Assembly (NCBI RefSeq): GCF_945862485.1
Contig: NZ_CAMAYF010000012.1
Span: forward strand, 1-60,209
Length of the DNA stretch: 60,209 bases
Direction of reading: 5' to 3'
Source: Sphingorhabdus sp. EL138
GTDB taxonomy: Bacteria > Pseudomonadota > Alphaproteobacteria > Sphingomonadales > Sphingomonadaceae
The notes under the pieces are model-generated. The model made no database searches, was not told the origin of the DNA, and saw only the letters and a program-made list of their open reading frames with translations. Below, piece by piece: positions 1-60,209 of the stretch (position 1 is the stretch's first letter; each line of letters opens with the position of its first letter). The position numbers were made by a program, and so were the translations under genes.

Positions 1-557
1 GGCGATGAAGTCGTACTCGACGGCTATTTCGAAGAAGACCCCTATCCACCGCCACTCGATAACGCCGATGGCTATGGCCATATGATGGCCTATGTCGACG
101 AACATAGCTTCAAGCCCAAGCTGCACCGCTGGCGGTTTAACCTTGCCGATGGAACGACGCGCGAAGAGCGGTTGGATGACCGGATCCTCGAATTCGGAAT
201 GATGAACCAAAGCTATCTGGGGCAGCCTTATCGATATGCCTATAGCACGACTTCTAAGCCCGGCTGGTTCCTGTTCAACGGCTTTGCAAAGCACGCATGC
301 TGACGGGCGATTCATGGTCCCTACAGCTTCCTGAGGGCGTTTATGGCAGTGAGGCACCCTTTGCTTCACGTGTTGGCGCGGTGGACGAAGATGACGGCTA
401 TCTCGTCAGCTTTGTCACCGACGAAAATCGTGGGACATCCGAATGCATATTGATTGATTGCAAGCGTTTTGAGGAAGGCCCTGTTTGCCGGATTGCCCTC
501 CCGCATAAAATCAGCAGCGGTACACATGCGCACTGGGCGGAACGATCCGTCCTTTAA
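1..557 (+). pseudogene. Carotenoid oxygenase family gene, 3' part, frameshifted
   Basis: Frame 1 is open from the window edge and stops at 301-303. The homologous reading continues in frame 3 from about 297 to the stop at 555-557. The joined protein resembles the C-terminal part of carotenoid cleavage / lignostilbene dioxygenases (RPE65 family): blade motifs such as EAPFASR, DDGYLVSFV and the terminal SSGTHAHW, whose His matches the last iron-ligand His of the family. Restoring one A near 295 would give KHDMLTGDSW, which fits the family, so a single-base deletion is the simplest explanation. The 5' end lies outside the window. It is either a recent pseudogene or a sequencing error. The family call is confident from motifs; the substrate is unknown. 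Confidence 0.8.
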
Positions 558-649
558 ATTGGGGCATTTTTGGAAAACGACTTTCGTTAGCGACTGTGTT
601 CGCAATTGGCGCAGCACGCAGTCCTGCTCGATACGGTCTCGGCGGTAAA

Positions 650-840
650 TTCCCTGGTAGCAGGGAAATTGCAGGGATTTAATCAACATTTAAACGACGA
701 TTTTGGGTGTGGAATATGTTTAAGCGGGCCAAAATCAAAGATTTGGCGGATAGCTCCAGAAAAAGGCGCAGGGAATTTTTTTGCAAGTTGTAGGGAAATG
801 TGACGGAGCGATCAGGGATAATCTGCTCCAGTAGCAGGGA
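650..840. repeat. Dispersed CAGGGA-type repeats in a gene-free stretch (561-1248)
   Basis: No convincing gene was found between 561 and 1248. Inside it, the hexamer CAGGGA or TAGGGA recurs at about 661, 672, 769, 791, 813 and 835, often followed by AA/T runs. The first copy forms a perfect inverted repeat TTCCCTG-GTAG-CAGGGAA at 650-667. Function is unknown. Such AT-flanked GCAGGGA repeats look like debris at a mobile-element or prophage edge, but that is inference. Confidence 0.4.
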
Positions 841-1152
841 CCGTGCAGCAATCACGACGCGAGAGAATTCGGCTCCGAAAAAGGGGACGATACGTGTATC
901 ATCTACACCACGCCTTGATGGCCTCGTTTCCAACATTAGGGCTAATCAGCTTTTCTGGAGCTCGGCGGAAATGCCCCTCAGAAAATATTTTTAGAATTGG
1001 CTGTTGCATTCAAAATTGATTGCAGGCTTAATAATGACATCGCCACATGGCTCGGCGCCCAAGAGATTAAGGACTGCGGTCCACTGACCTTGAGGCAATC
1101 GCGAAATGCGCTCCGATGCATGCACCTTGGAAGGATAAGCGTGTTGATTACT

Positions 1153-1176
1153 GACCTATGGGGTTTCCCCTAGGTC
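1153..1176. other. Inverted repeat upstream of the methyltransferase gene
   Basis: GACCTATGGGG, TTT, then CCCCTAGGTC forms a near-perfect hairpin with one bulged T. It lies about 70 bp before the methyltransferase start and is not followed by a T-run, so an operator or an RNA structure is likelier than a terminator. Confidence 0.35.
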
Positions 1177-1200
1177 GGATGATTTGCGCTATGATCTCCT

Positions 1201-1248
1201 GGAGGATCAATGCGCCTGTTTTAACCTTCGCGATTTTCGCGAACAAAA
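1201..1248 (+). promoter_or_regulatory. Possible leader: strong RBS, four-codon minigene and hairpin
   Basis: GGAGG at 1201-1205 sits 4 bases before ATG at 1210, which opens a reading of only four codons (M-R-L-F) ending in TAA at 1222-1224. A perfect hairpin TTCGCGA-TTT-TCGCGAA (1227-1243) follows and ends 5 bases before the methyltransferase ATG at 1249, which has no ribosome site of its own. The arrangement suggests translational coupling or attenuation. This is inference from layout only. Confidence 0.35.
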
Positions 1249-2697
1249 ATGGGAGTTTATGAATTGGCTTTTACGATAGACAAAACCAAGGCAGCCCTGA
1301 ATGCGAAGTCAAAGGCCCATAAAAAGCTCATGGGCCATAAAGTTTCGCTCGCAGCGATGGCGGCATCAGCCCCGGAGAACCTCATAGGTGAGATGAAACT
1401 TGAACGGCTGCCCATCAAATCCCTGGAGGGCTTGAAAAGGCGGGTCCGTAAAACCGAGGCGGACCAGTTTGAACGGGTGACTAACAGTCTTCGCACCCAC
1501 GGACAAAAGGTTCCTATCCTGATCAGCGCATCGGGCAAGATCATCAACGGCCATATCGTAGCCATGGCATTAGGGAAGTTAGGTGCGACAGAAGTTTGGT
1601 GCGTTGTCGTAGACGACCTTGACGAGCGCGAGCTTGAACTTCTTCACGTGACGCTCAATCGCCTGGGTGAAACCGGTGACTGGGATATCGAAGCGCTTGG
1701 CCCATTGCTTATTGAGTTTGACGATTGTGGTTTTGATGTAGGCACCACAGGATTTAGCCTGCCCGAGCTTGATATCATCATGACCACAGGCGGGCAGGCA
1801 GGCGAGAGCGATGACAACGTCATACCGCCACTGCCAAAGATACCGGTGACACTACCAAATGATCTGTGGCATTTAGACGACCACCGTATTCTGTGCGCGG
1901 ACTCTACCGATCCCGTAAGCTACACGATTGTTCTGGGCGGCGAACGTGCGGACATTGTGTTTACCGATTGTCCGTGGAATATCCCCATTGAAGGCTTTGT
2001 AAGCGGGCATGGCAAGACAAAGCACAAAGACTTCAAAATGGGGGCAGGGGAACTTTCCGCAGAGGATTTTGCTTCGTTCTGTAATCAGTTTCATCAGCTG
2101 TGCGCGAACCACTTGGGCGAGGGTGCTGCTTTTTACTCCTGCATTGATTGGCGGTCTGTTGACCTGATCATGGCTGCTGGCAAGCTAGCCGGACTTCGGC
2201 ACACCAACACGATCATATGGAACAAGGGATCCGGATCTAACGGGTCTCCATACCGGCCAGCGCACGAACTTATCGTGATGTTTGTCAAAGGCAGCAAGCT
2301 TGCTGTCAACAATGTCGAGATGGGCAAGCATGGCCGTGACCGAACCAATGTCTGGTCCTACCCTGGCGCCAACCAACGGGGATCCTCCGCCGCAAAGGCG
2401 CTGGAACACCATCCGACGCCAAAGCCAATAGAGATGGTCGAAGACGCGCTCAAGGATGTCAGCAAGCGCGGCGCATTGGTGCTCGATGTGTTTTTGGGGT
2501 CTGGCACGACGCTGCTCGCTGCGGAACGCAGCGGGCGACGCGCCCACTGCATCGAGCTTGATCCTGCCTATGTAGATGTCGCAATCCGGCGATGGGAAGA
2601 GATGACCGGCAAGGAAGCTATCCACGCAGGGTCAGGCAAAACATTCGCGCAAATGGCAAAAGAACGGGCGACACAATCACAGCAGCACGCAGCGTAA
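1249..2697 (+). CDS. ParB-domain / DNA methyltransferase fusion (prophage type)
   Basis: A 482-residue protein with two parts. Residues about 49-170 form a ParB/sulfiredoxin-like domain (LERLPIKSLEGLKRR, then GQKVPILI and the KIINGH motif). Residues about 200-460 form a beta-class amino-methyltransferase: motif IV comes first (TDCPWN, D240-N244) and the SAM-binding motif I last (DVFLGSGTT, residues 413-421). Such fusions are common in alphaproteobacterial phages and prophages and methylate adenine-N6 or cytosine-N4. Motif IV normally reads DPPY or close to it; here Cys replaces the first Pro and Trp the Tyr, so activity or target may differ. The start at 1249 lacks a Shine-Dalgarno; ATG at 1393 is an alternative. 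A DUF5681 gene follows after 24 bp. Confidence 0.85.
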   Translation: MGVYELAFTIDKTKAALNAKSKAHKKLMGHKVSLAAMAASAPENLIGEMKLERLPIKSLEGLKRRVRKTEADQFERVTNSLRTHGQKVPILISASGKIINGHIVAMALGKLGATEVWCVVVDDLDERELELLHVTLNRLGETGDWDIEALGPLLIEFDDCGFDVGTTGFSLPELDIIMTTGGQAGESDDNVIPPLPKIPVTLPNDLWHLDDHRILCADSTDPVSYTIVLGGERADIVFTDCPWNIPIEGFVSGHGKTKHKDFKMGAGELSAEDFASFCNQFHQLCANHLGEGAAFYSCIDWRSVDLIMAAGKLAGLRHTNTIIWNKGSGSNGSPYRPAHELIVMFVKGSKLAVNNVEMGKHGRDRTNVWSYPGANQRGSSAAKALEHHPTPKPIEMVEDALKDVSKRGALVLDVFLGSGTTLLAAERSGRRAHCIELDPAYVDVAIRRWEEMTGKEAIHAGSGKTFAQMAKERATQSQQHAA

Positions 2698-2721
2698 AAC
2701 GGATAATTGGGGGCATTTATC

Positions 2722-3156
2722 ATGAGCACGGAAAAGAATGGTGGGTACGGAAAACCGCCCAAGGTACATCAATGGCAGCCAGGGCAAAGCGGTAATCCAT
2801 CGGGAAAGAAAAAGGCGGCTGCCAAAACATGTCTGCCGCTACCCGAAATGTTTGCAGAAGAGCTTGCCCGCGGCATTAATTTTTCCGAGAACGGCAAGTC
2901 CAAAACGGCACCAACAGCGAGAGCGCTAGTTCGATCGTATATTCACAGTGCCCTCAAAGCTCCGCTCAAGCAGCAAGGCGAAGCTATTAAACTGCTTATG
3001 GCATTAGGCGTTTTTGACATTCAAAATACATCATTTGAAAATTATGACGATGATTTCATACCTCCGTTTTCGGAGACTGAAAGACGTTACATTAAATTTA
3101 TGGAAGACTTCATAAACGGAGAAGAGGACGGGAGCTTCGATGAGGGCACGCTGTGA
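2722..3156 (+). CDS. DUF5681 domain protein (phage packaging-associated)
   Basis: A 144-residue protein whose N-terminus carries the DUF5681 signature (YGKPPKVHQWQPGQSGNPSG, residues about 9-28) followed by a Lys/Ala-rich segment. DUF5681 proteins occur mostly in alphaproteobacterial prophages, often next to ParB/methyltransferase and terminase genes, and are suspected to be small-terminase-like; no activity is proven. The ATG at 2722 was preferred over an upstream TTG at 2707 because the motif begins directly after it. The C-terminus is acidic (EEDGSFDEG). Its neighbours, the methyltransferase before and a terminase relic after, fit a prophage packaging region. Confidence 0.75.
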   Translation: MSTEKNGGYGKPPKVHQWQPGQSGNPSGKKKAAAKTCLPLPEMFAEELARGINFSENGKSKTAPTARALVRSYIHSALKAPLKQQGEAIKLLMALGVFDIQNTSFENYDDDFIPPFSETERRYIKFMEDFINGEEDGSFDEGTL

Positions 3157-3194
3157 AAGCGCCGTAGCGCGAAGGGCTTGGTGCACGCACACGT

Positions 3195-3917
3195 TCAATC
3201 AGAATACGTATAATGCACGCCGAGTTCATAAACGGCGACTGAGGGAACCCGGCCCTGAAGTTGCCGCATAGCAAACCAATGATGGTCAATGGTTCGGTCG
3301 GCCATCAGGCCAACGCCATGCTCCCAATAGGAAAGATATGCCTCCCCCCGATCATATGCATAGAAGTTGCCGTTACCTGCTGAACAATCCAGCGCATACT
3401 CCCAGTTGTTTTCGCGCATGTACAGGCCGTGTTCGGGGTCCGACTTATGTGCCATATTTATAATGTACCGCGCGCTCTTGGCGTCCAATGGCCGGAATGT
3501 TGCGACCCGCAACCGCCCGTTAGTTGTTGGACTGATTGCGGCAATGAGACTTTCGCCGCGTTGAATGGTAACAATCTTGCTGCGCAAGTCCACCGGGCCT
3601 AACTCTATCCACCAATCGTCGCCTGTGGCAGATAGGACAGGGCGCGGATCGTCAGGCGATAGGATCTGCACAAGACGATCCATTGCCGGCTCAAGTTCCG
3701 TCCAGTTGGTGTTGCCCTTACCGCTGCGCTGCTGAAGGTGGAATAGCATGGATGCGAAGGGCCAGCCTCCATCGCCGCTGATCGTGCCTTCAAAGGTATT
3801 AAGAGACATTGGATAGAAAATGTCAGGCAATTCGTAATCGGCCAAAATCTCGGGTTTAAGGCGGATCTCGATTATGGTCATTCCACCGCGCCCAAGAATG
3901 GGTAAATCTTGCACCAA
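3195..3917 (-). CDS. Unrecognised protein inside the prophage relic
   Basis: A 240-residue open frame opposite in strand to the phage-like genes around it. No family is recognised. The protein looks genuine: balanced composition, several Trp/Tyr-rich segments (GDDWWIELGP, NWEYALDC, YLSYWEHG), no signal peptide and no membrane segment. The 5' end is uncertain: TTG at 3917 opens the frame, ATG at 3881 gives MTIIEIRLKP and 228 residues, and neither has a clear ribosome site. Single opposite-strand genes in prophages are often cargo (morons) such as defence or immunity proteins; that is only a contextual guess. Confidence 0.55.
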   Translation of the reverse strand: MVQDLPILGRGGMTIIEIRLKPEILADYELPDIFYPMSLNTFEGTISGDGGWPFASMLFHLQQRSGKGNTNWTELEPAMDRLVQILSPDDPRPVLSATGDDWWIELGPVDLRSKIVTIQRGESLIAAISPTTNGRLRVATFRPLDAKSARYIINMAHKSDPEHGLYMRENNWEYALDCSAGNGNFYAYDRGEAYLSYWEHGVGLMADRTIDHHWFAMRQLQGRVPSVAVYELGVHYTYSD

Positions 3918-4140
3918 TAACTACCGCTAAATGATGTTGGATAGCGTCTTACCATGTGACGATCGTTCACTCTGTTGCCAACCAAAGTCAAGTCAACAAT
4001 AGGTAATTAAACGATTTTATATGATTTTAGCCGATCCTCGAAAATTTTTGGTGGGCGTCGGTCGATGACCGCTTCGCCCGCACTTGAGCGCTAAATGAGT
4101 TCAGGTGGCCTTGTAGACCCGGTGGTATCGCTCCGTGTTC

Positions 4141-4644
4141 CCCAATGTGCACATTGATACGAAGAAAGCGTCGGTTGATGAGGTTAAGACAATGTGTGGC
4201 GACTACAGCGTCTGTTCGACCTGAGCGCTTTGTGGCAAGCGCTATTTTCTGCTCGATATTCTCCGCGAACGGCTCCAGTTTCCTGACCTCGAGCGGGCTG
4301 GGTACCATCAGCGTGAAAAGTGGGACGCCAATCTTGTCATCGTTGAAAAAGCCGGGTCGGGCATCAGTCTCTGCCAGAATATCCAGCGTCACACTCTCAG
4401 ACTTTGGATCCAGCCTATTGCCCCATTAGGGTCCAAGCAGGACCGCGCTTCACAGCGGTCGCCGAAATTTGAACGCGGCGAGGTCTTCGTACCCAATGAA
4501 GCGCCATGGTTGAAAACATTCGAGGAAGAACTGATCAGTTTTCCGCATGTCAAACACGACGATCAAGTCGACAGCGTCGTGCAATTTTTGGCGGCGGTCG
4601 ATACGGGAAGACTATTGCATTTCGCAGATATCGCTAGGCGGTGA
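4141..4644 (+). pseudogene. Phage terminase large subunit, decayed C-terminal part
   Basis: Reading frame 1 gives a clear terminase large-subunit C-terminal nuclease domain: DYSVCST, a stop at 4222-4224, then ALCGKRYFLLDILRERL, NLVIVEKAGSGISL, KFERGEVFVPNEAPW and HDDQVDSVVQFL, ending at TGA 4642-4644. Family members have Trp where the stop lies (STW), so TGG to TGA is the simplest lesion. The ATPase half upstream of about 4141 is missing or scrambled: stops crowd the frame between 4066 and 4120. With the DUF5681 and methyltransferase genes this marks the tract as a prophage remnant. A 121-codon open frame on the minus strand (4027-4392) is a shadow of this relic. Confidence 0.75.
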
Positions 4645-4972
4645 TGCCGATGCACACATGCGATGTAATCAGATATCAGATATCAGCATCGGCATAACGC
4701 GATCGCGGCTTTGCGGCCAATGTCGGGCACTTGCAAATACAACTTCGTGACTGCTGGTGGTGATGACTGAGTAATCCATCCGGTCGCCAGCCAAGCCATT
4801 GTTGGGATCTAGTCGACGCTGGTTCCGCATGCATTGTTCCAATGAATTCCCCGATAATAATCGGCATAAAGACGATCTGTTCGGATAGTGGGTATGCAAA
4901 TGATGCCTTAGGCCTGAATGTGGCATAGTTAATCGTGAAGGCACTTCAATGAACAATGTGAGCGTAGAAGAC
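4645..4972. other. Gene-free stretch between prophage relic and LysR gene
   Basis: About 330 bases with no supported gene. The only structure seen is a short tandem ATCAGAT/ATCAGAT/ATCAGC run at about 4669-4690. The short open frames on both strands lack ribosome sites and recognisable protein features. Confidence 0.4.
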
Positions 4973-5911
4973 TCACTGCAAATCTTCAGACATTCGCGCC
5001 GGATTTAGAAGTTCAGAATCTTGGCGAACAATCTCCATAAGCCAAGCCTTGCCGGCTTTTATGCGTTCGAGCGTTCGGTTATCTTTATGCGTCACCAGCC
5101 AAAAGTTACGGCTAATTGTGCTCTCTGGAAATATTGGTTCCAAGGTTGGATCGATATCACCAATAAAGCAGGGAAGTACGCCTATTCCAGCTCCCACTGC
5201 CACTAACCTGTGCTGAGCAATGATGCTTGAAGACCGGATGTCAGGCTTCAACCCGGCTACCAAATCATCGAGATAGTTAAGCTCCGGCGCATAAAGCAAA
5301 TCTGGTATATAGCCGATGAGATGGTGCTCTGCGCCCAATTTATCTAGCGCCGTGGGAACGCCGTGCTGATTTATATATGCACGGCTGGCATATAAGCCCA
5401 GCTTATAGCTTGCCAGCTTTTGCGCGATTACGTGCCCAGCCTTTGGCCTTGAAAGCACCACGGCAATATCAGCTTCACGTTTGGAAGGGCTTAGGAAGCC
5501 GCTGCTCGCAACAATATCAAGCCGGAGGTCGGGATGACGTTCTACGAAGGCCGGTACATGTCGCGTCAGAAACCACGATCCAAATCCTTCCGAAACGCTA
5601 ATGCGAAGAGTTCCGCTAAGGCTTCGGCCACCTTGAGATTGTGGTTGGGCGGACTCTGCTGCTGCTGCCATTACTTCGATAGAGGCAAACAGCTTTTCGC
5701 CTTCTTCAGTGAGCGACTGACCTTCGCGGGTTTGCTCAAACAAGGTGTAACCGATTTGACTTTCAAGGCGTCGGATTCTGCGACCTACGGTAGTAGCATC
5801 CACGTGTAGTTTCTTGGCAGCCCGAGCAATTTGCCCAGTCTGTGCAACGACAATGAATGCCTGATAATCGTTCCAGTCAGATACCTGCATAATTGCAGGC
5901 GTGGCTAGCAT
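4973..5911 (-). CDS. LysR-family transcriptional regulator
   Basis: A 312-residue protein with an N-terminal winged helix-turn-helix (about residues 12-70: FIVVAQTGQIARAAKKL, then TTVGRRIRRLESQIG) and a C-terminal LysR substrate domain (TLRISVSEGFGSWFL, residues about 103-117). It is divergent from mmsA with about 70 bp between, the usual position for a LysR activator, so it probably senses a valine-degradation intermediate. ATG at 5911 gives the longest form. ATG at 5890 (MQVSDWNDYQ) matches the usual family start better, and the palindrome at 5884-5899 would then overlap the start codon. Neither start has a strong Shine-Dalgarno. Confidence 0.9.
   Translation of the reverse strand: MLATPAIMQVSDWNDYQAFIVVAQTGQIARAAKKLHVDATTVGRRIRRLESQIGYTLFEQTREGQSLTEEGEKLFASIEVMAAAAESAQPQSQGGRSLSGTLRISVSEGFGSWFLTRHVPAFVERHPDLRLDIVASSGFLSPSKREADIAVVLSRPKAGHVIAQKLASYKLGLYASRAYINQHGVPTALDKLGAEHHLIGYIPDLLYAPELNYLDDLVAGLKPDIRSSSIIAQHRLVAVGAGIGVLPCFIGDIDPTLEPIFPESTISRNFWLVTHKDNRTLERIKAGKAWLMEIVRQDSELLNPARMSEDLQ
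5884..5899. promoter_or_regulatory. Palindrome at the LysR/mmsA divergent promoter
   Basis: CCTGCA-TAAT-TGCAGG is a perfect inverted repeat. Just beyond it, CATTAAT at 5908-5914 pairs with ATTAATG at 5930-5936, and GCCTGCAATTA repeats half of the first palindrome at about 5923-5933. The T/A-rich dyads between a LysR gene and its divergent target fit an autoregulatory LysR site; the exact site is inference. Confidence 0.45.
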
Positions 5912-5980
5912 TAATACATGTTGCCTGCAATTAATGATTGGCGCAGTTGAACGCTATTCCTTTAAAGAAAGAGCACCAAC

Positions 5981-7477
5981 ATGCGTCAAATCGATCATTT
6001 CATCAGCGGCGGTGCGGGTGCCAGCTCGGCGCGTTTTGGCGACATCATGGACCCCAACAATGGCGTGGTGCAGGCGCGTGTGGCCTTGGGCAATGCAGCG
6101 GTGCTTGAGCGGGCGGTGCAAGCGGCATTGGCGGCACAACCGGCGTGGGCAATGACCAACCCGCAACGCCGCGCGCGCGTTATGTTCGAGTTTAAACGCC
6201 TGGTTGAGGCCAATATGGACGAACTGGCGCATATGCTGAGCAGTGAGCATGGCAAGGTCATTGCCGACAGCAAGGGCGACATTCAACGCGGCCTTGAGGT
6301 CATCGAATTCTGCTGCGGCATTCCGCATGTCCTCAAGGGCGAACATACCCAAGGCGCCGGCCCCGGCATTGATGTGTATTCAATGCGCCAGCCCATCGGC
6401 ATTGGCGCTGGTATCACGCCGTTCAACTTTCCTGCGATGATCCCCTTGTGGATGAGCGGTGTTGCGATTGCGACGGGCAATGCCTTCATCATCAAGCCAA
6501 GCGAGCGCGACCCAAGCGTTCCTGTGCGCTTTGCCGAACTGTTTATCGAGGCTGGCTTGCCCGCAGGTATCTGCCAGGTTGTGCATGGCGACAAGGAAAT
6601 GGTCGATGCCATTTTGGATCACCCGGCGATTGGCGCGATCAGCTTTGTCGGCTCCTCCGACATTGCGCATTATGTCTACAATCGCGGCGTCGCCAACGGC
6701 AAGCGGGTGCAGGCGATGGGCGGCGCGAAGAACCATGGCATCGTCATGCCTGATGCGGACCTTGACCAGGTGGTTAATGATCTGGCGGGCGCGGCCTTTG
6801 GCTCGGCAGGTGAACGCTGCATGGCGCTTCCGGTCGTCGTCCCGGTTGGCGATGAGACTGCAGAGCGGCTAAAGGCCAAGCTGATCCCAGCCATCGCGGC
6901 ACTGCGCATTGGCATCTCTACCGATGCAGAAGCGCATTACGGCCCGGTGGTCACGCAAACGCATAAGGAAAAGGTCGAAGGATGGATCCAGACCTGCGCT
7001 GATGAAGGAGCAGAACTGGTGATCGATGGCCGTGGCTTTACGCTTCAGGGGCATGAGAAAGGCTACTTCATTGGGCCGACCTTGTTCGATCATGTCACGA
7101 CCGACATGGAAAGCTACAAGGAAGAGATCTTCGGACCCGTCCTGCAGATGGTGCGCGCTGCCAATTTTGAAGAAGCCTTGTCGCTTGCGAGCAACCATCA
7201 ATATGGCAATGGCGTAGCGATCTTCACCCGCAACGGCCACGCCGCCCGGGAATTTGCTGCCCGCGTCAATGTGGGCATGGTCGGCATCAACGTGCCAATT
7301 CCGGTTCCTGTCGCGTATCACAGCTTTGGCGGGTGGAAGCGCAGCGCCTTTGGCGACACCAACCAGCATGGCATGGAAGGCGTGAAGTTCTGGACCAAGG
7401 TCAAGACAGTGACTCAGCGCTGGCCGGATGGATCACCTGACGGCGGCAACGCGTTCGTCATTCCAACAATGGGATGA
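5981..7477 (+). CDS. mmsA: Methylmalonate-semialdehyde dehydrogenase (CoA-acylating)
   Basis: A 498-residue ALDH-superfamily protein of the usual MMSDH length. It oxidises methylmalonate semialdehyde (from valine) to propionyl-CoA with NAD and CoA in the cytoplasm. Seen: the MMSDH-type N-terminus, the cofactor region ITPFNFPAMIPLWM, and the catalytic Cys in GSAGERCMAL at residue 280. CoA-acylating MMSDHs typically lack the usual ALDH general-base Glu, and here AMGGAKNH stands where other ALDHs have LELGG, as expected. It is the first gene right of the divergent LysR gene. A strong hairpin terminator follows, so it may be transcribed apart from the genes downstream. Confidence 0.93.
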   Translation: MRQIDHFISGGAGASSARFGDIMDPNNGVVQARVALGNAAVLERAVQAALAAQPAWAMTNPQRRARVMFEFKRLVEANMDELAHMLSSEHGKVIADSKGDIQRGLEVIEFCCGIPHVLKGEHTQGAGPGIDVYSMRQPIGIGAGITPFNFPAMIPLWMSGVAIATGNAFIIKPSERDPSVPVRFAELFIEAGLPAGICQVVHGDKEMVDAILDHPAIGAISFVGSSDIAHYVYNRGVANGKRVQAMGGAKNHGIVMPDADLDQVVNDLAGAAFGSAGERCMALPVVVPVGDETAERLKAKLIPAIAALRIGISTDAEAHYGPVVTQTHKEKVEGWIQTCADEGAELVIDGRGFTLQGHEKGYFIGPTLFDHVTTDMESYKEEIFGPVLQMVRAANFEEALSLASNHQYGNGVAIFTRNGHAAREFAARVNVGMVGINVPIPVPVAYHSFGGWKRSAFGDTNQHGMEGVKFWTKVKTVTQRWPDGSPDGGNAFVIPTMG

Positions 7478-7563
7478 GGACAAAATGTTGAATGGCTGAT
7501 GCGAGTGATCTCCTCTCTCCTCTTTACTCGTAACAAGGGCGTTGCCCCTCAGCCGATCAGCGA

Positions 7564-7595
7564 GGCGGAGCAATATACGTATTGCTCCGCCTTTT
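7564..7595 (+). terminator. Rho-independent terminator after mmsA
   Basis: A perfect 12-bp stem GGCGGAGCAATA / TATTGCTCCGCC with a TACG loop is followed by TTTT. It sits 86 bp after the mmsA stop and 34 bp before the acyl-CoA dehydrogenase start, so it may attenuate read-through between them. Confidence 0.85.
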
Positions 7596-7629
7596 GAACG
7601 CACATCGAATTCCTAAGGGATAGGATGCT

Positions 7630-8775
7630 ATGCAAAACCAGTTTGAACTCACCGACGATCAAGTCGTCATCCAGGATATGGCGCGCAAATTCACCGCGGA
7701 CGCCATCACGCCCTTCGCTGCGGAATGGGACGAAAAGTCGCATTATCCGATAGATGTGTGGAAAGCCGCTGGCGAACTCGGCTTCGGCGCGATTTATGTG
7801 TCCGAAGAATCAGGCGGCACGGGCCTTGGCCGGTTGGAAGCGGCGCTGATTATGGAGGCGATGGCGTATGGTTGCCCCACGACCAGCGCGTTTATCTCGA
7901 TTCACAATATGGCCGCGTGGATGATCGACTGCTTTGGCAATGCGGAGTTGAAGGCGCGCTGTTTGCCTGACCTTGTGTCGATGCAGAAAATCGCCAGCTA
8001 TTGCCTCACCGAACCCGGCAGCGGGTCCGATGCTTCGGCGCTGAAAACCAGCGCGCGGCTTGATGGCGATCATTATGTGATTAACGGCGCGAAGCAGTTT
8101 ATCTCCGGTGCTGGCTATAATGATGTCTATGTCGTGATTGTCCGCACCAGCGAAGAAAAGACCAAGGGCGTCACCTGCCTTGTCGTTGACAAGGACACGC
8201 CGGGCCTGAGCTTTGGCGCGCCGGAGAAGAAGCTTGGCTGGAACGCCTCGCCCACCGCGCAAGTCATCTTCGAAGATTGCCGGGTGCCGGTTGCCAACCG
8301 TGTCGGCGCAGAGGGCGATGGCTTCCGCTTTGCCATGATGGGTCTGGACGGCGGACGGCTGAACATTGGCGCCTGTTCGCTTGGCGGCGCGCAGCGTTGC
8401 CTGGATGAGGCGATTGCCTATACCAAGGATCGTCAGCAGTTTGGCCAGCCCGTGTCCGAATTTCAGAATACGCAGTTCATGCTCGCCGACATGGCAACCG
8501 ATCTGGAGGCCGCGCGCGCGTTGCTCTATATCGCGGCGGCTAAGGTCACGGCCAACGCACCCGACAAATCGCGCTTTTCGGCGATGGCCAAGCGGCTGTC
8601 GACCGACAGCGGCAGCGAAATCGTTAATCAGGCGCTTCAGTTGTTCGGCGGCTATGGTTACCTACGCGATTATCCCATTGAGCGTTTCTGGCGTGATCTG
8701 CGCGTCCATTCGATCCTCGAAGGCACCAATCAGGTCATGCGTATGATCATTGGCCGAGACTTGTTACGCCAATGA
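7630..8775 (+). CDS. Acyl-CoA dehydrogenase, probably isobutyryl-CoA dehydrogenase
   Basis: A 381-residue FAD flavoprotein of full ACAD length. Signatures seen: YCLTEPGSGSDAS (about residues 124-136), the substrate/FAD segment QFGQPVSEFQ, the ring motif QLFGGYGYLRDYP, and the C-terminal catalytic Glu in SILEGTNQ (E364). It oxidises a branched short-chain acyl-CoA, passing electrons to ETF. Its place between mmsA and the hydroxyisobutyryl-CoA hydrolase and mmsB genes points to isobutyryl-CoA to methacrylyl-CoA in valine breakdown. The stop overlaps the next ATG (ATGA at 8772). Confidence 0.9.
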   Translation: MQNQFELTDDQVVIQDMARKFTADAITPFAAEWDEKSHYPIDVWKAAGELGFGAIYVSEESGGTGLGRLEAALIMEAMAYGCPTTSAFISIHNMAAWMIDCFGNAELKARCLPDLVSMQKIASYCLTEPGSGSDASALKTSARLDGDHYVINGAKQFISGAGYNDVYVVIVRTSEEKTKGVTCLVVDKDTPGLSFGAPEKKLGWNASPTAQVIFEDCRVPVANRVGAEGDGFRFAMMGLDGGRLNIGACSLGGAQRCLDEAIAYTKDRQQFGQPVSEFQNTQFMLADMATDLEAARALLYIAAAKVTANAPDKSRFSAMAKRLSTDSGSEIVNQALQLFGGYGYLRDYPIERFWRDLRVHSILEGTNQVMRMIIGRDLLRQ

Positions 8776-9479
8776 CCGTTAGTCCTTCGCTAGCTGGAGC
8801 TTCGGCGCGGATAAACGCAATACGACGCGATGTGCTCGGTGCCGATTATTCGTTAGAAAATTCATGTTATTCGAATTCGTTGCGAATGAAGTTGTCCGAA
8901 CGGATCGAAGACGAAGTGGGCAATGTCCCCCTGGTATTTGCAAAATTGGTGGAAAGGCATCGCTCATTTAAGAACCCAGAGAGTTGCCAGCGCCTACTTG
9001 CGGCGCAAATGGTGATGCGTTCATCGGTTCGTCCCCTTTATGATGATCCGTTGATACAAAGGCAATTTCCTCAGCTGACGCGAACAGTCAATCTCGATCA
9101 AAACATTCTTGATCTTGCGGGACTTGGGCTAATCCGAGCTGATAAACTTGCTGTCTTAAATTGCTTGCCCCATGGTTTTATAAACCGTCTCGGCTGGCTC
9201 TATATTTCAGAGTCGTTAGCTCAGGTGGGCCCTATCTGGTGGAAAATGGCGAGAGAGTTGGAATTCACCGAAATCGTGTCAGACTTCCATGTGCCACCGC
9301 GTGCAGATAATTCATATCGATGGCTACTATTGACCGAAACATTGGATAATCTCTCTCTTTCTGAAGTTGAGGAAGATCGCGTCTTCGCCGGTGCTCGGTC
9401 CGCGATCAGTCTTTTTGCCAAATTGATTAGGGATTCCGATGAGCTGCGTCTCCAGCATCGGGTGGGACAGGGCCAGTGA
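8772..9479 (+). CDS. Heme-oxygenase-fold protein, catalytic features degenerate
   Basis: A 235-residue, mostly helical protein embedded in the valine operon, overlapping both neighbours (ATGA at 8772, GTGA at 9476). The middle matches bacterial heme oxygenases of the PigA/HemO type: LLAAQ, PLYDDPLIQRQFPQL, and INRLGWLYISES (residues 137-148), then FAGARSAISLFAKL. Against my memory of PigA, the proximal heme-ligand His position falls near P53, and the distal glycine motif (EGSxLG) reads ESLAQVG, so ordinary heme cleavage is doubtful. Codon use is visibly more AT-rich than in the flanking genes, suggesting later insertion. An alternative is an unrelated TenA/HO-like helical protein. Function unknown. 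Confidence 0.6.
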   Translation: MTVSPSLAGASARINAIRRDVLGADYSLENSCYSNSLRMKLSERIEDEVGNVPLVFAKLVERHRSFKNPESCQRLLAAQMVMRSSVRPLYDDPLIQRQFPQLTRTVNLDQNILDLAGLGLIRADKLAVLNCLPHGFINRLGWLYISESLAQVGPIWWKMARELEFTEIVSDFHVPPRADNSYRWLLLTETLDNLSLSEVEEDRVFAGARSAISLFAKLIRDSDELRLQHRVGQGQ

Positions 9480-10525
9480 CCGACGACATTCTGCTCAAAG
9501 TACACGGCCATGCCGGTTTCATCAGCCTGAACCGGCCATCGGCGCTTCACGCGCTGACCTTGCCCATGGTGCATGCAATGACCGAGGCGCTGCTGACTTG
9601 GCGGGAATCCGACGCGGTCAAATGCGTGGTGATCGATCATGCCGAAGGACGCGGCTTTTGTGCAGGCGGCGATATCGCCTTCCTGCGCAACTCAGCGATT
9701 CATGATGGAGGCGAGTCTGGCCGGAAATTCTTCCATGACGAATATCAACTCAACCATTTGCTGTTCACGTTTCCAAAGCCAATCGTGGCGTTTATGGACG
9801 GCATCACCATGGGCGGCGGCGTTGGCATAAGCCAGCCTGCGCGTTTTCGCGTCGCGACCGAAAACACGAAATTTGCGATGCCAGAAACGGGCATTGGCCT
9901 GTTCCCTGATGTCGGTGGCGGCTGGTACCTGTCGCGGCTGGAAGGACGTGTTGGCCAGTTTCTGGCGCTGACGGGTTCGCGCATTGCAGGGGCCGGATGC
10001 CTCGCGCTTGGCCTTGCCACGCATTATCTGCCCAGCAGCGCGCTGGCCGACGCCAAGGCACGGATTGCCAGCGAAGATGTCGAGCGGATCGACGGCATTT
10101 TAGGGACATTGTCGGAAACGCCGGCGCCGTCCAAGATTGTCGAGACATTGTTTCAGATTAACCGCCATTTTGCCTCTGACCAGTTGGAAGATATTCTCGC
10201 CAGCCTTGAGGGCGATGAGAGCGAGTGGGCGATGCGTGAGCTGGCGACGCTGCGGTCGAAAAGCCCGCAAACCTGCAAGGTTGCGCTGCGCCAATTGTCG
10301 CAGAGCCTGATGCTCACCGACTTTGCCGATAATATGGCGATGGAATATCGGATCGCGAGCCGCGTCATCGTGCGCCCCGATTTTGCCGAGGGCGTGCGCG
10401 CGGTTATCGTCGATAAGGACAATGCGCCCAAATGGGACCCCGCAACGCCCGAGGGTGTGACCGAAGACCTGATTGACGCCATATTCGCAGCCTTGCCGCC
10501 GCAAGAAGAATGGAAGCCCCTATGA
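9476..10525 (+). CDS. 3-Hydroxyisobutyryl-CoA hydrolase
   Basis: A 349-residue crotonase-superfamily protein of the HIBYL-CoA hydrolase subgroup, longer than enoyl-CoA hydratases. It removes CoA from 3-hydroxyisobutyryl-CoA in valine degradation. Seen: [18 protein letters not shown] near the N-terminus, the oxyanion segment [13 protein letters not shown], and the subgroup motif [16 protein letters not shown] with its acidic residues. The start is GTG at 9476, overlapping the previous stop. It overlaps the next gene by ATGA at 10522, so translation is probably coupled. Confidence 0.92.
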
Positions 10526-11295
10526 CATATGAAACAATCCTGGTTGAACAACGCGGCGCAGTGACGTTGATGACGCTGAACCGGCCACAGGCGCTGAATG
10601 CGTTGAACAGCCAGGTTTTGGCTGACCTTATCGCGGCCTTTGCGGCGTTTGATGCCGATGATAGCCAAAGATGTGCCGTCCTGACGGGCAGCGAAAAGGC
10701 ATTTGCGGCAGGCGCGGACATTAAGGAAATGTCATCGCAGTCCTTTGCCGACATGTACGGTTCGAATTTCTTTGCAGGCTATGACCGCGTGACCGCGACA
10801 CGCAAGCCTTGGATTGCGGCCGTGAATGGCTTTGCGCTTGGCGGCGGATGCGAATTGGCCATGATGGCGGATTTCATTATCGCGGGCGACAATGCCAAAT
10901 TCGGCCAGCCCGAAATCAAGCTGGCGGTTACCCCCGGCATGGGCGGATCGCAGCGCCTCACGCGCGCCATTGGCAAGGCCAAAGCGATGGAAATGTGCCT
11001 GACGGGCCGGATGATGGATGCCGCAGAGGCGGAGCGTTCTGGCTTGGTCGCCAAGGTCGTTCCGGCGGCGGATCTGGTGGAAGAAGCGATTAAAACCGCG
11101 ACTGCCATCGCCGCTATGGCGCCCTTGGCCGCAATCGCGTGCAAGGAAATGGTGAACGCCGCGTTTGAAACCACATTGCAGCAAGGCATCGTGTTCGAAC
11201 GCCGGTTGTTCCATGGACTGTTTGGCACTGAAGATCAGAAAGAAGGCATGGCGGCGTTCGTTGAGAAACGGCCGGGGAATTGGATAGGAAAATGA
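10522..11295 (+). CDS. Enoyl-CoA hydratase (methacrylyl-CoA step likely)
   Basis: A 257-residue crotonase of ordinary hydratase length. Seen: [13 protein letters not shown], the oxyanion loop [11 protein letters not shown], then [13 protein letters not shown] with one catalytic Glu and [16 protein letters not shown] with the other. It adds water to 2-enoyl-CoA; in this operon methacrylyl-CoA is the expected substrate. ATG at 10522, overlapping the upstream TGA, was chosen over an upstream in-frame ATG at 10510 because the family N-terminus starts at MTYETILVE. The stop overlaps the mmsB start. Confidence 0.9.
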
Positions 11296-12170
11296 TCATG
11301 AAAATTGCGTTTATCGGGCTTGGCAATATGGGCGGCGGCATGGCTGCCAATCTGGTTAAGGCGGGGCATGCGGTGAATGCCTTTGACCTGTCGGCCGAAG
11401 CTTTGGTACGCGCGCAGGAAAATGGGTGTGCGACATTTACGTCTGTGCGTGAGGCTGTCGATAGCGTTGATGCGGTCGTATCGATGCTGCCCAACGGTAA
11501 AATCGTCGCCAACGTGTTTGAAACCGATGTCTTGGGCCATGCACCCAAGGGTGCGATCTTGCTCGATTGTTCGACGATCGATGTCGATACCGCCCGCAAG
11601 GTTACGGCGGATGCTGTCGTTGCGGGCTATGATATGGTTGATGCGCCGGTATCGGGTGGTATTGCCGCTGCCAATGGGGGCACGCTGACATTCATGGTGG
11701 GCGGTACTGATACGGCATTTGCGCGTGCGGAGCCGATCTTGTCGGCGATGGGCAAGGCGGTCATTTATGCCGGCGGGTCAGGTGCCGGACAAGCGGCCAA
11801 GATTTGCAACAATATGCTGCTTGGCGCGTCCATGATTGCAACCTGCGAAACTTTTGCCATGGCGGAGAAGCTGGGATTAGACCTCCAAACCTTTTACGAC
11901 ATTTCGTCCAAAGCCTCGGGCCAGAATTGGTCGATGACCAGCTATTGCCCGGTTCCCGGCGTTGGGCCGACTTCACCTGCCGACAATGATTACGAGGGCG
12001 GCTTTGCGACAGCGCTGATGCTGAAGGATCTGAAGCTCGCCATGGAGGCTGCCCAATCCGTGAACGCCGATGTCCCAATGGGCGCGCGGGCGGCGGAGCT
12101 CTACGATGCCTTCGACAAGGCAGGCGAAGGCGCAGTCGATTTCTCGGCCATTATAAAAAAATTGGCATGA
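11292..12170 (+). CDS. mmsB: 3-Hydroxyisobutyrate dehydrogenase
   Basis: A 292-residue protein of the beta-hydroxyacid dehydrogenase family that oxidises 3-hydroxyisobutyrate to methylmalonate semialdehyde, the substrate of mmsA. Seen: the NAD-binding [13 protein letters not shown] at the N-terminus, the substrate motif [16 protein letters not shown], and the catalytic Lys in [14 protein letters not shown] at 11292 overlaps the stop of the hydratase gene (ATGA); ATG at 11298 is an equally good family start. Last gene of the operon; it converges on the monooxygenase gene at 12315 across 144 bp with no clear terminator. Confidence 0.93.
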
Positions 12171-12314
12171 ATTTGGCGGCGCTAAAGCCACACCAACAGA
12201 AGCAATGGCTTGGCCGCATAGCCTCATCTAAGAGACGCATGAGAGCCTAAAGTGCGAAATTGAAAGCATCCAAAAGCATGCAGGTGGCCATGCTGGGATC
12301 AAGCAAGGTTATGC

Positions 12315-13904
12315 TTAGAAAAACCGAAACCCGTTATATTCTTCATTGGCGACACGCTCTAAAATACGTCGGTAACCGCGAACGCCTCCGGAATAAGGCA
12401 TGAATACCCGAGGCTTTCCTTCAACTTCAGCACCGGTGTAGTAGGATGCTGCCTTGGGATAGAGTGTTTCGTGGGCACGGGCGTTCACATGTTCAACCCA
12501 TTCCAGCTCTGCCTCTTGGGTGGTTTCAATAGCGGCACTGCCTTTTGTACTTGCAAATCCTATCAAGTCGCTGAGCCAATCAACTTGCTGTTCGATTGAC
12601 AAGATTACATTGCTGAGCAGCGATGGGCTACCGGGACCGACAAGAACGAACATATTCGGAAAACCGGACACCCCAAGCCCAAGATAGTTCACGGGACCAG
12701 ATGCCCATTTCTCGCGGAGGGTCTCACCGTTTCGCCCTTTTATTTCTGGGCGGAGTAATGAACCCGTAAACGCATCAAAGCCTGTTGCGTAGATGATGAC
12801 GTCGAGCGGATATTCCCGCTCTGTGGTGCGTAATCCATCCGGACTAATGTCCTTTATAGGCGACGACTTAATATCCACTAGCGTGACATTTTCACGGTTG
12901 AACGTCTTAAAATAATTACTGTCAACCGACGGCCGCTTGGCACCGAACGGAAAACCTTCAGGTGTTAGCAACTTGCGCGTAACAGGATCATCAACCTGTT
13001 GAGCAATCTTTTGTCGGATGAAGTCGGCCGCGGTAGCGTTCGATGCATCGTCGAGCAGAATATCTTTGTAGGCAAGCGCAAAACCAAAGCCAAGGCGGTT
13101 CCAAGCCGCCTCGTAGACGGCCTCCCTTTCTTGCGGTGTTGCCTCTAAAGCTGAAACGCCATTGGGCACAAAACCAAGGCCGCTCGGCGAATTCAGGGCA
13201 CGCTGCCGCCGCGCGGCATAGTCCGCCTTCACGGCGTTGTCTTCCTCGTCAGAGACCGGCGCATTTGCTGCCGGGATACTGAAATTTGCCGATCGTTGAA
13301 AAACGGTTAAATGTTCGGCCTGAGCGGCAATAACGGGCGTCATTTGAACGCCTGATGAGCCAGTACCGATAATTCCAACTCGTTTTCCTCCAAAGCTAAT
13401 GGGCTCGCGTGGCCACGCCGCGCTGTGATAGATATTTCCTTTAAATGTCTCTTGTCCGGGATAATTGGGTTGTTTGGTGGTCGACAATTGGCCCACAGCC
13501 ATGATGAGATATTGGGAATCCCATTCCTGTCCGTCTTGCGCGGTAACGCACCAGCGGTTGCTGGCTTCATCGAATTTGGCGCGTTCCATTCTTGTGTTAA
13601 ATTCTATGTCGCGACGAAGGTTGAAGCGCTCGGCTACATGATGAATATAAGATAGCACCTCGGGTTGGGTTGCGTAACGTTCGCTCCATCGCCATTCCTG
13701 TTCAAGCTCGGGCGAGAACATGTAGGAGTAATCGTAGCTTTCTACATCGCATCGTGCACCTGGATAGCGGTTGTGGTGCCAAACACCGCCGACATCGTCG
13801 CTCGCCTCGATAACGGTTGCGGATAAACCTAATTGTCGAAGGGCATAAAGCGCACGCAACCCACCCAGGCCAGCACCTACGATAACGACATCACATTTTT
13901 TCAT
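12315..13904 (-). CDS. Baeyer-Villiger monooxygenase (type I, CHMO-like) 1
   Basis: A 529-residue FAD/NADPH flavoprotein that inserts oxygen next to a ketone to give an ester or lactone. Seen: first Rossmann motif GAGLGG (residues 10-15), the DVGGVWHHNRYPGARCD segment, the BVMO fingerprint FKGNIYHSAAWP (154-165), second Rossmann motif GTGSSG (180-185), and the active-site Arg region FGAKRPSVDSNYF. ATG at 13904 (MKKCDVVIVG) was preferred to a TTG at 13946 because the FAD motif normally lies about ten residues in. It is transcribed alone, divergently from the ligase operon, with a shared palindrome at 14024-14039 between them. Confidence 0.92.
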   Translation of the reverse strand: MKKCDVVIVGAGLGGLRALYALRQLGLSATVIEASDDVGGVWHHNRYPGARCDVESYDYSYMFSPELEQEWRWSERYATQPEVLSYIHHVAERFNLRRDIEFNTRMERAKFDEASNRWCVTAQDGQEWDSQYLIMAVGQLSTTKQPNYPGQETFKGNIYHSAAWPREPISFGGKRVGIIGTGSSGVQMTPVIAAQAEHLTVFQRSANFSIPAANAPVSDEEDNAVKADYAARRQRALNSPSGLGFVPNGVSALEATPQEREAVYEAAWNRLGFGFALAYKDILLDDASNATAADFIRQKIAQQVDDPVTRKLLTPEGFPFGAKRPSVDSNYFKTFNRENVTLVDIKSSPIKDISPDGLRTTEREYPLDVIIYATGFDAFTGSLLRPEIKGRNGETLREKWASGPVNYLGLGVSGFPNMFVLVGPGSPSLLSNVILSIEQQVDWLSDLIGFASTKGSAAIETTQEAELEWVEHVNARAHETLYPKAASYYTGAEVEGKPRVFMPYSGGVRGYRRILERVANEEYNGFRFF

Positions 13905-14023
13905 TTCTATCACCGGCTTGTTAAAGTGCGTAATACTGTTGACCAAGTAACTCGTAATCGATGCCCATGTTGATCACGGTTTACCGATCGGTAGCCCAAT
14001 AATTATCAGGCGGTTCGATAAAA

Positions 14024-14039
14024 TCAACAACATTGTTGA
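14024..14039. promoter_or_regulatory. Operator 1, TCAACA-ACAT-TGTTGA
   Basis: A perfect 16-bp palindrome in the divergent region of monooxygenase 1 and the first ligase. Rightward, TTGACG (14035-14040) with a 17-bp spacer to TATTTG gives a promoter-like pair. Leftward, TTGATT with a 16-bp spacer to TAATTA does the same. A bound repressor would cover both -35 regions. One of seven copies of the motif in the window. Confidence 0.75.
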
Positions 14040-14097
14040 CGGCATCATTGGGCGTCGGTATTTGGAATTAATAGTTGGCGATTGAGAGGGAATGTGC

Positions 14098-15852
14098 ATG
14101 ATGGAGCCCAATGCCTTTTTGGATGACAAGGCTGCTGGAGTAACCATTAGCGAACTCGTGACTCCTGAAGCCCGCCAAGCGGCAATATCAGCTCGTTTTC
14201 CCGAGTGGATCCCGCGGACGATTGATGAGATGTTTGATGCCGCGGCCACCGAATTTCCCGATCGTCCTTACGTCATCACAGATGATCGGATATGGACTTA
14301 CCGAGATATGCAGGAGTGGTCACACCGTCTTGCAAGTGGATTAAGCGCAATAGGCGTAAAGCGCGGAGATCATGTCGCACTTGTATTTGCAAACTATCCT
14401 GAATTTGTTGCCCTAAAGCTTGCTATCGCCCGCGTAGGGGCGGTTGCCGTACCAATTAACATACTTAACCGTCGCGACGAGCTTGGGTATGTGCTGGCAC
14501 AGTCGGATGCCGTGCTGCTGATCACGATGAATACATTTCGCGACCTTGATTATCTCTCGATGTTAGATGAGTTAATACCAGGATGGGAGAAAAATGGCAG
14601 CAGTACAAAGTTGCCTCTCCTTCGCAACGTGATTGTTTTCTCGACCGATGGTCAGCCTAAGCGGGCGTCTGCTGCATATTTTGACGTTCTTGAATCGGGT
14701 CCGGCAACTAAGTTTGAAGTGAGCGGCGCGAGGCCGGATGATGTCGCCGACATCATCTATACATCTGGCACTACAGGTGCGCCGAAGGGGGTTATGCTGA
14801 CCCATGATCAGGTCCTTCGAACGGCTTATGGCAGCGCTTACGCCCGCGCATTTGAAGATGGCAGACGGATCGTCTTTTCGTTGCCCATGTACCATGTTTA
14901 CGGTTACGGCGAAGGGATGCTTCCGGTGATGTTTGTCGGCGGCGCGATAATCCCGCAACTGAAATTTGACGCAGCGGCGATGCTCACCGCCATTGAGCAA
15001 CACCGTGCGACCGATGCATTGCTTGTACCTACGATGACCATAGCTATGCTTGATACTGCGAAAGCCGGGGATTATGATCTTTCGTCGTTTTTTGCGGTCA
15101 TTTCGTCGGGAGCCCGTGCACCGGAGCGCGTGTGGAATGACATTTTTGCAGTTTTTGGCGTTTCCCAAATTTCGACCGGATACGGCATGACTGAAGTTAC
15201 GGCGTCTTCAACTGTCACGCAGCCAAACGATCCGATTGAACGGCTCCTAAACACAAATGGCCGGATGCGCGATGTGGGCGTTGCGGGCGATCCGGAGAAC
15301 TACCGTCGCCTTGTTAATTACCGAGTGGTTGACCCCGAAAGTGGTCACGTTTTGTTGCCCGGTTGTGTCGGAGAATTGCGGGCAAAGGGACTTGGGGTCA
15401 CACAGGGCTATTACAACAAGCCCGAAGAGACAGCAGCATTGTTCGATAGTGAAGGCTGGCTCCACACCGGGGATCTTGGGAAAATTGATGGCGATGGTTA
15501 CATCTATCTCGTCGGTCGGTTGAAAGAATCTTATCGTTGTGGCGGTGAACAGGTATTGCCTACGGAGGTGGAGGACCTGCTAACGTCGCATCCGTCGGTT
15601 TTGCAAGCCCATGTTGTACCGGTGCCGGATGTTCGGATGGGCGAAATCGGTGTCGCTTTTGTTGTTCCCGCACAAGGCGCGGCGGTGACCGTTGAAGAGC
15701 TTCTCGCGCTGGTTCAGTCGCGCATGGCCCGGTTCAAGGTACCCAAATATCTGTTTCTTGTGGATGCGGCGGAGATTCCCACCACCGCTTCGGGACGAGC
15801 AAAGAAATTTCAATTATCCGCAAAGGCGATCAGCATGTTGAATGCGATATGA
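14098..15852 (+). CDS. Acyl-CoA ligase (AMP-forming) 1, unusual A10 motif
   Basis: A 584-residue ANL-superfamily ligase that would activate a carboxylic acid intermediate to its CoA thioester via an acyl-AMP. Seen: P-loop IIYTSGTTGAPKGVML, aromatic motif STGYGMTE, and hinge HTGDLGKIDGDGYIYLVGR. The C-terminal A10 motif reads TTASGRAKKFQL: the usual catalytic Lys is replaced by Arg (R567), with Lys residues just after. Ligation of acid to AMP could be weakened or use a neighbouring Lys. ATG at 14098 lies 7 bases after GAGAGGG; ATGs at 14092 and 14101 are alternatives. It overlaps the following SDR gene (ATGA) and is probably controlled from the operator at 14024. Confidence 0.9.
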   Translation: MMEPNAFLDDKAAGVTISELVTPEARQAAISARFPEWIPRTIDEMFDAAATEFPDRPYVITDDRIWTYRDMQEWSHRLASGLSAIGVKRGDHVALVFANYPEFVALKLAIARVGAVAVPINILNRRDELGYVLAQSDAVLLITMNTFRDLDYLSMLDELIPGWEKNGSSTKLPLLRNVIVFSTDGQPKRASAAYFDVLESGPATKFEVSGARPDDVADIIYTSGTTGAPKGVMLTHDQVLRTAYGSAYARAFEDGRRIVFSLPMYHVYGYGEGMLPVMFVGGAIIPQLKFDAAAMLTAIEQHRATDALLVPTMTIAMLDTAKAGDYDLSSFFAVISSGARAPERVWNDIFAVFGVSQISTGYGMTEVTASSTVTQPNDPIERLLNTNGRMRDVGVAGDPENYRRLVNYRVVDPESGHVLLPGCVGELRAKGLGVTQGYYNKPEETAALFDSEGWLHTGDLGKIDGDGYIYLVGRLKESYRCGGEQVLPTEVEDLLTSHPSVLQAHVVPVPDVRMGEIGVAFVVPAQGAAVTVEELLALVQSRMARFKVPKYLFLVDAAEIPTTASGRAKKFQLSAKAISMLNAI

Positions 15853-16619
15853 CAGGTAGCTCAAACCAACCGCCACGCGTTGCGGTCGTTACGGGCGGCG
15901 CGCGGGGCATCGGGGCTGGAATTGCGCTGCGTCTGGCACAGGATGGGCATGATATTGCGGTAATTGACCTAGATGCCACAGCTTGCGCCGAGACCGTCCG
16001 AGACATCGAGGGACTAGGTCGCCGCGCTTTCGCTGTCGGCGCGAATGTTGCAGATGAAGCTGCGGTGCAGGAGGCAATCTCCAATATCGTTTCGGCCCTA
16101 GGACCTCCCACAATTGTCGTTAACAATGCTGGCATTTTGCGTGATCGAACCATTGGTAAAATGAGTATCGATGACTGGGATAGCGTCATCAATGTCAATT
16201 TACGCGGCACATTCTTAGTAAGCCGCGAAACACAATTTCACATGCGTGCAGCCGGCTGGGGCCGGATCATCAACTTATCGAGCACGGCTGCCCTCGGCAA
16301 TTTGGGCGAAAGCAATTATGCCGCGGCCAAGGCCGGCGTTCAGGGACTGACGAAAACGCTCGCAATCGAGTTGGGGCGATATGGTATCACTGCAAATGCC
16401 GTCGCGCCCGGTTTTGTGGAAACGGCGATGACTGCGGAAGTAGCGGAGCGAGTGGGCATATCATTCGATGAAATGAAGCAGCAAGCTGTCCGTGCAACGG
16501 TTGTTGGCCGCGTCGGGCAACCCGAAGACATTGCAAACGCGGTATCGTTTTTCGCAGATGAGCGTTCGGGCTTTGTCACTGGACAAATTCTATACGTAGC
16601 CGGAGCACCGCGCGGATGA
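15849..16619 (+). CDS. Short-chain dehydrogenase/reductase 1
   Basis: A 256-residue classical SDR. Seen: cofactor motif TGGARGIGAGIAL, NNAG, the catalytic Ser in NLSSTAALGN, and YAAAK as the YxxxK pair. It resembles FabG-type 3-oxoacyl reductases, but in this island it could oxidise a cyclic alcohol to the ketone used by a monooxygenase, or act on a hydroxyacyl-CoA. Translationally coupled to the ligase gene upstream (ATG 15849, stop 15852). Confidence 0.88.
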   Translation: MTGSSNQPPRVAVVTGGARGIGAGIALRLAQDGHDIAVIDLDATACAETVRDIEGLGRRAFAVGANVADEAAVQEAISNIVSALGPPTIVVNNAGILRDRTIGKMSIDDWDSVINVNLRGTFLVSRETQFHMRAAGWGRIINLSSTAALGNLGESNYAAAKAGVQGLTKTLAIELGRYGITANAVAPGFVETAMTAEVAERVGISFDEMKQQAVRATVVGRVGQPEDIANAVSFFADERSGFVTGQILYVAGAPRG

Positions 16620-16740
16620 GTATGGCGGCTGGATTACATACCGACGGCCAATTTACGAAAAACCGACGATGTGCTTCGCCGGTAACAAATGACGGATCTC
16701 ATGAGGGAGTAATCGTCGTCCTTCCGGTTGAAGCGGTATA

Positions 16741-17487
16741 TTGACGGTGGTCGGCAAGCTCAGCGGCAAGACGGCAATTGTAACCGGTGCTGCGCAGGGT
16801 ATTGGCCGCGCGACCGCCACTTTGTTTGCACAAGAAGGTGCACGTGTGATTGCGGTAGATGTCAACAGCGCCGCTCTGACTCAACTCCAGGCCGAGCATG
16901 GCTGCGAGGCCGTGGTGCTAAATCTCACTGACCGAAAAGCGATCGCTGAATTCGCCAATCGAACTGTCGCTGCCGATATCCTGTTTCTGTGCGCGGGCTA
17001 TGTTGCCTATGGTACTATCGAGACGTGCACTGACGACGAGTGGGATTTCTCTTTTGACCTGAATGTCACTGCCATGTTCCAGATGATACGTGCATTCATC
17101 CCGGGAATGATTGCCCGCAAAAGTGGATCAATCATTACCATGTCGTCGGTTGCAAGTTCAGTGCGGGGCGTCCCGAACCGTCTTGCTTATGCGTCTACAA
17201 AAGCAGCAATTATCGGCATGACAAAAGCACTGGCAGCTGATCACAGTTCGCAAGGCGTCCGTTGTAACGCGATATGCCCGGGAACCATTGACACTCCTTC
17301 GCTCGAGGCGCGGATGCGCGCTACGGGCGATTATGAAGCAACGCGCGCCGCATTTATCGCGCGCCAACCTGTCCAAAGGTTTGGGCTACCCAATGAAATT
17401 GCCGAACTTGCCCTCTATCTGGCGAGCGATTCATCATCGTTCGTAACTGGCCAAAGTCATGTCATCGACGGTGGTTGGTCAAACTGA
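16741..17487 (+). CDS. Short-chain dehydrogenase/reductase 2
   Basis: A 248-residue classical SDR with TGAAQGIGRAT, the catalytic Ser region MSSVASSVRGVP, YASTK (YxxxK) and the C-terminal FVTGQSHVIDGGW typical of family members that act on hydroxyacyl or cyclic alcohol substrates. It lies 121 bp after the previous SDR with the same direction. The start is unclear: TTG at 16741 opens the frame and GTG at 16747 is equally plausible; no good ribosome site precedes either. A small hairpin GATACC-GAAA-GGTATC overlaps its stop (17486-17501). Confidence 0.85.
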   Translation: MTVVGKLSGKTAIVTGAAQGIGRATATLFAQEGARVIAVDVNSAALTQLQAEHGCEAVVLNLTDRKAIAEFANRTVAADILFLCAGYVAYGTIETCTDDEWDFSFDLNVTAMFQMIRAFIPGMIARKSGSIITMSSVASSVRGVPNRLAYASTKAAIIGMTKALAADHSSQGVRCNAICPGTIDTPSLEARMRATGDYEATRAAFIARQPVQRFGLPNEIAELALYLASDSSSFVTGQSHVIDGGWSN

Positions 17488-17509
17488 TACCGAAAGGTAT
17501 CTCTTGTTA

Positions 17510-17525
17510 TCAACACGTATGTTGA
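17510..17525. promoter_or_regulatory. Operator 2, TCAACA-CGTA-TGTTGA
   Basis: A perfect 16-bp palindrome 66 bp before the start of the CoA-transferase gene at 17592 and after the SDR 2 gene. It marks a new transcription unit running from the CoA-transferase to the broken TetR gene. Confidence 0.75.
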
Positions 17526-17591
17526 ATATACTGACCAGATTATAAGGCGAGGTGCTGATTCCGATGACGATCAATAATTCGAGGCAGCATC

Positions 17592-18680
17592 GTGGTTAGC
17601 GTTTCACATTATCTTTCGGGCGTTAAGATTCTCGACTTGTCGCATTATGTTTCAGGGCCGTTTGCTAGCCTTTTGCTCGCTGACATGGGTGCAGATGTCA
17701 TCAAGATTGAGCCGCCAGCAGGTGACCCAATGCGGCATTTGGGGCCCGGTGATGCCAAGGGCGATCCGCTGTTTTACGGCGCTCTTAGTGCAGGCAAATC
17801 AGTGCTTCACCTTGATCTTAAATCTGATGAGGGCTCTGCCCGGATGCAAGAACTTTTGGTTGACACGGATATTTTGATCGAAGGCTTTCGTCCCGGCGTG
17901 ATGACACGTCTTGGACTTGATTATGCACGGCTAAGCGTATTGCACCCGTCGCTTATATATTGTTCGATAAGTGGATATGGCGTGGACGCTCCACTTTCGG
18001 CTGCCGCCGGGCATGACGCTAATTACCTCGCCACAAGTGGTATTCTGCATAGGAACGGCACGACTTCGCCACATTTTTTCGATCCGCCGATAGCCGATAT
18101 GTCGGGCGCTCTGTTCGCTGTGATTGCGATTTTAGGTGCGCTTAATGCACGAAGCCGGACGGGCAAAGGTGCGCATATCGAACTTGGCCTTGCCGATGCG
18201 TTGATGCCTCTTCAACTAATGCAGATCGCTGAATGGGGTGCGAATGCTACGGTGCCTACGCGGCAATCAACCTATTTGAATGGCGCTGCTGCATATTATC
18301 AGGTGTACGCAACCGCAGATGCAAAGCATGTTATGTTGGGGGCAGTTGAGCCTAAGTTCTGGCTAAATTTCTGTGAAGCGGCTGGTCGTCCGGATTGGGT
18401 TAAGCGGCATGATGACCAGCTACCGCAGCATCGGTTGATTTCTGAACTTTCAAACTTCTTTGAACAGCATGAAGCGGTGGCCATTTGTCGTCGTTTTGAG
18501 GGTATAGAATGCTGTCTTTCACCCGTTCTTGATTTGGGAGAGGCGCTTCAGTCGCCGCAAACATTGGCGCGCGGTTTGGTGAAATCGGACGGGGGGAGAC
18601 TGCAGGCGCTCTTCCCAGCTTATTTCGATGGAAAGACGACCACGGCGCGTCCCCCACTGCATAGGCTTGATCCCGCATGA
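17592..18680 (+). CDS. Family III CoA-transferase / racemase (CaiB-BaiF type)
   Basis: A 362-residue protein of the CaiB/BaiF family. Seen: ILDLSHYVSGPFAS and LADMGADVIKIEPP at the N-terminus, then GHDANYLATSG, whose Asp is the expected acyl-CoA/catalytic residue. The GHDxNYLAxSG form and the length near 360 resemble alpha-methylacyl-CoA racemases (AMACR), so it may epimerise a 2-methyl-branched acyl-CoA rather than transfer CoA. The start is GTG at 17592. Its last codon overlaps the next ATG (18677). First gene of the operon behind operator 2. Confidence 0.87.
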   Translation: MVSVSHYLSGVKILDLSHYVSGPFASLLLADMGADVIKIEPPAGDPMRHLGPGDAKGDPLFYGALSAGKSVLHLDLKSDEGSARMQELLVDTDILIEGFRPGVMTRLGLDYARLSVLHPSLIYCSISGYGVDAPLSAAAGHDANYLATSGILHRNGTTSPHFFDPPIADMSGALFAVIAILGALNARSRTGKGAHIELGLADALMPLQLMQIAEWGANATVPTRQSTYLNGAAAYYQVYATADAKHVMLGAVEPKFWLNFCEAAGRPDWVKRHDDQLPQHRLISELSNFFEQHEAVAICRRFEGIECCLSPVLDLGEALQSPQTLARGLVKSDGGRLQALFPAYFDGKTTTARPPLHRLDPA

Positions 18681-20272
18681 TACCTAACGTGGATGTCTTG
18701 ATTGTAGGCGCGGGGTTTGCCGGTCTTTATGCGCTCCACAAAATGCGGGAAATTGGCGTTAGTGCATCGGTTATCGAGATGGCCGACGATGTTGGCGGCG
18801 TCTGGTACTGGAACAAATATCCGGGTGCGCGCTGCGATGTCGAAAGTATGCAATATAGCTATTCCTTCTCGGATGATTTGCAGCAGGAGTGGCAATGGAC
18901 CGAACGTTATGCGCGCCAGCCGGAGATTTATGCGTACCTGCGTCATGTAGCGGACCGTTTTGACCTTCGACGATCAATTTCGTTTGGAACGACGGTGGTC
19001 TCCGCTACATTCGACGATGCTGACCAATGCTGGCGGGTCGGTACCGATAAAGGTGACAATATCGCTGCACGCTATTGCATCATGGCAAGTGGCTCATTGT
19101 CGGTATCGCGTTTACCAGATTTACCGGGCATCGAAAATTTTGCAGGGCCAGTGTTGCATACCGGAAACTGGCCCGACAATGTGCCAGATTTCGAAGGACA
19201 ACATGTCGCGGTCATTGGAACGGGATCGTCGGGGGTTCAGACCATTCCCCAGATTGCTCAGCGGGCCAAGCATCTGGTCGTATTTCAGCGTACACCGAAT
19301 TTCGTCGTTCCCGCCCGCAATCACCCGCTCGCCGAAGAATGGCAAGCGCGATGGAAGTCTGAATATCCAGAAATGCGGGCCCAAGCCAGGCAGGTGGGTA
19401 CCTTATATGACTTCAGTGATACGCCAGCGTTGTCGGTAAGCCCGGAGACGCGCGAAGCCGAATATCAGCGGCGATGGGAAAAAGGCGGCGTCAATTTCGT
19501 CCATGCCTTCAAGGATATCATGACCGATATCGCGGCGAACCAGACTGCTGCAGACTTTGTGCACGAGCGTATTCGTCAGGCGGTAAATGATCCTGTTATT
19601 GCAGAGCGGCTCTGCCCCAAAAATTATCCTTTGGGGGCTAAGCGAATTTGCGTTGGATCCGAATATTATGAAACCTATAATCGTGACAACGTGACTCTGG
19701 TGGATTTGCGCGAGACGCCGATTGTTAGCGTAAATGGGCAGTCAATTCGGACATCCGCCGCGAACCATGCAATCGACATTCTAATTTGTGCGACGGGTTA
19801 TGATGCCCTGACTGGGGCATTGATGCGCATCGATATCCGGGGGCAGGGAGGAGTATCGTTGGCGGAAAAATGGTCTGAAGGGCCGCGCAACTATCTCGGG
19901 CTCATGAGTGCTGAATTCCCCAACATGTTCATCATTACAGGTCCCGGGAGCCCCTCAGTTCTGGTAAATATGGTTGTCGGGATCGAGCAGCATGTCGATT
20001 GGATCGCCGATTGCATCTTGCATCTTAAGGCGACCGGTTCGGCGGGCATTGTACCGCGGGTTGATGCTGAAGATAAATGGGTTCAGCGCGTAAATGACGA
20101 AGCTGCATCGACATTATTTACGCAAGCCGACTCTTGGTATTTAGGCGCGAACATTCCTGGAAAGCCGCGCGTGTTCATGCCTTTCGTGGGAGGCATCGGC
20201 CGATATCGTGCTATTTGTGATCAAGTTGCTGACGACGCTTATCCCGGATTTGAAACTTTGAAGGAGCATTGA
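18677..20272 (+). CDS. Baeyer-Villiger monooxygenase (type I) 2
   Basis: A 531-residue FAD/NADPH monooxygenase. Seen: GAGFAG (residues 11-16), VWYWNKYPGARCDVES, fingerprint FAGPVLHTGNWP, second Rossmann GTGSSG, and the active-site Arg in LGAKRICVGSEYYETYNR. Very similar in layout to monooxygenases 1 and 3 of this window but clearly divergent in sequence, so these are paralogs of some age, each likely with its own ketone. Coupled to the CoA-transferase gene (ATGA overlap) and followed after 1 bp by an esterase gene, as expected when a lactone or ester product is hydrolysed next. Confidence 0.92.
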   Translation: MIPNVDVLIVGAGFAGLYALHKMREIGVSASVIEMADDVGGVWYWNKYPGARCDVESMQYSYSFSDDLQQEWQWTERYARQPEIYAYLRHVADRFDLRRSISFGTTVVSATFDDADQCWRVGTDKGDNIAARYCIMASGSLSVSRLPDLPGIENFAGPVLHTGNWPDNVPDFEGQHVAVIGTGSSGVQTIPQIAQRAKHLVVFQRTPNFVVPARNHPLAEEWQARWKSEYPEMRAQARQVGTLYDFSDTPALSVSPETREAEYQRRWEKGGVNFVHAFKDIMTDIAANQTAADFVHERIRQAVNDPVIAERLCPKNYPLGAKRICVGSEYYETYNRDNVTLVDLRETPIVSVNGQSIRTSAANHAIDILICATGYDALTGALMRIDIRGQGGVSLAEKWSEGPRNYLGLMSAEFPNMFIITGPGSPSVLVNMVVGIEQHVDWIADCILHLKATGSAGIVPRVDAEDKWVQRVNDEAASTLFTQADSWYLGANIPGKPRVFMPFVGGIGRYRAICDQVADDAYPGFETLKEH

Positions 20273-20273
20273 A

Positions 20274-21194
20274 ATGCCACTACATCCCCAATTACAGGCG
20301 ATTGTCGATGCAGCCGCAGCATTGCCGCCCATGGAAACTGTTCTACCCGCGACGCTGCGCGCTGGTTATGAGGCCCAGACCGCGCGGCTTGCCCGACCTG
20401 ATGTTGGCCATGTCGAAGATCGGATGATTCCCGGCCCGCGCGGCGATGTTCGAATCCGCATCTATCGGCCCGATATGCAAGACGGGCACGCAGTCGTTAC
20501 GTACTTCCATGGCAGCGCATTTGTCATTTGCAGCATCGACACGCATGATGTTATTTGTCGCCATCTTTGTTTGGTTTTGAACGCAGTTGTGGTTTCGGTC
20601 GATTATGGCCTAGCACCTGAAGCGCCGTTCCCGGCCGGACCAGACGACTGCGAAGCGGCGACAATATGGACGGCCGAAAACGCAACAAGCATAGGCGGTG
20701 ATCCGGCGCGGCTTATTGTTGCTGGCGACAGCGCGGGCGCAACAATGGCGACGGTGGTTGCGCGTAGACTGCGTGATGCTGGCGGTCCAAATCTTGCCGC
20801 GCAATTTCTGATCTATCCCGTGACTGATTATCCTGACCCTGCGCCTGCATCTTACCAAGAACGCGGCCAAGGGTGCGGGCTTACCGCCAGCGCAATGTGC
20901 TGGGGCTGGGACCTTTATATCCGTAATCAGGAGGACCGCTTTCATCCCGATGCGTCTCCGCTTCGCGTAGCTGATTTAAGTGGTCTGCCGCCGGCTTATG
21001 TAATTACGGCAGAATATGATCTGTTGCGGGACGAAGGCAAAGCCTATGCTGCGCGCTTATTGCAAGCGGGCGTCGATACTGCGTTGGTTCATTATGATGA
21101 CATGAATCACGGTTTCATGGGTATGGTTGGTGTCGTTGATCGCGCTGACCAAGCGATGATTGCCGCAAGCGGCTGGTTGGCAACCAAGATATGA
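20274..21194 (+). CDS. Alpha/beta hydrolase (HSL-type esterase or lactonase)
   Basis: A 306-residue hydrolase of the hormone-sensitive-lipase family. Seen: oxyanion motif HGSAF in place of the usual HGGGF, nucleophile GDSAGATMA, acid in AEYDLLRDEG, and His in MNHGFMGM. It lies directly between two flavin monooxygenase genes, so hydrolysis of the ester or lactone they make is the likely job. The HGSAF variant changes the oxyanion loop. Cytoplasmic; no signal peptide. Confidence 0.87.
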   Translation: MPLHPQLQAIVDAAAALPPMETVLPATLRAGYEAQTARLARPDVGHVEDRMIPGPRGDVRIRIYRPDMQDGHAVVTYFHGSAFVICSIDTHDVICRHLCLVLNAVVVSVDYGLAPEAPFPAGPDDCEAATIWTAENATSIGGDPARLIVAGDSAGATMATVVARRLRDAGGPNLAAQFLIYPVTDYPDPAPASYQERGQGCGLTASAMCWGWDLYIRNQEDRFHPDASPLRVADLSGLPPAYVITAEYDLLRDEGKAYAARLLQAGVDTALVHYDDMNHGFMGMVGVVDRADQAMIAASGWLATKI

Positions 21195-22489
21195 CTCTGC
21201 ATTTTGCTATCATCGGTGCCGGGGCAGGTGGGCTTTGCGCCGCGAAACATCTGACTGCACAAGGTATTGATGTGACTATCTTCGAGGCCGGATCAAGGGT
21301 CGGGGGGCTTTGGGTCTACAACAATGATAGCGGAATGAGCCCCGCATATAAATCTCTGCACATTAATTCGGAAGCAAAAGTCAGCAGCTTCGAGGATTTT
21401 CCGTTTCCGGATGACGCGCCGCTTTATCCCGACCATGCTGAAATGTGTCGTTATTTTGAGCGTTATGCTGCGCATTTTGATCTGACGCGAAGGATCAGAT
21501 TCAGTAGCCGCATTTTGTCAGTGACGCCTATCAATGGAAAATTCGGTGTCGCGTTTGAAAACGGCGCAACCGAAATATTCGATGGGGTCGTTGTGGCTAG
21601 TGGTCACCAGAGTGTCCCGCGCCATCCTCCTCAAATTGAAGGTTATGGCGGCGACTATATCCATGCCCACACGTATCGTGTTCCGACACCCTATGCGGAC
21701 AAGCGCGTGTTGGTAATCGGACCCGGCAACAGCGGCGTCGATATCGCTGCGGACATTTGCACTGTTACCGCACACACAGTCCTATCGGCGCGCTCGCCTG
21801 TACTGATAATGCCCCGAATGATGTTCGGTGTTCCGAATTCGCGGACATTGTCAAAACTCGAACGATCTTTTTTGCCCTGGAGAGTGCGTGTTTGGATCCG
21901 CACAACATTGACGCGATTTTTCCATGGCCGAATGGAGCAATGGGGCTTTCGGACCCCTAAAACGCGAACGCACCCAATAAGCCATCCGACTTTGATATCG
22001 CAAATTGCCTGGGGACGGGTGACAGTCAAACCAGGTATCGCTGCCATTGAGGGTAAGGTGATCCGGTTTACCGATGGCAGCGCAGACACCTTTGATGCGG
22101 TAATTGCCGCGACGGGATATAATACCGCGATCCCATTCCTGCCGGATGAAATTTCTCCCGTTGAAAGTGAAACTACGCATGTCGCGCTTTATAATCGCGT
22201 CGCTCATCCACGCATCGACGGTCTTTACTTCATTGGCTTTTTCGATGTGACCGGAGGAAGCAACATCCGGATGATGGACGATCAAGCGGAATATATTGCA
22301 GCGCTTGTTACCGGTGCAGTGAAGCGTCGATCCGAAAACGAGATGCTGTCCGCAATCGAGGAGGAACGGGTGTGGGCGGCGCGGCAGTTTCCGGATTCAC
22401 CGCGCTACGGGTTAGAACTCGACCCCCGCCGCTATCGAAAACGCCTTGCGCTGGACTATGCGCGTAATAACGCTAAACGGTCCGCCTGA
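21191..22489 (+). CDS. Flavin-containing monooxygenase (FMO type)
   Basis: A 432-residue FAD/NADPH protein shorter than the BVMOs of the island. Seen: IIGAGAGGL (GxGxxG, residues 9-14), GGLWVYNN, the FMO-like segment YGGDYIHAHTYRVP standing in for the fingerprint, second nucleotide motif VIGPGNSGVDIA, and ATGYNTAIPFL. FMOs oxidise N or S atoms, and some (type II BVMOs) also ketones. Coupled to the esterase gene by ATGA at 21191. The true substrate is open; a second Baeyer-Villiger step is possible. Confidence 0.87.
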   Translation: MTLHFAIIGAGAGGLCAAKHLTAQGIDVTIFEAGSRVGGLWVYNNDSGMSPAYKSLHINSEAKVSSFEDFPFPDDAPLYPDHAEMCRYFERYAAHFDLTRRIRFSSRILSVTPINGKFGVAFENGATEIFDGVVVASGHQSVPRHPPQIEGYGGDYIHAHTYRVPTPYADKRVLVIGPGNSGVDIAADICTVTAHTVLSARSPVLIMPRMMFGVPNSRTLSKLERSFLPWRVRVWIRTTLTRFFHGRMEQWGFRTPKTRTHPISHPTLISQIAWGRVTVKPGIAAIEGKVIRFTDGSADTFDAVIAATGYNTAIPFLPDEISPVESETTHVALYNRVAHPRIDGLYFIGFFDVTGGSNIRMMDDQAEYIAALVTGAVKRRSENEMLSAIEEERVWAARQFPDSPRYGLELDPRRYRKRLALDYARNNAKRSA

Positions 22490-22490
22490 C

Positions 22491-23095
22491 ATGAACAGCC
22501 AAATGACCATTAAAGACCAAGTGATTGCGCTTAAGCGCGAACGGATTGTGGAAGCGGCAGCGCAGCTCTTCTATGACCGCGGTTACGACAGGACAACGCT
22601 TGAGGCTGTTGCTGATCACTGGGTGTAACCAAACCGTTTATATACGGCCACTTCAAGTCCAAGGCAGAACTTCTCGGCGTTATTTGCACATGCGGGGTTA
22701 GCGCATCCCTGTCAGCGATTGACAAGATAGCGGCAATGGATTTGTCACCGACCAACAAGCTGTCACTTTTGGGCCGGGATTTTTTGATCGCTGTGCTGAA
22801 TAACCAGCGCAATATTGCTATACTTACCCGCGAAGAGAAGAATCTTGAGCCTGATGAATTCCTGCGGTTGAGCAACTTGCGGCGTGAATTTGATGCCAAA
22901 CTGGTCGCATTATTGTGCGAGGGCGTGGCCACTGGGGAATTTAGATTGAAAGACCCCTATGTGGCGGCGCTATCCATTGGCGGATTGGTGAGCTGGGCCT
23001 ACGTCTGGTACCGCCCGCATGGCAGGCTCTCGCTTGATGCGATTGCCGACGAGGTATCCGCGCTCATCCTGTCGATGGTGGGTGTTACGCGCTAA
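22491..23095 (+). pseudogene. TetR-family regulator, frameshifted
   Basis: ATG at 22491 lies 1 bp after the FMO stop. The frame encodes a TetR helix-turn-helix start (RERIVEAAAQLFYDRGYDRT, then TLEAVADH) but stops at 22626-22628. In another frame the protein continues without a gap: GVTKPFIYGHFKSKAELLG, then on to VGVTR and a stop at 23093-23095. Adding one base between 22619 and 22620 (CAC-CTG-GGT) rejoins a normal regulator of about 200 residues. Either a fresh pseudogene or a base-call error. If intact it would be a candidate for the TCAACA-N4-TGTTGA operators. Its end overlaps the convergent MFS gene. Confidence 0.8.
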
Positions 23096-24326
23096 CCTCG
23101 AACACGCTTTTTCGGAAACGCAGGCCGAAAACCGAGATGATTGCGAAAAGCAGGCAAATGATACTCCCACCCAAGGCATAATCATATGACCCAAACATAT
23201 CTCGCGATCGACCGATCAGGAACGGGCTAAGCCCAAAACCCAGGGAATACATGCTGTAAAACCAGCCATAAATCGCCCCAAAGGCTTTCTGTCCGAACAA
23301 CCGCGATGTCATGTAAGCCAGCAAATCAAGCTCTGCGCCTAGCAACAAACCGATCAACGCCACAGCGAAAATGCCATAACTCAAATCACCTAAACCTAAA
23401 ATTGCGATACCCGCCATTCCCAAAGCCAGAACAGTTACGGACACAGCGGGTGCTGCAAAGCGATCAAGGCACAAGCCGATCGTTAGTCGGCCAATGGAAC
23501 TGGCAACGCCAATGACCGATGCCAATTGAGCGGCGGCCTTGGCATCGGCGCCCAAATCCTGGAACATGGGTATAAGGTGAACAATCATTCCACCTACTCC
23601 GAGCGCCATCGAAACGGATAATATAGTTGCAAACCAAAATGCTTTGGTCTTGCGAGCTTCGGCCAATGAAAGCCCGGTTTTGGGTCCAGCCGTCGATGCA
23701 GCGGCTGTCGCGCGTCGTTCTGCCGGACCAAAACCGAACCAGACAATCGGAGCAGCCAGCATGGCAAACGACCCGATCGTCCAATACCCCGCGCGCCAAC
23801 CGAATGCGGCGCTGACTTCGGTTACAACGTTGGGAACCCAGAAGCCGGCAAGTCCAGCGCCAGTGAGAGCGATTCCTAGGGCGAGGCCGCGCCGCTTGTC
23901 AAATGCGGCGGTAATAGGCCTTACAAGTACTATCGGCGTCGACCCTACACCAAGCATGGCGATGAAAAAATAGGCCAGCCAAAAGCTATAAAGGTTAGTG
24001 ACCAGCATCGTCATGGCAATCACTGCGAGGCCATAGCTTAGCAAGCTCAAAGCTCCGACCCTGGCGGCACCATATTTATCGCAGAGTTTTCCTACAATTG
24101 GCCCGAACAGAAAAACGCCGAACGTCAGGACCGAGACCGCAAGTGAGATGCTTCCCCGGTCCCAGCCAAATTCGACGTTCAATGGTCCGATAAACGATCC
24201 CAGACTGTAGATCATGACCGCATTCATACTGGTGGTTAGGCCAAGGACGGCGCTTAAAACGAGTAATTTGTGACCTGAGAATTCTTTCCACCCACTTGCG
24301 TAGATTGGTGCCGCTGTTGGACTCAT
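23085..24326 (-). CDS. MFS transporter (OFA / monocarboxylate type)
   Basis: A 413-residue membrane protein with about twelve hydrophobic segments and a central hydrophilic loop near residues 200-225. The N-terminal half carries VLTFGVFLFGPIVGKLCDKYGAAR, the usual MFS loop 2-3 signature. General resemblance is to oxalate/formate antiporter-like carriers for organic acids. It probably moves the substrate acid or an intermediate across the inner membrane. GGAG about 8 bases before ATG 24326 supports the start. It lies downstream of the TonB receptor gene in the same direction across a 256-bp gap. Confidence 0.85.
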   Translation of the reverse strand: MSPTAAPIYASGWKEFSGHKLLVLSAVLGLTTSMNAVMIYSLGSFIGPLNVEFGWDRGSISLAVSVLTFGVFLFGPIVGKLCDKYGAARVGALSLLSYGLAVIAMTMLVTNLYSFWLAYFFIAMLGVGSTPIVLVRPITAAFDKRRGLALGIALTGAGLAGFWVPNVVTEVSAAFGWRAGYWTIGSFAMLAAPIVWFGFGPAERRATAAASTAGPKTGLSLAEARKTKAFWFATILSVSMALGVGGMIVHLIPMFQDLGADAKAAAQLASVIGVASSIGRLTIGLCLDRFAAPAVSVTVLALGMAGIAILGLGDLSYGIFAVALIGLLLGAELDLLAYMTSRLFGQKAFGAIYGWFYSMYSLGFGLSPFLIGRSRDMFGSYDYALGGSIICLLFAIISVFGLRFRKSVFEVSA

Positions 24327-24582
24327 TTAACGTCTCCAAATGGCATTCCTATTACGGGCATCATTCCAATTATGACCGTCGACTTCTCGTTGAAGCTCAC
24401 ATATCTCGACATCCGCAACGAACCTAAAATGCGCAAAAATTCTAACATTCGATTTGCATTCCCGACTAAGGACATTCCCTCGAATGCCAGCATAGAAGGA
24501 GCATTGACAGGCGCAAGATCGCTTACTTCGCTTCTATCGCATGGTTCCTTTTCGATCGTGACGTTACTCCAAATACACGACC

Positions 24583-27057
24583 CTAGAATTTGACTTGCAA
24601 CTGAAGGGCAACCTCCCGGCCGCGCGAAACCACACCACGTTGCTCGCCAATAGTAAGTGGTACGCCAGTTCCACCCGTTCGGTCGGCGGCGTAAATCAGA
24701 TAGTATTTGTTGGTGAGATTGCGGCCAACTAACCTTATCGCATAGCGGTCGTCTGCTTCACTAAGGCTAAGGCTCGCATTGAAACGCCAGAAATCGTTTT
24801 GGAATGTCGACGGCGCCATGGTTTCCGCTGCGAAGTAACTGCCACTATAAAATGCGTCACCTGTCAGCTCCGCTATATGATTGCCGACAGGAGCGGAGAG
24901 GGTGAAGCCGGTATTGCCTGCCCAGTCGGGCGAACGAGCCGGTGCTCGACCAGTGAAATCCTGCTGTAACGTCAGCGCCGTAGCATTCACAAAGGTGCAC
25001 GGTGTAGGCGGTGTCGCCGTTGCCCGAACTGTGCCAGCAGGGAAGGCATAACCAAAACACTGACCCAAAAACTTATTAAAGCGCGCATTTACATGAGCAA
25101 TCGCAGCGCGAATGCTCAGGTTGTCGTTGACCTGAAAGTTACCATCAATTTCGAAGCCGCGCTGCTTGACCGAACTTGCATTATTGATGGTGAACGCAAA
25201 ACGGACGGGATCGAACGTATTTACCTGAAGGTTGCTGAACTTAAAGTTGAACAAAGCTGCGTTGAGGCGGAGCCTGTTGTTTAAGAACACCCCTTTCGCA
25301 CCAACTTCAAAGCCACGTGCCTTTTCTGCCTCAAAGTCCGCGTCACCAATCCGCGTTGTTAGCAGTAATGGGCTGGTCAGGCCAAAGCCACCGGATTTGT
25401 AACCGGTTTTATAGGCCGCGAAGATCGTTTTGGTCGATGAGGGACGATAGGACAATGTCAATTCGGGTGAGAAATTATTGTCCTTGTACGTGCCGGTCAA
25501 AAAGCCGGGTATGGTTTCGCCGGGATATAATGTGGTCAAGGTATTAAAGGCACCTATCCCATAGGTGTTTTGTTTGCTGAATTTCTTTGTTTCGCGCGTG
25601 AAGCGAAGCCCGCCGGCCAATTCCAGCTCGTCAGTTATATCGAACAAGGCCTGACCGAAAACCGAGAGCGTGCTGCCTTTCTGAGAATTCTTGTCGGCAT
25701 AGGAGACATAACGATTTGCCGATGCAACATAATTTGCGTCTGAGAGCTTTACATCGTTTGCATCGTTGAGCTCGCTCTTCTGGTAAAAGCCACCAAGCAT
25801 GAAGTTAAAGGATCCGTCGAAGTCCGAGGTTAGACGCAATTCCTGGCTGAAGGCCTCATTTCGCTGAATATCGGAAAAAGCCACCTGCGACAGGCTTGTC
25901 TGGTCGAGACCGCTAAAGAACACATACTTCGTCGAATTGTAGCCGGAAATAGACGCCAGCGAAACGTTGCCAAGGTTCCAATCAAGGTCAAGCGAACCAG
26001 TATACACCGTAAAGTCGCCATAAGGGGTTCCATCGGCAGTCCCCAGCGCGAATGTTTGAGAAATGACCGGCGGGAGGTCGCCAACCGAGGTGCGGCGGTC
26101 AATGACGCAATCTGCAGCGGGATCGACCGCGCCGAATGTCCGAGGATTTGGACCAGTGCAAGGTCCGATATTCTGAGTTGCCACACCAGGCCCGTCATCG
26201 TGCGATTTAGCGTAGAATAGCTTTAAGCGCGCCGTTAGATTTGGAGAAAGATCGCCCTTAAGCGTTAAGCGGCCAAGAAGTTCCTTGTCGCCTGGGCGGG
26301 TGTCGCTTGTGCCCGGCAACTGGCTGGCGCCGATAGGGGCACCCGTTAATGGACGATAAAATGGATTTGCAAGTGGCTGTGCCGTATTCCGCAGCCAGCC
26401 GTCAAGATTACGATATTTGACGGCTAATCTGACGCCAAACGTATCACTTAGCGGCACTGAGGCAACACCCTCGAGCGAGTATTCATCGCCGACAAATTCA
26501 TAGCCAGCGCGCAAAATATACTCCGCATCCTTGCCAGGGTCAGCTGTCTTGATGGATATGACGCCGGCCGGGCTATTTTTACCGAAAAAGAGCGCCTGAG
26601 GTCCTTTCAACACTTCAACTTGCTGAATATCGAAAAAACCGAGTTGGGCAATTCGCCCATCGCTGGTCTGGACGCCATCGATCGCAACCGATACTGCTTG
26701 TTCGAAGCCTGTCTGGTTGGCTGGGGAGCTAATACCGCGGATTGCCAACGATCCACCGCCATTTGATTTATAGGTTCCTATAACAACCGTCGGGGTCAAT
26801 TCTCCGATGCGCGTCAGATCAGAGGCATTGTTGCGCTCAAGGTCCTTTTCACTCAAGACCGAAACAACAACCGGAACGCTGACGAGTGTCTCTTCGCGTC
26901 GGCGTGCAGTAACGACGATGTCATCGGTGGAAGGTGCGAGGGTAGTTGTTGTTTCAGGTGCATCCGACGTTTGGGCAAGCGCGGGGTTGGCAGATCCTAA
27001 CACCGCACAAAGAATTGCGCCTGACAGAATTGCATTATCCTTTTGAACTTTTCTCAC
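24583..27057 (-). CDS. TonB-dependent outer-membrane receptor 1
   Basis: An 824-residue receptor: signal peptide (residues about 1-29, ending NPALAQ), TonB-box-like DDIVVTARRREE, plug domain with FGKNSPAGVISI, and a long beta-barrel ending in the terminal Phe of ALQLQVKF. Such receptors in sphingomonads take up hydrophobic catabolic substrates as well as siderophores. Control is suggested by the extended palindrome at 27138-27177, which overlaps a good minus-strand promoter (TTGACA, 17-bp spacer, GATACT) about 70 bp before the start. Substrate not deducible, but the shared operator ties it to the island. Confidence 0.93.
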   Translation of the reverse strand: MRKVQKDNAILSGAILCAVLGSANPALAQTSDAPETTTTLAPSTDDIVVTARRREETLVSVPVVVSVLSEKDLERNNASDLTRIGELTPTVVIGTYKSNGGGSLAIRGISSPANQTGFEQAVSVAIDGVQTSDGRIAQLGFFDIQQVEVLKGPQALFFGKNSPAGVISIKTADPGKDAEYILRAGYEFVGDEYSLEGVASVPLSDTFGVRLAVKYRNLDGWLRNTAQPLANPFYRPLTGAPIGASQLPGTSDTRPGDKELLGRLTLKGDLSPNLTARLKLFYAKSHDDGPGVATQNIGPCTGPNPRTFGAVDPAADCVIDRRTSVGDLPPVISQTFALGTADGTPYGDFTVYTGSLDLDWNLGNVSLASISGYNSTKYVFFSGLDQTSLSQVAFSDIQRNEAFSQELRLTSDFDGSFNFMLGGFYQKSELNDANDVKLSDANYVASANRYVSYADKNSQKGSTLSVFGQALFDITDELELAGGLRFTRETKKFSKQNTYGIGAFNTLTTLYPGETIPGFLTGTYKDNNFSPELTLSYRPSSTKTIFAAYKTGYKSGGFGLTSPLLLTTRIGDADFEAEKARGFEVGAKGVFLNNRLRLNAALFNFKFSNLQVNTFDPVRFAFTINNASSVKQRGFEIDGNFQVNDNLSIRAAIAHVNARFNKFLGQCFGYAFPAGTVRATATPPTPCTFVNATALTLQQDFTGRAPARSPDWAGNTGFTLSAPVGNHIAELTGDAFYSGSYFAAETMAPSTFQNDFWRFNASLSLSEADDRYAIRLVGRNLTNKYYLIYAADRTGGTGVPLTIGEQRGVVSRGREVALQLQVKF

Positions 27058-27137
27058 AACGCTCTCCCTTAAATTTATGCCAAAACACCGCCGTTATTCT
27101 TTTTGGAACTATTAATTACCCATCAGTATCTCGTGTC

Positions 27138-27177
27138 GCGCATATTTTGTCAACACTAGTATTGACAAAATATGCGC
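27138..27177. promoter_or_regulatory. Operator 3 within a 40-bp perfect palindrome; promoter of receptor 1
   Basis: GCGCATATTTTGTCAA (27138-27153) and its exact complement (27162-27177) flank CACTAGTA. The core at 27150-27165 is TCAACA-CTAG-TATTGA, one mismatch from the shared operator. On the minus strand TTGACA (27153-27148), 17 bases and GATACT (27130-27125) form a good promoter toward the receptor gene. The operator covers the -35 box, so repression is likely. The much longer arms make this copy unusual. Confidence 0.8.
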
Positions 27178-27312
27178 CAATCTAACTGTCAGTTGGATGG
27201 ACCGCATTGATTTTCGATGGGGTTGAATGATCCTGAGATGTTGTATCAACAGGATATGCGTCGCTACGGCGACGTGACGCGCGTGACTAAGCATGCACGG
27301 ATACGCCGTGTT

Positions 27313-28515
27313 CTAGCGCAATCCGTGACCCATTTGTGGATCGGCGATGTTTGCTATCAATTTCCTTCTTTGATCAAAATTGGTCGCACGGATGTCAGCG
27401 ATGCCATGTTCGGTGATAATGATATCAACATCACTCTGTGCCGACGTTACATAACCACTGGTGAGGTACGGGACGATGCGGCTTATTGTTCCGCGTTCGT
27501 TGACAGAAGGTAGAGCCAGAATAGCAAGGCCATTTGCGGATGCATGGGCCGCACGGAAATAGTCTGTTTGTCCGCTTGAAGCCCCGACGTAGCGGTCACC
27601 AAGATATTCCGCATTTGCCTGACCACGCAGGTCCACCTCAATGGCCGAATTTATCGCCAGAAATGGGGACCCCGCAATGGGTTGAACAAGGCGCGCGGGA
27701 GGCGCAAACCCAAGCAAGCCCTTTGGCGATAGGCTGCTGTAAATGCTGCTGCCAACGGCCAGTGATGCGAGACATGAGTCGGGAGTGGCCTCATCGACAG
27801 CACCTGCGGCAACCAGTTCTAGAAACCAGTCCCCAACCATCCCGCACCGAATGCGCAAACCGCGGCGATCAATCAGAGCATGGGCAATAGCTGCAGAGAG
27901 TTTACCGATGCCCAGTTGCAGGGTGGCCCCATCAGGCACGAGTCTGGCGACCTCGCGGGCTACTCGTCTCTGCAATTCTCCTGCAGGCTCAGCCGGCAAT
28001 TCAGGCAGCGGAGTCTCACTATTTAGCGCCATAACTACCTCGCTGCTATGCAGGCGACAGTCACTGCGCGTTGCTGGTATATTGTCATTGACCTCGACGA
28101 TCACGACCCTGGCATTTTGAGCTGCTTCCCAAACATAATCTACCGCCGGTCCAAGACTGTGATAACCCTCCGCGTCCATTGGAGCGACTTGCAGTAGCAC
28201 CACATCAATAGGCATTTTGCCCGACGTCAGTGCGGTGCTGAGTTGCGACATGGAGAAGGGAATGACTTGTGCTCGAGAACGTCCGACAAGAGACCCAATT
28301 GTACCCAAGCCGCAATAAGTGGAGATACGCAGTGAGGCAGGAATGTCGCCCTTCCATGCAGCGTTAAGCGAATAGCCGCAAAAAACCTCGATCTCGGTAA
28401 GCTGACGGGCTACGTCGAACATCTCTGCGACGAGCCCTTGTGGCTCGCCAGTCGCTTGGCCAATCATGATGCGATCGCCGGACCGCAGATGTTCGGAAAG
28501 AACGGAGGCGGTCAT
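27313..28515 (-). CDS. Acetyl-CoA hydrolase/transferase family CoA-transferase (family I)
   Basis: A 400-residue protein of the acetyl-CoA hydrolase / 4-hydroxybutyrate CoA-transferase family. Seen: GDRIMIGQATGEPQGL near the N-terminus, LQLGIGKLSAAIAHAL in the middle, and the C-terminal RIVPYLTSGYVTSAQSDV followed by ITEHGIADIR. These enzymes move CoA from acetyl-CoA or propionyl-CoA to an acid such as 4-hydroxybutyrate. In an operon with a kinase acting on hydroxyacyl-CoAs, activation of a hydroxy acid is a natural role. Last gene of the seven-gene leftward operon that starts at 35221. Confidence 0.87.
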   Translation of the reverse strand: MTASVLSEHLRSGDRIMIGQATGEPQGLVAEMFDVARQLTEIEVFCGYSLNAAWKGDIPASLRISTYCGLGTIGSLVGRSRAQVIPFSMSQLSTALTSGKMPIDVVLLQVAPMDAEGYHSLGPAVDYVWEAAQNARVVIVEVNDNIPATRSDCRLHSSEVVMALNSETPLPELPAEPAGELQRRVAREVARLVPDGATLQLGIGKLSAAIAHALIDRRGLRIRCGMVGDWFLELVAAGAVDEATPDSCLASLAVGSSIYSSLSPKGLLGFAPPARLVQPIAGSPFLAINSAIEVDLRGQANAEYLGDRYVGASSGQTDYFRAAHASANGLAILALPSVNERGTISRIVPYLTSGYVTSAQSDVDIIITEHGIADIRATNFDQRRKLIANIADPQMGHGLR

Positions 28516-28521
28516 GTTCAG

Positions 28522-29649
28522 TTATTCCAAGTCAGATTTTACTTTTAGATGTTCAGGCAGCTGGCCAGCAATGGTCAGGGTCATGCTGGCGGAGCCGCTA
28601 CTCCCTTTGCCTTCCACATCGGCAGTAATGGAAACGGGTTGGATGCGGTGCCAGTGCACTTTTTCAGTACCATCCGGCAAAATTACTTTAGCCGGGTGCG
28701 AGACATCCCAAACGTCCGATTCAAGGTGATTATCGCCGCGCCATGCCCCGAGACCGCGGCCATCATTATAGCCACCACTGTAGCCTAGGCCTTGCATTGC
28801 GATGGACGGACCTAGCGCTACCACATCCAAATTCAGTGTCTGACCATTTTGCAAAGTCGCCACCACCCCGGCTCGACGGAAACGTCTGGTGCCCTCGTGT
28901 AGCTCAACTTCAAGCGCAATATCGGTTACATGGTGGGATATATGGGTCTCACGCTCTGTTATGACGCCGGTTGTATAAGGCAAATCATCGCCCCGTCCGG
29001 AAAATAAGAGGCTTCCGCTCATCGTTGAAGTCGAAAAGAATAGGAACGCCATAACATGGCCCTTTTCCGACAAGGGCACCTTCGGACCCGTCACCGGCTC
29101 GGGCACGCCCATGCCACGCCTGACGCCCCAGCTATGGTCGCGGCAAGACCACCAATTGTCGATATCAATGCGCTTGCCATCAACTTCTAAAAAGCCTGAT
29201 GCAGTGCCGATTTGGTCAAAACGGCGATAATCCTCCACTGTCCGGCCATGTAATCGCGTATAGTGTGGATCTTCCTCATGCGCCGGTTCCACGCACTCCC
29301 ATTGAATATGGCCATGCAGCGCGCCGTCATTTGGTTCGACCATAATATCAAAAGATTTGAGCGCTTCTATTGGTGTGATTCGCAATGGTCCGCAGACTGT
29401 TTCAACACTGCCGTTCAGTGAGCGTGAAACACGAAGATTATGCTGTTTGCCGTCAACGATCATGACCGCGCCGGCATCAAGAACATTCATATTGCGGTAG
29501 GCGCCCATGGTGATCTGGATCGCTACACGCCCATCGCCCGAATAGATGGCAAACCAATAACGGTCGAAAAATCGTGGATCGCTTGTCCAAACATGGTCAA
29601 ACGTCGTCGGCAACTGATGCCATAATGTGTCGTCAAGAGCAGTTAGCAT
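28522..29649 (-). CDS. AttH/CrtC-like lipocalin-fold protein, function unknown
   Basis: A 375-residue soluble protein with the two-part beta-rich pattern of the AttH / hydroxyneurosporene-synthase-like group (DUF7064/7065 type). Seen: DPRFFDRYWFAIYSGDGRVA near the start and DNWWSCRDHSWGVRRG in the middle, the most typical segment. Members accompany hydrophobic-substrate operons in sphingomonads and mycobacteria, but no reaction is established. ATG at 29649 (MLTALDDTLW) was preferred to an upstream start at 29715, which would overlap the next gene. Spacing to neighbours is 4-6 bp, so it is part of the same operon. Confidence 0.7.
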   Translation of the reverse strand: MLTALDDTLWHQLPTTFDHVWTSDPRFFDRYWFAIYSGDGRVAIQITMGAYRNMNVLDAGAVMIVDGKQHNLRVSRSLNGSVETVCGPLRITPIEALKSFDIMVEPNDGALHGHIQWECVEPAHEEDPHYTRLHGRTVEDYRRFDQIGTASGFLEVDGKRIDIDNWWSCRDHSWGVRRGMGVPEPVTGPKVPLSEKGHVMAFLFFSTSTMSGSLLFSGRGDDLPYTTGVITERETHISHHVTDIALEVELHEGTRRFRRAGVVATLQNGQTLNLDVVALGPSIAMQGLGYSGGYNDGRGLGAWRGDNHLESDVWDVSHPAKVILPDGTEKVHWHRIQPVSITADVEGKGSSGSASMTLTIAGQLPEHLKVKSDLE

Positions 29650-29653
29650 AAGG

Positions 29654-30118
29654 TCACGTTTCCGGAGTTGATGTGATGATGGCAGGTGCGTTCGGCACAT
29701 AACGCATGGGCGCACGAGCAGCCCGGTTGATCATATGGATTTCGATAGAACGGCGAATTTCAGGCGTGAGATCCGGGCTGCAGACAGCCTCTGCGAGCAA
29801 GGCGCGGAGCAACCTGTTGCGTTCCTCGATGGCTGCGCCATCAGCAACGTCAGGTTCACCTGCTTGTGCCGCTGTGTCAATACGCCCGACAAGATCCGTC
29901 TTAACCGCCGGTTGCATCGCCAAGAGCAGACTTAACGTCGCCACATTGTCATCTCGCAGAAATCCGGCAACCTTGGGCAGGGCTACCTTTAACATACGGA
30001 GGTTTGCAATCAGATTGTCAAGGATGGTCCGAGCATAGGAGTCCGAAACGCAAGGAGCGACCACCGTCTCCAATATGCGACATGTTCCTTGCAATTGTTC
30101 TTCCACCGTTGGTCTCAT
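29654..30118 (-). CDS. DUF6285-like small partner of the kinase (LvaB-like)
   Basis: A 154-residue, helical, soluble protein: MRPTVEEQLQGTCRILETVV, then IANLRMLKVALPKV, and a C-terminal ERNRLLRALLAEAV. ATG at 30118 overlaps the stop of the phosphotransferase gene (ATGA), so the two are translated together. Small proteins of this type (DUF6285) travel with APH-like phosphotransferases. The studied case is LvaB of Pseudomonas putida, needed by the kinase LvaA in levulinate catabolism. Assignment rests on gene order, size and weak similarity rather than strict motifs. Confidence 0.6.
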   Translation of the reverse strand: MRPTVEEQLQGTCRILETVVAPCVSDSYARTILDNLIANLRMLKVALPKVAGFLRDDNVATLSLLLAMQPAVKTDLVGRIDTAAQAGEPDVADGAAIEERNRLLRALLAEAVCSPDLTPEIRRSIEIHMINRAARAPMRYVPNAPAIITSTPET

Positions 30119-31128
30119 CGCGCCCCCGACATCATATGAAACATGGGCCGGTATAACCATGATGGGGTTTGAAAAACACGGTTGTAACGTTCCGATACAA
30201 ATTCATGAACGGCGGTCAGTTGAATTACCGACAGTTTCCAGCAGGAGAACACATTCCACCAAGTGAGAGCAGCGTCGCTGACTTTACGGCCGGTCAGCTT
30301 GCTATACGCCGCAACAATTTGCGCGCGCTCCCAATGCCCAGCAATCTGGTGTTCGCTTTTACGCACGGGGTTCGTAATCCACCCCAGATCTTCAAGTGGG
30401 TCCCCTAGATGCGCGGTTTCCCAATCGAGCTTTGCAGTGATAACGTTGCCCTCGATCAAAGCGTTGCCGGGCTTGAAATCACCGTGCACCAGCACAATTG
30501 CTTCAGCATCCGGCGCGTTATTATCCAACCAGCTCAACACATAATCCAACTCTGGATGCGGTTCGATCTGGACCCGCCGATATTCCGCCTCCCACTGGTG
30601 CAGTTCGGTTTTCGCTGGTGACTCTTGGGGCACACCCAGACATTCCCCCAGGCCATGAGTTTGCCAGTCAAATTTCTGCATATTCGCCATAAGTTCGAGG
30701 AAATCGTGGGCCAATTTTAACCGTTCGGGCAGTGGACGACTGCCATTTAGGACCATGTAATCGCAACTGCCAGAAACCCGTTCCATTACGACCGACGGCG
30801 CGCCCAGAAAGCGACCGTCGGGGTCCATCCAATGAACAACGGGGGCAGCAACCGCGCTGCCATTCAGTGCTTTGAGAACATGAAACTCGCGGGATCGCTC
30901 CGTAGTAAGTAAGGTCCCGGCCGCATCTCGCATGAGCATCAATGGGTATGCATGGGTACCGCGCACGTCTGTCCAAGAGGCATCAAACGACCAGTTCTCG
31001 CGCGAGAGGCCACCGGCTGCACGGGACAGGCCGGCAAAGGTGATCTCGCGTGCGGACGGAACCGCGTCACACATTAACGCCTTCAATCCTTCAACGACCT
31101 GCTGGGCGGGTGGGCTCATCACTGCCAT
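30115..31128 (-). CDS. APH-family phosphotransferase (LvaA-like hydroxyacyl-CoA kinase)
   Basis: A 337-residue aminoglycoside-phosphotransferase-fold kinase of the ACAD10-like group. Seen: FAGLSRAAGGLSRENWSFD at the nucleotide loop, the catalytic HGDFKPGNAL, and the metal-binding Asp in AKLDWETAHLGDP. Family members linked to catabolism (LvaA) phosphorylate the 4-hydroxyl of a 4-hydroxyacyl-CoA so it can be eliminated. Here the gene sits after a BVMO, a CoA ligase and a hydrolase, exactly where a ring-opened hydroxy acid would appear. It overlaps its small partner by 4 bp and follows the cyclase gene by 2 bp. Antibiotic resistance is unlikely. Confidence 0.85.
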   Translation of the reverse strand: MAVMSPPAQQVVEGLKALMCDAVPSAREITFAGLSRAAGGLSRENWSFDASWTDVRGTHAYPLMLMRDAAGTLLTTERSREFHVLKALNGSAVAAPVVHWMDPDGRFLGAPSVVMERVSGSCDYMVLNGSRPLPERLKLAHDFLELMANMQKFDWQTHGLGECLGVPQESPAKTELHQWEAEYRRVQIEPHPELDYVLSWLDNNAPDAEAIVLVHGDFKPGNALIEGNVITAKLDWETAHLGDPLEDLGWITNPVRKSEHQIAGHWERAQIVAAYSKLTGRKVSDAALTWWNVFSCWKLSVIQLTAVHEFVSERYNRVFQTPSWLYRPMFHMMSGAR

Positions 31129-31130
31129 CT

Positions 31131-32012
31131 TCAGAAAATAGCCATGGGGGTGATTGGACTGCCCGTGCCGCCGACAAGCGGGAGTGCAGCTGCTACGAAC
31201 AGGAATTCAGTAACACCGCTTGCTGCCAGCTCAGCCAGGACGACGCCCTCAAGAAGGGAAATACCATAATCGCGGATGAGACGTTGATGGACAGGAAAGA
31301 TCGTGGCTTCGGGAAATGGCATGGCCTCAATCGCGAAATTATCTGCTCCGACCAACGCGACCCCGGACGTTGCGAGCCAGAGAGCTGCTTCCACATCAAT
31401 GCCCGGCTCATTATTGAAGTCAACGTTGCGCGGGAGCTTGCCTGCTTGATTTTCGAGCCAACCAGTGCGGATCAAAATCGCATCTCCCTTTTGCAAGGTC
31501 GTACCGGATGCTGCTGCCAGGGACGCGAGTTCGACGGCACCAATTGACTCTCCGTCGGCAAGAGGGCCGCCTCGTCCCTTTGCTACATCAAGAAGCACAC
31601 CGCGCGTTACAATCGGCGGTAGCTTCTCTATTCCACATTTTTTCGCGCCATGAGTGCTATTTATCTCTGTGCTTGCAAAACCATTATATAGCTCATCATC
31701 ACACCAAGCATGGCACAAAGCATCGATATGCGTGCCAATATGGACGGGCATCACCACGGTATCTTCTGCGAATTGAAACCCACCCTTGGCCTTTGCCCCT
31801 CCAGCATAATCACCGCCGTCGCGGTCCATGAAATGCTGCAAGCCACCCCGGTGTCCCGGCACCGGCGTTTTCTTGGATAACGGTTGCGCGAGTGACAACA
31901 CGCGCCCCTGTTTAACCAGCACGGTCGCTTTCAAGACTTCGGTTGCAGTAATCAGGTTTGCTGCTCCGACCTCGTCAGCGTCACCCCAAAGTCCCCAAGC
32001 TTCATGCGCCAT
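31131..32012 (-). CDS. Cyclase-family metal hydrolase 1
   Basis: A 293-residue protein of the cyclase / kynurenine-formamidase-like family, recognised by the metal-binding HIGTHIDALCHAW. The family hydrolyses amides, lactones or ring C-C bonds. In this operon lactone opening after the BVMO step is the natural guess. Its start overlaps the end of the ligase gene by 11 bp and it ends 2 bp before the kinase gene. Confidence 0.85.
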   Translation of the reverse strand: MAHEAWGLWGDADEVGAANLITATEVLKATVLVKQGRVLSLAQPLSKKTPVPGHRGGLQHFMDRDGGDYAGGAKAKGGFQFAEDTVVMPVHIGTHIDALCHAWCDDELYNGFASTEINSTHGAKKCGIEKLPPIVTRGVLLDVAKGRGGPLADGESIGAVELASLAAASGTTLQKGDAILIRTGWLENQAGKLPRNVDFNNEPGIDVEAALWLATSGVALVGADNFAIEAMPFPEATIFPVHQRLIRDYGISLLEGVVLAELAASGVTEFLFVAAALPLVGGTGSPITPMAIF

Positions 32013-33594
32013 CGCTTGTCTCCATTGCGCCTACGAGTTTGGCAGCTTCCGACTTTAACGACTGGCGCATCAGCTTACCGGTCGTGGTGCAAGGCAGGCT
32101 TTCACGAATCTCGATCCGATCGGGTAGTTTATAGCTTGATACAATTTTTCGGCAGTGCGCGATCAGCGCATCTTCTGAGAGCGAAGAGCCCGTTGCCAGA
32201 ACGATAAAGGCAATGATCGTCTCTCCCCGTTTACTGTCCGGCACACCAACGACCGCGGCTTCGGCAACGTCCGCATGCTGCATCAGAACATCTTCAACCT
32301 CGGTCGGTGAAACGTTAATACCAGCGCGCTTGATCATTTCCGAATTACGGCCAAGAAAGACGATCTCCCCTTCTGCGGTCAGCGTTCCGATATCGCCGGT
32401 GCGATACCAACCGTCTTTCGTGAAAATTTGCGCATTGTGGATGGCGCTTTGTCCACCATAGCCACGCATTATATAACCCCTAACCTCTATGAGCCCGGCC
32501 GAGCCGCGCATCACGGGCTTTCCAGATTCGACATCAATAAAGCGGATATGCACCCCCGGCAAAGGTGGTCCCTGACTGGCAGACCGCCGTTCCAGTGGCC
32601 AGTCATGCGGCGTAACGCAGCAGTTGCCATATGTTTCACTTGATCCGTAAATGTTGCAAATTTGCGCTGCCCCAAGGATGCTCGCGGCGTTGATCACGTC
32701 TTGCGGATTGCCAATGGTTAACCCGGTACGCAGGCTACGGGTACGTTCCGAGTTAAAATCATCATGTCCAATCAGTGCGCTCGTCATGCCAGGCAGGGTA
32801 TAAATTGCCGTGCATTGGTGCGTCTCAATGATCGAAAGTGCCGCACCTGGTTCGAACCGTTCCTGCAATACGAGCGTCGCGCCATGGGTAAAGGTCGCCG
32901 GCAGGGCATTCGCGGCCCCGTAGGCCCAGAACAATGGAACCGACGCTAAGACGCGGTCGCTCGGGACGAGGCCTTGCCGCTCCCCAATATTGAAACCGTT
33001 TTCAATTAGTCCATAATGCGCAAGCCGAACCGCCTTGGGTTTGCTGGTTGAACCGGAGGTATATAGAATAAGGCAATCGTCGGTAGCGCTTGGTCCATCG
33101 CCTGGCGGCAGATCAATCTGTGCACTTGCGAATATTGATTCATAGCACAGCCATTCTTCATCCGGAGCGGTGCCATTGACCATGACGAGCATCCGCAAGT
33201 TCGGAAGGCGAGGACGGAGTTCGCTCAGATTGGTAACGAAATTTTCCTTGCCCACTGATGCGACCGAAAAAAGTATCTCAACATCCGCATCGGCAAGGAT
33301 GAACTCCAATTCGGCTTGGGTGGACCAAGTGCTGATAGGCACCAGCACCGCGCCCGCAGCCAGTGCGCCAAAGCAGATTTCGATCCATTCGGTTCGGTTG
33401 CTGGCGAGCAAGCCGACCCGGTCGCCGCGCTTCACACCTCGCGCGCGCAGGCCCGAAGCAAGCTCTGCGGCACGGCGTGCCAGTTCAGCGTAGCTTGTTA
33501 CTCGGCCGTCCGAAATTACAGCTGCACAATCTCCATGTCGCAGCGCTTGCTCACAGAGGAGGTCTGGCAGAGTGCGGCTGAACGGCGCGCCCAT
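32002..33594 (-). CDS. Acyl-CoA ligase (AMP-forming) 2
   Basis: A 530-residue ANL ligase. Seen: P-loop [25 protein letters not shown], hinge YRTGDIGTLTAEGEIVFLGR, and the A10 Lys in TTTGKLMRQSL. It would convert the hydroxy or keto acid of this pathway to its CoA thioester. ATG at 33594 (MGAPFSRTLPDLL) begins 1 bp after the monooxygenase 3 stop and starts at the usual family point; an upstream in-frame start at 33684 would lie within the neighbour. Confidence 0.9.
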   Translation of the reverse strand: MGAPFSRTLPDLLCEQALRHGDCAAVISDGRVTSYAELARRAAELASGLRARGVKRGDRVGLLASNRTEWIEICFGALAAGAVLVPISTWSTQAELEFILADADVEILFSVASVGKENFVTNLSELRPRLPNLRMLVMVNGTAPDEEWLCYESIFASAQIDLPPGDGPSATDDCLILYTSGSTSKPKAVRLAHYGLIENGFNIGERQGLVPSDRVLASVPLFWAYGAANALPATFTHGATLVLQERFEPGAALSIIETHQCTAIYTLPGMTSALIGHDDFNSERTRSLRTGLTIGNPQDVINAASILGAAQICNIYGSSETYGNCCVTPHDWPLERRSASQGPPLPGVHIRFIDVESGKPVMRGSAGLIEVRGYIMRGYGGQSAIHNAQIFTKDGWYRTGDIGTLTAEGEIVFLGRNSEMIKRAGINVSPTEVEDVLMQHADVAEAAVVGVPDSKRGETIIAFIVLATGSSLSEDALIAHCRKIVSSYKLPDRIEIRESLPCTTTGKLMRQSLKSEAAKLVGAMETSDGA

Positions 33595-33595
33595 G

Positions 33596-35221
33596 TCAGG
33601 CGGTTTTGCTTTGGATGAAGCCCCGATAGCCCTCTGCGGCAACCTCATCGCAAATTCGGGTATAGACCCCCAACCCACCAACATAAGGAAGCATTACTCG
33701 CGGCTTTCCCGGGATGTTAGCACCCATATACCAACTGTCGGCGTGTACATGGAGTGTCCCGTTGGCGACTTCGCGGACATGTTCGACCCACTCATCTTCA
33801 GCCTGCTGGTCCGCTTCGATCAATTGCAATTCTTCGCGCGCCATGTGTATCAGGCAATTGCCCACCCATTCTACATGTTGTTCAATCGACATGACTACAT
33901 TGGTCAAAATGGACGGACTGCCGGGACCGGTCAGCGTAAAAAGATTGGGAAAGCCAGCCACCATGATTCCCAGATATGTCTTTGGCCCGTCGCTCCACTT
34001 GTCCTTCAGCGACTTGCCAGCGCGTCCCCGGATGTCGATCCGAGTTAGCGCGCCGGTGACTGCGTCATAGCCGGTGGCGAAAACAATGCTATCAACCGGA
34101 TAGAAGTCGTCGGTCGTTTCAATGCCTTCCTTGGTTATTCGCTGTATAGGCGTCGCGCGCGCATCGACTAGCGCAACATTAGCGCGGTTGAACGTCGCAT
34201 AATAATCGGTGTCGACGCAAATGCGCTTGGTACCTATCGCGTGATCAGTTGGCGTCAGTTTCGCTGCGACATCCTGATCTTGAACGATTTCCCCGATCTT
34301 CGTCCGCACATAATCGGCAGCCAGATCATTTGCTGCCTTGCTCTTGAACAGGTCATTAAAGGCATGCGTGAAATTGGCGCCACCGTGTGACCATCGAGCA
34401 TCAAATTCGCCTTGCCGTTCTTCGTTGCTCACTTCTAACGCGCTGCGCTGGCTGTACTGGTATAATGCCCCGGATTTTGATGCTTTGGCGGTTGCGCGAT
34501 GATGCGCGGCCTGTCGTTTCCAGTTTTCCTGTTCTGCGTTTGATAGCGGATAGTTCCAAGCGGGTATGCTGAAATTGGGCGTCCGCTGAAAAACCGTAAG
34601 ATGTGCAGCTTGTTGGGCAACCATAGGAGTAACCTGAATGCCTGACGACCCGGTACCGATCACTGCTACACGTTGTCCGGTAAAATCAACCGGATCGTGC
34701 GGCCATTGACCGGTGTGATACCAGGTGCCGCCAAAGTCGTCCAAGCCTTCGAAATCCGGCTTACGAGATGCGGACAGCGCGCCTGACGCCATGATGCAGT
34801 AACATGCAGTGACTGTAGTACCGTCCTCGGTTTTAACCCGCCAGATACCTGTTTCTTCGTCAAAATGCGCTGCGGTCACGCGGGTATCGAATTGAATGTC
34901 GCGCCGCAAATCGAAACGGTCTGCAACATGTTCGATATATTTCAGTATCTCAGGCTGCGCAGGATAGCGTTCGGTCCAAACCCATTCCTGCTGAAGTTGC
35001 TCATCAAACGAGTAGGAATATTCCATGCTGTATACATCGCAGCGCGCGCCGGGATAGCGGTTCCAAAACCATGTTCCGCCAACATCGCTGCCTGTCTCGA
35101 AAACACGGGCTGACAAGCCAATCTCGCGCAGTTTGTGGAGCATATAGAGTCCGGCGAAACCAGCGCCGACGACAATTGCATCATAATCCGTTTGTGGCTT
35201 TGCAGGCGAATGAGGTGACAT
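33596..35221 (-). CDS. Baeyer-Villiger monooxygenase (type I) 3
   Basis: A 541-residue FAD/NADPH monooxygenase: GAGFAG (residues 19-24), TWFWNRYPGARCDVYS, fingerprint FGGTWYHTGQWP, GTGSSG, and active-site Arg in IGTKRICVDTDYYATFNR. ATG at 35221 follows GGAGAG by about 10 bases and is preferred to a TTG at 35239. It is the first gene of a leftward seven-gene operon: BVMO, ligase 2, cyclase 1, kinase, DUF6285-like, AttH-like, CoA-transferase. Operator 4 lies 69 bp upstream. Confidence 0.92.
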   Translation of the reverse strand: MSPHSPAKPQTDYDAIVVGAGFAGLYMLHKLREIGLSARVFETGSDVGGTWFWNRYPGARCDVYSMEYSYSFDEQLQQEWVWTERYPAQPEILKYIEHVADRFDLRRDIQFDTRVTAAHFDEETGIWRVKTEDGTTVTACYCIMASGALSASRKPDFEGLDDFGGTWYHTGQWPHDPVDFTGQRVAVIGTGSSGIQVTPMVAQQAAHLTVFQRTPNFSIPAWNYPLSNAEQENWKRQAAHHRATAKASKSGALYQYSQRSALEVSNEERQGEFDARWSHGGANFTHAFNDLFKSKAANDLAADYVRTKIGEIVQDQDVAAKLTPTDHAIGTKRICVDTDYYATFNRANVALVDARATPIQRITKEGIETTDDFYPVDSIVFATGYDAVTGALTRIDIRGRAGKSLKDKWSDGPKTYLGIMVAGFPNLFTLTGPGSPSILTNVVMSIEQHVEWVGNCLIHMAREELQLIEADQQAEDEWVEHVREVANGTLHVHADSWYMGANIPGKPRVMLPYVGGLGVYTRICDEVAAEGYRGFIQSKTA

Positions 35222-35289
35222 CAGCGGCAGGCTCTCCAATCTTTTAGCATCGCACGTGGGCTATAAATTTACGCTCGACAGCACTCAAA

Positions 35290-35305
35290 TCAACACTTAT
35301 GTTGA
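35290..35305. promoter_or_regulatory. Operator 4, TCAACA-CTTA-TGTTGA
   Basis: A perfect 16-bp palindrome in the divergent region of monooxygenase 3 (left) and SDR 3 (right). Rightward, TTGAAA (35302-35307) with a 17-bp spacer to GATATT forms a promoter-like pair that the operator overlaps. Confidence 0.75.
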
Positions 35306-35360
35306 AAGCATATGATACCGAAAAGATATTTGCAATACTAACGAGTATGATTGCGAAAAT

Positions 35361-36131
35361 ATGGTCGAATTTGTAGGCAAGATTGCGTTAGTCACTGGTG
35401 CCGGAGCGGGCATTGGCCGTGCAATTGCGCTGCGGTTGGCAAGCGGTGGGGCCGATGTGGGTGTGTTTGATGTCGATGCTAACGCTGCGGAGGAGGTGGC
35501 TGAAGCTGTGCGCGACCTCGGGCGCAGGACATGTGTTGTTATCGGCGACGTCGCGCAGCGGGAAGCTGCAAGGGCCGCGGTTGCTGTGGTCGCCGCTGAA
35601 CTTGGTGGGATCGATGTTATGGTGAATAACGCTGGAATATTGCGCACCGCATCGTTTCTGGACGTCAGCGAAAGTGACTGGCATTCGACTTTTGCAACAA
35701 ATCTCGACGGAGTGTTTCATTTCAGTCAGGCTGTGTTGCCGGGAATGATAGAACGCAGGGCGGGTTGCATCATCAATATGTCCTCATGGACCGGCAAAAA
35801 AGGTGTGCCCAATCATGCTGCTTATGGTGCGACTAAGGCCGCGATCATTAATCTTACCCAAAGCCTTGCTGGTGAATTCGGTGTATCAGGCATCCGTGTT
35901 AACGCTGTCTGCCCTGGTATCATTGTTGATACCAACATGCGCGCTGAAGCGGAGGAATTGAACCGTGTTCAAAACTTGCCCGATGTAGCTGCGCGCGTGA
36001 AAAGCGTCCCGTTACGCCGTGCCGGCTACCCTTCTGAAATAGCGGAAGTTGTGGCCTTTCTGGCTTCTGACAGCGCCGCATATATGACGGGCCAGGCGAT
36101 AAACATCACGGGTGGCCACTGGATGAATTGA
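35361..36131 (+). CDS. Short-chain dehydrogenase/reductase 3
   Basis: A 256-residue classical SDR: TGAGAGIGRAIALRL, NNAG, catalytic Ser in NMSSWTGKKG, YGATK (YxxxK) and the C-terminal MTGQAINITGG. Divergent from monooxygenase 3 under a shared operator, so oxidation of an alcohol to the ketone taken by that enzyme is a reasonable role; the reaction direction is not visible in sequence. Confidence 0.88.
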   Translation: MVEFVGKIALVTGAGAGIGRAIALRLASGGADVGVFDVDANAAEEVAEAVRDLGRRTCVVIGDVAQREAARAAVAVVAAELGGIDVMVNNAGILRTASFLDVSESDWHSTFATNLDGVFHFSQAVLPGMIERRAGCIINMSSWTGKKGVPNHAAYGATKAAIINLTQSLAGEFGVSGIRVNAVCPGIIVDTNMRAEAEELNRVQNLPDVAARVKSVPLRRAGYPSEIAEVVAFLASDSAAYMTGQAINITGGHWMN

Positions 36132-36142
36132 GGATTACGCAA

Positions 36143-36808
36143 ATGATATTGATCAGTGCAACGCCAAGTCCCTTTGCGCGCAAAGTACGCATGGCATTGA
36201 TTGAAAAGGGCATAGCCTTCACTCTTCAGAACGAAGTGCCTTGGCATGCCGATACCCAGACTCCGCGCTATAATCCGCTGGAGCAGCTACCGATATTGAT
36301 CCCCGATGACGGCGATCCCGTCTTTGAGTCGACCTTCTTGATGGACTGGCTTGAACATAAATATCCGGAGCCATCGATGCTTCCAGCCGATCCAGAGCGC
36401 GTGCTGGAGGCCAAGCTGATCCACACGATTGCAGAAGGAGTCGCTGACGCCACGGTACTTCTGTTCTGGGAAATGCAACGCGAACATATCAGCACCGAAT
36501 GGGCCCAACGGCAACTTAGGAAGGTTAAAGGCGGTCTCACCGACCTCAACCGCCGCGTTGGCGACCGCGTATTTTTTGTTGATGACCGATTTGGTTTGGC
36601 CGACATCGCCGTGATTGCACTGCTCGGTATGCAAGACATAGTGATTAATACCGGCATGATCACCGCTTGGCAAAACTTCGCACCTGACATGGACGATTGG
36701 AATGTGCTGTATCCAAATTTAGAGCGGTTCGACGCACATCACCGCGACCGGCCATCTGTGAAGCAAACTGCCCCATTTATGTTTGATTTGGCCGAGAAGA
36801 TTGTTTGA
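36143..36808 (+). CDS. Glutathione S-transferase-like protein
   Basis: A 221-residue two-domain GST-fold protein. Seen: N-terminal thioredoxin-like ISATPSPFARKVRMAL with Ser where many bacterial GSTs hold the thiol-activating residue, then FESTFLMDWLEHKYP with the glutathione-binding ES pair, and a helical C-terminal domain with DRFGLADIAV. Start ATG 36143 lies after a GAGG sequence; the frame extends upstream to a TTG at 36128 overlapping the SDR stop. It may conjugate, isomerise or protect against a reactive intermediate. Second gene of the short rightward unit behind operator 4. Confidence 0.82.
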   Translation: MILISATPSPFARKVRMALIEKGIAFTLQNEVPWHADTQTPRYNPLEQLPILIPDDGDPVFESTFLMDWLEHKYPEPSMLPADPERVLEAKLIHTIAEGVADATVLLFWEMQREHISTEWAQRQLRKVKGGLTDLNRRVGDRVFFVDDRFGLADIAVIALLGMQDIVINTGMITAWQNFAPDMDDWNVLYPNLERFDAHHRDRPSVKQTAPFMFDLAEKIV

Positions 36809-36813
36809 GGGGG

Positions 36814-37590
36814 TTAATCCTCAAATATTGCCACCGCTCGCGTCCAGCCTGCTGACGCAGCCCGTATCTTCATCGGAAAACAGGCAATGGTAAATCCTGT
36901 GGGCGGCAATACCTCTAGATTATGTAGCTTTTCGAGATGACAGTACCCTATATCGCGCCCAGCTTTATGACCTTCCCAAATCAAATCCGCATTGCCAGTT
37001 GATTCATACGCTTCGCGCGTATGGACAAACGGCGCGTCCCAGCTCCAGCCGTCGGTTCCCGTCAACCGGACGCCGCGTTCAAGAAGGTACATAGTCGCTT
37101 CGTAACCCATCCCGCAGCCAGATGTGACATAATTATCCTGTCCGTAACGCTTACCCGCAGCCGTGTTCACGACGACAATTTCAAGTGGGGAAACCGTGTG
37201 ACCAATCCGCGTGAGTTCTGCCTCTACATCAGCAGCGGTCACGACATAGCCGTCTGCGAATTTCGTAAAATCAAGCTTCACCCCAGGCTGAAAGCACCAA
37301 TCGAGTGGCACTTCGTCAATCGTTATCGCACGCTCGCCCTTGTTCATCGTTGAAGCGAAGTGATAGGGGGCATCCAGATGCGTGCCGTTATGCGTTATCA
37401 ACTCAACCTTCTCGATGGCCCAAGCCTCACCGTCCGGCAAATCTTGGGCCTTTAGGCCGGGGAAAAAGTTAATCAGGGAAGGGATCGACGTATTGTGGTC
37501 GATATATTCGATCTTCGGCTGATATGGCGGCGGGTCTGAGATTACGTCATTTTCGAGATAGATGGAAAGATCAACGATTGTCCGCGCCAT
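36814..37590 (-). CDS. Cyclase-family metal hydrolase 2
   Basis: A 258-residue cyclase-family protein with the metal motif THNGTHLDAPYHF. Other segments are YVTSGCGMGYEATMYLLERG and TGTDGWSWDAPFVH. Only distantly similar to the first cyclase-family gene of the window, so probably a different substrate. It is the last gene of the eight-gene leftward operon starting at 45603 and converges on the GST gene 5 bp away. Confidence 0.85.
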   Translation of the reverse strand: MARTIVDLSIYLENDVISDPPPYQPKIEYIDHNTSIPSLINFFPGLKAQDLPDGEAWAIEKVELITHNGTHLDAPYHFASTMNKGERAITIDEVPLDWCFQPGVKLDFTKFADGYVVTAADVEAELTRIGHTVSPLEIVVVNTAAGKRYGQDNYVTSGCGMGYEATMYLLERGVRLTGTDGWSWDAPFVHTREAYESTGNADLIWEGHKAGRDIGYCHLEKLHNLEVLPPTGFTIACFPMKIRAASAGWTRAVAIFED

Positions 37591-37593
37591 GCA

Positions 37594-38520
37594 TTAAAAC
37601 TCCACTCTGTCGCCGCCTTTGAGACCCAGCATAATGCGTGCCTCGCTCGGCGTCGCTGGTTCATGCCCCATTTCGCGAATTATGCGCACGATTTTTTCGA
37701 CCTGCTGCGCGTTCGATACCGCAAGCTGGCCACGTTCGATGAATAGGCTATCCTCGAGCCCGACGCGGACGTGCCCTCCCATGAGTGCGGCTTGAGTGAG
37801 AAATGGCATCTGATACTTGCCAGCGGCGAGGACAGACCACTGGAAACTGTCCTTGCCAAACAGCCGGTCTGCGGTAGATTTCATGAACATCAGATTTTCA
37901 AGGTCAGGCCCAATGCCCCCCATTATTCCAAAGATCATCTGGATGAAGAACGGCGGCTTTACGGCGCCGCTATCGACAAAGTAGGCAAGGTTATAAAGGT
38001 GACCGACGTCGTAGCATTCATGCTCGAAACGCGTGCCAGCTTCACCCATTGTCTCCAATATTGTCGCGATATCACGGAAGGTATTGCGAAAAATGAAATC
38101 GTCGGAACCGAGAATATAATCCTTTTCCCAATCATGCTTCCAACTGCTGACGCGCTTGGCAGCGGGAAACATTGCAAAGTTTATGGTACCCATGTTGAGC
38201 GAACACATTTCGGGCTTGAACCTAACGGCGGCACGTAAGCGCTCGGCCAATGGCATCGTCGCTGAACCGCCGGTGGTGATGTTGACCACAGCATCGGTCC
38301 GTTGTTTGATGACGGGGAGAAACTGGTTGTAGACATCAGGGTCACCCGTGGGGCGGCCGTCCTCCGGCATCCGAGCATGAAGGTGAAGTATCGCGGCGCC
38401 AGCTTCGGCGGCTGCTACGCTTTGTTCGGCAATCTCTGCGGGCGTGCAGGGCAGCGCGTCCGACATAGTCGGTGTGTGCGCGCCGCCGGTTACGGCACAG
38501 GTGATTATGATCTTGCTCAT
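37594..38520 (-). CDS. BKACE family enzyme (beta-keto acid cleavage, DUF849)
   Basis: A 308-residue TIM-barrel protein of the beta-keto acid cleavage family (3-keto-5-aminohexanoate cleavage type). Seen: IIITCAVTGGAHTPTMSDAL at the start, the zinc-binding pair in LHLHARMPEDG, and GGHVRVGLEDSLFI near the C-terminus. These enzymes react a 3-keto acid with acetyl-CoA to give acetoacetate and a shortened acyl-CoA. ATG at 38520 overlaps the upstream stop (ATGA). In this operon it could shorten a keto acid left after ring opening. The family is certain, the substrate unknown. Confidence 0.9.
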   Translation of the reverse strand: MSKIIITCAVTGGAHTPTMSDALPCTPAEIAEQSVAAAEAGAAILHLHARMPEDGRPTGDPDVYNQFLPVIKQRTDAVVNITTGGSATMPLAERLRAAVRFKPEMCSLNMGTINFAMFPAAKRVSSWKHDWEKDYILGSDDFIFRNTFRDIATILETMGEAGTRFEHECYDVGHLYNLAYFVDSGAVKPPFFIQMIFGIMGGIGPDLENLMFMKSTADRLFGKDSFQWSVLAAGKYQMPFLTQAALMGGHVRVGLEDSLFIERGQLAVSNAQQVEKIVRIIREMGHEPATPSEARIMLGLKGGDRVEF

Positions 38521-39317
38521 TTGGGATCCATTAATGAACGGCTTAGGCCGAGCCGGTCGGCGCAAACCTGAACGCGAGAGACTGCACCATCGGCCACGTC
38601 GAACAATCCGGCGAGCCTGAGGATCACGCTTTGGCCAACAAGCGCAGTATCGAGATCGGGAAAGCCGCCTTTATACTTCCCTGTACAGGAGAGGTGGAAA
38701 GCACCTCGATTGCCCGCCGAAAAAAGTTGATCGACCGTGATATCTGCGATGGCAACAAGATCGGCAAAACGCGGACCTTCTGCACTGATTTCGTCGATGC
38801 GTGAGGAGTCGGCCCAGCTGGCCGGGTCGTTAAGAAACGCACGCGCGATGGCCTCCACCTCGACATTAGGCACGTCGCAGGGGGCGTCCCACGGGGCAGG
38901 GTGGGGGGATTGCACCACATCGCATGTGGCTTGTGCCAACTGCCTTTTGCGGGCGAAATAATCTTCTTCGGCCCAACCCTGATGCAGTCGGCCATTTTTA
39001 ATGCGGAATAACGTCACACCACCCCATGTCGAACGCCGCCCGTGGTGTCGGTTAGAGACCCCATGTTCGGTAAAACGCATGGCGACCGCATCGGGGCCAA
39101 TGACAGTGTCATGTACTGTCACACAAAGGCCGGGAAATTGGTCGAGCTGTGCTGCGGTTGCAGGCAGATAGGCGTCATCGCGTCCGGCAAGGAGAACACC
39201 GCTTATACTGAGCGCGTAATCGGGCTCCATAATCGTCTCCACCGCTGCCGGATTATGGCAGGTGAGAAAATCGACCGCGAAGCCGCGAAGTAACCGAGCG
39301 GATGGACTTATGGACAT
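38517..39317 (-). CDS. SnoaL/NTF2-like protein
   Basis: A 266-residue soluble protein with SnoaL-like features: an N-terminal helix pair with FAVDFLTCHNPAAVETIMEP, then VTVHDTVIGPDAVAMRFTEHG and LFRIKNGRLHQGWAEEDY, all typical of one NTF2-like domain within about 145 residues. The rest may be a second, more degenerate domain. NTF2-like proteins include hydratases, isomerases and ester cyclases. ATG at 39317 lies within the last codons of the ligase gene; an earlier TTG at 39335 is unlikely. Confidence 0.7.
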   Translation of the reverse strand: MSISPSARLLRGFAVDFLTCHNPAAVETIMEPDYALSISGVLLAGRDDAYLPATAAQLDQFPGLCVTVHDTVIGPDAVAMRFTEHGVSNRHHGRRSTWGGVTLFRIKNGRLHQGWAEEDYFARKRQLAQATCDVVQSPHPAPWDAPCDVPNVEVEAIARAFLNDPASWADSSRIDEISAEGPRFADLVAIADITVDQLFSAGNRGAFHLSCTGKYKGGFPDLDTALVGQSVILRLAGLFDVADGAVSRVQVCADRLGLSRSLMDPK

Positions 39318-40834
39318 GCATTTTCCTTCAACCACTCAGGGTTTCGCATTTCTTTTTTGAGAATTTTGCCAGATGCATTCATCGGCAATTGCGTTACGAA
39401 CGCCACTGAAGTCGGGCATTTATAATGAGCCAATTGCGCGCGTGTGAAAGCAATGAGTTCGGATTCTGACGGATGGCGTCCGTTACGCACGACCACAAAG
39501 GCTTTCGGTGTCTCGCCCCAGCGCTCGTGGGGGACACCAATAACGGCGACCTGCGTGACGTCGGGGTGTTGATAAAGCACATTTTCGATCTCAGTCGGGT
39601 AGATATTCTCCGCACCTGAAACGATCATATCCTTGTAGCGATCGTGCAGGTAGATAAAGCCGTCTTCGTCGCGGTAAGCAGCATCACCCGTGCGCAGCCA
39701 ACCGTCTGCTGTGATCGCTCTTGCGGTTTCTTCAGGCTTGTTCCAATACCCGAGCATGTTGGCCTTGGAACGGATACGAATTTCGCCAACTTCCCCAACC
39801 GCTACCGGATTTTCTGTCGCTGGATTGACCAGCATCAGCTCGTTCCAGGGCATAGGCCGACCGCATGACCGCAAACGATTAGCATAGGGGCCGTCCGGTT
39901 CATGTTCTTCCGGCGCCAGCATCACGACGGTCCCCGCTGTTTCCGTCATGCCGTACGTATGCATAAATCCACAACCGAATATTTCGATTGCTCTTTTGAG
40001 TACTGCTTCGCCAATCGGAGCTGCGCCATAGGCAATGCGATTAAGGCTGCTCAGATCTATTTCAGCCACTTCGGGCAAGTCGAGTAGCATTTGGATTACT
40101 GTTGGTACGAAAAACCCGTGCGTAACTTTTTGATCTCGAATGGCCGCTACGATGTCACGCGGCACAACTTGCTGCATTAGCACCGTATGGCCACCTTGGC
40201 TCATGCAGGTCATGGCATAACCAATGCCACCAATATGAAACAGCGGACTGGCTACAAGATTCACACTATGGTTCGACATGTCCCACAATTCGTGGGCCAT
40301 CCGGGCAAGATATGATAGGTTGCCGTGACTGAGGACAACCCCCTTGGGGGTCCCTGTAGTGCCAGACGTGTAGAGCAAAAGCAGCGGACAATTTGGCGAT
40401 GGTGTATGGTCGGCGTCGTCGGGTGGCGCCGAGTCTCGCCACGTCGGATAATGACTCAGCAGAGTTCGGGCCTGATGCGGCATGTCAAGCGACAGCAATG
40501 TCTGAAATTCGTCTTCTATGAAAAGGAGCGACGGGGACGCGTCTGCGACGATATCTGCAATTTCCCGTGCCGACAATCTCCAGTTGATAGGCACGAATAT
40601 TACACCAGATTTCGCACATCCGAAAAATAGCTCAAAATGAACCGATGTATTGCGGGCAACGATGGCGACCCGGTCGCCTGATTGGATGTCCGAAGCTGCC
40701 AGCGCACGTGCAACCCGACTTGCACGCGCGTCCACATCGCCAAAGCTCAATGTCTCCGTGCCGAATGTAAGGCACGGTGATTGGGGCTTTTGCGTCGCGT
40801 GGGTTCGCAACAACGTGACTAAATTCGTTTCCAT
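39308..40834 (-). CDS. Acyl-CoA ligase (AMP-forming) 3
   Basis: A 508-residue ANL ligase: P-loop LLLYTSGTTGTPKGVVL, HTYGMTETAG, hinge LRTGDAAYRDEDGFIYLHDR, and the A10 Lys in MNASGKILKKEM. Third CoA ligase of the island. Together with the adjacent acyl-CoA dehydrogenase, hydroxyacyl-CoA dehydrogenase and hydratase it forms a complete beta-oxidation set for an acid released by the HAPMO-type monooxygenase of the same operon. Confidence 0.9.
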   Translation of the reverse strand: METNLVTLLRTHATQKPQSPCLTFGTETLSFGDVDARASRVARALAASDIQSGDRVAIVARNTSVHFELFFGCAKSGVIFVPINWRLSAREIADIVADASPSLLFIEDEFQTLLSLDMPHQARTLLSHYPTWRDSAPPDDADHTPSPNCPLLLLYTSGTTGTPKGVVLSHGNLSYLARMAHELWDMSNHSVNLVASPLFHIGGIGYAMTCMSQGGHTVLMQQVVPRDIVAAIRDQKVTHGFFVPTVIQMLLDLPEVAEIDLSSLNRIAYGAAPIGEAVLKRAIEIFGCGFMHTYGMTETAGTVVMLAPEEHEPDGPYANRLRSCGRPMPWNELMLVNPATENPVAVGEVGEIRIRSKANMLGYWNKPEETARAITADGWLRTGDAAYRDEDGFIYLHDRYKDMIVSGAENIYPTEIENVLYQHPDVTQVAVIGVPHERWGETPKAFVVVRNGRHPSESELIAFTRAQLAHYKCPTSVAFVTQLPMNASGKILKKEMRNPEWLKENACP

Positions 40835-40837
40835 CGG

Positions 40838-42016
40838 TTAGTAACTCTTTGGTAACCCTAAGCTATGCGTTGACACATAATTCAGGATCATTTCGCGACT
40901 AACCGGGGCAGTTCGATGTAGGCGCGCAATAAACCACAGATCGGAGAGACCATATTCGTTCGAAAGACCATTGCCGCCGTGGACTTGAATTGCCTGATCG
41001 AGCGCTTTTAATGATGCTTCCGCCGCAGCAAATTTTGCCATATTCGCAGTCTCGGCCGCGTCTTCCCCATTGTCACATAATTGGGCCGCGCGTGCGTTAA
41101 GCAGGCGAGCTGCTTGCACATTGATATACGCCTCTGCAAGTGGGTGAGCCACCCCCTGATGCGCGCCAATTGGCGTATTCCAGACGGAACGGTCTTTGGC
41201 GTATTGCGCGCCCTGTTCAATGGCAAATCTGGAAATGCCGTTGTTGATAGCCGCTGCAGCGATTCGTTCCGGATTCAGCCCAGCGAATACTTGCTTTAAA
41301 CCCGCTCCAGGTTCTCCGATCAATGCATCTTCGGGAACGTCAACGTTGTCAAAGAATACGGTGAACTGCTTTTCGGAAGTGCACAACGCTGCATCGATGC
41401 GGGTCATGGAAATGCCCGGCGTATTGGTAGGTACAACAAACAACGACAGCCCTTGACGCGACCCGTCAGTGACGGGGGCACCATCGCGTGCAACGACCAT
41501 AACGGCGGCAGATTGATCTATATCTGACGTCCAGTATTTAGCGCCATTAATGACCCAACGGTCGCCGCGCCTAACCGCGTGGGTGGAAACTTTATGCGTG
41601 TTTGATCCTGCATCTGGCTCGGTAATCGCGAAGCACATTTTGCGTTTTCCAGTCGCAATGTCGGGCAGCCACTCGCGCTTCATTGCCTCTGTTCCCACAC
41701 TCCCGATAATAGGTGCGGTGATCGAGGAAATGACCATGGCAAGGATCGGACAGCCTTGTGCTGCCGTTTCTTCGATGCAGATATTCAATTCAGCAAGGCC
41801 GCCGCCGCCGCCGCCATATTCTTCGGATACGTGGACCCCCAGAAACCCTGCATCCCCCAATTCTCTCCACAGCGCGTCAGGCTGCTCGCCTTTGTTTACG
41901 ACATCCTGAAAATATTTACGCCCGAATTTGCTTACGAGTTTGCTTACGCTATCGCGCAGATCGCGGTGATGCTCCGCTGTATCGCATAAAGAGGATTGAA
42001 ATAAGTCAGATGCCAT
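40838..42016 (-). CDS. Acyl-CoA dehydrogenase family protein 2
   Basis: A 392-residue ACAD with FAITEPDAGSNTHKV and the C-terminal QVHGGNGLSNEYGLSDLWF. The usual EGT motif carrying the catalytic Glu is replaced by RTAPVSREMILNYV, a form seen in a distinct bacterial subgroup where the base lies elsewhere or at the Glu of SREM. GGAG lies 9 bases before the start. It starts 27 bp after the hydroxyacyl-CoA dehydrogenase gene and ends 3 bp before the ligase gene in the same operon. ACADs related to LvaC help isomerise phosphorylated hydroxyacyl-CoAs, but ordinary dehydrogenation is the simpler call. Confidence 0.87.
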   Translation of the reverse strand: MASDLFQSSLCDTAEHHRDLRDSVSKLVSKFGRKYFQDVVNKGEQPDALWRELGDAGFLGVHVSEEYGGGGGGLAELNICIEETAAQGCPILAMVISSITAPIIGSVGTEAMKREWLPDIATGKRKMCFAITEPDAGSNTHKVSTHAVRRGDRWVINGAKYWTSDIDQSAAVMVVARDGAPVTDGSRQGLSLFVVPTNTPGISMTRIDAALCTSEKQFTVFFDNVDVPEDALIGEPGAGLKQVFAGLNPERIAAAAINNGISRFAIEQGAQYAKDRSVWNTPIGAHQGVAHPLAEAYINVQAARLLNARAAQLCDNGEDAAETANMAKFAAAEASLKALDQAIQVHGGNGLSNEYGLSDLWFIARLHRTAPVSREMILNYVSTHSLGLPKSY

Positions 42017-42043
42017 GTGGGTTGCTCCAAAACAAAGTTGAAA

Positions 42044-42886
42044 TTATTGAGGCCAAGAGAAAAACCCCTCGCCGGATTTGACACCCAACTTACCCTCAGC
42101 GACCATATCGATCAGGATTTGGGGTGGTGAAAAACGGGACCCATGCGCAGCCTCCAATGTGCGGGCGATATCGAGCCGGACATCTAATCCGACGATATCA
42201 CTGAGGCGCAGCGGCCCTACTGGATGCCGGTATGCAAGGACCGCTGCCTTGTCGATATCAGCGGCAGTTGTAACGCCTGACTCGACCATGCGCATCGCCT
42301 CAAGGCTGGATATGAGATCGAGCCGGCTGGTTGCGAACCCGGGTACGTCGCGCACCGTAAGCGATTGCTTGCCAAGCCATTCGACAAATTGCCGGGCATC
42401 GGTGAGCGACGCTTCAGAAGTATTTTGGCCACGCACTAATTCGACCAGAGGGAGCGACCAGACTGGATTGAAAAAGTGCATTCCTAAAAATATCGTTGGA
42501 TCGGGCAACGCCTGTGCGAGCCGGTCAATGGACATGGCACTCGTATTGCTGCCGATTAACTTTGGCGCACGTGCTGCGATGCCAGCCAATATTTCAAGTT
42601 TGAGTTCCAGTTTTTCAGATACCGTTTCTATAGCCACATCAACGGCCATTGGTATTTGTTCAACGGTCGTCACTCGCTCGATTCGGGAACGAAGCGCATC
42701 GCCGCCCGCCTCGTCCATTTTGCCGCGCGCGATGGAGGACAGAACGGTCTCATCGACAGTGCGGTTGAAGGCCAAAGCGCGGGATTGATCGGGCTCCACA
42801 ACCGTCACGGTCGCCCCTGCCATGGCGGATACATACGCAATGCCGACACCCATTGTGCCGCCTCCAACTACTGCGACGTGTTTCAT
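42044..42886 (-). CDS. 3-Hydroxyacyl-CoA dehydrogenase
   Basis: A 280-residue stand-alone 3-hydroxyacyl-CoA dehydrogenase. Seen: HVAVVGGGTMGVGIAYV for NAD binding, LIGSNTSAMSI, and the catalytic His in FLGMHFFNPVW. It oxidises 3-hydroxyacyl-CoA to 3-ketoacyl-CoA. ATG at 42886 shares one base with the preceding TAA, indicating coupling to the hydratase gene. Confidence 0.92.
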   Translation of the reverse strand: MKHVAVVGGGTMGVGIAYVSAMAGATVTVVEPDQSRALAFNRTVDETVLSSIARGKMDEAGGDALRSRIERVTTVEQIPMAVDVAIETVSEKLELKLEILAGIAARAPKLIGSNTSAMSIDRLAQALPDPTIFLGMHFFNPVWSLPLVELVRGQNTSEASLTDARQFVEWLGKQSLTVRDVPGFATSRLDLISSLEAMRMVESGVTTAADIDKAAVLAYRHPVGPLRLSDIVGLDVRLDIARTLEAAHGSRFSPPQILIDMVAEGKLGVKSGEGFFSWPQ

Positions 42887-43650
42887 TAACGGCCTTTCCA
42901 ATGAGGAGCGCGCTTTTCCGAGAATGCCCGAGCGCCCTCAAGCGCATCTTCTGATCCGATAACCAAATCTACCAACGGCCGCTGCAATGTCCAAATATCG
43001 GTGTCTGGCCAATTTGGCGCTTTACGAACAATACGCTTCGTCATTGCAACACTTAGCGGCGCGTTGGCCGTGATTGCCTTGGCCATCGCTATTGCCCCGT
43101 CTAGTGCGGCGCCTTCCTTTGTTACCCGGTTCACTAACCCCCATTTGTGGGCAGTATTGGCATCCATTCGCTCTCCGGTCAGGGCATATTCAAGTGCGAT
43201 TGCTTCCGGAATCCGGCGCGGTAAACGGACAAGGCCACCAGAACCTGCTACCAGTCCGCGTTGAACTTCTGGCAATCCGAACCAAGCAGTTTCTGCCGCC
43301 ACAATTAGATCACATGTAAGTGCTAGTTCACACCCACCAGCTAGAGCGAAACCTTCTACTGCAGCAATTAGCGGTTTTTCCGGCGGCGACTCGGTTAAGC
43401 CCGCAAAGCCTCTACCTTCAATTTCCGGCCGTTCCCCATCTGCAAACGCTTTCAAGTCCATGCCTGCGCAAAAATACCCCCCATGACCAGTTACAATACC
43501 CACACGCAGTTCGGGGTCAGTTTCTAGACGGTCGATAGCGGTTGCGATGGCAAGCGATACAGCTCTATTAACGGCGTTGCGTTGAAGCGGCCGGTTTATC
43601 GCAATAATCAAAACTCCATCGAGCTGCTGGATTTCAACAACATCTGACAT
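42886..43650 (-). CDS. Enoyl-CoA hydratase/isomerase family protein
   Basis: A 254-residue crotonase-fold protein: INRPLQRNAVNRAV, oxyanion loop GGYFCAGMDLKAF, GFALAGGCELALTCDLI with one catalytic Glu, and LPEVQRGLVAGSGGLVRLP. It lies between the HAPMO-type monooxygenase and hydroxyacyl-CoA dehydrogenase genes and would hydrate the enoyl-CoA made by the ACAD of the operon. Confidence 0.9.
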   Translation of the reverse strand: MSDVVEIQQLDGVLIIAINRPLQRNAVNRAVSLAIATAIDRLETDPELRVGIVTGHGGYFCAGMDLKAFADGERPEIEGRGFAGLTESPPEKPLIAAVEGFALAGGCELALTCDLIVAAETAWFGLPEVQRGLVAGSGGLVRLPRRIPEAIALEYALTGERMDANTAHKWGLVNRVTKEGAALDGAIAMAKAITANAPLSVAMTKRIVRKAPNWPDTDIWTLQRPLVDLVIGSEDALEGARAFSEKRAPHWKGR

Positions 43651-43653
43651 CGT

Positions 43654-45603
43654 TCAAGCTACCACACTGTCGGTAGGGTCGATCGCATCTCTCCCCACTT
43701 TAAATTCGGTGAGGTCGGCCGTCTCTGTCATTTGCCAATATTCGAGGATCCGAAAAGGATTGTTAACCACCACGCGGCCTTTTGAATTCTTATAATAAGT
43801 TTCAACTCCGGGATAAGTCCAGACCATGCCCGCGTGAGTGCTGTCCACCTTCTCATTATACGCATCATGAACGTGCTTATCGACTTCGATCTGGGTAGCG
43901 CCCTTTTCCAGCATTTGTCGAACCAGCGACATGACATAATGCATCTGTCGTTCCAGGACTGTTATAAGACTGCCACCATGCCCAAACTGAGTGTTCGGCC
44001 CGTACAGGCAGAAGAAATTGGGATAACCGGGCACAACTGTCCCCAAATAGGCGCGCGCGTCGTCTCCGTTCCAATCATCATGAAGTTCGCGGTCGCCAAG
44101 GCCTACGACCTTCATAGGAGCTAGAAGATTTACGACATCAAATCCGGTCGCCCATATTAAAACATCCGCGTCGTGTTTCTGACCGTCATTTGTCGTGACG
44201 CCAGTGGCGTGCGCTTCGACGACAGAGCCAGTGACCAGTTTGACGTTTTTTTTCGCCAAAGTGCGGAACCAGCCATTGTCTAAAAGCATGCGTTTTCCAA
44301 AGGGCGGATAATCGGGCAATACTTGGGGCAGTAGGTGTATAGCACTTCCAAGTTCTGACTTGATATACGCCTCTAAACCCACACGATGCGCGTCGTTAAT
44401 GGCGTTGATTGATCGACCGCCGCCGTCCCACGAAGGATCCTGCTGCAACGCTTCGTAGAGCTTGTCGTTAAAGGCCCAGCTGAGTCGCAGCCGGTACCAC
44501 AACCGATACAGCGGTACTTCCATTAGCAAGCGTCTTAATGAGTCAGGTATGTCCTGACCGAACTTTGGAAATGGCGCCGCCCATTGTGGCGTGCGTTGTA
44601 CAATGGTGAGCGAAGCGACTTTATCTACGATTGCGGGCGCAACTTGCATGGCGCTTGCGCCATTGCCGATTAAAATAACGTTCCGCCCCTCCAGATCTAT
44701 GCCTTCCTGAGGGTAACAGGCAGTGTGGAAGCTTGGTCCCTTGAAGTCAGCCAACCCCGGGACGTTGGGCAGTCTAGGCTTGTTAAATGCACCAACTCCG
44801 CTGATCAAAAGATTGGCGTTCATAAGCTGCTGTGTGCCGTCAGCATCGATTAGACTGGCTTCCCATTTTCCGGATACTTCGTCAAATCGGGCTTCGACAA
44901 CTTCTTGACCAAAACGAATGTGGCGACGAATGTCGTACCTGTCTGCTACGTCCTCTAGATAATTATGAATCTCGCTGCTGCCCGCAAAAAATCTCGACCA
45001 GTCGTATGCGGCGAATGAAAATGAGTATAGATAACTCGGGACATCACATGCCGCGCCGGGATAACGATTTTCAAACCAAACACCGCCCAGGTCGTTGTGA
45101 CGCTCAACTATAGTGTAGGGGATGCCTGCCGCTTCAAACTCTATCGCCGCGCAGAGGCCAGAAATTCCAGCCCCTATAATCAAGGCGCAGAAATCGGAAT
45201 TCGCCGGCGTGCTTATCGGGGACACAGCGGATTCATCGCTTAATGCCAAGTCGTTACGGATCATTGGCGCATATGATTGCGGCACGATTTCACCCAGCGA
45301 CGCGCTCATCATCTCAACAAGTAATTCATCCGTCGGATTTGGAAGGGCGGGCCTTTTCCCGGATAACCAGTCGTTCAATGCGACATAAGCAGCATCTCGA
45401 ATTTTTTGCTTCACGCTCTCGGTGAACCCGCCGCTGTCATTATCATCCAGACCACGGGTACGCGAAGGAACGAATTCGCCTTCGATCCAGCTGCGATCCC
45501 CCGTCAGATGAACGAGCAAACAGCACAAGGTAGGCAAATTTGCCGCGGTGAGCGCATCGAGGAGCCATTCCTGATCGCCCGTACTTTTTGTCTGTCCGTC
45601 CAT
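43654..45603 (-). CDS. Baeyer-Villiger monooxygenase with N-terminal extension (HAPMO type)
   Basis: A 649-residue flavoprotein, about 120 residues longer than the other BVMOs of the window. The helical N-terminal extension (residues 1-120, DQEWLLDALTAANLPTL and later EMMSASLGEIVPQSYAP) is typical of 4-hydroxyacetophenone monooxygenases. Then come GAGISG (144-149), FENRYPGAACDVPSYLYSF, a fingerprint reading FKGPSFHTACYP (287-298) with Tyr at 297 instead of Trp, and GNGASA. ATG at 45603 was preferred to a start at 45729, which would place operator 5 inside the gene. First gene of an eight-gene leftward operon reaching 36814. Confidence 0.9.
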   Translation of the reverse strand: MDGQTKSTGDQEWLLDALTAANLPTLCCLLVHLTGDRSWIEGEFVPSRTRGLDDNDSGGFTESVKQKIRDAAYVALNDWLSGKRPALPNPTDELLVEMMSASLGEIVPQSYAPMIRNDLALSDESAVSPISTPANSDFCALIIGAGISGLCAAIEFEAAGIPYTIVERHNDLGGVWFENRYPGAACDVPSYLYSFSFAAYDWSRFFAGSSEIHNYLEDVADRYDIRRHIRFGQEVVEARFDEVSGKWEASLIDADGTQQLMNANLLISGVGAFNKPRLPNVPGLADFKGPSFHTACYPQEGIDLEGRNVILIGNGASAMQVAPAIVDKVASLTIVQRTPQWAAPFPKFGQDIPDSLRRLLMEVPLYRLWYRLRLSWAFNDKLYEALQQDPSWDGGGRSINAINDAHRVGLEAYIKSELGSAIHLLPQVLPDYPPFGKRMLLDNGWFRTLAKKNVKLVTGSVVEAHATGVTTNDGQKHDADVLIWATGFDVVNLLAPMKVVGLGDRELHDDWNGDDARAYLGTVVPGYPNFFCLYGPNTQFGHGGSLITVLERQMHYVMSLVRQMLEKGATQIEVDKHVHDAYNEKVDSTHAGMVWTYPGVETYYKNSKGRVVVNNPFRILEYWQMTETADLTEFKVGRDAIDPTDSVVA

Positions 45604-45685
45604 AATTGCGCTGTCATCTGCTTTCTGCCTGCACCGCCTCAAAGCGCGCTTCGATTGCAAAAAATTATCCGCAAAAATGAAATTG

Positions 45686-45701
45686 TCAACATATACGTTG
45701 A
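45686..45701. promoter_or_regulatory. Operator 5, TCAACA-TATA-CGTTGA
   Basis: One mismatch from the shared palindrome, 83 bp upstream of the HAPMO-type gene. On the minus strand TTGACA (45689-45684) with a 16-bp spacer to TAATTT gives a promoter-like pair overlapped by the operator. The intergenic stretch 45604-45979 holds this site and operator 6 and no gene. Confidence 0.7.
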
Positions 45702-45871
45702 TAATATTTATAAGTTGGTCACTGGACATAGTGAAATATCGAAATGTCTGGATCTAATCGAGTATGTTAAAAATATGACTTATAAACAATACTTTAAAGG
45801 CTATAATTGATAGAAATTTGACTTGACGCATTCGGTTGTGCCTATCCAAGACACGTGCTTTCTAAGCCTAT

Positions 45872-45887
45872 GCAACAGAGGTGTTGA
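45872..45887. promoter_or_regulatory. Operator 6, GCAACA-GAGG-TGTTGA
   Basis: One mismatch from the shared palindrome, 92 bp before the second TonB receptor gene. Rightward, TTGACG (45883-45888) with a 17-bp spacer to CTACAT is promoter-like, again with its -35 region inside the operator. Confidence 0.65.
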
Positions 45888-45979
45888 CGAGCCAGAATTT
45901 ATCTGGCTACATTACTGTTGATAAGAGTGGCGACTCGATATGCCACCGAAAAACAAGCTTAGTTGGAGAGGGAGTCGAG

Positions 45980-48571
45980 ATGAGGAAAAGCAGAACGTTA
46001 TTGTACACAGCTGCCGCGGTTGGCCTGATGGCCATAAATACCGCAGCACACGCACAAAATGAACAAAGCACGTCGGACACTCAAGCTGGCCTTGGCGAAA
46101 TCATTGTGACGGCAACCAAACGCAACGAAAACCTTCAAGATGTGCCGGTCGCGATAACTGCCATCACGACTGAGCAGCTAACCAAGCAGGGTGTCTTTTC
46201 GACCTCGGACCTAAACAACTCTATTCCTAACCTTCAGGTCAGCTCTGCCTATGGCGAGACGCAACCCAACTTCACGGTCCGCGGGATCGGTGTGGGCACA
46301 GAATACAACTCTAACGCGGCCTCGCCAGTTGGGGTGTATGTGGATGAAGTTTACCAGTCATTTCGCGCAAGTCATGGCCAACAATTGTACGACCTTGAGC
46401 AAGTCGAAGTTGTTCGCGGTCCGCAAGGAACGTTGTTTGGCCGAAACACTACCGGTGGTGCGATTAACTTTATTACACGGAAGCCACGTTTAACGGGTTC
46501 CAACGGGCACGCGACGATCGGATACGGCTCATTCAATCGCATAAGCGCGCTTGGCGCGATTGAGGTAACGCCCGTCGAGGATAAGCTGGGGATCCGCATT
46601 GCGGGTAGTTATGTGAATTCCGACCCTTACGTAAAAAATATCCAACCGGTAGGCTTGATCAAGTCTAATCCTAATGTCCCAGATAATGTTGCATTCGGCG
46701 ACCAGAATGCTGGAATTTCGCCCGGCGGACATGAAACTTGGGGGCTTCGTGGCCAAATCAGGTTTGTCCCCACTGAAACGATTGACATCAATTTTAAAGC
46801 TTATGTTGCTCAGTCCGTGGGCGGGCAAGACTCGCCTCAAAATCACGGGCCATCCCTGACCGATGACACCATAAACTTAGCAGACTCTGCTTTTGGCTTT
46901 TTTTACACGCCACTTGCCAGCACTTTGTTTGGCAATGGGCGCGATTTGACCCGATTTCTGCCACCTGCATATAGCGCGAAGGGTCGGGGTCTCTCTGCCA
47001 GGGAAATCGAGGGTAACTCAATTGGTACCGCCGAAACAAAAACCTTTGGCGCAGTTCTGAATGCTAAATTTGAGTTGTCTGACAGCGTCAACCTGACTTC
47101 AATCACTGGGTTTGATAGGACACGAAACGGATTGCTGCCACGTATTGATTGCGATGGCACACCTTATAATGTGTGCTCAATCGGGTACGCTTCATTGTCC
47201 AAGAGCTTTAATCAAGATCTTCGCCTCGATTTTTCAGCGGATCGATTTAAAGCCATTGCCGGCGTCTATTACGGCTGGGATAAAATTGTCACAAACAATA
47301 CGCCAGACTTCTACGGCTTCTTAAGCGACGTAAACGCCGCTATTGGAAATCCCAAAAATTACTTCAATCCAGCGGGTCTTGGGCGTGAAGCCGGTTTAGC
47401 AACTGCATTGAAGGCAAAGCAGGACTATACCCAAGAGCGTAAATCGATAGCCATATATGGCGAAGCAAGTTACGAACTTACCGAGAGTGTAAAATTCACC
47501 GCCGGGCTCCGTTACACGAAAGATAAGTTTGCTTATCTTGACGCCCTCACCACATTTTTTGATGATACCGGTGCACCACGACTTTACACTGTATCAGACT
47601 ATGCTCCAGGCGGCGTCTTCCAAAAATACTTTATTGGTGATTCCGCAGCGCTGGATGCAAGCATTAAGCCTCTTAACCGCCGCGATGGTTCAAACGCGCT
47701 AACAGGCCGTGCAATCCTGGACTGGAAGGTCAACGACGACGTTCTTCTTTACGCAAGCTACAGTCGTGGCTATCGTGGCGGAACATATAATGGCCTTGCA
47801 TTCCAGTCCGCAGCGCAAGTTTACTTTGTGGAACCGGAAAAAGTTGACGCCTTTGAAGTCGGCATGAAAAGCCGGTTCTTTGACAACCGCCTCCAGTTTA
47901 ACGCCTCAGTGTTTCATTATAAATATGCAGGTCAACAGCAGCAATTGCTCGATCCAAGCTCAGTTACATTCTTGATTAACCTTGACGGCAAACTTACGGG
48001 TCTTGACGCTGAACTCATCTTTGCAGTGACAGATGACATCCGCTTAAATGCTGGCTTTGGATATCTTGATAGCAGCTTCAACAGTGGTTCGTGTCCGACT
48101 GCGCCCATTAATGGTACGCCACCTCAAGTAGGTAATTGCATTTCCACAGCAGGTGGTAAAATTGACGTCGGCGGAAATCCGTTTCCTTATGCCAGCAAAG
48201 CGTCAGGAAATATTGGCATCGACTGGGATGTTGCCAAGACGGAATCAGGAACATTTACGGTTCATGCTGACACCAGTTACACCGGACGCTACTACTACGA
48301 CGTTTTTGGATCCTATGACTATGTGGGACCTCAAGGTAGTTCTGTGCTTTCCGGTAGAGGGCCGCTAGGTGAAGGGCAAGACCCGTATTGGCTGATTAAC
48401 GGGCGAATTTCCTATACCACCGACAGCTTCACTATTGCTGGCTTTGTTAAAAACCTGACCGATAAACTCTATTATCCAAACGCGATCAACGTTGAAGGAA
48501 GCTATGGTAGCGATTATCGAATTCGCGCAGCACCGCGCACCTTTGGAGTGGAACTCTCCGCAAAATTCTAG
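45980..48571 (+). CDS. TonB-dependent outer-membrane receptor 2
   Basis: An 863-residue receptor: signal peptide (residues about 1-26, ending AAHAQ), TonB-box-like GEIIVTATKRNENLQDVP, plug with VRGPQGTLFGRNTTGGAINF, and a barrel ending in the terminal Phe of GVELSAKF. Of the two receptors this is the more typical sphingomonad catabolic type. ATG at 45980 was chosen because a GGAGAGGGAG ribosome site and the signal peptide start there; an upstream GTG at 45881 would add 33 non-signal residues and run over operator 6. A strong terminator follows, separating it partly from the PQQ dehydrogenase gene. Confidence 0.93.
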   Translation: MRKSRTLLYTAAAVGLMAINTAAHAQNEQSTSDTQAGLGEIIVTATKRNENLQDVPVAITAITTEQLTKQGVFSTSDLNNSIPNLQVSSAYGETQPNFTVRGIGVGTEYNSNAASPVGVYVDEVYQSFRASHGQQLYDLEQVEVVRGPQGTLFGRNTTGGAINFITRKPRLTGSNGHATIGYGSFNRISALGAIEVTPVEDKLGIRIAGSYVNSDPYVKNIQPVGLIKSNPNVPDNVAFGDQNAGISPGGHETWGLRGQIRFVPTETIDINFKAYVAQSVGGQDSPQNHGPSLTDDTINLADSAFGFFYTPLASTLFGNGRDLTRFLPPAYSAKGRGLSAREIEGNSIGTAETKTFGAVLNAKFELSDSVNLTSITGFDRTRNGLLPRIDCDGTPYNVCSIGYASLSKSFNQDLRLDFSADRFKAIAGVYYGWDKIVTNNTPDFYGFLSDVNAAIGNPKNYFNPAGLGREAGLATALKAKQDYTQERKSIAIYGEASYELTESVKFTAGLRYTKDKFAYLDALTTFFDDTGAPRLYTVSDYAPGGVFQKYFIGDSAALDASIKPLNRRDGSNALTGRAILDWKVNDDVLLYASYSRGYRGGTYNGLAFQSAAQVYFVEPEKVDAFEVGMKSRFFDNRLQFNASVFHYKYAGQQQQLLDPSSVTFLINLDGKLTGLDAELIFAVTDDIRLNAGFGYLDSSFNSGSCPTAPINGTPPQVGNCISTAGGKIDVGGNPFPYASKASGNIGIDWDVAKTESGTFTVHADTSYTGRYYYDVFGSYDYVGPQGSSVLSGRGPLGEGQDPYWLINGRISYTTDSFTIAGFVKNLTDKLYYPNAINVEGSYGSDYRIRAAPRTFGVELSAKF

Positions 48572-48581
48572 ATGATTAAAG

Positions 48582-48622
48582 AGACACCCGCGCTGATAGT
48601 TCTGCGCGGGTGTCTTTCCTTA
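48582..48622 (+). terminator. Rho-independent terminator after TonB receptor 2
   Basis: A perfect 12-bp stem AGACACCCGCGC / GCGCGGGTGTCT (48582-48593 and 48604-48615) with a 10-base loop, followed by TTCCTTAT. It lies 10 bp after the receptor stop and 33 bp before the next gene. Confidence 0.8.
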
Positions 48623-48654
48623 TGGCGAGGTAAATTGAGACAGGACGGATAATT

Positions 48655-50742
48655 ATGCGCAAGCTTTGTGTGGTCTTAGCCATGGCTTTTTTGGTTTCGT
48701 GCGGGTCCGGGTATGAGGATGGCGTGATAGACACTTCCCGCTTGGACGGCGCGGCTTCCGAAACCCAAAACTGGCTGACATACGGCGGTACCTACGAAGA
48801 ACAGCGTTATAGTGGTCTGGAAGAAATAAACGCTGAGACGGCTAGCAGCCTCGGCCTTGAATGGTCCCATGAGTTTGACACGGCGCGTGGGTTAGAAGCC
48901 ACGCCGCTTGTGGCAGACGGGGTAATCTACACAACCACTGCATGGTCCAAGGTTCATGCGCTTGATGCGACCACGGGTAAGCTGCTGTGGAAATATGATC
49001 CGAAAGTACCGGGGGAAACAGGTTTCAAGGCTTGCTGTGATGTCGTCAATCGCGGCGCAGCAATTTATAATGGCAAAATTTATTCAGGTACGTTGGACGG
49101 GCGCCTGATTGCACTTGATGCCAAGACGGGCAAGCTTGTTTGGTCCGTCGTCACCGTTGACCAGAGCAAGCCTTATACGATCACGGGCGCACCTCGAATC
49201 GTCAAAGGCCGCGTGCTTATTGGCAACGGCGGCGGTGAATATGGTGTCCGTGGTTATGTGTCTGCATACGACGCAGAAACGGGTAAGCAGGCGTGGCGCT
49301 TTTATACGGTTCCGCCGGCGAAAGGCGCCAAGCCTGACGGAGCGGCGTCCGATGATATTATCGCCAAAATGCAAGGCACTTGGGATGGCGATTACACCAA
49401 ATTTGGTGGCGGCGGCACCGTATGGGACGCAATTGTTTACGACAAGGATTTCAATCAAGTCCTTATCGGCGTGGGCAATGGATCACCATGGGATCACCGT
49501 GTCCGTTCGAATGGAAAGGGCGACAATCTGTTCCTGTCGTCTGTGGTTGCGCTTGATGCCGATACGGGCAAATATAAATGGCATTACCAAGGAACACCCG
49601 CCGAAACTTGGGATTTCACACAGACACAGCCGATCATCCTCGCATCGTTGAAAATTGGTGGGGCTGATCGCAAGGTCATGATGCAAGCACCGAAAAATGG
49701 CTTTTTCTACGTTATAGACCGAAGCAACGGCAAACTCGTTTCGGCGAAGAATTTTGTACCGCAAAATTGGACTTCGGGCGTGGATATGAAAACCGGCAGA
49801 CCTATAGAGATGCCAGGTGCACGTTATGAAAATGGACCTTTCGTAGCTAATCCCTCAGGCCACGGCGCCCACAACTGGCAGCCTATGGCGTTCAGCCCGA
49901 AGACCAATCTGGTATATATTCCCGCACAGGAAGTGCCGATGGCTTACCAATCTGATGCGCCATTTGTCGGTCGAGAAGGGGGTTGGAACCTTGGCGTGAA
50001 CCTAGCAATTAATACCCTACCTGACGACGAGGCTGGACTGAAAGCCATCCGTGCGATTCTGAAAGGCGTCTTGATTGCTTGGGATCCCATAAAGCAAAAG
50101 GAAATGTGGCGGGTCGACCATGGTGGTCCTTGGAACGGTGGCGTGCTGGCAACTGCTGGCGGCTTAGTTTTCCAAGGCAATGCCAAAGGCGAGTTTAATG
50201 CATTTAACGCAACCAGCGGCAAGAAACTGTGGTCATTTGACAGTAAGATTGGGATCGTAGCACCTCCGGTTAGCTACTCGGTTAACGGCAAGCAATATGT
50301 TGCGGTGATGGTCGGTTATGGTGGTGGCTATGGCGTCGCTAGCCCCTTCACAGAAAATATGGGACCACGGCCCAATGGTCGACTGCTGGTATTCGCGATC
50401 GGCGGGAAGGCACCATATAAGGTAGAACGTATGGATCCCGGTCCGGCGGTTGTCGTGAAGGACAAATGGTCCACTGCTACCGTCGCCAAGGGGGCACAAA
50501 TTTTCGAGACCACCTGTTCTGTATGCCATGGAGGCACAGCACGATCTTCCGGCGTCTTGCCGGATCTGCGTCGCTCGCCGGTACTGGCTGACCAGAAATT
50601 GTGGCAAGAAGTGGTCCATGATGGAATACTGAAGGACAATGGTATGGTTGGCTTCAGCAAATGGCTGTCGCGTGAAGATGTGGAGGCTACCCGCGCCTAT
50701 GTTGCTGGTCGAGCGAAAGTCCTGGCGACCAAGGGCATCTGA
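48655..50742 (+). CDS. PQQ-dependent alcohol dehydrogenase with cytochrome c domain (quinohemoprotein)
   Basis: A 695-residue periplasmic dehydrogenase of the type II quinohemoprotein class. Seen: an N-terminal signal with a lipobox-like LVSC ending at residue 16, which suggests lipid anchoring; the vicinal Cys pair ACCDVV (C127-C128) that contacts PQQ; the catalytic region ETWDFTQTQPIIL; repeated Trp blades; and a C-terminal heme c motif CSVCH (C621-H625) with a Met in DNGMVGF as likely second ligand. It oxidises alcohols to aldehydes or ketones and passes electrons to the respiratory chain. An aldehyde dehydrogenase gene follows, forming a natural alcohol-to-acid pair. Confidence 0.92.
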   Translation: MRKLCVVLAMAFLVSCGSGYEDGVIDTSRLDGAASETQNWLTYGGTYEEQRYSGLEEINAETASSLGLEWSHEFDTARGLEATPLVADGVIYTTTAWSKVHALDATTGKLLWKYDPKVPGETGFKACCDVVNRGAAIYNGKIYSGTLDGRLIALDAKTGKLVWSVVTVDQSKPYTITGAPRIVKGRVLIGNGGGEYGVRGYVSAYDAETGKQAWRFYTVPPAKGAKPDGAASDDIIAKMQGTWDGDYTKFGGGGTVWDAIVYDKDFNQVLIGVGNGSPWDHRVRSNGKGDNLFLSSVVALDADTGKYKWHYQGTPAETWDFTQTQPIILASLKIGGADRKVMMQAPKNGFFYVIDRSNGKLVSAKNFVPQNWTSGVDMKTGRPIEMPGARYENGPFVANPSGHGAHNWQPMAFSPKTNLVYIPAQEVPMAYQSDAPFVGREGGWNLGVNLAINTLPDDEAGLKAIRAILKGVLIAWDPIKQKEMWRVDHGGPWNGGVLATAGGLVFQGNAKGEFNAFNATSGKKLWSFDSKIGIVAPPVSYSVNGKQYVAVMVGYGGGYGVASPFTENMGPRPNGRLLVFAIGGKAPYKVERMDPGPAVVVKDKWSTATVAKGAQIFETTCSVCHGGTARSSGVLPDLRRSPVLADQKLWQEVVHDGILKDNGMVGFSKWLSREDVEATRAYVAGRAKVLATKGI

Positions 50743-50768
50743 TAGATACCGGATTAGGAGAGTTTGTG

Positions 50769-52187
50769 ATGGAAGCGCGCTACGACATGCTGGTGAACGG
50801 TAAAATGATGGGCGGTAGCCGAACGGTTGATGTTGTTGATCCGGCGACCGAAGAAGTGTTTGCGGTCTGTGCCTGTGCATCGCGTGAAGAAATTGAAGAT
50901 GCCGTAACCGCTGCCGCGGCCGCGTTCCCAGCCTGGTCCGCGACGTCGATCGATGAGCGCCGTGCTGTGCTCATTAAAATGGCTGAAGCCATTGAGGCGA
51001 ATATCGAATCCATTGCCCGTACGCTGACTCGTGAACAAGGAAAACCAACGGCCGATGCGCAAGGCGAGGTCGGCGGGGCCGCTTATTTTCTGCGCTATTA
51101 TGCTGGGCTGGAAATTCCTGTCGAGTTGATTGAAGACAGCGAAACTCGGCGGATCGAACTACACCGCCGCCCGCTTGGTGTGGTTGCTGCGATCGTGCCG
51201 TGGAATTTTCCTGTGCTTACCGCAGTAAATAAGGTCGGCGCAGCGTTAATTACGGGGAACACCGTGGTAGTAAAGCCAGCTGCTACTACGCCGCTGGCGA
51301 CATTGCAAATCGCAGCACTTTGGAGGGATATCGTTCCAGCAGGCACAGTGAACATTGTGACCGACAAGAATGACCTTGGAGATGTGCTCACGAGTCATCC
51401 GATGGTACGTAAAGTCAGCTTCACGGGATCGACCAGTACAGGCATGAAGGTCATGTCGTCAGGCTCCGGTACGCTCAAGCGAATGACATTGGAACTTGGC
51501 GGGAATGATTCCGGCATCGTTCTCGACGACTGTGATCCAGATACAGTCTCACAGCAACTGTTCGATTCGGCCTTCATGAACAATGGTCAAGTTTGTATCG
51601 CGCTAAAGCGTTTGTATGTGCATGACAGCAAGTATGACGCCATCTGCGCGAAACTCGCTGAAATTGCAAAAGCAGCTATTGTCGGACCGGGCTCGCAACA
51701 GGGCACACAGCTTGGTCCTGTGCAAAACCGTGTTCAATTCGACAAGCTGAAAGCCCTGATCGAGGAAACACGAGCCGAAGGAACAATAATCGCAGGGGGT
51801 GACAGCCCCGACGGTCAGGGGTACTTCATTAATCCCACAATCGTGCGTGATATTTCGGACAATGCGCGCCTGGTTACCGACGAACAATTTGGCCCGGTTT
51901 TGCCGGTTATGCGCTTTTCAGACGTGGATGACGTTGTCGCACGCGCGAACGATAGTAGTTTTGGCCTTGGCAATTCGGTTTGGTCGTCGGACAGCGAAAA
52001 AGCCGGCGCAGTTGCTGCGCGGCTCGATTCCGGCACCGTGTGGATCAACAAACACGGAGACATCGGTCCTGATACCCCCTTCGCCGGAGCGAAAATGTCA
52101 GGCGTCGGTATCGAAATGGGGATGCATGGCTTGCTCGAATTTACGCAGGCCAAGGTTATGAACTTTGCAAAAATGGCAAACGCTTAA
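50769..52187 (+). CDS. NAD(P)-dependent aldehyde dehydrogenase
   Basis: A 472-residue ALDH with VPWNFPVLTAVNKV, the general base Glu in LELGGNDSG (E242) and the nucleophile Cys in NNGQVCIALKR (C276). It oxidises an aldehyde to the acid in the cytoplasm. ATG at 50769 was chosen because AGGAG precedes it; a GTG directly before it adds one residue. It follows the PQQ dehydrogenase gene by 26 bp and ends 4 bp from the convergent TetR gene. Confidence 0.92.
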   Translation: MEARYDMLVNGKMMGGSRTVDVVDPATEEVFAVCACASREEIEDAVTAAAAAFPAWSATSIDERRAVLIKMAEAIEANIESIARTLTREQGKPTADAQGEVGGAAYFLRYYAGLEIPVELIEDSETRRIELHRRPLGVVAAIVPWNFPVLTAVNKVGAALITGNTVVVKPAATTPLATLQIAALWRDIVPAGTVNIVTDKNDLGDVLTSHPMVRKVSFTGSTSTGMKVMSSGSGTLKRMTLELGGNDSGIVLDDCDPDTVSQQLFDSAFMNNGQVCIALKRLYVHDSKYDAICAKLAEIAKAAIVGPGSQQGTQLGPVQNRVQFDKLKALIEETRAEGTIIAGGDSPDGQGYFINPTIVRDISDNARLVTDEQFGPVLPVMRFSDVDDVVARANDSSFGLGNSVWSSDSEKAGAVAARLDSGTVWINKHGDIGPDTPFAGAKMSGVGIEMGMHGLLEFTQAKVMNFAKMANA

Positions 52188-52191
52188 CTGG

Positions 52192-52851
52192 CTAAGGTCC
52201 GTAAGGACTTTCGAGCCCAGCCAGCAACAGTTCGGCATAGGTTTTGCCGATTTCTTCTGCACTGACATCGCTTCGATCGGGCCGGAACCAGCGATGGGTC
52301 CACCCGACGATGCCTAATATACCATATGCAACGACACGAGATGATCCCACTTTACGTAGGCTGTTATCGGCATAGCCCTCTTCTATGATTGAAATGACCG
52401 CATCAACGGTCTCGGCATTGATTTTGCGCATAGACTTTGACCATTCAGTGCGTGCATCGCTCACATGGCTGAGGTTTTCGCGAATATATATGTAAAACAG
52501 GGGGTAATTGTCTCCGTAGGAGGTCATCAATGTATTGACCAAGTCGCGCAATTTGCGGCGAGGGCTGACGCCGCTTGATTCTATTTGTTTGATGAGTTCG
52601 AGGTTGCGTTCGACCACGGTCCGCACAAGCTCATCAAACAGCTCCTCCTTTGATGAAAAATAGTAATAGAGTGACGCTCTATCGATATCGAGTTCCGCTG
52701 CTATCGCACTGATGCTGGCGCCCTTAAAACCTAACCGGTTGAAAACGCGTATAGAGGCTTCGGCTATTTCTTTTCGACGCGCTTCATATGAAGCGCTGGA
52801 ATCGTCTTTTGCAAGTTTGCGGCGTTTCCCGATGTTGCTCACTGGTTTCAT
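52192..52851 (-). CDS. TetR-family transcriptional regulator
   Basis: A 219-residue TetR regulator: basic N-terminus, helix-turn-helix ASISAIAAELDIDRASLYYY followed by FSSKEELFDELV, and a helical ligand domain with FYIYIRENLSHVSD. It is divergent from the MaoC/thiolase operon, and a perfect copy of the 16-bp palindrome (53029-53044) lies between. It is the only intact regulator gene in the island and therefore the best candidate for binding all seven operators; an acyl-CoA or lactone may be the inducer. This assignment is inference. Confidence 0.9.
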   Translation of the reverse strand: MKPVSNIGKRRKLAKDDSSASYEARRKEIAEASIRVFNRLGFKGASISAIAAELDIDRASLYYYFSSKEELFDELVRTVVERNLELIKQIESSGVSPRRKLRDLVNTLMTSYGDNYPLFYIYIRENLSHVSDARTEWSKSMRKINAETVDAVISIIEEGYADNSLRKVGSSRVVAYGILGIVGWTHRWFRPDRSDVSAEEIGKTYAELLLAGLESPYGP

Positions 52852-53028
52852 AATCGTCTCTAGTTTCCATCTTATACTCGCATCTGCAAGCGCGGCCCCA
52901 ACATCACGAATTTGTCAGGACGTTTACCGTACTGCCATTATTCCGGTGCCTTGCGCAATCAGCGATTCAGCCGATATAGTTGTCGCAGACAACCAGGTTA
53001 CAGTGTTTGCACTAACATCGCAGCATTT

Positions 53029-53044
53029 TCAACAATAGTGTTGA
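53029..53044. promoter_or_regulatory. Operator 7, TCAACA-ATAG-TGTTGA
   Basis: A perfect 16-bp palindrome between the divergent TetR gene and the MaoC operon, about 80 bp before the MaoC start. Its position fits autoregulation of the TetR gene plus control of the operon. The rightward TTGACG at 53040 lies inside the operator, but the matching -10 is weak. Confidence 0.75.
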
Positions 53045-53123
53045 CGAAAGTGATTGCTTGATACATCTTTAAGTCAGAAACGAATCTAATCTTGCTGCAC
53101 AAATGCAGAATAGGAGGCACCTG

Positions 53124-53564
53124 ATGAGTCGCACCGACGTGCTGAATTCCTTACTGGTTACGCGCGACACGCCAGTCGGGTACAAGCTTCAGAGCATTAA
53201 GAAAAAGGCCGTAATTCAGTTGATGGGTTCGCGTCTTTGGGGTCGATTTAATCCGAACCACTGGGATCCTGTTTACGCTGCCACAACGGGTCTTTCTGCA
53301 CCGATCCAAACGGGAGAAATGTCCTCGGCCTATCTGGCCGAAATGTGTGTGAATCACTTCGGTGCTCAGATGTTCAGCAATGCCCGCATGGTTTGCAAAT
53401 ATGTGGCGTCTACGCTGGCTAACGAAGTCATCGTTACGCATGGCGTAGTCAGAGAAAAGACGCCTAAAGGCAATGGGTTCAGGTTCACGGTCGATATTTG
53501 GAGCGAGAATGAAGCGGGCGAAAAGAAAACAGTCGGCTGGGTGGAAGTCGATGTTGGTGTTTGA
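53124..53564 (+). CDS. MaoC-like hot-dog protein A (dehydratase, partial catalytic motif)
   Basis: A 146-residue single hot-dog-fold protein. The hydratase-2 motif (G-D-x-N-P-x-H) reads GRFNPNHWDPVYA (residues 40-52): N43, P44 and H46 are kept but the catalytic Asp is Arg (R41). ATG at 53124 follows AGGAGG by 6 bases. It is the first gene of a four-gene operon with a second MaoC-like gene, a DUF35 gene and an SCP2-thiolase gene. The same set in actinobacterial steroid pathways (ChsH1-ChsH2-Ltp2) hydrates an enoyl-CoA and cleaves the product by retro-aldol reaction, so a subunit of such a complex is likely. Confidence 0.8.
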   Translation: MSRTDVLNSLLVTRDTPVGYKLQSIKKKAVIQLMGSRLWGRFNPNHWDPVYAATTGLSAPIQTGEMSSAYLAEMCVNHFGAQMFSNARMVCKYVASTLANEVIVTHGVVREKTPKGNGFRFTVDIWSENEAGEKKTVGWVEVDVGV

Positions 53565-53581
53565 ATTAAGCAAGGGAACGA

Positions 53582-54121
53582 ATGATGCAAGCCGAGACAA
53601 TCCGAACTGACGCCCTTCGTCCGTTGAGCGATATACAAATAGAGCAGACGCGCGAATTCATTGATAGCCTAGAGCAAGGGTCTCAAACCTATTGGGATAT
53701 GGTTGAGATTGGTGATGAGCTATCCCGAGAACTCCATATAACGCCCGAGTTGGTCATCCTGTATGCTGACGCTGTGGAGGACTTCAATCCGTGGTATGAA
53801 GCATGGAAAATGAACACATGGCATATCAAAGGTGAGTCCCCGTTCGGCGGTGCTATTGTACCGCCGGTTCTGGTTTCGCATTTCGTTTTGTCTGTGCAAT
53901 TTGACCATAACAAACCGTTTGCGATAGGTTCCATACATACATTTCACGATTCCGAGATTCTAGCGCCCATTCCCGTTGGCGCGACCGTGAGGATCGCGAC
54001 CCGGGCAACGGATAAATATGAAAAGCGCGGAAGGCGGTATGTACGGCACGAAGTGAACGTCACTGACGTTGAAAACGGAACACATTATTTTCGCGAAACG
54101 CGGGATATTCTGTCGCTATGA
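53582..54121 (+). CDS. MaoC-like hot-dog protein B (dehydratase, partial catalytic motif)
   Basis: A 179-residue protein with one hot-dog domain and about 50 extra N-terminal residues. The motif reads AVEDFNPWYEAW (residues 64-75): Asp D67 and NP are kept, but the catalytic His position is Tyr (Y72). This complements protein A, which keeps the His and lacks the Asp, so the two may pair as a heteromer. Further segment FGGAIVPPVLVSHFV follows. ATG at 53582 or 53585; AAGGGA lies just before. It overlaps the DUF35 gene (ATGA at 54118). Confidence 0.8.
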   Translation: MMQAETIRTDALRPLSDIQIEQTREFIDSLEQGSQTYWDMVEIGDELSRELHITPELVILYADAVEDFNPWYEAWKMNTWHIKGESPFGGAIVPPVLVSHFVLSVQFDHNKPFAIGSIHTFHDSEILAPIPVGATVRIATRATDKYEKRGRRYVRHEVNVTDVENGTHYFRETRDILSL

Positions 54122-54564
54122 TGGCGCAACAACACGCGAGCACTCCAATCGTGGAAGGCTTGTTCGAAATTGTCGCGGGAACTCCAAAACTGATCGGTTC
54201 GCAGTGCCATGCCTGCAACACGATTTATTTCCCGCAAGCACTAAGTTGTCGAAACCCTAAATGCCGGGACAAATCGGTTGAGCAGACATTCTTGCCCCAT
54301 GGCGGCACCCTTTATAGCTATACCGTGCAGAGATATCAGCCGCCACCTTTGTTTCGGATGGATCACTGGTCGCCGTATGCTTTGGGCCTTGTCGATCTGG
54401 GTGATGGGTTACAAGTAATGGGCATGCTGACAGGCATAAAGTTAGACGAGATAGCCATCGGGATGACACTCAAACTTGTAGTCGAGCCGCTGTATTCTGA
54501 TGCCGAAATTGGTGAAAAACTGACCTATAAATTTGCGCCAGCGGAAAGGGCAGGGGCAGCATGA
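54118..54564 (+). CDS. DUF35 zinc-ribbon / OB-fold acyl-CoA-associated protein
   Basis: A 148-residue protein: zinc ribbon C30-x2-C33-x10-C44-x4-C49 (SQCHACNTIYFPQALSC, then NPKC), followed by an OB-fold (GGTLYSYTVQRYQPP, then YALGLVDLGDGLQVMGML). DUF35 proteins bind SCP2-type thiolases or aldolases and help hold acyl-CoA; in ChsH2 the domain is fused to a MaoC domain, while here it is separate. Start and stop overlap both neighbours by 4 bp, consistent with a fixed complex. Confidence 0.9.
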   Translation: MMAQQHASTPIVEGLFEIVAGTPKLIGSQCHACNTIYFPQALSCRNPKCRDKSVEQTFLPHGGTLYSYTVQRYQPPPLFRMDHWSPYALGLVDLGDGLQVMGMLTGIKLDEIAIGMTLKLVVEPLYSDAEIGEKLTYKFAPAERAGAA

Positions 54565-55754
54565 CAAGGTCAGTTTATGTATTAGGCGCAGGGGCACATC
54601 CGTGGGGGAAATGGCCAGATAAGCCACAGCTTCAACTCGCACATGAAGCCATGAATTTGGCGCTCGCAGATGCGTCGTTAGCTTGGCCCGAGATTCAAGG
54701 GCTTGTTGCCGCGAGTTCTCGGTTTGAGGGAGGCATGGGCTGGGGGCTTCACGCGAATGAAGTTGTTCAGTCGGTGGCTGAGCAAGGTATTCCATGCATT
54801 AATGTTGGCGGTGCGTGTGCTGCCGGAGCAGTGGCATTTCAAACAGCATATGCGTTGATTGCGAGCGGGCAGCATGACGTTGTTGCGGTTTTGGGTGCTG
54901 AACGAATGCCTAAGGGCTTTATCCCGCGGCCACCCGGTAGTCCTGATGACATTAGCGACAGCGATTATCTGCGTTGGGTGGCTATGGGCGCAACAAACCC
55001 AGCCTACTGGGCTATCGAAGCCAATAGACGTAAATTTGATTTTGGGACCAGCGATGAGACCTTAGCTCGGGCCGCGGTCATGATGCGAAAGAACGCAAGT
55101 GGCAACCGTCTCGCGCGCTTTCGCGCAGCCACTAGCATCGAAGAAGTACTGGCATCACCAATGGTTGCCGATCCGCTGCATCTTCTTGAAATTTGTCCAG
55201 TGAGTGACGGCGCCGCAGCAGTCATTTTGGGTACAGAAGAATATACTAGGAAAACTGGGCGCAAGCCAGTGGAGGTTGCGGGCTGTGCAATCGCTACCGG
55301 CGAGTTTGGTGACCCGGCGCGTCGTATTCCGACGGTATCGACTAACGTTTTACCTAATGTCTCTCACACCAGTGAGGTTGTAAATGCCGTAAATAGCGCA
55401 TGTGAAATGGCAGGAATTGGGCCAGAGGACGTTGATGTATTAGAAATGGCAGACAATACAGTCTGGCACTTGCTATCCTGGCCCGAGCTTTTTGGTTTTT
55501 ATGAACCCGGCCAAGGCGACTGGATGCTCGACAATGGCAAGCTTGAAATCGGTGGCCAGATATCGGTGAACCCTAGTGGGGGCTTTTTGTCTTTTGGCGA
55601 AGCAACGACTGCGCAGGCGGTTCTTCAGATATGCGAACTTACGTGGCAACTTCGCGGAGAGGCAGAAGGGCATCAAGTCCCCGATGCGACGATAGGCATG
55701 TCAGCAGTTTTAGGTTTGGGCGCGAACGGCGGGTCGGTTATTCTGAAGACCTGA
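54561..55754 (+). CDS. SCP2-type thiolase-fold protein, probable aldolase (Ltp2-like)
   Basis: A 397-residue thiolase-superfamily protein of the lipid-transfer (SCP2) group. The nucleophile-type Cys is present in GGACAAG (C86). The conserved His of the thiolase GHP motif is replaced by Glu in LSFGEATTAQ (E347), and the C-terminal Cys motif reads GLGANGGSVIL, so two of the usual thiolase residues are missing. With a DUF35 partner directly upstream this resembles retro-aldolases such as Ltp2 more than a true thiolase. Typical Ltp2 tyrosines could not be confirmed (MADNTVW aligns near one). Last gene of the operon. Confidence 0.8.
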   Translation: MTRSVYVLGAGAHPWGKWPDKPQLQLAHEAMNLALADASLAWPEIQGLVAASSRFEGGMGWGLHANEVVQSVAEQGIPCINVGGACAAGAVAFQTAYALIASGQHDVVAVLGAERMPKGFIPRPPGSPDDISDSDYLRWVAMGATNPAYWAIEANRRKFDFGTSDETLARAAVMMRKNASGNRLARFRAATSIEEVLASPMVADPLHLLEICPVSDGAAAVILGTEEYTRKTGRKPVEVAGCAIATGEFGDPARRIPTVSTNVLPNVSHTSEVVNAVNSACEMAGIGPEDVDVLEMADNTVWHLLSWPELFGFYEPGQGDWMLDNGKLEIGGQISVNPSGGFLSFGEATTAQAVLQICELTWQLRGEAEGHQVPDATIGMSAVLGLGANGGSVILKT

Positions 55755-55804
55755 GATACGGTATCGCCGTGACCAGTGAAGTTTCCGGCTTGCTCAGTAT
55801 TGAC

Positions 55805-56953
55805 TTAGCGCCAACGTAACATTGATTGATTGAGCGAGGCAACTGACCGGACGCCCATTAACTTCATATCGCGTTCGATTTCGTCACGCAGTTTGCCCAC
55901 TATGCGTCGCACGCCAGGTTCACCTGCGGCGGCCAACGCATACAGATATAATCGCCCGCCGGAACAAGCTGTCGCGCCAGCGGCGAGCGCTTTCAGGACA
56001 TGGCTTCCGCGTTGCACACCGCCATCGCAGATGATGTCGATTTTGCCGCCAACGGCGTCGGCGATTTCGGCAATCTGGTCAAAAGGCGAACGCGAGCCAT
56101 CCAATTGCCGACCGCCATGGTTGGAAACCATGATCGCGGTCGCGCCAATATCAACGGCCCGTTTCGCATCGTCTACGGACATGATGCCTTTCAGGCAAAA
56201 CTGACCGCCCCAATCCGACCTGACCTTTTCGGCCATTTTCCAGTCCATTGACGTATCAAGCATTGTGTTGAAATATTCGGCGACCGACACCGCGACATTG
56301 GTGCCGGCATCGACATGAGTCTGCAAATTGGGAAGCGCGAATTTCTCGCGAAAGATATAATTCAGCGCCCACATCGGGTGGATGGCATAGCTTAATACCG
56401 AGGCGGGCGTAAAACGCGGTGGAGAGGTAAACCCGCTACGCAGGCAACGTTCGCGGTTGCCCGAAACGATGGTATCAACGGTCAGCGCAATCGCATCGAA
56501 CTTCGCCGCCTTGCAGCGTTCGATCATCGATGCGTTCAGCCCTTTGTCTTTGTGGATGTAGAGCTGGAATAACTTCGGTGAAGTGATGGTCTCGCCGACT
56601 TCTTCAATGCTTACGGTCGCAAGTGAAGATATCCCAAACCATGTATTCAATTCCTGCGCTGTCGCAGCAACGGCACGCTCACCCTGCCAATGAAAAAGGC
56701 GCTGCAATGCCGTGGGTGACAACATGAGCGGCATCGAAATGCGTTTTCCCATGACTGTTGCACCCATGTCGATTTCAGACACGCCAGCAAGAACGTTCGG
56801 GACGAGGTCGCAACTGTCAAAAGCATTTGTGTTGCGGTCCTTCGTCCGCTCGTCATCTGCTGCCCCGTCGATATAATTGAATATCGGCGCCGGAAGCCGC
56901 CGCTTTGCTAACAACCTGAAGTCATTCACGTTATGGCAATCTGATAAATGCAT
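55805..56953 (-). CDS. FMN-dependent alpha-hydroxyacid oxidase/dehydrogenase
   Basis: A 382-residue TIM-barrel FMN enzyme of the L-lactate dehydrogenase / glycolate oxidase family. Seen: an N-terminal FNYIDGAADDERT, MLSPTALQRLFHWQGERA, and the catalytic His-Arg in SNHGGRQLDGSRSPFD, followed by DGGVQRGSHVLKALAAGA. It oxidises L-lactate or another 2-hydroxy acid to the keto acid. It stands alone, convergent with the aldolase-like gene and divergent from acs, and lacks the shared operator, so it is probably housekeeping rather than part of the island. Confidence 0.9.
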   Translation of the reverse strand: MHLSDCHNVNDFRLLAKRRLPAPIFNYIDGAADDERTKDRNTNAFDSCDLVPNVLAGVSEIDMGATVMGKRISMPLMLSPTALQRLFHWQGERAVAATAQELNTWFGISSLATVSIEEVGETITSPKLFQLYIHKDKGLNASMIERCKAAKFDAIALTVDTIVSGNRERCLRSGFTSPPRFTPASVLSYAIHPMWALNYIFREKFALPNLQTHVDAGTNVAVSVAEYFNTMLDTSMDWKMAEKVRSDWGGQFCLKGIMSVDDAKRAVDIGATAIMVSNHGGRQLDGSRSPFDQIAEIADAVGGKIDIICDGGVQRGSHVLKALAAGATACSGGRLYLYALAAAGEPGVRRIVGKLRDEIERDMKLMGVRSVASLNQSMLRWR

Positions 56954-57167
56954 TTGAGAGCTATGGCAGGGCTCGTTTGTAAATGCACTCGTTAAATTGC
57001 GCGTGCATCGGGCGCGCTAGAGCACTGCAATGCGAATGTCTAATATCTCGGTTCTATGGAAGTTAAGACTGCGCAAGATGACTTAATTTCGGTCACAATA
57101 GCTGACCAAAATAATTTGCCTCAGCTCCTTATAATCGCAATAGAACATGAAAGATTTGGAGGGCAAA

Positions 57168-59105
57168 ATGGCGGAAATCTATCCTGTTTCGGCTGAATGG
57201 AAGAAAAAGGCGTTTATTACGTCCGAACGTTATGACGCTGCTTATGCCCAATCGGTCAGTGACCCGGATACATTCTGGCGAGAGGAGGCCAAGCGCCTCG
57301 ACTGGATGACGCCTTTCACCAAAGTGAAGAACACAAGCTTCAACGAAACCGATTTCGGTATCAAATGGTTTGAAGATGGTGCGTTGAATGTCTCTGTAAA
57401 CTGCATTGATCGCCATCTGCCAGACCGCAAAGACGATATCGCGATCATCTGGGAAGGTGATGATCCTTCGCAGCAACGGCGGATCAGTTTTGGCGAATTG
57501 CATGCCGAAGTTTGCCTGATGGCGAACGCCTTAAAAGAATTGGGCGCACGCAAGGGCGACCGTATTACCATCTATATGCCGATGATCCCGGAAGCCGCGA
57601 TGGCCATGCTTGCGTGCACCCGCATTGGTGCCATCCATTCCATCGTATTTGGCGGATTTTCCCCCGATGCACTGGCGGGTCGTATTCAAGATTGTGATTC
57701 CAACATTGTCATCACGGCTGACGCTGGCATGCGCGGCGGCAAGCTGGTTCAGCTTAAGCAGAATGTTGATGAGGCGCTGACACATTGCACGTCGGTCAAG
57801 GCATGCCTTGTCGTCCGCCATGTCGGAAACGACATTGAAATGCAGGGCGACCGGGATGCTTGGTATCACGAGGCGCGCACAAAAGTCCCCAGCGATTGCG
57901 AACCAGAAGTGATGGGCGCAGAAGATCCGCTTTTTATTCTGTACACGTCGGGCTCAACGGGAAAGCCAAAGGGCGTGCTGCACACGACTGGCGGATATCT
58001 GGTGTGGGCAACGATGACTCACCATTATGTGTTCAACTACACGCCGGGCGAGGTCTATTGGTGTGCCGCCGACATTGGCTGGGTCACGGGACATAGCTAT
58101 GTCGTCTACGGCCCGCTCGCGAATGGGGCGACAACCGTCATGTTTGAAGGCGTGCCCAATTACCCCGACCACAGCCGTTTCTGGCAAATTGTTGACCGGC
58201 ACCAAGTCAATATTTTCTACGGCGCGCCAACGGCCTTGCGTTCACTGATGCGCGAAGGCGATGGATGGGTGAAGAAAACCTCGCGCAGTTCGCTGCAGCT
58301 ACTTGGGTCGGTCGGCGAGCCGATTAATCCCGAGGCATGGGAGTGGTATTATCATGTGGTGGGCGAAGGACGGTGCCCAATTGTCGACACCTATTGGCAG
58401 ACCGAAACCGGCGCGACGATGATGACGCCTTTACCCGGCGCGCATGCGCTTAAGCCGGGCGCAGCGTCAAAACCCATGTTCGGCGTGCAGCCAGCGATTG
58501 TCGATGCAGATGGCAAGGTGCTCGACGGCGCGACCGATGGCAATTTGTGCATGACCGATAGCTGGCCGGGCCAGATGCGCTCTGTCTGGGGCGATCATGA
58601 GCGGTTTTTCCAGACCTATTTTACGACCTATCCCGGCAAATATTTCACTGGCGATGGCTGCCGGCGGGATGCGGACGGTTATTATTGGATCACTGGCCGA
58701 GTGGATGACGTTATCAACGTATCGGGCCACCGCATGGGTACCGCTGAGGTCGAAAGCGCTCTCGTTGCCCATACCAAGGTGGCGGAGGCGGCGGTTGTCG
58801 GCTTTCCCCATGATATAAAGGGACAAGGCATTTACGCTTATGTCACGTTGAACGCGAATGAAGCGGAGGCACCGGAGGTTCGCGCCGAACTTGTTAAATG
58901 GGTCCGCCATGAAATTGGTCCCATTGCCACTCCGGATGTCATCCATTTTGCCCCCGGACTTCCCAAAACGCGTTCCGGCAAAATCATGCGCCGCATATTG
59001 CGCAAGATTGCCGAGGGTGATGTTTCCAACTTGGGCGACATCTCAACTCTCGCCGATCCTTCCGTCGTCGACATGTTAGTGCAAACACGCTCTGTTCCCA
59101 CATGA
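57168..59105 (+). CDS. acs: Acetyl-CoA synthetase
   Basis: A 645-residue ANL enzyme of full Acs length. Seen: [18 protein letters not shown]-loop [26 protein letters not shown], and the C-terminal [18 protein letters not shown] with the catalytic Lys, a known acetylation site in Acs. It activates acetate to acetyl-CoA, useful where a pathway releases acetate. ATG at 57168 follows GGAGGG by 4 bases; an upstream ATG at 57147 is less likely. Followed by a hairpin terminator. Confidence 0.94.
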
Positions 59106-59177
59106 GGGACACGATTGGGAAATTTGACCTACGCAGGACTTATGTAACGGTTGTTGAGGACTGTTTAACAGAAGCAT

Positions 59178-59211
59178 AGAAACGGCGGATTTCGACGAAC
59201 CCGCCGTTTCT
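59178..59211 (+). terminator. Hairpin terminator after acs
   Basis: An 11-bp perfect stem AGAAACGGCGG / CCGCCGTTTCT with a 12-base loop. The T-tract is short and within the stem end (TTTCTCT). About 70 bp after the acs stop. The rest of 59106-59505 holds no gene. Confidence 0.65.
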
Positions 59212-59565
59212 CTGGTGCGACCCGTTTGTTGGGAATGACAACAGATAGCTTGAGAATCGCCTTTATGCACACCTCGTAATTGTGCGCTATCGAGGGTTAT
59301 GTTAAAAAATCCCGGCCTCACAATAGAACTTTCATAGCTCGACATAATGGGCCGAACGACGTCGACCCTAGGGAGAAGTTTTTAAAAGGGGCTGACGATA
59401 AGGGACCTTCCATATGTCAAATTCGCAGTTTTTGTGCAAATGCGAACCGGATGCTAGTTGCCGCAAAAGCCGGGTGCTACAGTCTAATACCTTAAACGCG
59501 GATGGTTGCTTGGTAGGAACCCAACTCTTGTTGTCAAACTTAATAGATGGCCTTACCGTAAATTG

Positions 59566-60084
59566 ATGAATGTCGATGCTGTCGATGCGTTTTTCAAAGC
59601 AACGGAGTCGTTCGCAGACGCTATGGTTCCTACTGTAGCTTATGTGTCGTGGACCCGACAGGGCCGCCAGATCGTCGTTAAGGCTCGACTGCGACTTACT
59701 TTGCAGGGTTTGGATGTCGCCTACAGGCGTTTTGAGTGGAACGGAGTGATTGCCGAGACATTTCCGCTTGCACAAATCGAGAAGTCCCAACGCGAGTTCA
59801 TCGAGGATATTCTTAAGGGAAACCTCAATTCACCCAATGGATTGATTGAGTTTCCACCACAACACGGAGGGGGCCACGCAGGCCAGTTCGTCGAACTGCA
59901 TCCGGACGGCTTAGAGCAACAGAGCCGAACTCTCGTCCTACAAATTCGCGGAGACGATCAAAATTCTCCTCTCAATTTTATGCCGCTCGACTGGGACCTG
60001 AAGGCTGCAGATCCGCCCTATGATAGTCTCGGCGAGCTTTTTCAAGATTTCGGCCTTGGGCTGTTGATTGTCGTTGAGAAGTGA
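59566..60084 (+). CDS. Unrecognised protein, C-terminus altered by IS junction
   Basis: A 172-residue open frame (192 if a TTG at 59506 is used). No family recognised. It looks soluble, with alternating beta-like segments (VPTVAYVSWT, KARLRLTLQGL), a Gly/His stretch PPQHGGGHAGQF, and an acidic end. The last codons (GTT-GAG-AAG-TGA, 60073-60084) coincide with the first copy of the IS-like repeat TGAGAAGTGACCCG, so the native C-terminus has probably been cut by the insertion. Function unknown. Confidence 0.5.
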   Translation: MNVDAVDAFFKATESFADAMVPTVAYVSWTRQGRQIVVKARLRLTLQGLDVAYRRFEWNGVIAETFPLAQIEKSQREFIEDILKGNLNSPNGLIEFPPQHGGGHAGQFVELHPDGLEQQSRTLVLQIRGDDQNSPLNFMPLDWDLKAADPPYDSLGELFQDFGLGLLIVVEK

Positions 60085-60209
60085 CCCGTTATTTTCACTG
60101 AGAAGTGACCCGGGTGGTTGTTATATCCCGCGTAGCGGGTTTTGGGTCAAGAGGTTGGTTTTTCCTTTCTGTTTTTGGGCGCTGCGGCACTGGCGCGGAA
60201 GCGGAAGCT
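60075..60209. mobile_element. End of an IS21-like element
   Basis: TGAGAAGTGACCCG occurs at 60075-60088 and again at 60099-60112, a 24-bp period, as in the multiple terminal repeats of IS21-family elements. A small hairpin CCCGC-GTA-GCGGG follows at 60127-60139, then the end of a minus-strand gene reaching the window edge. The exact outer boundary is not visible; it may lie at or just left of 60061-60075. Family call from memory of IS21 ends. Confidence 0.55.
60147..60209 (-). CDS. Partial IS21 helper protein (IstB-like), last 20 codons
   Basis: The minus strand is open from the window edge to TGA at 60149-60147, giving a basic tail beginning SFRFRASAAAPK. Short basic tails after a SFR/SYR motif are typical of IstB-type ATP-binding transposition helpers. 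Only 20 residues are visible, so the call leans on the adjacent terminal repeats. Confidence 0.45.
   Translation of the reverse strand, partial: SFRFRASAAAPKNRKEKPTS

Follow-up and report, generated by a model that had tools for sequence, protein, structure and literature searches.

The question raised by this locus is why one 16-letter palindrome, TCAACA-N4-TGTTGA, recurs before the catabolic genes of an island in Sphingorhabdus sp. EL138, and which protein, if any, reads it there. In the window (the whole stretch of DNA analysed, 60,209 nucleotides), the palindrome is very likely the operator of a local, autoregulated TetR-family repressor, predicted from the gene at 52192-52851 (minus strand), which would govern about 33 genes until an intermediate of the pathway, probably an acyl-CoA, released it. 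That the 16-letter switch is real is very probable, since the TetR family and the palindrome recur before the same pathway genes across phyla, and comparison, as opposed to experiment, lends strong support to a regulon under one TetR.

The palindromes and the genes they precede

All 12 defined bases are matched at 14024, 17510, 35290 and 53029 and a single mismatch is seen at 27150, 45686 and 45872, which are exactly the coordinates, and the division into four perfect and three imperfect copies, given in a preliminary description of this DNA that missed a weaker eighth at 45906; the consensus of the predicted sites is (R)TCAACA-N4-TGTTGA(Y). Following the predicted operators (none assigned to a strand) through the window, the perfect copy at 14024-14039 lies between the divergent BVMO1 (12315-13946, minus strand; close to steroid and phenylacetone monooxygenases) and acyl-CoA ligase 1, which is followed by SDR1 and SDR2 (14092-17487, plus strand), and the perfect copy at 17510-17525, flanked by a -35-like TTGTTA and a -10-like TATACT, precedes an operon for a CoA-transferase III, a BVMO2-type flavoprotein, an alpha/beta hydrolase and a flavin monooxygenase (17592-22489, plus strand; assigned by Pfam only). 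The one-mismatch copy at 27150-27165, enclosed by a 40-bp palindrome (27138-27177), stands before TonB-dependent receptor 1 (24583-27057, minus strand). Another perfect copy (35290-35305) separates SDR3 and a glutathione S-transferase gene (35361-36808, plus strand) from the divergent operon of a BVMO3-type flavoprotein, ligase 2, cyclase 1, an APH-family protein, an Rv3169-family protein and a member of the acetyl-CoA hydrolase/transferase family (27313-35239, minus strand). The copies at 45686-45701, with the promoter-like TTGACA-16-TAATTT on the minus strand, and at 45872-45887 (one mismatch each) precede, respectively, the operon of BVMO4, enoyl-CoA hydratase, hydroxyacyl-CoA and acyl-CoA dehydrogenases, ligase 3, SnoaL, BKACE and cyclase 2 (36814-45729, minus strand) and that of TonB receptor 2, PQQ alcohol dehydrogenase and aldehyde dehydrogenase (45881-52187, plus strand); the weak, probable eighth operator (45906-45921, two mismatches) lies 34 bp from 45872 and overlaps a -10-like TACATT. 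The last perfect copy (53029-53044) sits between the divergent tetR and an operon for a MaoC-like protein, a second small protein without a Pfam hit, a DUF35/OB protein and a lipid-transfer-type thiolase (53103-55754, plus strand). The predicted repressor has both a TetR_N helix-turn-helix (Pfam, 4.2e-14) and a ligand-binding C-terminal domain (TetR_C_24, 7.1e-15). The island also contains a second TetR-type gene at 22503-23093, with an interrupted frame in this window, and one part of the island seems to have undergone recent exchange.

The preliminary description had every copy lying between genes, which holds overall, with the qualification that 45686 falls within the longest BVMO4 ORF and that 45872 runs into the first GTG in the TonB ORF; alignment to relatives begins no earlier than residue 26 in the former and residue 46 in the latter, so both sites probably lie 5' of the true starts. 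Its estimate of about 40 genes was somewhat high, the count of plausible operons giving a figure nearer 33, and its proposal that the sites supply -35 elements gains moderate support from promoter scores, which are higher for the 14 TTGA words in the sites than for 26 other intergenic TTGA words (P = 0.0016; scored against an E. coli-type consensus, with gene borders set by hand). Allowing up to two mismatches, matches number 12 in the window, compared with an average of 2.28 (sd 1.30) in shuffles, none of which (0 of 100) reaches that number. When all six-base half-site palindromes (spacers 0-12) are counted blind, this one is the commonest in the window, with four copies, the next having two.

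Distribution across genomes and loci

All four perfect copies of the 2.18-Mb genome (assembly 96.6% complete) are inside the window, which makes up 2.8% of its bases, and the scan for the perfect motif elsewhere, suggested beforehand as a check, leaves the regulon unrefuted. Three of the eight one-mismatch copies are in the window and five elsewhere, all five inside mechanical ORFs; the genome total with at most one mismatch (12) falls inside the range of 2-16 seen in 33 genus genomes without a full TetR, so that one-mismatch copies alone are a common background. A looser 18-bp pattern occurs exactly at six places in the genome, five of them in the window, and with one mismatch at 23, two of them in the window. 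Within the genus, the four genomes with a full TetR carry 14 perfect copies (13 in the TetR-bearing island and one inside an ORF), and the 33 without it carry nine, every one within an ORF (9/9), which leads us to reject a general promoter role of the perfect palindrome in the genus. In 15 non-independent alignments of sites, covering three relatives (alignments below 100 bits dropped), changes affect 0/180 core, 5/60 spacer and 107/1137 flank positions, with site 53029 conserved in G005, G024 and G016; the spacers and flanks of the copies differ from one another. A further genome, G034, has a one-mismatch copy near remnants of the pathway and of tetR, which is left out of the evidence here.

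The co-occurrence of regulator and palindrome extends across genomes, with exceptions, and this, together with the promoter-like sequences at the sites and the copy (53029) beside tetR, is what would place the system among TetR repressors with an operator regulon. In other genera of the family, 14 perfect copies occur in the nine genomes whose TetR match reaches E <= 1e-30 (11 of the 14 within 10 kb of TetR), and one occurs in the 12 counted genomes without such a match (of 14 identified); six of 12 TetR places in family genomes have no copy with up to two mismatches in the surrounding 2.3-3.6 kb, and no perfect copy is near the TetR gene in G061 and G221 (TetR 60 and 59% identical). Among the best 80 of 530 TetR matches, the palindrome adjoins TetR relatives from other Proteobacteria and from Actinobacteria that share 43-76% identity, a perfect copy being present in 21 of 36 close-relative loci versus 0 of 40 weaker-relative ones, and no copy with at most one mismatch in five of the 36. 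Only rank and title separate these 36 loci (L092-L127) from the nearest kin of the window (L090, L091); near-duplicates are among them (L096/L097, L093/L118), and some are records that also figure among the family genomes, which makes the two sets non-independent. The weaker relatives (Bacillaceae and others, 27-33% identical, from the same 80 of 530) have the protein family in common with 52192-52851, but their loci are without the palindrome, with 0 perfect and three one-mismatch copies in 761,601 bp. Half-sites are spaced by 4 bp in 32 of 33 pairs in the 36 loci (spacings 0-12; best 80 of 530 matches) and in all four pairs in the window. The four gammaproteobacterial loci at 56-71% among these 80 of 530 matches are all MAG contigs and possibly misbinned; isolate genomes are represented by Actinomycetospora endophytica, with one perfect copy, at the TetR locus, and by Nocardioides jensenii, with five, two on the TetR contig and three on another, where one precedes MaoC1 and one a BVMO1 orthologue. 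The view that the TetR of 52192-52851 acts through these sites on one island is supported by such co-occurrence within the genus, across genera and across phyla.

A matrix trained on the copies within one mismatch of the consensus in the 36 other-lineage loci, wherever placed (best 80 of 530 matches), ranks the seven window sites 1-7, with 45872 the lowest (17.2), and 45906 eighth (13.1; next 8.2). Two ORF copies elsewhere in the genome outscore 45872 (18.4-18.6 and 17.4 vs 17.2) and ORF copies in TetR-less relatives score up to 24.9, so the matrix alone cannot tell real sites apart. None of 98 matrix hits falls inside blocks aligned to island proteins (best 80 of 530 matches), the hits being blind to position, not to sequence, and the blocks, trimmed by 30 bp, covering only island-like proteins.

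The sites tend to precede the first genes of operons. In the other loci, again drawn from the best 80 of 530 TetR matches, a site is upstream of 10/12 BVMO1, 6/6 TonB1, 7/9 MaoC1, 5/7 BVMO4 and 2/2 TonB2 orthologues, of only 3/16 ACS1 orthologues and of none of three CaiB orthologues; tetR itself has one in 10 of 31, i.e., most lack it. Sites are also found there before ACAD (6/16), ECH (5/15) and HBDH (3/15), which are inner genes in the window, so the operon layout varies. On plasmid pSFD01, a perfect site (49639) directly precedes an SDR gene, which a GST gene follows. Site sequence, conservation, co-occurrence with tetR and placement before operons are all read from such comparison.

Proposed mechanism and its alternatives

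A TetR dimer would bind the (R)TCAACA-N4-TGTTGA(Y) sites, which overlap promoters or lie next to them, and silence roughly ten transcription units with about 33 genes, tetR among them; once a substrate had entered via the TonB receptors and its breakdown had started, the repressor would bind an intermediate and come off the DNA, an acyl-CoA thioester, as with KstR2, being the likeliest candidate. What we infer here comprises binding and repression (also of tetR itself) as well as the type of ligand and the class of substrate. An acyl-CoA is the probable ligand, by analogy, on account of the TetR_C_24 domain, of KstR2 being among the solved relatives, and of KstR2 answering to HIP-CoA. The substrate would belong to the ketones or alcohols that Baeyer-Villiger chemistry opens, and may be terpenoid or steroid-like; literature on Baeyer-Villiger reactions together with geosmin, sesquiterpenes, terpenes, keto-acid cleavage, TetR and sphingomonads yielded no substrate for the island, and work on abscisic acid, on linalool and on mycobacterial TetR proteins at large did not help either.

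That the same TetR might bind the sites as an activator or dual regulator is unlikely, although some members of the family do activate (NCBIfam lists FasR as an activator) and the direction of regulation is not readable from sequence alone: the sites overlap -35-like elements or fill the -35/-10 spacer, the usual geometry of repression, and the solved relatives of the protein include the repressor KstR2. Less likely still is a different reader, e.g., the second TetR-type gene at 22503-23093, with the 52192 TetR a bystander. Such a sequence does sit in the island, and in G005 and G024 the corresponding place has 226 open codons, but the frame is broken in this window, close orthologues occur in only two of 38 loci (L092-L129; L097 with 72% and L099 with 63% identity, other matches at 21-29%; best 80 of 530 matches), and the palindrome tracks the first TetR through the lineages tested; on the orthologue count and the broken frame, this gene is rejected as the binder.

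The idea of a repeat due to chance or DNA structure (a hairpin or the end of a mobile element), read by no regulatory protein, could appeal to the 40-bp palindrome around one site and to the apparently recent exchange of part of the island, but is extremely improbable. Spacers and flanks vary between copies, the core is unchanged where flanks have changed, and the same core stands beside TetR in other phyla; chance origin is rejected on the shuffles (0/100), the confinement of all four perfect copies to the window and the top rank in the blind palindrome count.

With the TetR of 52192-52851 as the preferred repressor, an uncharacterised TetR family acquires at a stroke, and across phyla, both an operator and a gene set that are well supported. 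The two delimit the genes of a seemingly undescribed degradation pathway; the operator is also a ready handle (EMSA, reporter) toward the inducer and hence the substrate. Regulator and operator seem to travel with catabolic modules, which suggests a bearing on pathway control after transfer. More tentatively, and with chances that we put somewhat below even, the pair might serve as a common switch for a modular pathway, mobile by horizontal transfer, that degrades an abundant natural ketone or alcohol (several Baeyer-Villiger monooxygenases, CoA ligases, beta-oxidation, BKACE/cyclase, and MaoC-DUF35-thiolase), compatible across Proteobacteria and Actinobacteria, such that separately acquired modules would join one control at once.

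Comparison with known TetR systems

KstR2, the TetR repressor of lower cholesterol degradation, is among the nearest solved relatives of 52192-52851 (profile E 3e-20 to 4e-20) and likewise controls a catabolic regulon, but sequence similarity is low and the gene set different; its operator is AnCAAGnnCTTGnT. The KstR2 effector is HIP-CoA, according to extracts of PMC8700777. The same extracts describe EdcR, from the sphingomonad Caenibius tardaugens, as a TetR repressor of oestrogen degradation with a common operator at several cluster promoters; that operator, TnnCnnTACnAnTnGTAnnGnnA, differs from the island's, and the EdcR inducers are oestrogens. Equally, in extracts of the respective papers, AtuR/RdmA of acyclic terpene utilisation in Pseudomonas is a TetR repressor that controls a CoA-based catabolic cluster and has two operator copies, whose sequence (AGCAAGCGCTTGG/CCAAGCGCTTGCT; PMC9973270) differs from the island palindrome; MbdR of 3-methylbenzoate degradation in Azoarcus is a TetR repressor with several operators, the abstract naming 3-methylbenzoyl-CoA as its partner, and its ATAC-N10-GTAT (PMC4424350) differs too; and BkaR, the mycobacterial branched-chain keto-acid regulator, is an autoregulatory TetR dimer that binds a 16-bp palindrome at several operons, but both its operator, GTTA(N)T(N4)A(N)TAAC, and its pathway differ from the island's (PMC3920632). 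An identity of the island operator with that of AtuR, EdcR, BkaR or MbdR is rejected, as the conserved operator of the island differs from each. The paper on the progesterone pdc cluster, in which a BVMO and a TetR are present, never uses the term "operator", and the extract on the source of Sphingopyxis FD7 gives industrial cooling water and states no substrate.

The operator has a nearer precedent than the preliminary description supposed in SACE_5754, a TetR-like repressor of Saccharopolyspora erythraea that, in extracts of PMC6346578, binds TCAACA-n2-TGTTGA by DNase footprint and EMSA and represses three scattered genes, one for a FAD-binding monooxygenase; the consensus given there is TYMAGG-n2/n4/n11-KKTKRA, with control neither of itself nor of its neighbour. 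The 2-bp spacing is found 0 times in the window and 0 times in the 36 loci (best 80 of 530 matches), and G799, the one genome found with SACE_5754 site A, has 24 weak TetR-profile matches (best E 2e-22). The half-sites are the same, whereas the spacer (2 bp vs 4 here) and the gene set differ, and the footprint and EMSA reported in these extracts indicate that a TetR-like protein can read such half-sites.

The palindromic sites and the island around them

The preliminary description had proposed that a single TetR-type protein (52192-52851) binds the palindrome TCAACA-N4-TGTTGA at the promoters of one regulon, and, judging from the sequence comparisons presented here, this predicted regulon is very probably genuine, with its size being about 33 genes instead of the about 40 suggested initially. 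All seven sites (14024, 17510, 27150, 35290, 45686, 45872 and 53029) are as described, and in a blind count of every palindrome with six-base half-sites and a spacer of 0-12 the motif ranks first in the window. Matches with at most two mismatches number 12 there against 2.28 expected, and none of 100 shuffles reached 12. The suggested check of genome-wide frequency likewise turned out favorably: all four perfect copies of the source genome (2.18 Mb in 55 contigs, the window being contig C12) reside inside the window. Of the one-mismatch copies, the five outside it are all within ORFs; a looser pattern occurs at 22 more places beyond the window. Copies with at most one mismatch number 12 in the source genome, 20 in its congeners G005 and G024, 11 in G016, and 2-16 in each of the 33 genus genomes without a full TetR; one-mismatch copies on their own are background.

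The island (12315-55754) encodes four Baeyer-Villiger monooxygenase (BVMO)-type flavoproteins, two of which, BVMO2 and BVMO3, are typed by Pfam alone, and one additional flavin monooxygenase, together with acyl-CoA ligases, enzymes of beta-oxidation, two TonB receptors, and both a PQQ alcohol dehydrogenase and an aldehyde dehydrogenase. Two proteins of the cyclase family, a beta-keto acid cleavage enzyme and a block of MaoC, DUF35 and thiolase genes also belong to the island, which is preceded on its left by valine-degradation genes that have no motif site. Positions ~16000-34000 are 99.3-99.9% identical to contig C18 of G005, compared with 84-90% for the stretches at 4-12 kb and 40-48 kb, suggesting that this block was recently transferred or recombined.

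That a half-site supplies the TTGA of a -35 element is borne out inasmuch as, scored against an E. coli-type consensus, the 14 in-site TTGA words outscore 26 other intergenic ones (P = 0.0016), a result to be taken as supporting only. The half-site makes TTGACA at both 27150 (GATACT 17 bp on) and 45686 (TAATTT 16 bp on), the operator at 17510 occupies the spacer between TTGTTA and TATACT, and a promoter-like TTGACG-18-TACATT is flanked by 45872 and a weak eighth copy at 45906. The 27150 operator is also enclosed by a 40-bp palindrome (27138-27177) with a single mismatched pair, exceeding the length that one TetR site needs.

Co-occurrence with the proposed regulator within the order

A full TetR is found in four of the 37 genus genomes (the source genome, G005, G024 and G016), and these four contain 14 perfect copies, 13 of them within the TetR-bearing island; the 33 genomes devoid of a full TetR contain nine, and these, together with the one G016 copy beyond the island, are without exception (10/10) within ORFs. 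In 15 alignments of sites with relatives, none of the 180 core bases differs, compared with 5 of 60 in the spacers and 107 of 1137 in the flanks. One of the 37 genomes, G034, has a broken TetR relative (66%), whose decayed gene (7222-7788 of locus L048) is near an open-frame GST orthologue and a one-mismatch operator copy (9755-9770).

A TetR match at E <= 1e-30 occurs in 11 of 396 sampled genomes of the order. Nine of the 11 belong to other genera, and 11 of the 14 perfect copies in these nine are within 10 kb of a TetR match, compared with one perfect copy in all for 12 family genomes having no TetR match. Of 12 TetR places from this sample, six have a copy with at most two mismatches within the surrounding 2.3-3.6 kb, and the other six have no such copy within that distance. 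Matches to the TetR occur at four places, one of them partial and interrupted by a stop, on the mobilizable 242-kb plasmid pSFD01 of Sphingopyxis sp. FD7. Pathway modules are duplicated on this plasmid, some separated by insertion sequences, and in one module a luciferase-like monooxygenase is in the position of the window's BVMO4.

Spread across phyla and placement before genes

Contigs of 84,980 species were scanned for TetR relatives, and the best 80 of 530 loci were used, among which the protein is identical in Sphingomonadales bacterium 28-55-16 and 92% identical in Sphingorhabdus sp. D14.bin.29. The main set comprised 36 loci (L092-L127; TetR 43-76% identical, two nearest loci excluded). 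A perfect copy is present in 21 of them, and 31 have one or more copies with no more than one mismatch; their 586,413 bp contain 32 perfect copies and 54 with one mismatch. The 40 weakest of the best 80 (L130-L169; 27-33%) have no perfect and three one-mismatch copies in 761,601 bp. Two loci left out of both groups, those of Pseudomonas hunanensis (31%) and Pandoraea terrae (33%), have perfect copies beside flavin reductase genes, the former also being adjoined by P450 and CoA-ligase genes.

A blind palindrome count puts the motif first by loci in the 36, tied with the overlapping GTCAAC-N6-GTTGAC (21 each); the same two are the top palindromes in the 11 actinobacterial loci, and the half-site spacing is exactly 4 bp in 32 of 33 pairs. 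The spread of the predicted regulon, as traced through these loci, is unusually broad. The four gammaproteobacterial loci (three with a perfect copy) all come from MAGs; however, misbinning is no explanation of the spread, since perfect copies occur in seven actinobacterial isolates (Nocardioides jensenii, N. kribbensis, Cryobacterium suzukii, Actinomadura physcomitrii and three Actinomycetospora). On a Rhodococcus ruber YC-YT1 plasmid whose TetR is 37% identical, 40.7 kb contain five copies, three of them perfect and two with one mismatch, some near genes annotated for acyclic terpene utilisation (AtuA), a possible clue to the substrate.

The sole perfect copy in the 7.0 Mb of Actinomycetospora endophytica sits at its own TetR locus, and the five in N. 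jensenii (5.1 Mb) are divided between the short TetR contig (two) and a second contig (three). There, one copy directly precedes a MaoC1 orthologue (71%), followed by MaoC2, DUF35 and thiolase, and another a BVMO1 orthologue (58%), so the motif alone located further pathway genes; the copy at 12876 precedes no gene that was identified. On this contig, C108, a perfect and a one-mismatch operator form a pair 22 bp apart (12854-12891), the only island-protein match nearby downstream being a 42% alpha/beta hydrolase (14044-14880).

A matrix trained on the 36 loci (85 sites) places the seven window sites at ranks 1-7 (24.3 to 17.2) and 45906 at rank 8 (13.1), the next match scoring 8.2; no score above 17.16 was reached in 30 random windows. 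Counting against the matrix, ORF-internal copies elsewhere in the source genome score 18.4-18.6 and 17.4, and those in TetR-less relatives up to 24.9. None of its 98 matches in the 36 loci is inside the (trimmed) blocks that align with proteins of the island and make up 49% of this DNA. Among orthologues in these loci, a site is upstream of BVMO1 in 10/12, TonB1 in 6/6, MaoC1 in 7/9, BVMO4 in 5/7, TonB2 in 2/2, TetR in 10/31, ACAD in 6/16, ECH in 5/15, HBDH in 3/15, ACS1 in 3/16 and ALDH in 1/3, and of none of SDR1 (0/13), MaoC2 (0/9), thiolase (0/8), ACS3 (0/13), SnoaL (0/7) or CaiB (0/3).

The proposed regulator and known operators

The TetR protein has TetR_N and TetR_C_24 domains, its solved relatives in a profile search include 3vpr, 2ibd and KstR2, and the best guess for its ligand would be an acyl-CoA. 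A second TetR-type gene in the island (22503-23093) has a reading frame that is broken in the window, unless the assembly is at fault. In both G005 and G024 the frame at this place stays open for 226 codons, and close orthologues are found in just two of 38 loci.

The predicted regulon was not found in the open-access literature searched, and is new as far as this search goes, though well known in kind. Its motif differs from the operators given for AtuR (PMC9973270), EdcR (PMC8700777), BkaR (PMC3920632) and MbdR (PMC4424350), but shares its half-sites with a sequence bound by SACE_5754 from Saccharopolyspora erythraea, TCAACA-n2-TGTTGA (PMC6346578). Site A of SACE_5754 is present in one of 390 genomes of an actinobacterial family, and that genome has weak matches alone to the TetR profile (best E 2e-22). 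The spacing of these half-sites is 2 bp in that SACE_5754 sequence and 4 bp here.
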